Below are positions 1-35,299 of a stretch of DNA of 35,299 nucleotides, piece after piece (position 1 is the first letter of the stretch; the number at the start of each line of letters is the position of its first letter). A program made the translations under genes and the position numbers. The notes below the pieces were generated by a model that was not told the DNA's origin, made no database searches, and saw nothing but the letters and a program-made list of their open reading frames with translations. Source of the DNA: Bacteroidales bacterium. GTDB taxonomy: Bacteria > Bacteroidota > Bacteroidia > Bacteroidales > UBA932. The stretch lies in assembly GCA_017546585.1 (NCBI GenBank), contig JAFYWC010000103.1, positions 1-35,299 on the forward strand. The letters are read 5' to 3'.

Positions 1-19
1 CGGTTTTTCTTTCTCCGTA

Positions 20-27
20 CAAACATA
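20..27 (-). promoter_or_regulatory. possible -7 promoter element for a gene left of the window
   Basis: On the minus strand this reads TATGTTTG, matching the Bacteroidetes -7 consensus TAnnTTTG. It would drive leftward transcription of a gene lying outside the window. It is bracketed by the inverted repeat CCGTAC (15-20) and GTACGG (36-41), a possible operator. No convincing -33 element is seen, so the call is tentative. Confidence 0.35.
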
Positions 28-70
28 CCACGAAGGTACGGATTTTCGTTGCGTCACCCAAATCAACATT

Positions 71-106
71 AAAATCACCACTACAGATATCTGTGTGGCA
101 GATTTT
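71..106. repeat. imperfect palindrome, possible operator or hairpin
   Basis: AAAATC (71-76), CCAC (78-81) and ACAGAT (83-88) are mirrored by ATCTGT (89-94), GTGG (95-98) and GATTTT (101-106), with one to two unpaired bases between blocks and no spacer at the centre. The symmetry suits a dimeric DNA-binding protein. It could also form a hairpin with A- and T-tracts on its sides, that is, a weak bidirectional terminator. It lies between the leftward promoter and the rightward element at 146-247. Confidence 0.5.
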
Positions 107-145
107 ATAAAAAGTTACGAAAAAGTGATAAAGTCAGGAAAAAGA

Positions 146-178
146 TTTGCAACAATTCAGAATCTTGTTGCATCTTTG
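146..178 (+). promoter_or_regulatory. candidate rightward promoter with internal inverted repeat
   Basis: TTTG at 146-149 and CATCTTTG at 171-178 resemble the -33 and -7 boxes of Bacteroidetes, although the -7 box has CA instead of TA. The inverted repeat TGCAACA (148-154) and TGTTGCA (166-172) sits between and across them, where a repressor would act. No protein gene follows on this strand; the only target is the short region ending in the hairpin at 208-240. Confidence 0.35.
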
Positions 179-182
179 TAGC

Positions 183-247
183 AGGTTTAGGTTTTAGTAC
201 ACGTTTTAGGGGCTGTAAAGCAGTGATGCTTTCAGCCCCTTATCTTT
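183..247 (+). ncRNA. candidate small RNA of about 65 nt
   Basis: Between the candidate promoter and a strong terminator-like hairpin lies about 65 bases with no reading frame of note. The arrangement of promoter, short segment, stable GC-rich hairpin and T-run is that of a small RNA gene. I do not recognise its family. Alternatively the hairpin may simply stop transcription entering from elsewhere. Confidence 0.3.
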
Positions 248-250
248 TTT
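208..250 (+). terminator. intrinsic terminator hairpin
   Basis: AGGGGCTG (208-215) pairs with CAGCCCCT (233-240), and AAAGCA (217-222) pairs with TGCTTT (227-232) around a GTGA loop. A T-rich tract with six consecutive Ts (245-250) follows on the + strand. On the minus strand no T-run follows the stem, so it is not a standard terminator for corA, which ends at 264. Confidence 0.65.
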
Positions 251-263
251 CAGGTCCTTAGAC

Positions 264-1214
264 CTAGAACATATTTCTCTTTTTGAATATCCAGAAGATC
301 ATCATAGTCGAGATCGCCATCAGTGCGAGAACTATGATCCACGACCATCCTGAAACTCCGATCCATCCGAATGACACGTTCATTCCGAAGAAGCTGGCGA
401 TGAGTGTCGGAGGCATCAGCATCAGAGATACAAGAGTGAACACCTTCATAATCTTGTTCTGGTCGAGGTTGATGATACCCAATACGGTGTTCTGGAGATA
501 CTCGAGACGCTCGAAGCTGAAGTTGGTATGGTTGATCAGTGACGAGATGTCTTTGAGAAGCACATTGAGTCTTGGCTGATATTCCTTCGGGTATCGTGAA
601 CTCTTCAGGATGCTTGAAATAACCCTCTGCTTGTCGACGATGTTCTCGCGGATGAGCATCGTGTTGTCCTGCAACTGGTTGATGTCGATGAGGAATTCTT
701 CGCTGATGTCTTCTCCCAAGCTCACTTTCTTGTTGTACTGACTGATCTCCTTTGAAACGAGCTCGACCATATCGGCATCGAGGTCGATACGCTGCTCGAG
801 AATGCTGAGGAATGCCACGTGTCCTGAATCGTACATTTTAGGGAACACAAGGAGCCTGCGCTGAAGGTCTGTGAAACTGCGCAGCGGACACTCTCTGAGA
901 GTAGTAAGGATGTTGCCTGAAAGAATGAAAGATACAGTCTCCTCGTTGTACTCTTCCGGTCCTGGAATGAGGAAGCTGGTGTTTGCGAAGATGGCCTGGT
1001 CAGTCTCTGAAAATCGTGATGAAATCTCGATCTCTTCGGCCTGTGCCCTGTTCTGTATGGTCGTTCCAAGGAAATGCTCTGTCGCTCTCTTCTCATCTCC
1101 GGAAGGTGAGAAAAGATCGATCCAGATCACGTCTTCGTATGGAATAGTTGCGAAGTCAGTTTCCGACTGGGAAACCATCATCTGTCCGTCTTTTTTGTAG
1201 AAGATCTCAATCAT
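264..1214 (-). CDS. corA: CorA-family divalent metal ion transporter
   Basis: This is a CorA-type channel for Mg2+ (possibly Co2+ or Ni2+) in the inner membrane. The 316-residue protein has a soluble, charged, helical N-terminal part and two C-terminal membrane helices. The signature GMN is at residues 277-279 (FFGMNVSFGW), after the first helix, and the second helix ends in a short basic tail (KKRNMF). The start at 1214 (MIEIFYKK) is preferred because upstream in-frame codons lie inside a hairpin-forming leader just after a good promoter. It lies 125 bases downstream of recR with its own promoter, so it may be expressed separately from the upstream cluster. Family assignment is firm; ion preference is not visible. 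Confidence 0.92.
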   Translation of the reverse strand: MIEIFYKKDGQMMVSQSETDFATIPYEDVIWIDLFSPSGDEKRATEHFLGTTIQNRAQAEEIEISSRFSETDQAIFANTSFLIPGPEEYNEETVSFILSGNILTTLRECPLRSFTDLQRRLLVFPKMYDSGHVAFLSILEQRIDLDADMVELVSKEISQYNKKVSLGEDISEEFLIDINQLQDNTMLIRENIVDKQRVISSILKSSRYPKEYQPRLNVLLKDISSLINHTNFSFERLEYLQNTVLGIINLDQNKIMKVFTLVSLMLMPPTLIASFFGMNVSFGWIGVSGWSWIIVLALMAISTMMIFWIFKKRNMF

Positions 1215-1230
1215 ACCTCGTCCGTTTTGT

Positions 1231-1296
1231 GTTCCGGCCAGTCGTCGGAACGAGTTTGCATTACACGAAACAGGCTTGTGTGCGACACACAAGCCT
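1231..1296 (-). promoter_or_regulatory. structured 5' leader of corA (two hairpins)
   Basis: The predicted corA transcript begins near 1294. It starts with a perfect 11-bp stem (1272-1282 with 1286-1296, three-base loop). A second hairpin, GTTCCG (1231-1236) with CGGAAC (1246-1251), lies just before the start codon. Neither is followed by a T-run, so they are not simple terminators. A leader that senses Mg2+ would make sense ahead of corA, but that is inference; stability or translational control are alternatives. Confidence 0.45.
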
Positions 1297-1297
1297 A

Positions 1298-1329
1298 CAA
1301 ATTTATCCTTTTTATTTCAAAAGTCCAAA
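1298..1329 (-). promoter_or_regulatory. corA promoter
   Basis: On the minus strand TAAATTTG (1298-1305) is a consensus -7 box. TTTG at 1326-1329 lies 20 bases upstream, a proper -33 distance. It sits between the recR stop and the corA leader. Confidence 0.65.
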
Positions 1330-1339
1330 TTTAGTGAAC

Positions 1340-1963
1340 TCAGGGTTTGAATATCTGGCGGTTGGCTATAGAACGTCCAAGCGTGAGTTCGTCAGCATAT
1401 TCCAGATCGTCGCCGAATCCCAGGCCGCGTGCAAGAGCCGAGACCTTGACGCCGTATTGGGCGATCTGACGGTAGATATAGAACGAGGTGGTCTCTCCTT
1501 CGACATCGCCGCTGAGAGCTAGAATCACTTCAGTGTTTTCCGCGTCAGCAGTCTTTATGCGTTCAACCAGCTCGGCTATCGTAAGGTCAGAAGGACCGAC
1601 TCCGTTGATAGGGGAGATGATGCCTCCCAGAACGTGGTAGACTCCGTGATATTGGCCTGTGTTCTCGATGCTCATTACGTCACGGACGTTTTCCACTACG
1701 CAGATTGTTTTCCTGTCGCGGGATCTGTCTGAACAGATCGAGCAGGTGTCTTCATCTGAAATCATCCTGCAGACGCGGCAATATCTTACCTCGTCGCGCA
1801 GACGGTCGATGGCAGTGGTGAAATGGTGCACGTTTTCTGCAGGCTGCTTGAGCAGGTGCAGTGCAAGGCGGAGGGCGCTGCGGCGACCGACCCCAGGGAG
1901 GGAGCTGATAGCGTCGACAGCATCTTCCAACAGTTTTGAAGGATATGTTTCCTTATATGCCAT
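1340..1963 (-). CDS. recR: recombination protein RecR
   Basis: RecR acts with RecO and RecF to load RecA at single-strand gaps. The 207-residue length is typical. Visible in order: a helix-hairpin-helix (SLPGVGRRSA, residues 21-30), a four-cysteine zinc finger (Cys62, Cys65, Cys74, Cys77) and a Toprim domain from about residue 86 (ICVVENVRDV) with the conserved GGxISPxxGxGP segment at about 113-124. The start overlaps the end of the upstream kinase gene by 11 bases, indicating translational coupling. High confidence. Confidence 0.96.
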   Translation of the reverse strand: MAYKETYPSKLLEDAVDAISSLPGVGRRSALRLALHLLKQPAENVHHFTTAIDRLRDEVRYCRVCRMISDEDTCSICSDRSRDRKTICVVENVRDVMSIENTGQYHGVYHVLGGIISPINGVGPSDLTIAELVERIKTADAENTEVILALSGDVEGETTSFYIYRQIAQYGVKVSALARGLGFGDDLEYADELTLGRSIANRQIFKP

Positions 1964-2816
1964 ACTTATGATATCTGGTCAGTTCGTCTATCGGAGACTT
2001 GATGAATTTCACGAATTCAAGTCCGTGTTTCTTTCCTAGGTTCATCAGCATATCGCTGCAGGCCATTCCGAACGATCCCACCACTCCGACTTTAGCCGCG
2101 GCTTCTGCGTCCTTTGCACTCTCGGTGTAGCGGGACAGTGCTCTTGTAATGAAGCCTTCAAGGCAGTCTTCTGTGAGTTCCTTCAGATATGGATGCGACA
2201 GGCGCTGTGTGATGAACGGAGCAAGGGATGCCATAAATGCAGAGGCTGCCTGCTCCTTGTATACTTTGCGGACGATGCTGTTGTAGTCCAGCCCGAATTC
2301 CTGGTCGAACTCCTGGCTGATCTCCGCCGGCACCAGTCCTTTGATGCAGTCTGCCAGGAACGATCTTCCAAGCGAAACTGCGCTGCCTTCGTCCCCGAGG
2401 ATATAGCCTCCGGGGCGGATGTTTCTGACGATTTCTCCGTTTTCGTAGAGGCAGCTGTTGGATCCTGTTCCCATTATCGCCACCACTCCGCTGCCGTCGC
2501 CCCACAGGGCTCTTGCTGCGGCAAGTATGTCAGAGTGGAACTCCACTTCCGCAAGCGGACACCACATCCCGAGGGCTTCGGTCAATGGTGCGGCAGACTC
2601 TGCTGACACGAGTCCTGCGCCATAGAAATGGACAGTCTCTATCATCTTTCCCTGAGGATTCAGTTCCGGAATGGCTTTGCGTACGATGTCGGATGTACGC
2701 TCCCTATCCAGACAGGTCGGACTCAGTCCGTCTGTCTGCACCGCGTACACCGTTCCGTCTTCGCTGACTGCCCTCCAGGCTGTCTTCGTCGCTCCGCTTT
2801 CTGCTATGATGACCAT
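1953..2816 (-). CDS. BadF/BadG-type sugar kinase (GlcNAc kinase-like)
   Basis: A 287-residue protein of the ASKHA ATPase fold. The N-terminal phosphate-binding motif is ESGATKTAWRAV (residues 6-17) and a second glycine-rich motif, MGTGSNSCLY, lies near residues 115-124. Bacteroidetes proteins of this type are usually annotated as N-acetylglucosamine kinase-like or BadF/BadG/BcrA/BcrD ATPases, and probably phosphorylate an amino sugar in the cytoplasm. The substrate cannot be read from the sequence. It overlaps recR by 11 bases and follows pnuC by 7 bases, so it sits inside an operon. Confidence 0.8.
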   Translation of the reverse strand: MVIIAESGATKTAWRAVSEDGTVYAVQTDGLSPTCLDRERTSDIVRKAIPELNPQGKMIETVHFYGAGLVSAESAAPLTEALGMWCPLAEVEFHSDILAAARALWGDGSGVVAIMGTGSNSCLYENGEIVRNIRPGGYILGDEGSAVSLGRSFLADCIKGLVPAEISQEFDQEFGLDYNSIVRKVYKEQAASAFMASLAPFITQRLSHPYLKELTEDCLEGFITRALSRYTESAKDAEAAAKVGVVGSFGMACSDMLMNLGKKHGLEFVKFIKSPIDELTRYHKYGI

Positions 2817-2823
2817 AATGTGA

Positions 2824-3429
2824 TTATTCTGTGGTTGCCGATATTGTCGCTCCGTTTTTCTTCCAGTGTCTGAGACCTATGACTGCAGATCCGGTGTATA
2901 AAAGGTATAGAACTGCCATCCACCATAGTCCCTGGCTGATGCAGAGGAGCGTGCTCAATGTGTCTGCTGCAATCCAAAGCCACCATTGCTGGATATACGA
3001 ACGCACGAGCCACCAGGTCGCGATCACGCTGAGAATAGCTACAGATGCGTCAAGTACGGACATCGGGTTCTCCTTGAAACCCAGTTCTGCCATTATCCTC
3101 ATTCCGAATGACAGGGCAGCTATGCCTGCTACAGCCACTATGCCGCTTATGATCGCAGCCTTCGGAGTGAGTCTGTTGAGGTGGATAGAGTGTTCCTCAT
3201 CAAGTTTTTTCTTGTCCCTTCTCCAATGCCACAGGCCTATGAAGGAAGTGATGAGGTAGTATACGTTCAGGCCGAACGAAGCATAGAGACCCTGCCCGAA
3301 GAATACGATTATGCCGGCGATGCTTGTGAAGATGCCGAGCACCCACATCGCATTCTTCTGTCGGATCTCGAGAATTATATAAATCACCCCCGTAATGAGG
3401 GTGATTATTTCAGCAATCTGTTGTCCCAC
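2824..3429 (-). CDS. pnuC: nicotinamide riboside transporter PnuC
   Basis: PnuC imports nicotinamide riboside for NAD synthesis. The 201-residue protein is mostly membrane helices. Family features include the aromatic segment YYLITSFIGLWHWRRDKK near residues 58-75 and the C-terminal pattern SQGLWWMAVLYLLYTG followed by GLRHWKK. It starts with GTG, and its first G is the last base of the upstream FKBP gene's TAG stop (TAGTG), which suggests coupled translation. A partner NR kinase is not in the window; the neighbouring BadF-type kinase is not an obvious replacement. Confidence 0.88.
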   Translation of the reverse strand: MGQQIAEIITLITGVIYIILEIRQKNAMWVLGIFTSIAGIIVFFGQGLYASFGLNVYYLITSFIGLWHWRRDKKKLDEEHSIHLNRLTPKAAIISGIVAVAGIAALSFGMRIMAELGFKENPMSVLDASVAILSVIATWWLVRSYIQQWWLWIAADTLSTLLCISQGLWWMAVLYLLYTGSAVIGLRHWKKNGATISATTE

Positions 3430-4034
3430 TAAAGAACCTCGATGAGCTCAACTACGAACTTGAGTGTAGCGTATGGAGGAATCGCACCTGGAGCTCCGTG
3501 CTCACCGTAAGCGAGGTCGTAAGGAATGTAGAACTCATACTTAGAACCCTCTGACATAAGCTGGACACCCTCTGTCCAACCTGCGATCACCTGGTTGAGT
3601 CCGAAGACTGCAGGCTGGTTGCGGTCGTAAGAGCTGTCGAACTTTGCACCGTTGAGGAGTGTTCCCTCATAGTGGCACTTCACCTGTGATGTTGCTGAAG
3701 GCTTCTTGCCTGTACCCTCTGTGAGGACCTTGTACTGGAGGCCGCTAGGGAGTACCACTACGCCTTCCTGCTCTGCGTTGAACTTGAGGAACGCCTCGCC
3801 TTCCTCGCGCATTGCTGCGCTCATAGCAGCTGCCTCAGCCTTCTGCTCAGCCTCGAGCTCTGCGAAATATTTGTCGAGGAGCTGGCCTGCCTCCTGGAAT
3901 GAAACTGCCGGCTCTGAACCTGTAAGGACAGCCTTTACACCAGCTGCGAAATCGTCGAATTCAATTGACTTGATGCCCGAAGACATCATATTGTGGGCAA
4001 TGCTCATACCCAATGCGTAACTGTTCTTGTCCAT
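3429..4034 (-). CDS. FKBP-type peptidyl-prolyl cis-trans isomerase (FklB/FKBP22-like)
   Basis: This enzyme isomerises Xaa-Pro bonds during folding. The 201 residues comprise an N-terminal helical dimerisation region (about 1-90), a charged linker, and a C-terminal FKBP domain (about 100-201) with VKCHYEGTLLNGAKFDSSY, VIAGWTEGVQLM, YDLAYGEHGAPGAIPPYATL and the final VVELIEVL. No signal peptide or lipobox is present, so it resembles the cytoplasmic FklB type rather than periplasmic FkpA. Its codon choice looks like that of a well-expressed gene. It has its own promoter inside the 3' end of xerD and shares one base with pnuC. Confidence 0.92.
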   Translation of the reverse strand: MDKNSYALGMSIAHNMMSSGIKSIEFDDFAAGVKAVLTGSEPAVSFQEAGQLLDKYFAELEAEQKAEAAAMSAAMREEGEAFLKFNAEQEGVVVLPSGLQYKVLTEGTGKKPSATSQVKCHYEGTLLNGAKFDSSYDRNQPAVFGLNQVIAGWTEGVQLMSEGSKYEFYIPYDLAYGEHGAPGAIPPYATLKFVVELIEVL

Positions 4035-4073
4035 TTTAATATCGTTTAAAGATTAATTTTTCTGCAAAGTCTG

Positions 4074-4106
4074 CAAATATAGTTATTTTCTCGGATGATG
4101 TGTCAA
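4074..4106 (-). promoter_or_regulatory. promoter of the FKBP gene
   Basis: TATATTTG on the minus strand (4074-4081) is a consensus -7 box. TTG at 4104-4106, 22 bases upstream, is a possible -33. The region overlaps the last codons of xerD, so the FKBP-pnuC-kinase-recR part of the cluster can be transcribed without xerD and DPP III. Confidence 0.6.
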
Positions 4107-4931
4107 TATGTTCCTGTGCCAGGTGCCTGTCTCTATATGCGTATATATCTCTGTAGTCTTCAGGTTTTCGTGGCCGAGCATCTCCTGTACAGCCCTGAGG
4201 TCTGCTCCCTTTTCCAGTAGGTGGGTGGCGAACGAGTGGCGGAAGGTGTGAGGGGAAATGTCTTTGGCTATGCCTGCTGCCAGCGTCTGCTTCTTGACAA
4301 GCTTGAATATGGACATCCTGCTCAACCGGTTCCCGTATCTGTTTATGAATACGGTATTGCTCTCTGATGCGAGTGGGCGGGCGTCCAGGTATGCCTCGAC
4401 TGCCTCAAGGGCCATATCGCCAATGGGCACCAGCCTCTCTTTGTCTCCTTTTCCCACAACTCTTACGAAACCTTCCTTCAGGAATATGTCGGACACCTTC
4501 AGGTCTGAAGCCTCCGAGACGCGCAGCCCGCATCCGTAAAGCACTTCTAGTATCGCCTTGTCGCGCAGTCCAAGCCATCCTTGGGTATCGACGGATGATA
4601 TGATCCTGTCCACTTCTTCTTCCGAAAGTACGTCAGGGATGTATTTGCCGATTTTCGGACCTTCCACCCTGTCGCAGGGATTCTCTTTTATCATTCCCTC
4701 CAGCGTGAGCCAGTCGAAAAAGGATCTCAGGGAACTGAGCACTCTTGCCTGAGTACGCTCGGACAGCCCGCTGAGGGTGTTGAGGTATGAGATGATGTCG
4801 TCGGCTGAGGCTAGATGGATGTCTCCTCCATAATGCTTCAGAAACTTTGACGCATCAGAACAATACGATGCCACAGTATTCTGTGACATCGCACGTTCTA
4901 TCCTAAGATAATAATTGTAGTCCTTGATCAT
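4083..4931 (-). CDS. xerD: tyrosine recombinase XerD
   Basis: XerD, with XerC, resolves chromosome dimers at dif. The 282 residues comprise an N-terminal SAM-like core-binding domain (about 1-85) and a catalytic domain. The catalytic set is complete: Arg137 (GCGLRVSEA), Lys in GKGDKER (160-166), His228 and Arg231 (HTFRHSFATHLL), His254 (MLGHENLKTT) and nucleophile Tyr263 (IYTHIE). The C-terminus ILTHHPR is typical of XerD. This is a housekeeping recombinase, not a mobile-element integrase: there are no att repeats or cargo genes. Its ATG overlaps the upstream stop (TAATG). Confidence 0.93.
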   Translation of the reverse strand: MIKDYNYYLRIERAMSQNTVASYCSDASKFLKHYGGDIHLASADDIISYLNTLSGLSERTQARVLSSLRSFFDWLTLEGMIKENPCDRVEGPKIGKYIPDVLSEEEVDRIISSVDTQGWLGLRDKAILEVLYGCGLRVSEASDLKVSDIFLKEGFVRVVGKGDKERLVPIGDMALEAVEAYLDARPLASESNTVFINRYGNRLSRMSIFKLVKKQTLAAGIAKDISPHTFRHSFATHLLEKGADLRAVQEMLGHENLKTTEIYTHIETGTWHRNILTHHPRK

Positions 4932-6928
4932 TAAAGGGTCGCGTACTTGATGCCGTACTGGAGCATCTGGTCGATGTAGCTCTCCTGGTACTCGATCTTG
5001 TAGTCAACTGCCTTGCCGTTCTTCATTACAGGAACGATCTCAGGGTTGAGGAATCCGCCGTATGGCTTGAGGCCGAGTGCCGAGTAGCGCTCGAGTACCT
5101 CAGCGTGAAGATCCTGGTCGATGTCTACTGCGTATTTCTCTACGAGAGCCTTGCCGGCAGCGTAGTCACCCTCTGACTTGATTCTCTGAACCTCAGCGAG
5201 GAGTTCTCCGAAAAGTCCGCGGAGAGCCTCGTGGTCGTTGACGATGAAGTATGTCTTGCCGTCGCGTACCTTCTTCTCGATCACATTGTCGGCGAGACCC
5301 TTCTCATAGCACCAGTCGGCGATGAGCTTGCGGTTCTGCATATGTGCCTCCATATTCTTCTTGCCGAGAGCAACTCTTGTGAACTGTGTGAAGATACCGT
5401 TTCTGATGTAGCTTGAATACTGAGCCTTGTATGCCTCCATATCAGGAAGGATGCCGAGCTCTACAAGCTTAGGGTCTGCGAGATAGTAAAGGCCGAAGAG
5501 ATCTGCTCTTGTCTCCTCGAGTGCTGAACTGAACTCGCCGAGGGCATTAGGTGAAGTCTCCGGAAGGAGCTTGCCTGAGCCGTGTCCGAGACACTCGTGA
5601 AGGTCAGTGTGAAGGTCGTTTGTGAGGGCGCCGTACTTCTTCTCCATTTCCATCTCCGCCTCATCCCAAGCGAACTCTGAAAGCATACTTACAGGAGACT
5701 CCTGTGCAGCCATTGTGTATGCTGATGTGAGGTTTGCGATAGTCACAGACTTCGAACCGTGCTCGCGACGGATCCAGTCAGCGTTAGGAAGGTTGATTCC
5801 GATAGGTGCTGCAGGGTAGCAGTCGCCTGCAAGTGTAGCCACGTTGATGACCTTTGCAGTCACACCCTTCACCTCCTCTTTCTTGAAACGTGAATCGACA
5901 GGTGAGTTGTCCTCGAACCACTGTGCGTTGTCGCTGATGAGTTCCGCACGGCGTGAGGCCTCTGAATCCTTGAAGTTCACAAGTCCCTCATATGTGGCCT
6001 TGCGTCCGAGAGGGTCATTGTAGTCCTCCACGAATCCGTTTACGAAGTCAACTGTTCCGAGTGTGTCGTTCACCCACTTGATGTTGAAGTCGTCCCAAAG
6101 CTTGAGGTCTCCTGACTGGTAGTATGCGATGAGGTCTGCGATGTACTCCTTCTGAGTCTCGTTCTCGGCAACCTCTGCCGCGAGTGCGAGTTCTGCGCAG
6201 ATCTTCTCGAGAGCAGGTCCGTAGAGACCGCCTACCTTATATACTTCCTCATATACGACTCCGTCCTCGCCCTTTACCACGCGGCTGTTGAGGCCGTATG
6301 ATACAGGCGTCTTGTCCGTAGGGTCTGCCATAGCCTTGTAGAGAGCCTCCACTTCAGCACGGGTGACATTCTCATAGAAGTTCACTGCTGAAGCCGCGAT
6401 GATGTCGTCAGCGTGCATATCCTTTCTTGCAGGGTAAACTGCAGGGTCGAACATTGCAGGAAGGAGCTTCTCGCACTTCGCCTCGTCGCCTACTGCGACC
6501 ATAAGGCTCTGGAAATATTCCTGCGAGCACTCAGGGAAGAATTTGTCCTCTGCGTAGTGGTGATGGATACCGTTGCTGAAGAACACTCTCTTCGCATATG
6601 TCTCGAACTGTGCGAACTCCTCTGTCGTGCGGTCGCCGGTGTAGTTCTGAAGGATGTTCTCAAGCACTTTACGCACCTCGAGGTTGTCCTTGCAGTTCTG
6701 CATCCAGATGATGTCGCGGCCGTATTTCGCAGCCTCTGCAAGATGGTATACATATTCCTTCTGCTGAAGGGTGAGCGCGTCCCATCCCGGTACCTGGTAC
6801 CTCATTATCTTGAGGTCTGCAAACTCATCCACGAGATATCTGAAGTCTTTCTGTGCCGCTTTGTCTGAACAAGAGATCAAGGCTGCGGCCATACCTGCAA
6901 ATGTGATCATTTTAGTAATGAATTTCAT
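4931..6928 (-). CDS. dipeptidyl-peptidase III, lipoprotein form (M49)
   Basis: A zinc exopeptidase that removes dipeptides from peptide N-termini. The 665 residues carry the M49 zinc motif HECLGH at 444-449, the one-residue-shorter bacterial version known from Bacteroides thetaiotaomicron DPP III, and the downstream EETRAD motif about 30 residues later that supplies the other zinc ligand. The N-terminus is a lipoprotein signal (basic start, hydrophobic stretch, ALISC, acylated Cys at 20), so the enzyme should sit on a membrane facing periplasm or exterior. Its stop overlaps the xerD start by one base. A promoter (6966-6973) lies just upstream, divergent from the C11 peptidase gene. Confidence 0.93.
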   Translation of the reverse strand: MKFITKMITFAGMAAALISCSDKAAQKDFRYLVDEFADLKIMRYQVPGWDALTLQQKEYVYHLAEAAKYGRDIIWMQNCKDNLEVRKVLENILQNYTGDRTTEEFAQFETYAKRVFFSNGIHHHYAEDKFFPECSQEYFQSLMVAVGDEAKCEKLLPAMFDPAVYPARKDMHADDIIAASAVNFYENVTRAEVEALYKAMADPTDKTPVSYGLNSRVVKGEDGVVYEEVYKVGGLYGPALEKICAELALAAEVAENETQKEYIADLIAYYQSGDLKLWDDFNIKWVNDTLGTVDFVNGFVEDYNDPLGRKATYEGLVNFKDSEASRRAELISDNAQWFEDNSPVDSRFKKEEVKGVTAKVINVATLAGDCYPAAPIGINLPNADWIRREHGSKSVTIANLTSAYTMAAQESPVSMLSEFAWDEAEMEMEKKYGALTNDLHTDLHECLGHGSGKLLPETSPNALGEFSSALEETRADLFGLYYLADPKLVELGILPDMEAYKAQYSSYIRNGIFTQFTRVALGKKNMEAHMQNRKLIADWCYEKGLADNVIEKKVRDGKTYFIVNDHEALRGLFGELLAEVQRIKSEGDYAAGKALVEKYAVDIDQDLHAEVLERYSALGLKPYGGFLNPEIVPVMKNGKAVDYKIEYQESYIDQMLQYGIKYATL

Positions 6929-6965
6929 ATTATTATAGGTTTATATGTTTGCGTTTCACAACCTA

Positions 6966-6973
6966 CAAAGATA
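6966..6973 (-). promoter_or_regulatory. -7 element of the DPP III operon
   Basis: TATCTTTG on the minus strand, 38 bases before the DPP III start. No clear TTTG lies at the usual -33 distance. It shares a short intergenic region with the rightward -7 box at 7016-7023. Confidence 0.55.
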
Positions 6974-7015
6974 CATCTTCTTTTTGGCATAACGAGCGAT
7001 GTCGGGAAATCTTTA

Positions 7016-7023
7016 TATATTTG
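7016..7023 (+). promoter_or_regulatory. -7 element of the C11 peptidase gene
   Basis: TATATTTG matches the -7 consensus. The transcript would start near 7027, only about eight bases before the ATG at 7035. This excludes the earlier in-frame ATG at 6999 and implies a very short leader. Confidence 0.55.
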
Positions 7024-7034
7024 CATCCTTGGAT

Positions 7035-8414
7035 ATGAAAAGAGCGTTATCATCAATAGTTTTCAGAGCGGCGGCTGCCATCGTGACGGCCTTCGCACTC
7101 TTTTCGTGCGCCCAGCCGTTCGAGTATGGTGACGGCTTTGGCTTCATAGTCCCGCCTGAAGGGGCGTCGCAAGACAAGGGCGTGAGAAATCCTACAGAAC
7201 TTACCCGTAACGTCCTGCTGCTTTATTCTGCCGGACACACATCAGGAATCCCTAAATATCTTAAGGAGGATATTCAGGACCTGATGAAGGGGTGGCTTCC
7301 GAGAGGAACAGGATTCAGCAACGATGTCGTCCTGGTGTACTCCCACCTTCCAAAGACTACTGCAGATATGGCCTGGAACTATTCGGAGCGAAACAGTCCG
7401 GTGCTTTTCAGATTATATATGGGCGAAGACGGCAATGTGGTTTCGGATACATTGAACGTCTATGCTCCGGAGACCATTTCCGCTTCTGCAGGACAACTCA
7501 ACGAAGTGTTGAACTACGTATACAGGAGTTTCCCGGCAAAAGGCTATGGAATGATATTCTCGTCCCACGCCACCGGTTATCTTCCTGAAGGGTTCTATAA
7601 CGATCCGGATTCATATATATATACGGACTCATCTGCCGCAGGACGCTCGCTGTCCGCAGCGCGTCCTTATGTCGAGCCTGTATGGATGCGTGAAGGTCCT
7701 ATGGTCAAGAGTCTTGGATATGATTATGCACGTGTTGGCGGCGTTGCCGTCTCAGATGAAATGGATCTTAAGGATTTTGCCGCAGCTATTCCGATGAAAC
7801 TGGATTATCTTCTTTTCGATGCCTGCCTGATGGGAGGAATCGAGGTTGCATACGAGTTGAGGGGAAAATGTTCAAAGGTAGGATTCTCGCAGGCTGAGGT
7901 TCTGGCTGAAGGATTTGATTACAAGTCTCTTACGATGCATCTTCTCGGAGATGATCCATATCCGCAGGGCGTGTGTGAAGATTATTTCCTGCAGTATGAT
8001 GTATTGTATGGCAACGAACGTTCCGCTACGGTGTCGCTTATCGACTGCGACCGTCTTGAGCCGCTCGCCGCAGTCTGCCGTGACCTTTTCAGCAAATATC
8101 GTGAGGGTCTGAACTCGATCAGGGCAAGCAGGGTACAGAGATATTACCGCTATGACTGCCACTGGTTCTATGACCTTTATGACATAGTGGCTGAAGCGGG
8201 TGCGGAAGAAGCGGAGCTTGCGGAGCTTCAGGCAGCACTTGACCTTTGTGTGGATTACAAGGCTGCGACGCCTGAATTCCTACCGTACAGCTATGGTTTC
8301 ACTATAGATGTGTTCTCCGGCTTCTCTATGTATCTGCCGGCCAACGGTCATCTGGAACTGGATAAATATTATCGCACTCTGCAGTGGAACAAGGCCACCG
8401 GTCTGGTGGAATAA
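7035..8414 (+). CDS. clostripain-family (C11) cysteine peptidase, lipoprotein
   Basis: A secreted cysteine peptidase of family C11 (clan CD). From the start at 7035 (MKRALSS) the protein has 459 residues. The N-terminus is a lipoprotein signal peptide ending FALFSC. The catalytic pair is visible: His178 in FSSHATGY and Cys264 in LLFDACLMGGIEVAYEL. Relatives cleave after basic residues, but specificity cannot be read here. The promoter position argues for 7035 over 6999. It diverges from the DPP III lipoprotein gene, so two exported peptidases flank one intergenic region. No terminator is evident before the rplY promoter. Confidence 0.85.
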   Translation: MKRALSSIVFRAAAAIVTAFALFSCAQPFEYGDGFGFIVPPEGASQDKGVRNPTELTRNVLLLYSAGHTSGIPKYLKEDIQDLMKGWLPRGTGFSNDVVLVYSHLPKTTADMAWNYSERNSPVLFRLYMGEDGNVVSDTLNVYAPETISASAGQLNEVLNYVYRSFPAKGYGMIFSSHATGYLPEGFYNDPDSYIYTDSSAAGRSLSAARPYVEPVWMREGPMVKSLGYDYARVGGVAVSDEMDLKDFAAAIPMKLDYLLFDACLMGGIEVAYELRGKCSKVGFSQAEVLAEGFDYKSLTMHLLGDDPYPQGVCEDYFLQYDVLYGNERSATVSLIDCDRLEPLAAVCRDLFSKYREGLNSIRASRVQRYYRYDCHWFYDLYDIVAEAGAEEAELAELQAALDLCVDYKAATPEFLPYSYGFTIDVFSGFSMYLPANGHLELDKYYRTLQWNKATGLVE

Positions 8415-8428
8415 TATTTTCAAAAATA

Positions 8429-8458
8429 TTTGATATTCAAATAATTTATCTATCTTTG
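8429..8458 (+). promoter_or_regulatory. rplY promoter
   Basis: TTTG (8429-8432) and TATCTTTG (8451-8458) are spaced 18 bases apart, a good match to the Bacteroidetes -33/-7 promoter. Transcription should start at about 8462. Confidence 0.7.
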
Positions 8459-8461
8459 CAG

Positions 8462-8516
8462 CCCCATAAAAAGCGCTGACGCTTTTTGGTGCAATGGGGT
8501 CTGGTTATAGCCAGAC
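8462..8516 (+). promoter_or_regulatory. structured 5' leader of rplY (candidate bL25 leader)
   Basis: The leader folds into an outer stem CCCCAT (8462-8467) with ATGGGG (8494-8499), an inner stem AAAAAGCG (8468-8475) with CGCTTTTT (8480-8487) around CTGA, and an asymmetric GGTGCA bulge on the 3' side. A second hairpin, TCTGG (8500-8504) with CCAGA (8511-8515), follows at once. The stem-with-bulge form resembles the 5S rRNA-like protein-binding leaders used by ribosomal proteins for autoregulation. The binding is inference; the pairing is seen. No T-run follows, so it is not a terminator. Confidence 0.5.
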
Positions 8517-8545
8517 TGAGTAACACATTTTAAACTTTTATTACA

Positions 8546-9142
8546 ATGCAGCACATTGAACTCAAAGGCCAGGTACGCGAAGCTGGCAACAAGGCAGCTG
8601 TAAAGGCTGTACGCAGAGCAGGACTCGTTCCTTGCAACATCTATGGTCACGGTATGGAGAACATCCTTTTCACTATCGATGCAAAGGATCTCAAGACTAT
8701 CACTCACACTCCTAACTCTTACATCATCGACCTCAAGCTCAGCGATGGTAGAAACGGTTATGCAGTACTTCACGAGGTACAGTATCACCCAGTTACTGAC
8801 GAGGCTCTTCACGTAGATTTCCTCTTCGTTGCTGAGGACAAGCCAGTTACTATCGAGGTTCCAGTTATCGTAACAGGTCACTCAGAGGGTGTTAAGATGG
8901 GTGGTAAGCTCCTCGTTTCAAGCCGCAAGCTCCGCGTAAGCGCTATGATGAACAATCTTCCTGACGTTCTCGAGGTTGATTCAACTCACCTTATGATCGG
9001 CAAGCAGATCGTTGCTGGCGACCTTAACTATGAGGGTGTAACTATCGTATCTCCTAAGGCTACTATCATCTGCTCAGTACGTCCTACACGTGCAACTCAG
9101 CAGGCTAAGATGGAGCAGCAGGGTGGTGGCAAGAAGAAGTAA
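8546..9142 (+). CDS. rplY: 50S ribosomal protein bL25 (long CTC form)
   Basis: bL25 binds 5S rRNA in the large subunit. The 198 residues are the long CTC type: an L25 domain (about 1-95, with ELKGQVREAGNKAAVKAVRRAGLVPCNIYG at the start described by its key motif AGLVPCNIYG) and a C-terminal beta domain, ending in a lysine-rich tail (GGGKKK). Codon usage is strongly biased (GCT, CTC, AAG), as expected for an abundant protein. It is 12 bases upstream of pth on the same strand, a common bacterial pairing, and follows a structured leader. Confidence 0.95.
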   Translation: MQHIELKGQVREAGNKAAVKAVRRAGLVPCNIYGHGMENILFTIDAKDLKTITHTPNSYIIDLKLSDGRNGYAVLHEVQYHPVTDEALHVDFLFVAEDKPVTIEVPVIVTGHSEGVKMGGKLLVSSRKLRVSAMMNNLPDVLEVDSTHLMIGKQIVAGDLNYEGVTIVSPKATIICSVRPTRATQQAKMEQQGGGKKK

Positions 9143-9154
9143 TTCTGACTTGGT

Positions 9155-9730
9155 ATGAATTATTTGGTTGTCGGTTTAGGAAATATCGGCGCCGAATATG
9201 CCAACACCAGACACAACATTGGATTTATGGTATTGGACGCCTGGGCTCAGGCGTCCAATATTTCTTTTGAGTCTGGAAGATACGGCAGTACGGCTACAAT
9301 TTCCTTCAAAGGAAGAAAGTTCACTCTTCTCAAGCCTTCCACTTATATGAATCTCAGTGGAAAGGCTGTACGTTATTGGATGAACGAGCTTAAGGTTCCT
9401 GTGGAGAATATTATGGTCATCTCGGATGATCTCAATATTCCGTTCGGAACTCTCCGTATGCGTAAGAACGGCAGTGCAGGAGGCCATAACGGACTTACAA
9501 ACATCACAGAACTTTTGGGAACTCAGGACTACTGCAGGATCAGAGTCGGCATCGGCAACGATTTCGGCAGAGGCCATCAGGTGGACTATGTTCTTGGTGC
9601 TTTCTCTGAGGGTGAAAAGGCTGATATTCCTGATATCTGCAAGAGGGCTATAGACGGTGTGAAGGCTTGGGCTACAATCGGTCCGGACAGAGCAATGAAT
9701 ACCGTAAATACCAAGCCTAAACAGGCGTAG
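9155..9730 (+). CDS. pth: peptidyl-tRNA hydrolase
   Basis: Pth releases peptides from tRNAs that drop off the ribosome. The 191-residue length is usual. Conserved elements are VVGLGNIGAEYANTRHNIGF with Asn10 and catalytic His20, KPSTYMNLSG, SDDLNIPFG with the catalytic Asp near 93, and GSAGGHNGL with its substrate-binding Asn. It is transcribed with rplY. Confidence 0.96.
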   Translation: MNYLVVGLGNIGAEYANTRHNIGFMVLDAWAQASNISFESGRYGSTATISFKGRKFTLLKPSTYMNLSGKAVRYWMNELKVPVENIMVISDDLNIPFGTLRMRKNGSAGGHNGLTNITELLGTQDYCRIRVGIGNDFGRGHQVDYVLGAFSEGEKADIPDICKRAIDGVKAWATIGPDRAMNTVNTKPKQA

Positions 9731-9833
9731 GGAAAGATTTTGGGTCAAAAATTTGCAAATGTGGACCTAAATCCATAACTTGGCAGAAGTTTTTGATACT
9801 TAACGTTTAACGAATTATTAAAAAATCTTTACA

Positions 9834-10007
9834 ATGAAAGCGCTTGTTGATCAGATCAAGGCAGAGTACGAGGTTTTCGCAAAGAACGCTGAGGCTCAGG
9901 TAGAGAAGGGAAATAAGGCTGCTGGTGCACGTGCACGTAAGGCTGCTCTTAACCTTATGAAGGCTATGAAGGAGTTTAGAAAGGTTTCAGTTGAATCTAC
10001 TAAATAA
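9834..10007 (+). CDS. Hc1-like histone H1-family DNA-binding protein
   Basis: A 57-residue protein that begins MKALVDQIKAEYEVFAKNAE and is rich in Lys and Ala, with GNKAAGARARKAALNLMKAMKEFRK in the second half (key residues: Arg-Lys clusters at 33-36 and 49-50). This is the form of the Bacteroidetes proteins related to chlamydial histone Hc1, which bind DNA and may compact the nucleoid. Its codon bias matches rplY, suggesting high expression. It lies 103 bases after pth. No correctly spaced promoter was found in the gap, so it may be co-transcribed; a strong terminator follows 27 bases after its stop. Confidence 0.85.
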   Translation: MKALVDQIKAEYEVFAKNAEAQVEKGNKAAGARARKAALNLMKAMKEFRKVSVESTK

Positions 10008-10034
10008 TTTCATACAGACTCTACAGAAATTTAG

Positions 10035-10065
10035 AATGGGATGACGTATCGTCATCCCATTTTTT
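10035..10065 (+). terminator. intrinsic terminator after the Hc1-like gene
   Basis: A perfect 12-bp stem, AATGGGATGACG (10035-10046... loop of three) with CGTCATCCCATT, is followed by a run of Ts to 10065. It closes the rplY-pth-histone unit. Confidence 0.9.
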
Positions 10066-10088
10066 ATGTTGCTAAATTAGTTGTATCT

Positions 10089-10220
10089 CGGTTGTAGGTG
10101 AAGTTCGGCTTGGTTCCGTCGGAACAAGTTCCGACTCCATCCCTCCCACCGCTTCGCGGCGGGTCCCTCCCGCTCACGAGGTCGCGGGCGACCACGCCTG
10201 CCGAACTTCACCTACAACCG
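10089..10220. repeat. GC-rich element closed by a 21-bp perfect inverted repeat
   Basis: The arms 10089-10109 and 10200-10220 are perfect 21-bp inverted repeats (outer bases CGGTTGTAGG and CCTACAACCG). The 90 bases between hold further hairpins: GTCGGAAC/GTTCCGAC (10118-10125 with 10128-10135), CCGC/GCGG (10049-type stem at 10149-10152 with 10156-10159, extended by CCC/GGG), and CCCGC/GCGGG (10169-10173 with 10184-10188). The element is clearly richer in G and C than its flanks and has no reading frame. It looks like a folded non-autonomous repeat (REP or MITE class). No target duplication is evident. Confidence 0.7.
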
Positions 10221-10228
10221 GATAAAAT

Positions 10229-10259
10229 AAAAAAAGAGCGACTTCTTTCGAAATCGCTC
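10229..10259 (-). terminator. intrinsic terminator of tRNA-His
   Basis: On the minus strand GAGCGA (complement of 10254-10259) pairs with TCGCTC (complement of 10236-10241), followed by a run of seven Ts (complement of 10229-10235). It lies seven bases after the tRNA 3' end. Confidence 0.85.
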
Positions 10260-10265
10260 CTTTAG

Positions 10266-10340
10266 GGTGCCCAGTGGGATTCGAACCCACGACATTCAGA
10301 ACCACAATCTGACGCTCTAACCAACTGAACTATGGGCACC
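10266..10340 (-). tRNA. tRNA-His (anticodon GTG)
   Basis: The cloverleaf is complete. The acceptor strand GGTGCCCA pairs with TGGGCACC, counting the extra 5' G (G-1) opposite discriminator C that marks tRNA-His. The D arm is GTTC-loop-GAGC. The anticodon stem TCAGA/TCTGA holds loop TTGTGGT with anticodon GTG. The T arm is GTGGG-TTCGAAT-CCCAC. CCA is not encoded. It has its own promoter and terminator. Confidence 0.97.
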
Positions 10341-10357
10341 ATATTCGTTTGGGATTG

Positions 10358-10388
10358 CAAAGATATGCAAAAGATTTAATTCTGCAAA
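10358..10388 (-). promoter_or_regulatory. tRNA-His promoter
   Basis: TATCTTTG (10358-10365) and TTTG (10385-10388) on the minus strand are exactly 19 bases apart. The -33 box lies within the last codons of the NigD-like gene, so that gene and the tRNA are packed together. Confidence 0.8.
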
Positions 10389-11149
10389 ACTTTTCTTAAA
10401 TTTAATGCATTAATTGTTTTCGGAACGTTGTCGTGACCGCCTTTGATGTACTCTCCGTTGCTGGTTTTGTACTCTGTTTCTGTGCTGAGGCCGTTGCCGA
10501 CTTCCTTATGCCACTTGTAAGTGATGCTGACTTTTGCACTGTCCTGCTGGATATATGTGCTGAGCGGGAAGCTTACATAGCCACCTCCCATCTGATATAG
10601 GGCTGCGTTATCTTCACCAAGTGTCTCGCCGAAAGCATTGTGTCTGAGTGAGAATGCATACTCTTCTGCCTTGTCGTCCTCTACGTCCACAAGATTGATG
10701 AGGTGCGCTGTCGTGCTTCCTGTCTTTACTGGGAACATAACGTAGAGATTGAGGTAACCTCCTGAAATCCAAGCCTGCTCAAGGCGGATAGGGTCCTCTG
10801 TGACTTTCAATGTGTCAGTCTCTGCAATAGTGCTTGACGGAACGATCTCTTTTGTAAGAACATATCCGATTCCATTGAGTCTGATGTCATACTCATTCTC
10901 TGCTCCGCCTGCGGTCTTGTTCAAGATATCACAGAGAATGATGGCTCTGTGCATTGTATCAAGCTGACCCTGGCAGCTCTGCTCCACCACGTTGAAGATG
11001 TTTCCCTGATCTGACACAAATCTACCGTCAACGATATTGCCCATTGTGGTGTTGTAGTACTTGATGGTGTTGTCCTTCTGGCAGGATGCGCCGATGAGGC
11101 AGGCGAGGCCAAGCGCTATGTAAGTGATTGATTTCGTGAAAATTCGCAT
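10376..11149 (-). CDS. NigD-like lipoprotein
   Basis: A 257-residue lipoprotein. The start at 11149 (MRIFTKS) is chosen because it begins a clear signal peptide ending CLIGASC with the lipid-attachment Cys; the 26 residues upstream in frame overlap the fur-like gene and have no signal character. The body (YNTTMGNIV, DGRFVSDQGNIFNVVEQ) resembles the NigD family of Bacteroidetes, named from a Bacteroides bacteriocin locus but widespread with unknown function. It should be beta-rich and surface or periplasm facing. It lies 28 bases after the fur-like gene and is probably co-transcribed with it, which hints at metal or redox control. Confidence 0.7.
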   Translation of the reverse strand: MRIFTKSITYIALGLACLIGASCQKDNTIKYYNTTMGNIVDGRFVSDQGNIFNVVEQSCQGQLDTMHRAIILCDILNKTAGGAENEYDIRLNGIGYVLTKEIVPSSTIAETDTLKVTEDPIRLEQAWISGGYLNLYVMFPVKTGSTTAHLINLVDVEDDKAEEYAFSLRHNAFGETLGEDNAALYQMGGGYVSFPLSTYIQQDSAKVSITYKWHKEVGNGLSTETEYKTSNGEYIKGGHDNVPKTINALNLRKVLQN

Positions 11150-11177
11150 TGTATTATCTTTATGTGAAACTCTGTTT

Positions 11178-11627
11178 TTAGACTGTGTATTTCTTGCGGG
11201 TAGGACGGCCGATGAGCTGGATGTCAAAGCTCTCGATCTTGTATCCCTTGACTCTCTTCCTGCTCAGATGTGATTCGATGAGCTTTACAAGTTCGTCATC
11301 TATGACATCCCTGAAGGTGTGGTTGTCGTGATCATAGAAGTGGATGTGCTTGAATGTGTTGACATCGAAGTACATCTTGTTGTTTGAACTCATCCTGTAG
11401 TGGTACACGCCGAGCATCGCCATCTGAGTGAGGATGTTGTATACTGAAGCCACTGTCACCTTGGCAGTGCTGTTCTCCTTGATGGCGTCTGTGACCATAT
11501 CCGCACTGGCGTGTCCCAATGAAATCATTGCCTCGTGTACAGCCAGACGTTGAGGGGTGGCCTTGAGCGAGTGTTTTTTTAAAATGTCCTTGAATTCTTC
11601 AAGTGTAGGGCATTTGTGACTGTTCAT
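11178..11627 (-). CDS. Fur-family transcriptional regulator lacking the CxxC zinc site
   Basis: A 149-residue Fur-like repressor. A winged-helix DNA-binding domain (about 1-85) with KATPQRLAVHEAMISLGHASADMV and VASVYNILTQMAMLGV is followed by a short dimerisation domain with HIHFYDHDNHTFRDV. At the position where Fur and PerR normally have the HxxC-x2-C structural zinc site there is no Cys, only His and Asp. The only Cys is near the N-terminus. Metal sensing must therefore rely on the His/Asp cluster. The start at 11627 (MNSHK) fits the promoter; the longer frame would begin upstream of the predicted transcript start. The target may include the adjacent NigD-like gene. Confidence 0.85.
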   Translation of the reverse strand: MNSHKCPTLEEFKDILKKHSLKATPQRLAVHEAMISLGHASADMVTDAIKENSTAKVTVASVYNILTQMAMLGVYHYRMSSNNKMYFDVNTFKHIHFYDHDNHTFRDVIDDELVKLIESHLSRKRVKGYKIESFDIQLIGRPTRKKYTV

Positions 11628-11646
11628 ATCATTCGATTTAGAAGCG

Positions 11647-11677
11647 CAAATATATCGCAATTGATTTAAAAGTCAAA
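11647..11677 (-). promoter_or_regulatory. promoter of the fur-like gene
   Basis: TATATTTG (11647-11654) and TTTG (11674-11677) on the minus strand are 19 bases apart, a near-ideal promoter. It is divergent from the SDR promoter about 80 bases away. Confidence 0.8.
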
Positions 11678-11731
11678 ATAAATTTGAAAGATTCTAATCT
11701 GTTAAAAGTCCATTTATTTTCAATAAATGTA

Positions 11732-11760
11732 TTGAATCCGGTAAAAAAGTGGTATTTTTG
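11732..11760 (+). promoter_or_regulatory. promoter of the SDR gene
   Basis: TTG (11732-11734) and TATTTTTG (11753-11760) are 18 bases apart. This places transcript start near 11764 and supports translation from 11786. Confidence 0.75.
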
Positions 11761-11785
11761 CGCCCGTTTGGAATTGAATAAGATT

Positions 11786-12631
11786 ATGAAGAAGATTTTT
11801 AACCATTTCAGGTCATACGCTCTCGTAACCGGAGCCGCTTCGGGTATGGGACGTGTGTACGCTGTAAAACTTGCCCTGATGGGCTACAACCTCGTGGTTG
11901 TGGATATCAATGCAGCAGGTCTGGAGGAGACAGCAGCCATCGTGAACGGTGCTGTAGCTGCTGCAGATTCGCTTACGTCTGAGCAGAAGGGAAGTTTCAG
12001 GATAATGCAGATCGCTCAGGATCTGTCTGTCCTCGATGCAGCCGACAAGGTGTTTGAGGCTACCGAGGCGGCAGGATGTGTGGTGGACGTGCTTGTGAAC
12101 AATGCAGGTGTGATGTACTGCCAGGGCATCGCTGAAACTTCGGAGAGAATGCTCAAGATCATTATGATGGTGCATATGGTGACTCCTATGCTTCTTTCGA
12201 GAAAATATGTAGTCGGAATGAAGGAGAGAGGACACGGATATATGCTGAACATCTCGTCGCTCGCGGCTTGGATGAGCTGGCCTGGAATCGGAATGTATGG
12301 AAATACAAAGAGATTCGTGAAGGGATACTCGCGCGAACTCCGTATCGAGTGCCAGAAGACAGGAGTAAGCATCACAAATGCATATTTCGGCGCTGTGGAT
12401 ACGCCGCTCATCCCGCTTAAGGACAGCCTGCGCAAGCTGGCGCGCTGCCTTGCGGTTATGATTACTCCGGAGAAGGCTACTGATAGAGCGCTCAATGCTA
12501 TGTTCCGCAGAAGAAAGGGCACTATGCCTGGCCTTCTGAACAAGATCTTCCTGCCTATAGTAATCATCCTTCCTGATTGTCTGCTGGGATGGTTTTACAG
12601 AATGGCGAAGCCCCATCTGATGAAAGTCTGA
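11786..12631 (+). CDS. short-chain dehydrogenase/reductase
   Basis: A classical SDR of 281 residues from the start at 11786 (MKKIFNHF). It has the cofactor motif TGAASGMG near residues 15-22, an Asp at the end of beta-2 (VVVDIN) that favours NAD(H), NNAGV, a catalytic Ser in LNISSLAA, and YGNTK for the Tyr-Lys pair. The C-terminal about 30 residues are unusually hydrophobic (IFLPIVIILPDCLLGWFYRM), suggesting membrane association. The substrate is unknown; a lipid or ketone reductase is possible. The longer in-frame start at 11684 lies upstream of the promoter and is rejected. Confidence 0.85.
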   Translation: MKKIFNHFRSYALVTGAASGMGRVYAVKLALMGYNLVVVDINAAGLEETAAIVNGAVAAADSLTSEQKGSFRIMQIAQDLSVLDAADKVFEATEAAGCVVDVLVNNAGVMYCQGIAETSERMLKIIMMVHMVTPMLLSRKYVVGMKERGHGYMLNISSLAAWMSWPGIGMYGNTKRFVKGYSRELRIECQKTGVSITNAYFGAVDTPLIPLKDSLRKLARCLAVMITPEKATDRALNAMFRRRKGTMPGLLNKIFLPIVIILPDCLLGWFYRMAKPHLMKV

Positions 12632-12640
12632 AAAAAATGT

Positions 12641-12648
12641 TATATTTG
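12641..12648 (+). promoter_or_regulatory. -7 element of trxB-bamD
   Basis: TATATTTG, nine bases after the SDR stop and 23 before the trxB start. No clear -33 TTTG is seen. Confidence 0.6.
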
Positions 12649-12671
12649 CAGATTGCGCAATACGTATAAAA

Positions 12672-13595
12672 ATGGAAACAGTTAAATGTCTTATTATCGG
12701 AGGCGGTCCGGCAGGTTATACTTCTGCCATCTATGCTTCAAGAGCCGACCTCGCACCAGTAGTATATGAGGGTATTCAGCCAGGTGGTCAGCTTACTACT
12801 ACCACTGATATCGAGAACTACCCAGGATTCGAAAACGGCATTTCAGGTCAGCTCCTTATGGACACAATGAAGGCTCAGGCAGTTCGCCTCGGAGCCGATA
12901 TCCGCACTGGAGCAGTCACTGAGGCTGACCTTTCAAAGAGACCTTTCAAGATCGTCATCGATGGATCGAAGGAAGTATATGCAGAGACACTCATCATCGC
13001 GACAGGTGCAACTGCAAAGTATCTCGGTCTTCCTTCAGAGATCAAATACCGTGGCCTCGGCGTTTCTGCCTGCGCTACTTGTGACGGTTTCTTCTACAGA
13101 AAGAAGACTGTAGCTGTAGTCGGCGGCGGCGATACAGCTTGTGAGGAGGCTACATACCTTGCAGGACTTTGCAAGAAGGTATATATGATCGTCCGCAGAG
13201 ATGTACTTCGCGCATCTGAGGCTATGCAGGAGCGTGTGAGAAATACAGAGAACATCGAGATTCTCTGGAACTGCAACACTCAGGAGGTTCTCGGAGACGA
13301 ATATGGTGTTACAGGAGCAAGACTCGTAAGAAAGGATGGCGAGGTTTTTGATATCGCTGTCGACGGATTCTTCCTCGCTATCGGACATCATCCTAACTCT
13401 GATCTCTTCAACCAGTGGGTTGCTGTAGACAAGGAGGGTTACATCATCACAGACGGCAAGACTGCAAAGACCAATGTAGAGGGGGTGTTTGCTGCCGGTG
13501 ACGTGCAGGATCCGCTTTACAGACAGGCTATTACAGCCGCAGCATCAGGCTGCCGTGCAGCTCTGGATGCAGAGAAATTCCTTAAAATGCAGTAA
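12672..13595 (+). CDS. trxB: thioredoxin-disulfide reductase
   Basis: TrxB passes electrons from NADPH through FAD to thioredoxin. The 307-residue length is usual. It shows an N-terminal FAD motif (IIGGGPAGYTSAIYASRA), GQLTTTTDIENYPGF, the redox-active CATC (Cys134 and Cys137), the NADPH motif VVGGGDTACEEA with VRRD, and the C-terminal FAD motif VEGVFAAGDVQD. bamD starts directly after its stop codon. Confidence 0.97.
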   Translation: METVKCLIIGGGPAGYTSAIYASRADLAPVVYEGIQPGGQLTTTTDIENYPGFENGISGQLLMDTMKAQAVRLGADIRTGAVTEADLSKRPFKIVIDGSKEVYAETLIIATGATAKYLGLPSEIKYRGLGVSACATCDGFFYRKKTVAVVGGGDTACEEATYLAGLCKKVYMIVRRDVLRASEAMQERVRNTENIEILWNCNTQEVLGDEYGVTGARLVRKDGEVFDIAVDGFFLAIGHHPNSDLFNQWVAVDKEGYIITDGKTAKTNVEGVFAAGDVQDPLYRQAITAAASGCRAALDAEKFLKMQ

Positions 13596-14489
13596 ATGAT
13601 GAGATTAAGAAAAATCTTCTTCGTACTTGTGGCTATCGCTGCCCTTGCTTCCTGCAAGTCGCAGTATGAAATCCTTTTGAACAGCAATGATGCTGATGTG
13701 AAATATGAGGCGGCTTTCGATTACTTCAACAACGGAAAGTTCTCGAAGGCAGCGTCGATCTTCGAGTCTCTTTCAGTACTGACAGACGGTACAGAGCGCG
13801 ATGACACTGTAAGATACTATTGGGGACTCAGCAACTACAAGTTCAGGGATTACTATACAGCAGAGACAAACTTCGATCAGTTCATCCAGAGATATCCACG
13901 CAGTCCTTTCACATCAGAGGCAAGATTTCTCCGTCTGGATTGTCTTTACAGACAGACTCTCAGATATGAGCTTGATCAGACTCCTACCTATACAGCCATC
14001 AATGCGATTTCCGAGTATGTGATCGAGTTCCCTTCTACAACCCATATGCAGGAATGCAATGATATGCTCAGGGAACTTAATGAGCGTCTTGACAGAAAGG
14101 CATACGAGGGGGCAAAGTTATATTACAGGATGGAGGATTATCTTGCGTCACGTGTGGCATTCAGAAATGTGCTCAAGGAAGACGCGGATAACATCTATAG
14201 AGAGGATATCCTTTATTATATAGCGATGTCATCTTATAAATATGCTCATCAGAGTGTGCCTGCAAAGCAGAAGGAAAGATACCTTTCTTTTGTGGATGAC
14301 TACCTGAACTTTATCGGTGAGATTCCGGAGTCGCATTACCGCAGGGAGCTGGATTCCTTCTATCACAAGGCTCAGAGGGCGCTTGGCAGACAGACTGTAG
14401 ATGCCGGTGACGATGATATGACTGCGAAGGATTTCGCAAAGGAGAGAAGAAAACTCCTTCGTGAAGAGAAAAAAGCAGACAAACAGTAA
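13596..14489 (+). CDS. bamD: outer membrane assembly lipoprotein BamD
   Basis: BamD is the essential lipoprotein partner of BamA in folding outer-membrane proteins. The 297 residues begin with a lipoprotein signal (IAALASC, acylated Cys20), followed by TPR-like repeats: YEAAFDYFNNGKFSKAASIFESL and TVRYYWGLSNYKFRDYYTAETNFDQFIQRYPRSP (shown by motif YYxAETNFxxFIxRYP). A charged C-terminal tail (KERRKLLREEKKADKQ) is extra relative to proteobacterial BamD. ATG follows the trxB stop with no gap. bamA is about 9 kb away in the same window. Confidence 0.92.
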   Translation: MMRLRKIFFVLVAIAALASCKSQYEILLNSNDADVKYEAAFDYFNNGKFSKAASIFESLSVLTDGTERDDTVRYYWGLSNYKFRDYYTAETNFDQFIQRYPRSPFTSEARFLRLDCLYRQTLRYELDQTPTYTAINAISEYVIEFPSTTHMQECNDMLRELNERLDRKAYEGAKLYYRMEDYLASRVAFRNVLKEDADNIYREDILYYIAMSSYKYAHQSVPAKQKERYLSFVDDYLNFIGEIPESHYRRELDSFYHKAQRALGRQTVDAGDDDMTAKDFAKERRKLLREEKKADKQ

Positions 14490-14501
14490 AAATATTTGAA
14501 A

Positions 14502-14570
14502 CCCTCCTTGAATACCGGGGTATAATTAAATGGAGGGACTTTGTTTCAAGGTCCTGTAATCAAGGAAGGA
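14502..14570 (+). promoter_or_regulatory. candidate switching leader before rpoZ
   Basis: One segment (14502-14512) can pair with three different partners downstream: CCCTCC (14502-14507) with GGAGGG (14532-14537); CCTTGAA (14506-14512) with TTCAAGG (14545-14551); TCCTTGA (14505-14511) with TCAAGGA (14560-14566). Mutually exclusive pairings are typical of attenuators and protein-binding leaders. The last partner ends 23 bases before the rpoZ start. Whether transcription starts here or comes from bamD is unclear. Confidence 0.35.
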
Positions 14571-14589
14571 TTTAAAAGTTATAATAGAA

Positions 14590-14910
14590 ATGGCAAACAA
14601 GAAAACACCTACAAACACTCTTACAAGAGATCTCTGCAACCTTGCAGAACCTACAGGAAACATCTATGAGACAGTTGTGATCCTCGCTAAGAGAGCAAAC
14701 CAGATCGCAATTGCTGAGAAGAAGGAACTTACAAGAAGACTCGAGGACTTCAAGAATGACCGCGACACTATGGAGGAGGTATTCGAGAACCGCGAGCAGA
14801 TCGAGATCTCAAAGTACTACGAAAGACAGCCAAAGCCAAGCCTTGTTGCTATCGAGGAGTTCCAGGAAGGAGAGGTCTTCTATAGAATGGCTAAGCAGGA
14901 CGAGGAGTAA
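14590..14910 (+). CDS. rpoZ: RNA polymerase omega/Rpb6-like subunit
   Basis: A 106-residue protein of the Rpb6/omega fold as found in Bacteroidetes. Features are the conserved ETVVILAKRANQIA helix (residues about 27-40), a charged middle helix, and an acidic C-terminus. It helps assemble and stabilise RNA polymerase. It is strongly diverged from proteobacterial omega, but position after bamD and before recN matches other Bacteroidetes. It lies three bases before recN. Confidence 0.88.
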   Translation: MANKKTPTNTLTRDLCNLAEPTGNIYETVVILAKRANQIAIAEKKELTRRLEDFKNDRDTMEEVFENREQIEISKYYERQPKPSLVAIEEFQEGEVFYRMAKQDEE

Positions 14911-14913
14911 TAT

Positions 14914-16584
14914 ATGCTCAGTAGGCTTCAGGTAAAGAACTACGTTTTGATAGACTCTCTGGAAATTGATTTTCCGGAGGGTCTGATCATTATTACGGGA
15001 CAGACCGGAGCCGGAAAGTCCATTCTCCTTGGTGCTCTCTCCCTGGTTATGGGAGGCAAGGCGGATGCCGCAATGGTATCTGAAGGAGCAGACAATTGTG
15101 TCGTTGAGGCTGAGTTCGAAGGTGTTGACGGCAGTTTGAAGGAACTCCTTGAAGAGAACGATGTAGAGTGGGAAGACGGACACCTTATAATCAGAAGGGT
15201 CGTAAACCGTTCAGGACGTTCGAGAGCATTTGTGAATGATTCACCTGTGCCGGTCACAGTCCTTCAGGAAGTATCGTCAAGACTTGTGGACATCCACTCT
15301 CAGCATCAGACACTTCTTCTTTCCGACAAGCAGTTCCAGTTGAGCATTCTCGACCACTATGCAGGTAATGCAGCCCTCCTTGAGGAGTGCTCCCGCCTGT
15401 GGCGTGAGTCCAATGCTATGAAGTCTGAACTTGCTCAGCTTGAGGCACGCATAGCACGTATAGCGAGTGACAGAGACTACAATGAGGCCCAGTTCCGTCA
15501 GCTTGAAGCGGCTTCTCTCAGAGAAGGAGAACTTGCAGAGCTGGAGGAGGAACAGAAGCAGCTGGCCAATGCGGAAGAGATCAAGAACGGCCTTTGTGCT
15601 GTTGAAGAACTTTTCACCGCATCTTCAGGTGAGTCGATGTCGATCGATGCCGCACTCAAGGAGTCTGGCAAGATGCTTTCAAAGGTTGCACGTTATATCC
15701 CTTCTACGTCGGAACTTGCGTCAAGGATCGACAGCTGCAGATGTGAACTTGATGACATTCTTGCTGAGGTCTCAGACCTTAATTCCCGCATAGATATGTC
15801 TGAGTCGCGCCTTGAGGCCGTTGAAGACAGAATGTCTCTTATCTATGGTCTGATGAAGAAGCACAGTTGTGCTGATGAATCCGAACTTATAGCCCTCAGA
15901 GACCGTCTGTCCAATGAACTCTTTGATTCTACACGACTTGAAGATGAGGCGGCAGATCTTCGTGCCCAACTTGAAAAGACTCTTGCTGCGTTGAAGCAGC
16001 AGGCTGTAAAGCTTCACGAAAGCCGTCTGAATGCATCGGCTTCCTTTGCTCAGAGCATCACAGCCTCAATCAGAAATCTTGAACTTTCATATGCTGTATT
16101 CGAGGTCGCTCTTGCAGCTGCGCCTCTTTCAGCGACAGGTGCTGATTCGGTTCAGTTCCTTTTCTCTGCATCAGGCAGAAATCCGGTTGATGTCTCGAAG
16201 TGTGCATCCGGTGGTGAGATGTCCAGAATTATGCTCTCACTCAAGGATATGATGGCCCGATTCACAGCTATGCCTACAATGATCTTCGATGAGATCGATA
16301 CAGGTGTATCAGGCAGCGTCGCCGATAAGATGGGCTCTATGATATGTGGAATGGGGGAGAATATGCAGGTTTTCGCCATTACGCATCTTCCTCAGGTCGC
16401 AGCCAAGGGAAAGGCGCACTATGTCGTGACAAAGGAAATCGATCCTGCAACATCGCGTGCAGTTTCTACAATCTCTCGTCTTTCTGACGACGAACGCATT
16501 CTGGAAGTGGCTAGAATGCTTAGCGGCACCGTATTGACCGATGCCGCTATCGAAAATGCTAAATCTCTTTTATCTTACAGGTAG
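14914..16584 (+). CDS. recN: DNA repair protein RecN
   Basis: RecN is an SMC-like ATPase acting in double-strand break repair. The 556 residues have Walker A GQTGAGKS at 29-36, long coiled-coil arms (about 150-380), the ABC signature in CASGGEMSRIMLSLK, and Walker B MIFDEIDTGVSG, followed by the switch His in ITHLPQVAAKG. It follows rpoZ by three bases. Its last 15 bases overlap the end of the convergent LysM gene. Confidence 0.96.
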   Translation: MLSRLQVKNYVLIDSLEIDFPEGLIIITGQTGAGKSILLGALSLVMGGKADAAMVSEGADNCVVEAEFEGVDGSLKELLEENDVEWEDGHLIIRRVVNRSGRSRAFVNDSPVPVTVLQEVSSRLVDIHSQHQTLLLSDKQFQLSILDHYAGNAALLEECSRLWRESNAMKSELAQLEARIARIASDRDYNEAQFRQLEAASLREGELAELEEEQKQLANAEEIKNGLCAVEELFTASSGESMSIDAALKESGKMLSKVARYIPSTSELASRIDSCRCELDDILAEVSDLNSRIDMSESRLEAVEDRMSLIYGLMKKHSCADESELIALRDRLSNELFDSTRLEDEAADLRAQLEKTLAALKQQAVKLHESRLNASASFAQSITASIRNLELSYAVFEVALAAAPLSATGADSVQFLFSASGRNPVDVSKCASGGEMSRIMLSLKDMMARFTAMPTMIFDEIDTGVSGSVADKMGSMICGMGENMQVFAITHLPQVAAKGKAHYVVTKEIDPATSRAVSTISRLSDDERILEVARMLSGTVLTDAAIENAKSLLSYR

Positions 16585-18273
16585 GATAGAGTAGTCCATA
16601 CCATAGATTATTCTTCTGATTCCCTTGTTGGTGAATCCGCCTCCTTCTATCTGAACGCATTCGAAGTTGCTCTGCAGCATCTTCCTGTATGCCTTGTCGA
16701 TCATCTGAGGCCAGTATTCTCCATATTTCGCGTGGAGTTCGATGAAGTATCGTGCCACATCGTATCCCTGGAAGGCGAACTGAGTCGGTTCAGTTCCGAA
16801 CAATGCTCTGTATTTCATCAGGAACTTCTTTACATTGGCATCTTCATAATCGATATAGTACGCGAGGCTGGCGTGGAGTGATGTGTTGTGGAAGTTCTCC
16901 ACCTCGATGGTCTCGAATGTGCGGATCTTTGCAGGAGCATAAAGCACAACGCTGAACTTGTCGTGGATGATGAGGTTGAGGTTTCTTACTACATCGTTCA
17001 CGAAGGCTTCGCTGTCTGATGCGATGACAACTCTGTTTGTACCCTCCATTGTCATAACAGCTTCGATCGGCTCCTTGATCTCTCTTCCGTCAAGGATGCT
17101 GTATGAGAACGGCTGATATTCGAATGAGGCGGAATCAAGCACTGCCTTCATCTTTTTTCCTTCAGCATCTATACGTGCACCTTTCTCAGAGATGACGATT
17201 ACACGGTCTCCTTCCATAAGGTCTTCCTGGATCCAGTTTGCCATATCCTGGTACTGGGCAGCCTGTGATGACGGAGCCTGCACAAGATTTCTGTAATTTT
17301 CAGCAAGAGGCTCAACTCTTGGGTCAAGTGGTGATACTACCGGACCTGCTCCCGGAGCAAATGAGAAGAGTCTTGTGATGTCACCTGTTGATACAGGGCC
17401 GATGATGAGGTCGCTTTCCTCAAGTTCTGCTCTTGTAGTTCCGAGACCTCCGTTGGCTATGTCATATACATTGAGTTTCACGTCAAGTCCCTGGTCTGTC
17501 AAGTCTTTGGCAGCGAGCAGTACTCCGCTGTAGAAGTCCATATTGCTGCGGCTGCTTGCTGCTCCAGTAGCCTTCAATGGAAGAAGCACAGTCGCAGTCA
17601 CCTTTCCGTTAGGGACGAATGAAGACACAGCGGCAGAATCTGCTACCTCAGCATTGTCTTCTTCAAATGCTGTCTCAAGGTTCATATCCTCGCCGCTTTC
17701 CTCTGTCCTTTCATCACACACTGTGACAATCGGCGGTACACCGGCAGGGATTATGAGTTTCTGTCTGTTCTTGAGTTTTCTGTCCTTGAGTCCGTTCGCT
17801 GCTGCAATAGCGTCAGGTGTTACGCCGTATTTCTCTGCGATGATGTTCAGGTCCTCATACCATTTTACAATATGGACATTCTCCTCGTCCTTCACAGGTG
17901 CAGGCTTCGCCGCCTCCGCCTTGACTGGCTCCGGCTTCATCGCCTGCTGCATTGTCTCCTGCTCTTTTACGATTGTCTCTGTAGACGGAATGAGGATGAT
18001 GGCGTTCTTCTTCAGACCGCTTTCCTTGAGAGTAGGGTTGTATCTGTAGAGGTCATCGATAGTCACGTTATACGCCTTGCTGATGGAGAACAGAGTCTGC
18101 TTCTCCATCACGATATGTGAATAGAACACCTTTCCGTCGATCTTGACCTTCTCTTTCGAGATGGTCACCGGAGGTGCCACATATTCCTGTGCATATGTTC
18201 TGTCTTCTGAAAATATGATGGTGGCACAGGCCAATGCTATGCCGGCAATCATTCTCATTGATCTTTTGTCCAT
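16570..18273 (-). CDS. LysM-domain protein with periplasmic-binding-like C-terminal domain
   Basis: A 567-residue exported protein. After a signal peptide (cleavage near AYAQE-like TYAQE at about 30) come two LysM modules (about 52-97 with SHIVMEKQTLFSISKAYNVT, and about 132-177 with IAEKYGVTPDAIAAANGL), which bind peptidoglycan. A linker rich in Glu, Pro and Ala separates them. The rest (about 225-567) resembles the two-lobed type I periplasmic-binding fold, as in LpoA-like activators of penicillin-binding proteins. A role in cell-wall synthesis is likely but inferred. It follows the glycosyltransferase by nine bases and overlaps recN tail to tail. Confidence 0.8.
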   Translation of the reverse strand: MDKRSMRMIAGIALACATIIFSEDRTYAQEYVAPPVTISKEKVKIDGKVFYSHIVMEKQTLFSISKAYNVTIDDLYRYNPTLKESGLKKNAIILIPSTETIVKEQETMQQAMKPEPVKAEAAKPAPVKDEENVHIVKWYEDLNIIAEKYGVTPDAIAAANGLKDRKLKNRQKLIIPAGVPPIVTVCDERTEESGEDMNLETAFEEDNAEVADSAAVSSFVPNGKVTATVLLPLKATGAASSRSNMDFYSGVLLAAKDLTDQGLDVKLNVYDIANGGLGTTRAELEESDLIIGPVSTGDITRLFSFAPGAGPVVSPLDPRVEPLAENYRNLVQAPSSQAAQYQDMANWIQEDLMEGDRVIVISEKGARIDAEGKKMKAVLDSASFEYQPFSYSILDGREIKEPIEAVMTMEGTNRVVIASDSEAFVNDVVRNLNLIIHDKFSVVLYAPAKIRTFETIEVENFHNTSLHASLAYYIDYEDANVKKFLMKYRALFGTEPTQFAFQGYDVARYFIELHAKYGEYWPQMIDKAYRKMLQSNFECVQIEGGGFTNKGIRRIIYGMDYSILPVR

Positions 18274-18282
18274 ATCTCGTCT

Positions 18283-19404
18283 TTATATTGTGCCTGTGAA
18301 CTCTATGAGTCTTTCGGCAAATGTTTTCCAAGAAAGCCTTTCTTTCTCAAGGCGGATGTTTCTTATGCAGTTCTCCTTGATTTCAGTGTCGCTGAAATAT
18401 CGGAGTATTTCCTTGCAGATTGCCTCAGGTGTCCCTTCATCAGATACGATTCCTGTTCCTCTGTCTCCGATTGTCTCCTTCAGACCGCCTACGTTGGTTA
18501 CGATCATAGGCACTTCGAAATGATATGAGACCGAACTGATGCCGCTCTGTGTCGCACTTCTGTACGGAAGGACTGCAAGGTCGGCTGCCGAGAAGTAATC
18601 TGTCACTTCAGAATCCTTGATGTATTTGAGGTTCTTGTAGATCTTGTCCTTGTTCGGCAGTCTGTCGATGATTTCCTGATATTTGTCAAACGAACCGTAC
18701 GGCTCGCCTGCTATGATGAGCTGGTATCCCTCAGGGAGAAGCCCGAAGGCCTCGAGCAGGATATCCAGTCCCTTATACATACGGATCAGACCGAAGAACA
18801 GTATGTTGCGCATACCGCTTTCCAGTCCGAGCTTCCTTTCAGCTTCCACTCTATCAAGTTTCTTGCCGAAATGTGAATAAAGCGGGTGCTGGATCACCGT
18901 GTATGTGGCTTCCGGTTTCAGACCCAGCAGATCTTTGGAAACGGCCTCGCAGAGCGTCACGCTGCCGCTGCTTCCTTTCAGGAAGTAACGCGTCAGCGGA
19001 GCATCGAAGAAGTGAGGCTCGTGAGGGATCACATTGTCAAGTATCGAGATGACCTTGCAGTGCTTCTTCATCTTGCGGGTAATGTAACCGAGCGATGGGG
19101 CAAAGTATGACATCCAGTACCTTACAATGAGCAGATCCGGCTTCCAGTCACGGATCTCCCTGTATGTGCTGATGTATGTAAACGGATTGGCCGTATCCAG
19201 CAGAGATGTGCTCTCCACTGGTACGGCCTCGTCGTCTTCTGTCACTAACTGTGTCTTTCCCGGGAAAAGGAATTCTGGGTATTGTCTCTTGAAGTTGAAT
19301 GCCTTGACAATGTGCTCTTTGCTCAGTTCTTCGAAAAGACAGGCGTTGAACTGAGAAATACCTCCTCTATAGGGGTAGAAACAGGACAGTATTGCTATCT
19401 TCAA
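18283..19404 (-). CDS. GT4-family glycosyltransferase
   Basis: A 373-residue GT-B fold transferase. The N-terminal domain opens with IAILSCFYPYRGGISQFN, the loop that contacts the acceptor. The C-terminal domain has FFGLIRMYKGLDILLEAF, LIIAGEPYGSF, and the donor-binding region PYRSATQSGISS with EVPMIVTNVGGLKE. It probably adds a sugar to an envelope polysaccharide or lipid. No polysaccharide cluster surrounds it; its neighbours are an ompH-like gene (nine bases upstream) and the LysM gene (nine bases downstream). Confidence 0.85.
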   Translation of the reverse strand: MKIAILSCFYPYRGGISQFNACLFEELSKEHIVKAFNFKRQYPEFLFPGKTQLVTEDDEAVPVESTSLLDTANPFTYISTYREIRDWKPDLLIVRYWMSYFAPSLGYITRKMKKHCKVISILDNVIPHEPHFFDAPLTRYFLKGSSGSVTLCEAVSKDLLGLKPEATYTVIQHPLYSHFGKKLDRVEAERKLGLESGMRNILFFGLIRMYKGLDILLEAFGLLPEGYQLIIAGEPYGSFDKYQEIIDRLPNKDKIYKNLKYIKDSEVTDYFSAADLAVLPYRSATQSGISSVSYHFEVPMIVTNVGGLKETIGDRGTGIVSDEGTPEAICKEILRYFSDTEIKENCIRNIRLEKERLSWKTFAERLIEFTGTI

Positions 19405-19413
19405 TTATCTGAA

Positions 19414-20055
19414 TTATTTAGCGTTCTTGCTTGCGATGTACTCCTCGTTGAGACCTGCGAGAACAGCGTCAGTGATGTCGAGAGACGGATCAGCTGCAAT
19501 TACAGGTGTGCCGATTGTCACGATGCCGTCACCAGGTACGTCACCCTGGCTTACGAGAATCATAGCGTACTGCTTTTCAGCATTGTACTTTGCCACGAAT
19601 GTAGCGATTGCATCGTTGATCTGGTTGTTCATAACGAGAAGCTCCTCGTTGATCTCGTTGTTCTTCTGGTTTGCATAGTTCTGGAAGTCGATTTCCTGCT
19701 GCTGGATCTTCTGAGCCTCTACCTCTGCCTTTGTTCTGGTCATAAGACCCTTCTGGTAGTCTTCCTGATATTTGTTGACAGCTGTAGCAAGCTTGTTCTC
19801 TCTTCTTGTGATCTCAGCCTGGATGTTCTGAACCTTTGTCTCAACTACTGCTCTGAGGTCGTTGGCCATATCGTATTCAGCCATAACTCTTGTCATATCG
19901 ATGTAAACGATAGATCCCTTTGCTGCGAGAGAGTCAGATGCTGCAGTTGCAGTGTTCTGTGCGCCTTCGCTGTTGGTGTTATTGCAGGATACTGCTCCGA
20001 ATGCTACAACGGCGCTTACAGCGAGTGCGCCGAGGAAATGGAATGTGTTTTTCAT
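19414..20055 (-). CDS. OmpH/Skp-like periplasmic chaperone, lipoprotein form
   Basis: A 213-residue Skp-family protein. Unlike standard Skp it has a lipobox (AFGAVSC, acylated Cys near 24) and so should be membrane-anchored. The mature part begins IVYIDMTRVMAEYDMA, followed by a long charged coiled coil (about 70-160) with many Lys, Gln and Glu, and a C-terminal beta segment (YAMILVSQGDVPGDGIVTIGTP). Skp holds unfolded outer-membrane proteins for BamA. A second, soluble paralogue follows bamA at 25178. It heads a three-gene unit with the GT4 and LysM genes. Confidence 0.85.
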   Translation of the reverse strand: MKNTFHFLGALAVSAVVAFGAVSCNNTNSEGAQNTATAASDSLAAKGSIVYIDMTRVMAEYDMANDLRAVVETKVQNIQAEITRRENKLATAVNKYQEDYQKGLMTRTKAEVEAQKIQQQEIDFQNYANQKNNEINEELLVMNNQINDAIATFVAKYNAEKQYAMILVSQGDVPGDGIVTIGTPVIAADPSLDITDAVLAGLNEEYIASKNAK

Positions 20056-20106
20056 TTTGTCGTTATGTTTTTGTTATTTGTTCCGTTGTGTAGATGCAAC
20101 AATTCA

Positions 20107-20114
20107 CAAAGATA
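20107..20114 (-). promoter_or_regulatory. -7 element of the ompH-like/GT4/LysM unit
   Basis: TATCTTTG on the minus strand, in the gap just after the pdxJ stop codon and 52 bases before the ompH-like start. No convincing -33 element is visible. Confidence 0.55.
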
Positions 20115-20115
20115 G

Positions 20116-20835
20116 TTAAAAAATCTTAACTTTGGACAGGTAGGCCTTTATTGTTTGTTCCAGGCCCATATAGAGAGCGTCAGATATGATCGCGTGTCCG
20201 ATCGACACCTCATCTGTCCAAGGAATGTTGCGGATGAAGTACTCGAGATTGTCGAGATTAAGGTCGTGGCCGGCATTGAGTCCAAGTCCGCATTCTCTTA
20301 CCCTTTCTGCTGTGGCCTTGAATGGAGCTATCGCTGCAGCCGGGTCTGTAGGGAAGAGTTCAGCGTAAGGCTCTGTGTAAAGTTCCACTCTATCGCATCC
20401 GCAAAGAGCGGCAGCTTCGGCCATTTCCGGTTTCGGGTCGATGAATATCGATGTCCTGATACCTGCGTCCTTGAATTCCTTGCACACTTCAGTAAGGAAA
20501 TCGCGATGCTTTATCGTATTCCATCCTGCGTTTGACGTGATCGCGTCTGCGGCATCAGGAACCAATGTGACCTGATGCGGCTTCACTTCAAGCACGAGGT
20601 CGATGAAGGACTGTATAGGGTTACCCTCGATGTTGAATTCAGTTGTTATGAGCGGTCTGATTTCCCTTACATCCGAATATCTGATATGTCTTTCGTCCGG
20701 TCTAGGGTGGACAGTAATGCCCTCCGCTCCGAATTTTTCACAGTTCACTGCAGCAAGTGTGACATCCGGCATCTTTCCTCCTCTGGCATTCCTGATTGTC
20801 GCAACCTTGTTTATGTTTACACTCAGCTTTGTCAT
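20116..20835 (-). CDS. pdxJ: pyridoxine 5'-phosphate synthase PdxJ
   Basis: PdxJ makes pyridoxine 5'-phosphate from 1-deoxyxylulose 5-phosphate and aminoacetone phosphate. From MTKLSVNIN (start at 20835; an ATG two codons earlier is possible) it has 239 residues. Conserved are KLSVNINKVATIRNARGG, ITVHPRPDERHI, EFNIEGNP, QVTLVPD, RTSIFIDP, ELYTEPYA and GLGLNAGHDLN, covering the TIM-barrel active site. It is divergent from nadK, a common Bacteroidetes arrangement. Confidence 0.96.
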   Translation of the reverse strand: MTKLSVNINKVATIRNARGGKMPDVTLAAVNCEKFGAEGITVHPRPDERHIRYSDVREIRPLITTEFNIEGNPIQSFIDLVLEVKPHQVTLVPDAADAITSNAGWNTIKHRDFLTEVCKEFKDAGIRTSIFIDPKPEMAEAAALCGCDRVELYTEPYAELFPTDPAAAIAPFKATAERVRECGLGLNAGHDLNLDNLEYFIRNIPWTDEVSIGHAIISDALYMGLEQTIKAYLSKVKIF

Positions 20836-20903
20836 AAGCATATTGTTTGTTGGTTCATCTTACAAATTTATATAATAAAGTTCAATTTTAAAGAATATTG
20901 TGC

Positions 20904-20911
20904 TAATTTTG
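20904..20911 (+). promoter_or_regulatory. -7 element of the nadK-uppS unit
   Basis: TAATTTTG, 35 bases before the nadK start. A minus-strand box TAAATTTG (20863-20870) for pdxJ lies about 35 bases away, so the two divergent promoters share this gap. Neither has a strong -33 match. Confidence 0.55.
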
Positions 20912-20945
20912 GCGCCTGATTGCAAATAAAATACGGCATTACAAG

Positions 20946-21767
20946 ATGAAACTTGCGATATACATAGGGAAGAAGGAGGTCGAGTGCTCCGACAGGCTCG
21001 CCGCTCTCAGGAAGGAGCTTGAGAACGGAGGATGCGAGTGCTATGTGCTGGCTGACGGGCAGAGCCCGGAAGAGGGTACTGATATGCTTCTCAGTGTGGG
21101 TGGCGACGGTACGTTCCTTTCCGCTTCCGCTATCGCGTCCGCTTCGGACCTCCCGGTCGCAGGAGTGAATCTCGGCCGCCTCGGATTCCTTTCCGAAAAT
21201 AGGCCTGAGGATGTCGCAGTCGCCTTGCTATCAGGAGATTACACTATTGAGGAAAGAACTGTTTTAGGAGCAGTACCGGGAGATGATACCGAGCTTGAAA
21301 CCGATTTCTGGCCATATGCCTTCAATGAGTTTACAGTTCATAGAAGCGGTGCCGCAATGCTTGGCGTCGACGTGTCCATCGACGGCGTAGACCTTCCTGC
21401 ATATTGGGCGGACGGACTGATAGTTTCCACAAGTTCCGGGTCGACCGCATACTCGTTGAGCGCAGGAGGTCCTATCGTTCTGCCTCAGTCTCAAGTGTTG
21501 ATAATCACGCCTATTGCACCTCATAATCTCAATATCCGTCCGCTTATTGTTCCGGATAGTGCAACTGTTTCATTGAGAGTGCATTCAAGGGATTCAAAAA
21601 TATTCTTCACTGCTGATAACAGGACTGCGGAAGTGGGTGAGGGTGCCTCATTCACAATCAATGTGGCACAATTTTCGCTAAAGCGTGTCCGACTCAACAG
21701 TTCCAATTTTATCAATGCCCTGACGGAAAAGCTTTTCTGGGGCGAAGACGTAAGAAACATCAAATAA
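20946..21767 (+). CDS. nadK: NAD kinase
   Basis: NadK phosphorylates NAD to NADP. The 273 residues carry the diagnostic GGDGT at 52-56, followed by NLGRLGFLSE (about 78-87) and the C-terminal NAD-binding region with GLIVSTSSGSTAYSLSAGGP and ITPIAPHNLNIRPL. uppS starts two bases after its stop codon. Confidence 0.96.
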   Translation: MKLAIYIGKKEVECSDRLAALRKELENGGCECYVLADGQSPEEGTDMLLSVGGDGTFLSASAIASASDLPVAGVNLGRLGFLSENRPEDVAVALLSGDYTIEERTVLGAVPGDDTELETDFWPYAFNEFTVHRSGAAMLGVDVSIDGVDLPAYWADGLIVSTSSGSTAYSLSAGGPIVLPQSQVLIITPIAPHNLNIRPLIVPDSATVSLRVHSRDSKIFFTADNRTAEVGEGASFTINVAQFSLKRVRLNSSNFINALTEKLFWGEDVRNIK

Positions 21768-21769
21768 TT

Positions 21770-22498
21770 ATGACTAAAGATACGATGACTTCGGTGCCTG
21801 TCCACGTTTCTATGATTATGGACGGAAACGGCCGTTGGGCAAAGGAAAGAGGCAAGGAAAGAGTATATGGCCATTTCGAAGGCGTTGGCAGCGTGAGAGC
21901 CTGTGTCGAGGCTTCTGTGGAGGCAGGTGTGAAATACCTGTCTCTCTATGCGTTTTCAGAGGAGAACTGGAATCGTCCCGAGGCAGAGGTCAAGACCCTT
22001 ATGGGGCTGATGGTCAAGGCGATGGCCGATGAAATGGATGATCTCGACAGAAACGGAGTCCGCTTTATGGTCATCGGAAACAGGGAACGTCTCGGTGAAG
22101 AACTCAACAAGGTCATCGACGCCTGTATGGAGCGCACGGCTTCCAACACGACTCTTACATTGATCATATTCTTGAGTTACAGTGGAAAGTGGGACATCCT
22201 CCAGGCTGCAAAGAAGATGGTTGCATCTGTCCTTTCGGATCCTGATTCTGCCGACGACATACTCGATATGGACATCAACGGCTTCGACAAGTATCTTGCG
22301 ACAGCAGGAATCCCGGATCCGGACCTCATCGTGAGGACTTCCGGAGAGTGCCGCCTCAGCAACTATCTGCTCTGGCAGGGTGCATATTCTGAACTTCTGT
22401 TCGTGGATACATTGTGGCCGGATTTCAGGAAGGAAGAGTTTCATAAAGCCATTGAATACTATTCAAAACGCGATAGGCGTTATGGAAAAGTCAAATAA
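21770..22498 (+). CDS. uppS: isoprenyl transferase (undecaprenyl diphosphate synthase)
   Basis: UppS makes the C55 lipid carrier for peptidoglycan and glycan synthesis by cis-condensation. The 242 residues show MIMDGNGRWAKERG (catalytic Asp18), the SLYAFSEENWNRP region, and the C-terminal RTSGECRLSNYLLWQGAYSEL and RDRRYGK motifs. A start at MTSVPVHV, five codons in, is possible. It is in the order nadK-uppS-bamA-ompH. Confidence 0.95.
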   Translation: MTKDTMTSVPVHVSMIMDGNGRWAKERGKERVYGHFEGVGSVRACVEASVEAGVKYLSLYAFSEENWNRPEAEVKTLMGLMVKAMADEMDDLDRNGVRFMVIGNRERLGEELNKVIDACMERTASNTTLTLIIFLSYSGKWDILQAAKKMVASVLSDPDSADDILDMDINGFDKYLATAGIPDPDLIVRTSGECRLSNYLLWQGAYSELLFVDTLWPDFRKEEFHKAIEYYSKRDRRYGKVK

Positions 22499-22503
22499 TT
22501 GCT

Positions 22504-22511
22504 TATATTTG
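22504..22511 (+). promoter_or_regulatory. -7 element of bamA
   Basis: TATATTTG, six bases after the uppS stop. It places the transcript start near 22515 and supports the bamA start at 22538 over the in-frame ATG at 22499, which would precede the transcript. Confidence 0.6.
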
Positions 22512-22537
22512 CAGTTTTGAATTTAAGGAATATCAAG

Positions 22538-25123
22538 ATGAGAATTTGCCGAATAGTCTTCCTGGCGTTTATGATGGCTCTGTCGTTCCCTATGTGGGGA
22601 CAGCAGGCCGGCAAAGACGTTGTGGTGGACTACAACAATCCAAAGAAATATATAGTAGGTGGTGTCAGGGTAGAGGGTAACAACTACTTTTCACAGGAGC
22701 AGATCCTTCAGGTGACCGGCCTTCAGAAAGGTCTTGAGATCACTGTGCCAAGTGAGGAGGTGTCGGGAATCGTGAACAGGTTGTGGCTCCAGAAGTACTT
22801 CGAGGATGTGGCTGTGGCCATCGACTCGATCGCTCCTTCCCGTGATACGGCCTTCTTCAAGATTTCAGTGTCGGAGCGTCCGCGTGTATCGAGATGGACA
22901 TTCAGCGGTGTCAAGAGCGGTGAGCAGAAGGAACTCCTTGAGAGACTGAACCTTCGTCGAGGCGGTGAGTTCTCGGATTATGTGGCAAAGACGGCGTCTG
23001 ACATCATCAAGAGATACTATAAGGAAAAGGGATTCCTCAATGTCGAGGTTGACGTGAACACAAAGAAGGATACAGTCATCAACAAGGCTATCCGAGTTCA
23101 GTTTGCAGTTGACAGAGGAGAGAAGGTAAAGATCAAGACCATCACATTCGAAGGAAACGACAATGTAAAGGAGACAAAGCTCGTCCGCTCGATGAAGAAG
23201 ACAAGGGATTCCCGCCTTATGAACTTCTTCAGTTCAAAGAAATTCAACGAAAGCGAATACGAAAACGACAAGCGTGCTATGATCAGCGCCTTCAACGAGG
23301 CCGGATACAGGGACGCGAGAATCGTGAAGGATACGATGTACTACATCGAACCGGGCCGTCTCCAGATCGATTTTGAGATCGATGAAGGAAAGAAATACTA
23401 CTTCAGAGACATCACCTGGACAGGTAACTCGGTATATGCGTCAGAAACTCTCGACGAGATCCTGATGATTCAGAAGGGTGACGTATATGATGTGGTTACA
23501 ATGGAGAAACGTCTCTTCGGAGGCGGAAAGCAGAGCGAGTACGACATCTCGAAGCTTTACCGTGACAACGGTTACCTCTTCTTCAATCTCCAGCCTGTAG
23601 AGATGAATATCGAGGGCGATTCTGTGGATGTGGAACTCCGCATCGTCGAGGGCAAGCCTGCGACATTGAACAACATCGTGATCAACGGTAACGATCTGAC
23701 CAACGAAAGGGTTATCCGCCGTCAGGTCTTTACTCGTCCGGGTTATCTTTTCAGCCAGTCTGATTTCGAACGCTCCATCAGAGAGATCGCTTCAATGGGA
23801 CAGTTTGATCCTGAGGCTATCACAGACCCTGCGACAGGATACTCTATCATCCCGAACCAGTTGAACAACACGGTAGACCTTGTATATAACGTGACAGAGA
23901 AGCCGTCAAGCCAGCTTGAGCTTTCCGGCGGTTGGGGCGGAAACACATTCGTGGCGACAGTCGGAGTGAGCTTCAACAACTTCTCAACACGCAGATTCTT
24001 TGACAAGACTGCTTGGCGTCCCGTACCACTCGGAGATGCACAGAACCTTTCAGTGCGCTTCCAGACAAACGGAACATATTATACGAGTCTTTCGGCAAGT
24101 TTCTCTGAGCCTTGGCTCTTCGGAAAGAAGCCTACCTCGCTCAATATGTCTCTGTACTATACACGCCAGACCAACTCATACCTTGCATTCAATATCCTGA
24201 ACAATGACCAGTATATGGAGGTTTACGGATTTGCGGCAGGTATCGGTAAGCGTCTCAAGTGGCCGGACAACTACTTCGTGCTGTACAACCAGTTGAGCTG
24301 GCAGACGTATAACCTCCACGATTGGGTATATCAGTTTATGTTCGATACAGGTATTTCGCACAACCTCAGCTATACTTTGAGCCTCTCGCGAAATTCTACC
24401 GACCAGCAGATCTATCCTCGTCAGGGTTCAGACTTCAGCTTCTCGCTTCAGCTGACTCCTCCTTACTCGCTTCTCAGAAAGAAGAATCTTGGAGTTCTTG
24501 ATGCTGAAGGAAACCCTACAAAGGTTTCTGATTGGAGAGACATCAACTACGACCTTCAGACATCGCAGCAGAGATACAAGTGGATCGAGTATCACAAGTG
24601 GTCATTCAAGGGTGCGGTCTACACAAAACTCGTAGGAGACCTCGTCCTGATGGCAAGAGCACAGTTCGGATATCTCGGATACTACAACAGAAACTGGGGA
24701 TATTCACCATTTGAGGGATTCCGTGTCGGTGGTGACGGTATGTCCGGATATGACACTTACGGTTCGGAGATCGTATCGCTCAGAGGTTACGAGAACTACT
24801 CGCTTACACCTCTTGCGACTGACAACAGTTCGACCGGTAACTATTATGCCGGTAACGTTTACGACAAGTTCACTGTCGAGCTCCGTTATCCTGTCATTCT
24901 CCAGCCGCAGTCTACCATCTATGCATTGCTCTTCCTCGAGGGGGGTAACTGCTGGTCAGACATCAGAAGCTTCAATCCGTTCCAGATCAAGAGGTCTGCC
25001 GGTGTCGGTGTGAGAGTGTTCCTCCCGATGATCGGTCTTCTCGGAGTTGACTGGGGATGGGGATTCGATGATCCAGTAAACGGAAAGAGCCAGTTCCACT
25101 TCGTGATCGGACAGCAGTTCTAA
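22538..25123 (+). CDS. bamA: outer membrane protein assembly factor BamA
   Basis: BamA is the central pore of the machine that folds beta-barrel proteins into the outer membrane. From the start at 22538 it has 861 residues: signal peptide (ending MWGQQAG), five POTRA domains (about 35-435; recurrent patterns such as VGGVRVEGNNYFSQEQIL and YYFRDITWTGNSVYASETL), then a C-terminal 16-strand barrel. The barrel ends in FVIGQQF with terminal Phe, the outer-membrane targeting signal. A small palindromic repeat follows the stop codon, then ompH. Confidence 0.95.
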   Translation: MRICRIVFLAFMMALSFPMWGQQAGKDVVVDYNNPKKYIVGGVRVEGNNYFSQEQILQVTGLQKGLEITVPSEEVSGIVNRLWLQKYFEDVAVAIDSIAPSRDTAFFKISVSERPRVSRWTFSGVKSGEQKELLERLNLRRGGEFSDYVAKTASDIIKRYYKEKGFLNVEVDVNTKKDTVINKAIRVQFAVDRGEKVKIKTITFEGNDNVKETKLVRSMKKTRDSRLMNFFSSKKFNESEYENDKRAMISAFNEAGYRDARIVKDTMYYIEPGRLQIDFEIDEGKKYYFRDITWTGNSVYASETLDEILMIQKGDVYDVVTMEKRLFGGGKQSEYDISKLYRDNGYLFFNLQPVEMNIEGDSVDVELRIVEGKPATLNNIVINGNDLTNERVIRRQVFTRPGYLFSQSDFERSIREIASMGQFDPEAITDPATGYSIIPNQLNNTVDLVYNVTEKPSSQLELSGGWGGNTFVATVGVSFNNFSTRRFFDKTAWRPVPLGDAQNLSVRFQTNGTYYTSLSASFSEPWLFGKKPTSLNMSLYYTRQTNSYLAFNILNNDQYMEVYGFAAGIGKRLKWPDNYFVLYNQLSWQTYNLHDWVYQFMFDTGISHNLSYTLSLSRNSTDQQIYPRQGSDFSFSLQLTPPYSLLRKKNLGVLDAEGNPTKVSDWRDINYDLQTSQQRYKWIEYHKWSFKGAVYTKLVGDLVLMARAQFGYLGYYNRNWGYSPFEGFRVGGDGMSGYDTYGSEIVSLRGYENYSLTPLATDNSSTGNYYAGNVYDKFTVELRYPVILQPQSTIYALLFLEGGNCWSDIRSFNPFQIKRSAGVGVRVFLPMIGLLGVDWGWGFDDPVNGKSQFHFVIGQQF

Positions 25124-25149
25124 TGTCATTCCGAGCCCGTCGGGAATCT
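25124..25149. repeat. small palindromic intergenic repeat, copy 1
   Basis: Immediately after the bamA stop, this 26-base block begins TGTCATTCCGAG and ends GGGAATCT, and its two halves pair (ATTCC with GGAAT, and GA with TC). It shares its layout with 28758-28788. Similar short palindromes are scattered after genes in many Bacteroidetes genomes, as far as I recall. Confidence 0.5.
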
Positions 25150-25177
25150 AATTGATTAATAAATTAAAACAATAATT

Positions 25178-25750
25178 ATGAAGAAAATCATCATTATCGC
25201 AGCGATGGCGCTTATGTCAGTAGCTGCAATGGCACAGGAAACAAAGTTCGCTTATGTGGACTTCAACGAGATCATAATGCTTATGCCTGAAATGGATGAG
25301 GCAAGAGCGGCTCTCGAGGAGAACCAGAAGACAAACGAGGAAATCCTTATGGCGATGTACGAGGAGTATCAGTCAAAGGTGCAGCAGTACGAGCAGAAGT
25401 CAGCGACTTGGACACCTGCAATCCGTGAGAGCAAGGAGAGAGAGATTATGGAGATCCAGTCAAGACTCGAGCAGACTCAGCAGAGCCTCCAGCAGGAGCT
25501 TCAGCAGCTTCAGCAGAACCTTCAGGCTCCTATTTATGAGAAGGCTCAGACAGTGGTTTCTGACCTTGCAAAGTCTAAGGGTGTAGCAGCAGTTTTCGAG
25601 AAGGGATCGCTTCTTTATCTCGATCCTGCAATGCTTGTAGACCTTACTCCAGATGCAAGAAAGGCTCTCAATATCCCAGAGGGAAGAACAATCGAGACTC
25701 TTCAGGCGGAAATGATGGCTAAGGCACAGGCAGCACAGGGCCAGTATTAA
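25178..25750 (+). CDS. OmpH/Skp-family periplasmic chaperone
   Basis: A 190-residue Skp-like chaperone with a cleavable signal peptide (MSVAAMAQE, cleavage near residue 20). The mature start FAYVDFNEIIMLMPEM is typical. A Gln- and Glu-rich coiled coil follows (about 45-125, with repeated QLQQ units). It delivers unfolded outer-membrane proteins to BamA, whose gene is just upstream. A strong terminator follows. Confidence 0.93.
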   Translation: MKKIIIIAAMALMSVAAMAQETKFAYVDFNEIIMLMPEMDEARAALEENQKTNEEILMAMYEEYQSKVQQYEQKSATWTPAIRESKEREIMEIQSRLEQTQQSLQQELQQLQQNLQAPIYEKAQTVVSDLAKSKGVAAVFEKGSLLYLDPAMLVDLTPDARKALNIPEGRTIETLQAEMMAKAQAAQGQY

Positions 25751-25764
25751 TATTCGGACAAATA

Positions 25765-25809
25765 TAAAGACGGCATCACGGGTTTTCTGTGATGCCGTCT
25801 TTATTTTGT
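25765..25809 (+). terminator. intrinsic terminator after bamA-ompH
   Basis: A perfect 15-bp stem (25765-25779 with 25789-25803, nine-base loop) followed by TTTTG. It cleanly separates the envelope operon from korAB. Confidence 0.92.
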
Positions 25810-25851
25810 AAAATAAGTTAAAAATTGTGTCCGATGTAACGGAAAAATGTA

Positions 25852-25859
25852 TACATTTG
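25852..25859 (+). promoter_or_regulatory. -7 element of korAB
   Basis: TACATTTG, 42 bases before the korA start and after the terminator, so this must be the korAB promoter region. A TTG at 25825-25827 is further away (24 bases) than usual. Confidence 0.55.
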
Positions 25860-25901
25860 TGTCATATTCTAACTATTTGATTTAAAATCATAACACTAAC
25901 T

Positions 25902-27731
25902 ATGCAACATAAGGTAATTGATACTAAAGATGTTGTCATAAGATTCGCAGGAGATTCGGGAGATGGTATGCAGCTCACCGGGTCTCTTTTTGCAGATATG
26001 TCAGCAATCTTCGGTAACGGACTTTCCACTTTCCCGGATTATCCGGCAGAAATCAGAGCTCCCCACGGTACTGTTTCAGGTGTTTCCGGCTTCCAGGTTC
26101 ACATCGGAAGTGAGCAGGTGACTACTCCAGGTGACTTTTGCGATCTCCTGGTTGCGATGAACCCTGCAGCTCTCAAGGCTAATGCAAAATGGCTCAAGAG
26201 AACAGCTATGGTTCTCATCGATGCTGATACATTCGATGAGGAGGGCCTCAAGAGGGCCGGCCTTGGTGAAGACCCTATCACTGAACTCCATATTGAGGAC
26301 AGAACCATCATCGTGGCTCCTATCACAACCTTGACTACAGAGAGTCTCAAGGAGAGCGGTCTTGACAAGAAGACAGTCGAGAAGTGTAAGAATATGTTCA
26401 CCCTTGGAATGGCTTGCTATATCTACAACCGTCCGATGGAGTACATCTTCCAGTACCTCGAGCGCAAATTCGGAAAGAAGAAGCCAGAACTCGTAGAGCC
26501 TAACAAGAAGGTTCTCAAGGACGGTTTCAATTATGCGGCAAACATCCAGGCTATCGCGAACACATACAGCATCGAGCCTGCAAACCAGCCGAAAGGTCTT
26601 TATAGAAACATTACAGGTAACCAGGCGACAGCTTGGGGACTTCTTGCTGCGGCAGAGAAGGCAAACCTCCCTCTCTTCTGCGGTTCATATCCTATCACAC
26701 CTGCTACAGGCATCCTTGAGGAGCTTGCGCTTCACAAGAGCCTCGGTGCAAAGACTGTCCAGGCAGAGGATGAGATTGCGGGTGTATGTACAGCGATCGG
26801 TGCTGCTTTCGCCGGCAGCCTTGCTGTGACAACAACTTCAGGTCCTGGTCTCTCCCTCAAGTCTGAGGCTCTGGGTCTTGCAGTTATGACAGAACTTCCG
26901 CTCGTGGTCGTTGACGTTCAGCGTGCCGGCCCATCTACCGGTATCCCTACAAAGACAGAGCAGACTGACCTCAATCAGGCTCTCTATGGACGTAACGGTG
27001 AGTGTCCTATGGTCGTTATGGCGGCTCATTCTCCGGCAGACTGCTTCGATGCGGCATTCTATGCATCAAAGATCGCTCTCGAGCATATGACTCCTGTCCT
27101 CCTTCTTACAGAAGGCTTCCTTGGAAACGGCTCTGAGCCTTGGCTCATCCCTTCAATGAAGAACTATCCGAAGATCGTACCTCCATTCGCTCAGCCTAAC
27201 ACTGAGTACAAGCCTTTCCAGAGAGACCCAGAGACTCTTGCACGTCGTTGGGCTGTCCCAGGAATGGCAGGATGCGAGCACAGAGTCGGCGGTCTTGAGA
27301 AGACACACGCTGGCACAATCTCATCAGATCCTGCAAACCACGCCCTTATGGTCAGCGAGCGCGAGGAAAAGGTGAGAAGAGTAGCAAACTATATCCCTGA
27401 ACTCAAGGTTGACGGCGCTGAGAGCGGCAAGCTCCTCCTCGTCGGCTGGGGTGGAACATACGGACATCTCCTTTCTGCTGTACAGGAGGCGCGCGCTGAG
27501 GGTCTCGAAATCAGCTTCGCTCATTTTGACTACATCAAGCCTCTTCCAAGAAACACAGAGGAAGTGTTCGGCAAGTTCGAGAAGATCCTCGTATGTGAGT
27601 TGAACAGCGGACAGTTTGTGAACTATCTCCGTGGAGAAATGCCTCAGTTCAAGTACGAGCAGTTTAACAAGGTACAGGGACAGCCGTTCCTCGTACAGGA
27701 AATCGTAGGTGCAATTAAAGAGAATTTGTAG
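25902..27731 (+). CDS. korA: 2-oxoacid:ferredoxin oxidoreductase, fused gamma-alpha subunit (KorA)
   Basis: With KorB this oxidises a 2-oxoacid, most likely 2-oxoglutarate, to the acyl-CoA and reduces ferredoxin; the reverse reaction fixes CO2. The 609 residues comprise a gamma domain (about 1-195, IRFAGDSGDGMQLTGSLFADMSA) fused to an alpha domain (about 215-609) with CGSYPITPATGILEELA, QAEDEIAGVCTAIGAAFAG and TTTSGPGLSLKSEALG. This gamma-alpha fusion is the common 2-oxoglutarate form. Substrate is by family; pyruvate or branched acids are less likely. Next to korB and gdhA. Confidence 0.9.
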   Translation: MQHKVIDTKDVVIRFAGDSGDGMQLTGSLFADMSAIFGNGLSTFPDYPAEIRAPHGTVSGVSGFQVHIGSEQVTTPGDFCDLLVAMNPAALKANAKWLKRTAMVLIDADTFDEEGLKRAGLGEDPITELHIEDRTIIVAPITTLTTESLKESGLDKKTVEKCKNMFTLGMACYIYNRPMEYIFQYLERKFGKKKPELVEPNKKVLKDGFNYAANIQAIANTYSIEPANQPKGLYRNITGNQATAWGLLAAAEKANLPLFCGSYPITPATGILEELALHKSLGAKTVQAEDEIAGVCTAIGAAFAGSLAVTTTSGPGLSLKSEALGLAVMTELPLVVVDVQRAGPSTGIPTKTEQTDLNQALYGRNGECPMVVMAAHSPADCFDAAFYASKIALEHMTPVLLLTEGFLGNGSEPWLIPSMKNYPKIVPPFAQPNTEYKPFQRDPETLARRWAVPGMAGCEHRVGGLEKTHAGTISSDPANHALMVSEREEKVRRVANYIPELKVDGAESGKLLLVGWGGTYGHLLSAVQEARAEGLEISFAHFDYIKPLPRNTEEVFGKFEKILVCELNSGQFVNYLRGEMPQFKYEQFNKVQGQPFLVQEIVGAIKENL

Positions 27732-27733
27732 TT

Positions 27734-28753
27734 ATGCCAAGATATACATTCAAAGAATTCAAGAGTGACCAGGAAGTAAGGTGGTGCCCAGGCTGCGGTG
27801 ACCACGGTATTCTCGCAGCTCTTCAGAGAGCCCTTCCTGATGTGACTGAAGCGCTTGGATACAGCAAGGAGAGATATGTCGTTGTATCAGGTATCGGATG
27901 CTCGTCACGTCTTCCATATTATATGAATACCTATGGTTTCCATAGTATCCACGGCCGTGCGACCGCTATTGCGACAGGTATCAAGGTTGCGAATCCGGAC
28001 CTTACAGTATGGCAGGCTACAGGTGACGGTGATGCCCTTGCGATCGGCGGTAACCACTTCATTCACGCTGTAAGACGTAATGTCGACATCAACATCATCC
28101 TCTTCAACAACCAGATCTACGGTCTGACCAAGGGACAGTACTCGCCGACATCACGCTTCGGAGCGATTTCAAAGACATCTCCATATGGAACAGTTGAACA
28201 TCCTTTCAATCCAGGAAGCCTTGTTCTTGGAGCAAAGGGAACATTCTTCGCACGCTCTCTCGATTCTGAGCTCAAACTCAACTCGGAGATTATGCTCGCT
28301 GCAGCAAAGCACGACGGATGTTCTGTTATGGAAATGCTCGTGAACTGCGTGATCTTCAACGATGGTACACACAAGCTCATCTCTGACAGAGAGTTCCGTG
28401 CAGACAGAACTATCGTCCTTCGTCACGGTGAGAAGATGATCTTCGGAAAGAACCGCGACAAGGGTCTCGTTCTCGACGGTATGGGTCTCAGGGTCGTTAC
28501 AATCGGAGAGAATGGTGTGACTGAGGACGATATCCTTGTACACGACGCACATTCCGACAATGTCGGCATTCATATGATGCTTGCAGATATGAAGTATCCT
28601 GATTTCCCTGTAGCTCTCGGAGTAATCCGTGACGTCAAGGATGTTACATACGATGACGGTGTAAGAGATCAGGTGAACGACCAGAAGGCAAAATCAAAGA
28701 TCCAGTGCGTTGACGACCTGCTCCGCAGCGGCAGCACTTGGGAAGTGAAATGA
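27734..28753 (+). CDS. korB: 2-oxoacid:ferredoxin oxidoreductase, beta subunit (KorB)
   Basis: The thiamine diphosphate-binding subunit, 339 residues. WCPGCGDHG (Cys18, Cys21) begins the family signature, and GDGDALAIGGNH with NNQIYGLTKGQYSPTS forms the ThDP/Mg site. It starts two bases after korA. The two subunits together form the enzyme. Confidence 0.92.
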   Translation: MPRYTFKEFKSDQEVRWCPGCGDHGILAALQRALPDVTEALGYSKERYVVVSGIGCSSRLPYYMNTYGFHSIHGRATAIATGIKVANPDLTVWQATGDGDALAIGGNHFIHAVRRNVDINIILFNNQIYGLTKGQYSPTSRFGAISKTSPYGTVEHPFNPGSLVLGAKGTFFARSLDSELKLNSEIMLAAAKHDGCSVMEMLVNCVIFNDGTHKLISDREFRADRTIVLRHGEKMIFGKNRDKGLVLDGMGLRVVTIGENGVTEDDILVHDAHSDNVGIHMMLADMKYPDFPVALGVIRDVKDVTYDDGVRDQVNDQKAKSKIQCVDDLLRSGSTWEVK

Positions 28754-28757
28754 CGAA

Positions 28758-28788
28758 TGTCATCCCGAGCGTAGTCGAGGGATCTCAC
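28758..28788. repeat. small palindromic intergenic repeat, copy 2
   Basis: Four bases after the korB stop, this block begins TGTCATCCCGAG and contains GTCGAGGGATCT. ATCCC pairs with GGGAT and CGA with TCG. It is a longer form of the repeat after bamA (25124-25149), in the same orientation. Confidence 0.5.
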
Positions 28789-28824
28789 ACTAATATCATA
28801 ACCAATAAAACATAACACAACAAA

Positions 28825-30165
28825 ATGAACACACAGGAATTGATGGCCAAACTTCAGGCCAAGTATCCGTATGAGAAAGAGTACCTCCAGGCAGTACACG
28901 AAGTATTGGAGTCTATCGAGGAGGTTTACAACCAGCACCCAGAGTTTGAGAAGGCTAAGATCGTTGAGCGTATCGTAGAGCCTGAGCGTATCCTTACATT
29001 CAAGGTTACTTGGGTTGACGACAACGGTGAAGTTCAGACAAACACAGGTTACAGAGTACAGTTCAACTCTGCTATCGGACCATATAAGGGAGGTCTTCGT
29101 TTCCACCCATCTGTAAATCCTTCGATCCTTAAGTTCCTCGGTTTTGAGCAGACTTTCAAGAATGCCCTCACTACTCTCCCTATGGGTGGCGGTAAGGGAG
29201 GTTCAGACTTCAACCCACGCGGAAAGTCAGAGGCTGAAATTATGCGCTTCTGCCAGGCATTTATGCTTGAGCTTTGGAAGGTGATCGGCCCAGATCAGGA
29301 CGTACCTGCAGGTGATATCGGAGTAGGTGGCCGCGAGATCGGTTATATGGACGGTATGTACAAGAAGCTTGCTCAGCAGTACAACACAGGAGTTCTCACA
29401 GGTAAGGGTCTTACTTGGGGTGGTTCTATCCTCCGTCCAGAGGCTACAGGTTTCGGTGCAGTTTACTTCGTTGAGCATATGCTTCAGCTTGCTGGCAAGG
29501 ACATCAAGGGCAAGACAATCGCTCTCTCTGGCTTCGGTAACGTAGCTTGGGGTGCCGCAACAAAGGCTACTGAACTCGGTGCAAAGGTTGTAGCGATTTC
29601 AGGTCCTGACGGAGCAATCTACGATCCAGAGGGAATGAACGCAGAGAAGATAGCTTATATGCTTGAGCTCCGCGCTTCCAACAACGACGTTGTGGCTCCT
29701 TTCGCTGAGAAGTTCCCATCTGCAACATTCTACCCAGGCAAGAAGGCTTGGAGCATCAAGTGTGATATCGCAATGCCTTGCGCATTCCAGAACGAGCTTA
29801 CAGGTGCTGACGCTGAGGAACTCCTTGCTAACGGTACTTGGCTTGCTGCTGAGGTTTCGAATATGGGATGTACTCCTGAGGCTATCGCAGCATTCCAGAA
29901 GGCTGGCATTATGTTCGCCCCTGGTAAGGCAGTGAACGCAGGTGGTGTTGCAACTTCAGGTCTTGAGATGACTCAGAACGCTATGCACATCAGCTGGAGT
30001 CCTGCTGAGGTTGACGAGAAACTCCACGCAATTATGTCTAACATCCACGAGGCTTGCGTTAAGTACGGTACTCAGCCAGACGGATACATCAACTACGTGA
30101 AGGGTGCGAATATCGCCGGCTTTATGAAGGTTGCACAGGCAATGCTTGAGCAGGGAATTATTTAA
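28825..30165 (+). CDS. gdhA: glutamate dehydrogenase (GdhA)
   Basis: The enzyme interconverts glutamate and 2-oxoglutarate plus ammonia. The 446 residues match the hexameric small-subunit class, usually NADP-linked. Visible: GPYKGGLRFHPSV (85-97), LPMGGGKGGSDF with catalytic Lys124, VPAGDIGVGGREIGYM, and the dinucleotide motif SGFGNVAWGAA. Codon bias is strong, so expression should be high. It is located between korAB and two dicarboxylate carriers. Cofactor preference is not certain from the sequence. Confidence 0.95.
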   Translation: MNTQELMAKLQAKYPYEKEYLQAVHEVLESIEEVYNQHPEFEKAKIVERIVEPERILTFKVTWVDDNGEVQTNTGYRVQFNSAIGPYKGGLRFHPSVNPSILKFLGFEQTFKNALTTLPMGGGKGGSDFNPRGKSEAEIMRFCQAFMLELWKVIGPDQDVPAGDIGVGGREIGYMDGMYKKLAQQYNTGVLTGKGLTWGGSILRPEATGFGAVYFVEHMLQLAGKDIKGKTIALSGFGNVAWGAATKATELGAKVVAISGPDGAIYDPEGMNAEKIAYMLELRASNNDVVAPFAEKFPSATFYPGKKAWSIKCDIAMPCAFQNELTGADAEELLANGTWLAAEVSNMGCTPEAIAAFQKAGIMFAPGKAVNAGGVATSGLEMTQNAMHISWSPAEVDEKLHAIMSNIHEACVKYGTQPDGYINYVKGANIAGFMKVAQAMLEQGII

Positions 30166-30173
30166 TTAATCCG

Positions 30174-30203
30174 TTGCTTTATTATAAATAAAGACTAACT
30201 TTG
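30174..30203 (+). promoter_or_regulatory. promoter of the first DASS transporter
   Basis: TTG (30174-30176) and TAACTTTG (30196-30203) are 19 bases apart. Its -7 box overlaps the first bases of the gdhA terminator stem. Confidence 0.75.
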
Positions 30204-30233
30204 CGCTCGTTTTTTAACGGGCGCAATTTTATT
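30201..30233 (+). terminator. terminator of gdhA, overlapping the downstream promoter
   Basis: TTGCGCTCGTT (30201-30211) pairs with AACGGGCGCAA (30216-30226), one T-G wobble, loop TTTT, followed by TTTTATT. Transcripts from the overlapping promoter would start inside the stem at about 30207 and so escape it; only readthrough from gdhA carries the whole hairpin. Confidence 0.75.
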
Positions 30234-30250
30234 AACAAAACTAACTCAAT

Positions 30251-31750
30251 ATGTTTAAGATCTTTCCCGGATACGCTCTCGTAGAGAAGTATCATAATTG
30301 GAAGAAGGCTCACAGAACAGAGGATAAGACTCTCTCAAGAGCGATACGTCTTATCTTTGCTGTCGTAGCAGCTGTCGTTCTCTGGTGCCTTCCAGTAGAG
30401 AACTGGATCGACGGTATGACCATCATCCAGAAGAGAACTCTCGCTATCTTCCTCTTCGCCATCCTTATGTGGCTCTTTGAGGCAGTTCCTGCGTGGACTA
30501 CTTCAGTGTTGGTAGTGGTTCTCCTCCTTTTCACAACATCTAACAGCAGTTTGGTGTTCTTTGAGAATGCTGCAGCTGATGTACTTGGAACTCAGACAAG
30601 CTACAAGTCTCTTCTTCACTGCTTTGCAGATCCGATCATTATGCTCTTCATCGGAGGTTTCGTTCTCGCGATCGCAGCTTCGAAGACAGGACTCGACCTT
30701 TATCTTGCACGCGTGATGCTCAAGCCTTTCGGAAAGAACCCTAAGTTCGTTCTCCTCGGCTTCCTTATGGTAACAGGTGTCTTCTCAATGTTCCTTTCGA
30801 ACACTGCGACAGCAGCGATGATGCTTACATTCCTCGGACCTGTGCTCAAGGCTCTCCCTGCAGACGGAAAGGGTAAGACTGCTCTTGCTCTCGCTATTCC
30901 TATCGCAGCAAACGTCGGTGGTATGGGTACGCCTATCGGAACACCTCCAAATGCGATCGCCCTCAAATATATGTCTGAGATTGGCATCGAGATCGGATTC
31001 GGTCAGTGGATGGCATTTATGATTCCTTTCACTATCCTCCTTCTCGTTATCGCTTGGGTTATGCTCCTCAAACTTTTCCCATTCAAGGCTAAGGAGATTA
31101 CTCTTAACATCGAGGGTGAACTTAAGAAGGACTGGAGATCAATCGTTGTCTACATCACTTTCATCTGCACAGTTCTCCTTTGGGTTCTTGACAAGAAGAC
31201 AGGTGTAAATGCAAACGTAGTTGCTATGCTCCCTGTAGGTGTGTGCGCTATCATCGGTGTCCTCACCAAGCGTGACCTCGAGGAGATCAGCTGGTCTGTT
31301 CTTTGGATGGTAGCCGGTGGTTTCGCACTCGGTGTTGCTCTCCAGGAGACAGGTCTTGCAAAGACTCTCATCGCAGCTATCCCATTCGATCAGTGGCAGC
31401 CAATGATTATGGTTGTAGGTTCAGGTCTCATCTGCTACGCAATGGCGAACTTCATTTCGCACACTGCGACTGCCAACCTCCTCGTTCCAATCCTTGCACT
31501 CGTCGGAGCAAGCATCTCGACAATCCTCGCACCTCTCGGTGGAGTTTCAACTCTCCTCGTTGGTGTCGCTATCGGATCGTCACTCGGTATGGTGCTTCCT
31601 ATCTCGACTCCACCAAATGCGATTGCAGCATCAACTGGTATGATCGAGCAGAAGGATATGGTGAAGACAGGTCTCATTATGGGTATCGTTGGTCTCGTAC
31701 TCGGATACGGTATGCTTATCGTACTCGGTTCAACCGGATTCTTCGGTTAA
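30251..31750 (+). CDS. DASS/SLC13-family anion transporter (SHT variant)
   Basis: A 499-residue inner-membrane carrier of the divalent anion:sodium symporter family, with about eleven hydrophobic segments and two-fold repeat. The first repeat has SNT at 183-185 and GTPIGTPPNAIALKYM; the second has S403-H404-T405 and STPPNAIAAST. In Na+-coupled members the second motif is also SNT and its Asn helps hold Na+. His here suggests altered or absent coupling at that site. Likely substrates are succinate or other C4 acids, by family and context. A similar carrier follows. Confidence 0.88.
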   Translation: MFKIFPGYALVEKYHNWKKAHRTEDKTLSRAIRLIFAVVAAVVLWCLPVENWIDGMTIIQKRTLAIFLFAILMWLFEAVPAWTTSVLVVVLLLFTTSNSSLVFFENAAADVLGTQTSYKSLLHCFADPIIMLFIGGFVLAIAASKTGLDLYLARVMLKPFGKNPKFVLLGFLMVTGVFSMFLSNTATAAMMLTFLGPVLKALPADGKGKTALALAIPIAANVGGMGTPIGTPPNAIALKYMSEIGIEIGFGQWMAFMIPFTILLLVIAWVMLLKLFPFKAKEITLNIEGELKKDWRSIVVYITFICTVLLWVLDKKTGVNANVVAMLPVGVCAIIGVLTKRDLEEISWSVLWMVAGGFALGVALQETGLAKTLIAAIPFDQWQPMIMVVGSGLICYAMANFISHTATANLLVPILALVGASISTILAPLGGVSTLLVGVAIGSSLGMVLPISTPPNAIAASTGMIEQKDMVKTGLIMGIVGLVLGYGMLIVLGSTGFFG

Positions 31751-31773
31751 TTCTAACCTTAAATATATTTCAG

Positions 31774-31811
31774 AGGGAGTGGCCAATCAATTGGCCTCTC
31801 CCTTGTTTTTT
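31774..31811 (+). terminator. intrinsic terminator after the first DASS gene
   Basis: AGGGAG (31774-31779) with CTCCCT (31798-31803), then GGCCAAT (31781-31787) with ATTGGCC (31790-31796), separated by one T-T mismatch, then TTGTTTTTT. It separates the two transporter genes into different units. Confidence 0.9.
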
Positions 31812-31912
31812 ATAAAATATTTGCTGAACTTTACATTGCTAAATGCAAAAGACCACATAAGTATTAACCAAACATCCGGACTATGTCCTATTTTCATTTT
31901 CTAGGTCATCCT

Positions 31913-33346
31913 ATGAACCTTAAACGCTGCCTTTCATTCCTTGTGGTATGCGTATTCACATTCTTCCTGGCTTTAGTGCCTTCATCTTTCTATGGCGTGA
32001 ATCCTGAGACTCTTGAACCGCTCTTTACGGTTACACAGCAGAGGGTAATCGCTATTTTTGTGTTCACAGCAATGATGTGGATCCTTGAGGTCATTCCGAC
32101 CTGGACCACTTCAGTGGTGGCTATAGTTTCCATCCTTCTCACCACATCAAACAAGGGACTTGGCTTCCTTATGGGTGAGGGTGTAGGTGCAATGACCAAC
32201 TACAAGGATGTGATGGCTGCTTTTGCAGATCCTGTCATTATGCTTTTCCTCGGTGGATTCGTGCTTGCCTTTGCTGCGACCAAGGTCGGTCTCGATGTCC
32301 AGCTGGCCAGAATAATGCTCAAGCCTTTCGGAACAAATCCTAAGACTGTACTCCTTGGTGTGCTTCTCGTCATCGGACTGTTCTCGATGTTTATGAGTAA
32401 TACAGCGACAGCAGCGATGATGCTTACCTTCCTTGCTCCTGTCCTTGCGACTCTTCCTCAGGACGGTGGAGGAAGAATTTCTCTCGCGCTCGCTATCCCT
32501 ATCGCTGCCAACCTCGGAGGTATGGGTACTCCTATCGGTACTCCTCCTAATGCCATTGCTCTCGGTGCCCTTCAGGAGGCGGGATATGCAATCACATTCG
32601 TTGGCTGGATGGTCAGAATGGTGCCTTTTGTCATCGTTATGCTTCTGTTCGCCTGGTTCCTTCTTACCAAGATGTATCCGTTCAAGGCGAAGTCGATCGA
32701 GCTTAAAATAGAAGGCGCTCCTATCAAGACTACTCCTTTCCAGAAATATGTAGTGTGGGTTACATTCGCTCTCACTATCGTCCTTTGGGTCGGAGAGAAG
32801 CTCTTCGGTGTCAATTCGAACATCGTTGCGATGATTCCGTTCGCAGTGTTCTCTGCAACCGGTATCCTCAAGGCTCGCGATCTCGAGCATATCAACTGGG
32901 CTGTCCTTTGGATGGTAGCAGGAGGATTCGCTCTCGGTACGGCTCTTAACCAGACAGGACTCGCTACTACCCTTATTCAGAACATTCCTTTTGCAAGCTG
33001 GAATGCATTGGTAGTGATGCTCGTCGGTGGTTTCCTCTGCTATTTCCTTTCTAACTTCATTTCAAACTCGGCAGCAGCTAATCTCGTCGTTCCTATCCTT
33101 ATCGTTGTGGGTAAGGCGATGTCAGGCAACGCATCGTTCGAAGCAATGGGTGGCGTGCCGGCTATGATCGTAGGTATCGCCATTGCAGCATCTCTTGCAA
33201 TGTGTCTTCCTGTTTCGACTCCACCGAATGCCCTTGCGCACTCGACAGGTATGATTACAACAAAGCAGATGGCGACAGTCGGCATTATTATCGGTGTTGT
33301 AGGCTTCGTTCTTGGATATCTGATGCTCATCTTCATCGGTTTCTAA
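31913..33346 (+). CDS. DASS/SLC13-family anion transporter (SNT/SNS)
   Basis: A second DASS carrier, 477 residues from the start at 31913 (MNLKRCLS), or 487 if the ATG at 31883 is used; no promoter decides this. It is a clear paralogue of the preceding gene, with the same FADPVIMLFLGGFVLAFAATK region. The first motif is SNT (MSNTATAAMM) and the second is SNS (FISNSAAANLVVP). Both Asn residues are kept, so Na+ coupling is plausible. GTPIGTPPNAIALG and STPPNALAHSTG are conserved. The beta-barrel gene follows by 13 bases. Confidence 0.88.
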   Translation: MNLKRCLSFLVVCVFTFFLALVPSSFYGVNPETLEPLFTVTQQRVIAIFVFTAMMWILEVIPTWTTSVVAIVSILLTTSNKGLGFLMGEGVGAMTNYKDVMAAFADPVIMLFLGGFVLAFAATKVGLDVQLARIMLKPFGTNPKTVLLGVLLVIGLFSMFMSNTATAAMMLTFLAPVLATLPQDGGGRISLALAIPIAANLGGMGTPIGTPPNAIALGALQEAGYAITFVGWMVRMVPFVIVMLLFAWFLLTKMYPFKAKSIELKIEGAPIKTTPFQKYVVWVTFALTIVLWVGEKLFGVNSNIVAMIPFAVFSATGILKARDLEHINWAVLWMVAGGFALGTALNQTGLATTLIQNIPFASWNALVVMLVGGFLCYFLSNFISNSAAANLVVPILIVVGKAMSGNASFEAMGGVPAMIVGIAIAASLAMCLPVSTPPNALAHSTGMITTKQMATVGIIIGVVGFVLGYLMLIFIGF

Positions 33347-33359
33347 CCTTATTATATAT

Positions 33360-34775
33360 ATGAAAAGAACATTTATCACACTTTTATCTCTTATCCTGAC
33401 CTTGCCGATGTTTGCGGCGGGTGCTGCTGAGAAGCAGGATACCCAGGTCAAGGAGCATCTCCAGAATCATTACAAGTTATACGGCTTCATCCGTAACTAT
33501 TTCATATATGATTCGCGTGAAAGCAAGTCGGGTACATCAGACCTCTTCTATTATATGCCTTTGGACAAGAAGATGAATGAGGACGGAACTCTGGATCTCA
33601 ATGATCACGGATCTTTCCGCTTCGTTGCTCTTACTTCACGAGTCGGTCTTGATGTGACAGGCTATCAGATGAACAATGTACATTTCGGAGCAAAGTTCGA
33701 AGCGGATTTCTATGCCGGACTTTCGTCAGTCAGCAAGGATACTTATCCTAAAGTAGGTGCATATTTCCCTGGAAACACAAGCATTTCAGGAACGGCTCAG
33801 ATGCGTCTTCGTCAGGCTTATGCGACAGTGACCTGGAAGGACCTTCCGTTGAACGAAGAGGAAAAGGCTTCTGTGGCTCTTAAGATAGGACAGGCTTGGC
33901 ATCCTATGGGTGCAGACTTTCCGCACGTGTTCAGCCTCGAGGTCGGCGCTCCTTTCGGACCGTTCTCTCGTACACCGCTTGTTCAGATGGATGCTAATCT
34001 CGGCAAGAGCTGGGTCGTGACAGCTGCGGCATTGTGGCAGATGCAGTATAACTCTCAGGGACCTGTCGGCGCTTCCGCTATATATATGAAATATGGTATG
34101 ACTCCTGAGTTGTATGCTGCGGTGGCCTATAAGAACAATGGATTCCTTTTGAGGGCCGGTGCGGATCTTTTGAGCATCAAGCCGAGAGTCTATGGACAGG
34201 TTGACGGAGTCACTGTAAAGGTGTCGGATCGTAAGACTTCACTCCTATATTATATATATAGCCAGTATACGAAGGGAAAGTTCGGCCTCAAGCTGAAATC
34301 AACCTTTGGTGAGGGCGGTGAGCATATGAACCTGATGTCCGGTTATGCAAAGGTAGGGGAGAGTGTAGATGGAAGCTGGGAATATGCTTCGCTCCGCAGT
34401 TCGTCGACCTGGCTTTCGATGATCTACGGAAAGAAATGGCAGGGAGTGATGATGCTCGGTTATACAAAGACTTTAGGATTGGCTCATCCTCTTGATGGCA
34501 ATATCGCTGCATCCAATGTCTATTTCTGTGGCAACGGTTTCTCGAACATCAATCAGATCTATAGAATCAATCCGCAGGTTGTATATAATATAGGTAAGAT
34601 GAATGTCGGATTGGAGTACCAGTGGACAGCTGTTCAGTATGGCGAGTATATGGATATGAATGGTGACAAGTGGGTGTCAGGTGATAAATATCTGAATAAT
34701 CGTGCTCTTGCGACTGATGGATTGCACTGGATCGGAAATCATCGTGTGAATATGATGATCAAGTACAATTTCTAA
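33360..34775 (+). CDS. outer-membrane beta-barrel protein, porin-like
   Basis: A 471-residue exported protein. The signal peptide is clear (KRTFITLLSLILTLPMFAAG, cleavage near AAGAAE). The mature part begins KLYGFIRNYFIYDSRES and has alternating polar and aromatic residues in many predicted strands, ending MIKYNF with terminal Phe, the outer-membrane barrel signal. It resembles DcaP-like porins, which carry dicarboxylates, but I cannot assign a family firmly. It probably shares a transcript with the second DASS gene, so a joint route for dicarboxylates across both membranes is reasonable. Confidence 0.75.
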   Translation: MKRTFITLLSLILTLPMFAAGAAEKQDTQVKEHLQNHYKLYGFIRNYFIYDSRESKSGTSDLFYYMPLDKKMNEDGTLDLNDHGSFRFVALTSRVGLDVTGYQMNNVHFGAKFEADFYAGLSSVSKDTYPKVGAYFPGNTSISGTAQMRLRQAYATVTWKDLPLNEEEKASVALKIGQAWHPMGADFPHVFSLEVGAPFGPFSRTPLVQMDANLGKSWVVTAAALWQMQYNSQGPVGASAIYMKYGMTPELYAAVAYKNNGFLLRAGADLLSIKPRVYGQVDGVTVKVSDRKTSLLYYIYSQYTKGKFGLKLKSTFGEGGEHMNLMSGYAKVGESVDGSWEYASLRSSSTWLSMIYGKKWQGVMMLGYTKTLGLAHPLDGNIAASNVYFCGNGFSNINQIYRINPQVVYNIGKMNVGLEYQWTAVQYGEYMDMNGDKWVSGDKYLNNRALATDGLHWIGNHRVNMMIKYNF

Positions 34776-34817
34776 ATGAAAAATATGTTTCCCATCAAAG
34801 ATGAGGGTAAATAAGAG

Positions 34818-34843
34818 AATCGGGCCTGGTGCCCGATTTTTTT
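34818..34843 (+). terminator. intrinsic terminator after the barrel gene
   Basis: AATCGGGC (34818-34825) pairs with GCCCGATT (34831-34838), loop CTGGT, followed by seven Ts. Confidence 0.9.
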
Positions 34844-34942
34844 ATTTAAGATTGTTATTTGCTTATTGTGTTGACAGGCAGCGAGTTGGCTATATGTGTG
34901 CTAAAAAAGTGTGAAAAAAGATTAAAAAATGTTGCAGAAAAA

Positions 34943-34973
34943 TTTGGAAGTAAAGAAAAAAGTCGTACCTTTG
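34943..34973 (+). promoter_or_regulatory. rRNA promoter P1
   Basis: TTTGG (34943-34947) and TACCTTTG (34966-34973) are 19 bases apart. A short hairpin, CCCATTT with AAACGGG-type pairing (34978-34994), begins right at the predicted start. Confidence 0.85.
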
Positions 34974-34976
34974 CAC

Positions 34977-35263
34977 TCCCATTTGAAAAACGGGTGACTG
35001 TAAAGGTCGAGAGTTCTTATGAAGACTGACGCTGAAAAATAAAAATTGAAAAATTTTTGCAAAAAAGTTTGGAAATTAAAAAATAAAGCGTACCTTTGCA
35101 TCCCCAATCAAAAACGGGGTCCTCGCAAGAGGATTTGACAAGTTCATTGAAAAGACTGATTTACTGTACAAGAAGCAAGTACCGAGAAATACAATTTATC
35201 GAGAAGCGTTAATTTCTTTTGAAATTATAAGTGTCAGGAACAAGCTAAAGATATAAAAATTAT
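34977..35263 (+). other. rRNA operon leader
   Basis: The transcribed region from P1 to the 16S start contains no gene. Besides the two start-site hairpins it has a GNRA-loop hairpin, TCCTC-GCAA-GAGGA (35120-35133). The A/T-rich rest presumably holds antitermination and RNase III processing elements, which I cannot place exactly because the 3' partner lies beyond the window. Confidence 0.6.
35068..35098 (+). promoter_or_regulatory. rRNA promoter P2
   Basis: TTTGG (35068-35072) and TACCTTTG (35091-35098) are 19 bases apart, the same boxes and spacing as P1, 125 bases downstream. CCCC (35102-35105) and GGGG (35116-35119) flank an A-rich loop at its start. Confidence 0.87.
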
Positions 35264-35299
35264 ACAATGAAGAGTTTGATCCTGGCTCAGGATGAACGC
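35264..35299 (+). rRNA. rrs: 16S rRNA, 5' end (partial)
   Basis: AGAGTTTGATCCTGGCTCAG at 35271-35290 is the universal 5' segment of 16S rRNA; counting back seven bases places position 1 near 35264. It continues GATGAACGC as in Bacteroidetes. The window stops after 36 bases. Confidence 0.97.

Follow-up and report, generated by a model that had tools for sequence, protein, structure and literature searches.

Near-total loss of the tetranucleotide CATG from most of the sampled DNA of a Bacteroidales genome

Features of the locus and absence of CATG

The DNA analyzed here (the window, 35,299 nucleotides in full) corresponds to one whole contig of the draft assembly of a gut Bacteroidales bacterium, made up of 163 contigs and 95.6% complete. 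The features discussed below are collected in Table 1. A tRNA was the sole report of the Rfam scan of the window, and the window ends in what we take to be the first bases of a 16S rRNA gene, before the V1 region.

Table 1. Features of the window, with positions on the contig
Feature	Position	Strand	Basis and remarks
Whole contig C50, CATG-free chromosomal contig	1..35299		0 CATG against 168 expected; contig identity
Stretch common to sister genome G403, 88.1% identity, both CATG-free	10399..30341	+	Counts in G403 locus L196; alignment
pdxJ-nadK spacer, uninterrupted here; in G291 an NlaIII-type R-M operon lies between the same two genes	20842..20945		Gene names from translations
Densest run of replaced sites (CACG, TATG or CTTG here, CATG in relatives)	27803..30126	+	14 of the 28 sites of the window

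The complete absence of CATG from the 35,299 bases, claimed in a preliminary description of this DNA, was borne out by the count: no site was found, against the 168 (sd 11.8) expected from 100 dinucleotide shuffles. Other models predicted 146.5 sites (Markov-2) and 137.5 sites (base composition), the latter in agreement with the 130–140 anticipated from composition. When all 16 tetranucleotide palindromes were compared, the deficit was total for CATG and otherwise limited to CTAG, which occurred nine times, as had been counted before, against 41 expected; the other 14 lay between 0.79 and 1.03 of their expectation. The window therefore shows the pattern of site avoidance, with one short palindrome depleted and the other words normal, CTAG being low besides.

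The effect of this loss on codon choice was analyzed in 28 of the 39 open reading frames (10,436 codons), overlapping or doubtful ones being left out. As the preliminary description had noticed, ATG was never preceded by a codon ending in C (0/313, with 87.7 expected from codon usage), His before a codon starting with G was always encoded by CAC (41/41, with 16.6 CAT expected), and xCA was never followed by TG (0 against 21.4 expected). The statement that Ile before Met is always ATT was inaccurate, since ATT was found 14 times and ATA six times. Furthermore, the 3,935 bases outside the 28 open reading frames contained no CATG either, against 8.4 expected. Hence, the loss spans all three frames and the bases outside them.

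Distribution of CATG in the rest of the assembly

The count was made over 900,452 readable bases, which represent 36% of the assembly and include the window. In these bases 750 CATG were present against 4,103 expected, and 303 of the 423 windows of 2 kb had none. The density was strongly bimodal: most stretches were almost free of CATG, and the islands that held most of the residual sites had a near-normal density; these islands included conjugative elements and an R-M cassette. In the DNA lacking CATG clusters, a class whose definition is partly circular, only 19 CATG were found in 701,239 bases, against about 3,000 expected (a figure scaled from 1,516 expected in 354,132 bases). Near-normal islands and CATG-free DNA were found in the same contigs.

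These results qualify two earlier claims. Normal CATG numbers in the genome outside the window had been named as an observation that would contradict the loss; in the 36% covered, the density was near zero for the most part but near normal in the islands. Likewise, the loss is shared by all genes, spacers and both strands in the window, but not by the islands elsewhere in the assembly. CATG is kept mainly in DNA that looks like recent imports, and the islands bearing it were probably acquired recently. The hundreds of sites that they contain indicate that CATG is tolerated at present.

Age of the loss and fate of the ancestral sites

The sister genome G403 was also devoid of the word in the homologous locus, with no CATG against 81 expected, and the next relatives, 72–81% identical in the alignments, had normal numbers of it. 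The loss, described before as lineage-wide, is therefore common to this genome and its sister but does not reach the next relatives. None of the 28 sites of the window at which CATG is conserved in relatives was kept, and other words at conserved ancestral sites were kept in proportions of 0.61–1.00, with few conserved sites for some of them (GCGC 1, CGCG 2, ACGT 4). In G403, 0 of 23 ancestral sites were kept, and all 23 carried a replacement identical to that of the genome studied here, which places the purge before the split of the two lineages.

An artefact of library preparation or assembly, such as the use of NlaIII-cut libraries, might be thought of for a draft of 163 contigs. Nevertheless, it is already contradicted, and we give it practically no weight: the homologous positions show substituted bases and no breaks, a second genome bears the same replacements, and the CATG-rich islands lie inside contigs.

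The replacements were synonymous in 25 of the 28 sites, included transitions and transversions, and affected all frames. This spectrum is that of depletion by selection and not of a single type of mutation. A mutagenic modification turning CATG into TATG or CATA had been suggested previously; deamination of 5-methylcytosine in the site would be an example, and 13 of the 28 lost sites do read TATG or CATA now. However, the other 15 read something else. Moreover, sites split between codons as CAT/G and xCA/TG, in which C-to-T and G-to-A changes are nonsynonymous, were emptied equally, by T-to-C and A-to-T changes, mostly to CAC and xCT codons. Mutation pressure alone should also leave residual sites. 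This disfavoured explanation is thus contradicted by the replacement spectrum and is very improbable.

Near-absent palindromes in other Bacteroidales and in a phage contig

In 75 Bacteroidales loci, 1,130 tests of palindromic tetramers and 8,983 tests of other tetramers were carried out, and the 31 near-absent words were all palindromes: CTAG (19), CATG (4), AGCT (3), GATC (3), ACGT (1) and GGCC (1). The palindromes affected varied by species. These data bear on an avoidance at the RNA level, through a CAUG-specific ribonuclease or an effect on translation. Since a palindrome reads alike on both strands, the window alone does not discriminate against it. The restriction of the near-absent words to palindromes, which differ between species, and the emptiness of the bases outside open reading frames nevertheless argue against it, and we regard it as highly unlikely.

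A phage contig, assigned to this genome by binning, contained three CATG against 42 expected. Its relatives with an 87–99% identical helicase (n = 8) had CATG ratios of 0.10–0.22, compared with 0.87–0.99 in those with an 81–82% identical helicase (n = 6). This phage clade is therefore depleted in CATG and partly also in ACGT and GATC. The mostly synonymous replacements, the restriction of the pattern to palindromes and the depletion in this phage clade point to Type II restriction. Strong selection through a cleavage system, one of the causes proposed in the preliminary description, is supported by the loss in all frames and outside open reading frames, its limitation to palindromes, and the involvement of the phage clade, the contig being assigned by binning.

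Search for the responsible gene

NlaIII recognises CATG, and the title of one study reportedly attributes the same specificity to iceA1. As stated before, no responsible gene was seen in the window. The idea that an NlaIII-like enzyme or a CATG methylase might be found elsewhere in the assembly did not hold for the families tested, which were ICEA, the NlaIII-operon methylase pair, and the D12, N6_N4, C5 and Eco57I-type methylases, with N6_Mtase (PF02384) outside this set. No match was obtained in the 95.6% complete assembly for the NlaIII/ICEA nuclease (E ≤ 1) or for the two methylases linked in the NlaIII operon (D12 and N6/N4, as in locus L106; E ≤ 1e-10), nor was any member of the D12 or Eco57I-type families detected in it (E ≤ 1e-6). 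Eco57I-type methylases were also lacking in G403, in the sole methylase search naming that genome. A motif scan for methylases over the sampled DNA found no CATG system, and one match, in locus L013, turned out to be a CotH-kinase protein.

The methylases present in the assembly were a phage N6/N4 type, a SacI-like C5 system and a Type I HsdM. The SacI-like system (contig C73) was rejected as the agent because its own island carries CATG, with 12 sites confined to the initial 3.2 kb of the 20 kb. An AccI-like system of genome G554 was discarded because AccI is known to recognise a site other than CATG. The presence of Eco57I-type methylases did not track the loss: one was found in 6 of the 18 genomes poor in CATG and in 3 of the 6 with normal CATG.

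NlaIII-type systems were found in six sampled relatives, and the CATG status was obtained for five of them: two nearly CATG-free (G286 and G437), two partly depleted (G291 and G184) and one normal (G611, with 22 CATG against 29 expected, and 9 against 13 in its R-M locus). Carrying such a system is therefore insufficient for the loss. In a further genome, G113, CATG was normal and the ICEA match reached 18.9 bits, less than the cut-off; this genome was left out of the count. None of the six carriers is the sister G403, which the NlaIII-type searches do not name. In some CATG-depleted relatives the operon consists of a methylase, the NlaIII/ICEA nuclease and a D12 methylase, and its distribution in the genus is patchy (4 of 400 sampled). 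In G384, as in G291, the operon adjoins pdxJ, the sampled locus stopping within the operon.

Proposed origin of the loss

We consider it fairly likely that a long-resident Type II restriction endonuclease cutting CATG purged the word in an ancestor, before the split from G403, and that the loss was maintained afterwards; the restriction enzyme as the agent is our inference. In such an ancestor, occasional self-cleavage at unmodified sites would have made every CATG deleterious, and mostly synonymous substitutions would have cleared essentially all of them from the backbone before the lineages separated, both of which would then have kept the loss. Recent imports (conjugative elements, the R-M cassette and possibly recombined housekeeping segments) would still bear CATG because they have not yet been purged. 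The agent is either lost very recently, missed by assembly or binning, or of an unrecognised family. Several observations speak against this explanation: the families tested yielded no CATG system in the assembly, G611 carries an NlaIII-type system with normal CATG, the word is dense in Helicobacter pylori (see below), and the islands tolerate it at present.

The first of these options, a classical R-M system lost recently with the purge as its fossil, is a sub-case of the preferred explanation, with which its odds overlap; taken by itself, we hold it as a tentative possibility. Traces of lost R-M systems are described as common in PMC4687349. In addition, the NlaIII operons are patchy, one of them lies at a gene pair that is uninterrupted in the window, and CATG is tolerated in the islands now. 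However, the scarcity of backbone sites would require that the system was lost very recently relative to the 12% divergence from G403, and no remnant gene of ICEA or its two methylases was seen in the assembly.

A CATG-cutting nuclease that lacks a partner methylase and persists in several Bacteroidales lineages, their DNA being safe through having no CATG, appears rather unlikely. It would fit the lack of a recognised CATG methylase in this genome among the families tested, and the lack of D12, N6_N4, C5 and Eco57I-type methylases (E ≤ 1e-6) in the CATG-poor G111 (92% complete, one contig of 2.18 Mb), G232 (96%) and G234 (89%, with 8% contamination). The 20 genomes of the D12, N6_N4 and C5 searches were chosen by eye from low CATG ratios, with the similar G230, G172 and G211 left out. 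Nevertheless, an active cutter should not tolerate near-normal islands beside CATG-free DNA; moreover, the methylase searches covered the four families named, in draft assemblies that may miss methylases. If it were true, self and foreign DNA would be told apart by vocabulary and not by methylation, and a whole chromosome would have been rewritten for it.

Site avoidance is generally reported as a statistical deficit, but in this genome a four-letter word has been brought close to zero across hundreds of kilobases. The event can be dated relative to the branches of the tree, and other palindromes have been lost in related lineages; hence, the strength of self-restriction becomes measurable from sequence. 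Leftover CATG sites probably mark DNA that was imported recently, and the purge points to CATG-cutting systems yet to be identified.

Comparison with known systems

NlaIII and IceA1 (HpyI), of the Pfam family ICEA, have CATG specificity, and their sampled carriers include the two nearly CATG-free relatives; in contrast, this family was not found in the present assembly. Avoidance of Type II R-M sites has been reported to grow with the lifespan of the system and to be able to outlast it (Rusinov et al., 2015; PMC4687349). In that work, as here, the host has fewer copies of a short palindrome than expected, but in the present case virtually none are left in the backbone and the cognate system was not found. 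The main text of that paper contains no occurrence of CATG, “zero” or “absent”, and no earlier report of the total loss of a tetranucleotide was found within the limited literature covered. The restriction-site avoidance described for phages in PMC6286503 resembles the CATG depletion of the phage clade, whereas the present case concerns a host chromosome. In Helicobacter pylori, according to PMC10423294, CATG is the densest methylated motif and its methylase occurs in all genomes, the endonuclease often being lacking; the word is dense there and avoided here. Finally, UpaP162 of Ureaplasma parvum cuts CATG, the same word as that avoided here, and according to its authors it is not homologous to any known restriction enzyme (PMC6191088), which indicates that unrecognised CATG cutters exist.

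CATG Loss in the Window and in the Remaining Assembly

CATG did not occur in the window, compared with a mean of 168.2 (SD 11.8) in 100 dinucleotide shuffles, and it was the only one of the 16 tetranucleotide palindromes missing. CTAG was scarce (9 versus 41 expected under Markov-2), and the remaining 14 stood at 0.79–1.03 of their Markov-2 expectation. The loss was seen outside the ORFs and in all three codon phases, counted in 28 ORFs picked from the 39 of the window. C-ending codons never preceded ATG (0/313; 87.7 expected from codon usage), His before a G-codon was always CAC (41/41; 16.6 CAT expected), xCA/TG junctions were absent (21.4 expected), and the bases outside the chosen ORFs held no CATG (8.4 expected). 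These counts bear out the preliminary description, which had reported the complete absence and its mark on codon choice and spacers. Only its statement that Ile before Met is always ATT was slightly wrong, since ATA was used 6 times and ATT 14 times.

The window spans contig C50 from end to end. The assembly to which it belongs (G000) is 95.6% complete and comprises 163 contigs totalling 2,494,267 bases. Over 900,452 assembly bases (36%, window included; 27 of the 100 other stretches were N), 750 CATG were counted versus 4,103 expected, and the distribution was bimodal: of 423 2-kb windows, 303 had none, 26 had one and 94 had two or more. Outside the clusters, 19 CATG remained in 701,239 bases, and 10 of these sites lay over 500 bases away from the end of a stretch. 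About 3,000 would be expected, a figure scaled up from the 1,516 predicted for 31 stretches free of CATG (354,132 bases); the definition of this backbone, by setting clusters aside, is partly circular. The islands held 731 CATG in 217,798 bases. The loss described for the window held in most of the 2-kb windows read, but not in these islands.

Boundaries between islands and CATG-free DNA fell within contigs; in a 20-kb stretch of C73, all 12 CATG lay in the initial 3.2 kb. When 20 island proteins were scanned with Pfam, two were conjugation proteins (L010, L243), and most of the others gave no mobility hint or no match. A housekeeping run in locus L023, with 23 CATG, adjoined 12.7 kb of CATG-free DNA and is likely a recent homologous import, or else a chimera.

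Coordinates of the loci discussed
Location	Position	Feature	Remarks
Window	20116-21767	pdxJ and nadK pair	uninterrupted; names read from translations
L215 (L148)	1-3200	SacI-like R-M pair	C5 methylase and RE_SacI nuclease; in the CATG-bearing island of C73
L023	12697-16485	PFK, Dus, LpxK run
L105	349-1488	extra 379-aa gene in the G184 NlaIII-type operon	weak EVE-domain match, below Pfam cut-off

Distribution Among Relatives and Route of the Loss

Among the best 80 glutamate dehydrogenase matches, the closest relatives of G000 were uncultured Bacteroidales, the nearest ones from the gut of water buffalo, goat and water deer, which suggests its placement in that group. A 12-bit pattern containing CATG was counted in 299 whole genomes against its reversed (GTAC) control, giving 113+115 versus 693+682 in G000. 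By our count, its genus had 62 members in the table, and in 41 of them CATG exceeded the control. Genomes with a ratio of ≤0.2 belonged, by our reading of the table, to eight genera; examples are G213 (26 versus 819), G286 (39 versus 744), G192 (72 versus 1,411) and G111 (102 versus 1,736). The nearest genome found, the sister G403, had 0 of 81 expected CATG over 20 kb aligned to the window at 88.1% identity, and 4 versus about 490 expected in seven stretches. The next relatives (G321, G508, G344 and G319), with identities of 72–75% over a shorter query and 72–81% in longer alignments, had normal CATG (0.74–0.83). G437 and G554 were also near zero (1/76 and 0/82 expected).

Relatives were mapped onto the window by BLAST, and a site was taken as conserved when at least 3 relatives had CATG there and they made up 75% or more of the relatives covering it. 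G000 retained 0/28 such sites, compared with 0.61–1.00 for other words with conserved sites. G403 retained 0/23, and its identical replacement at 23/23 sites shows that the purge predates the split of the two genomes. The 28 replacements were TATG (10), CACG (7), CTTG (4), CATA (3), and CGTG, CAAG, AGTG and GATG (one each); 25 were synonymous, 2 nonsynonymous and 1 outside ORFs. If a modified C were deaminated in CAT/G or xCA/TG, the amino acid would change; these sites were cleared mostly via CAT to CAC and xCA to xCT. This speaks against the mutagenic modification (CATG to TATG or CATA) that was among the causes proposed earlier; a single type of mutation does not fit, and the spectrum matches selection against CATG through whatever silent route is available.

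Palindromes and Phages

The glutamate dehydrogenase neighbourhood was surveyed for tetramers in 75 of 80 loci (five below 9 kb were dropped) from Bacteroidales and a few neighbours. All 31 tetramers below 0.1 of expectation were palindromes (tests: 1,130 palindrome, 8,983 other), of which CTAG accounted for 19; with CTAG set aside, the others were CATG (4), AGCT (3), GATC (3), ACGT (1) and GGCC (1). The pattern points to enzymes that cut DNA at palindromes and differ in specificity.

In 12–21 kb loci of uncultured Bacteroidales, AGCT was fully missing from L026 and L045 (0/52 and 0/50 expected), GATC from L033 (0/40) and ACGT from L034 (0/50). A named species, Capnocytophaga sputigena (L079), had CATG 2/48, CTAG 5/72 and GGCC 3/40, and is a possible test organism for palindrome loss.

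The phage contig C158, binned with G000 as a possible host, had 3 of 42 expected CATG. Among its 22 relatives from viral contigs, the eight whose helicase is 87–99% identical (three matched over part of it, some perhaps copies of one phage) showed CATG at 0.10–0.22, with ACGT missing in two and GATC low in six. The values were 0.87–0.99 in six relatives at 81–82% identity and 0.43–0.85 in the remaining eight at 54–78%. In the phage clade of L311, L324 and L325, CATG, ACGT (2/24, 0/42, 0/43) and GATC were depleted together, as if after exposure to several restriction systems.

NlaIII-Type Systems and the Cause of the Loss

ICEA, the Pfam family of NlaIII/IceA1 CATG nucleases, was above the Pfam cut-off in 3/299 family genomes (G286, G291, G184) and 4/400 genus genomes (G384, G437, G286, G611), six carriers in total from overlapping samples; the G286 match is a fragment. 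G286 and G437 are nearly CATG-free, G291 (274 versus 921 control; 7/32 expected in 6 kb) and G184 (378 versus 891; 9/24) are partly depleted, G384 had 2/12 in its R-M locus, its extra stretch being read as N, and G611 was normal (22/29). In G291 (L106) the operon encodes a methylase, the NlaIII/ICEA nuclease and a D12 methylase and is flanked by pdxJ and nadK; in G384 (L316) it adjoins pdxJ. This gene pair is possibly an integration hot spot.

No match was obtained in the G000 assembly for ICEA (E≤1), for either methylase of the NlaIII operon (1e-10) or for D12 or Eco57I-type methylases (1e-6). The R-M genes found in it were a phage N6/N4 methylase, the SacI-like C5 system of the island and a Type I system. 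The methylase families covered were D12, N6/N4, C5 and Eco57I-type, and a CATG-cutting agent was not found among the families searched.

Of the causes considered, the evidence best supports long-lived Type II restriction with self-cleavage: a long-resident enzyme would cut its own chromosome at CATG, and sites would be selected away. Rusinov et al. (PMC4687349) report that site avoidance increases with the lifespan of an R-M system and may mark a lost one; if the system was lost here, the near absence of returned sites would make that loss recent. A CATG nuclease without a partner methylase is an unlikely agent: G111, G232 and G234 are CATG-poor with none of the four methylase families found, but the tolerated islands speak against such a cutter being active now in the strain of G000. 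As for Type II restriction itself, any simple expectation that having a CATG system leads to a purge of the site is opposed by the carrier G611 and by Helicobacter pylori, where, as described in PMC10423294, CATG is the densest methylated motif, the methylase occurs in all genomes and the endonuclease is often missing. Since the authors describing a Ureaplasma CATG enzyme found no homology for it (PMC6191088), an enzyme of an unrecognised kind is plausible in G000.

A limited literature search found no earlier account of a bacterial chromosome that has lost a tetranucleotide entirely. The phenomenon is a form of restriction-site avoidance, and it is an extreme variant because the loss is so complete, because related lineages show it again with other palindromes, and because the agent is missing.
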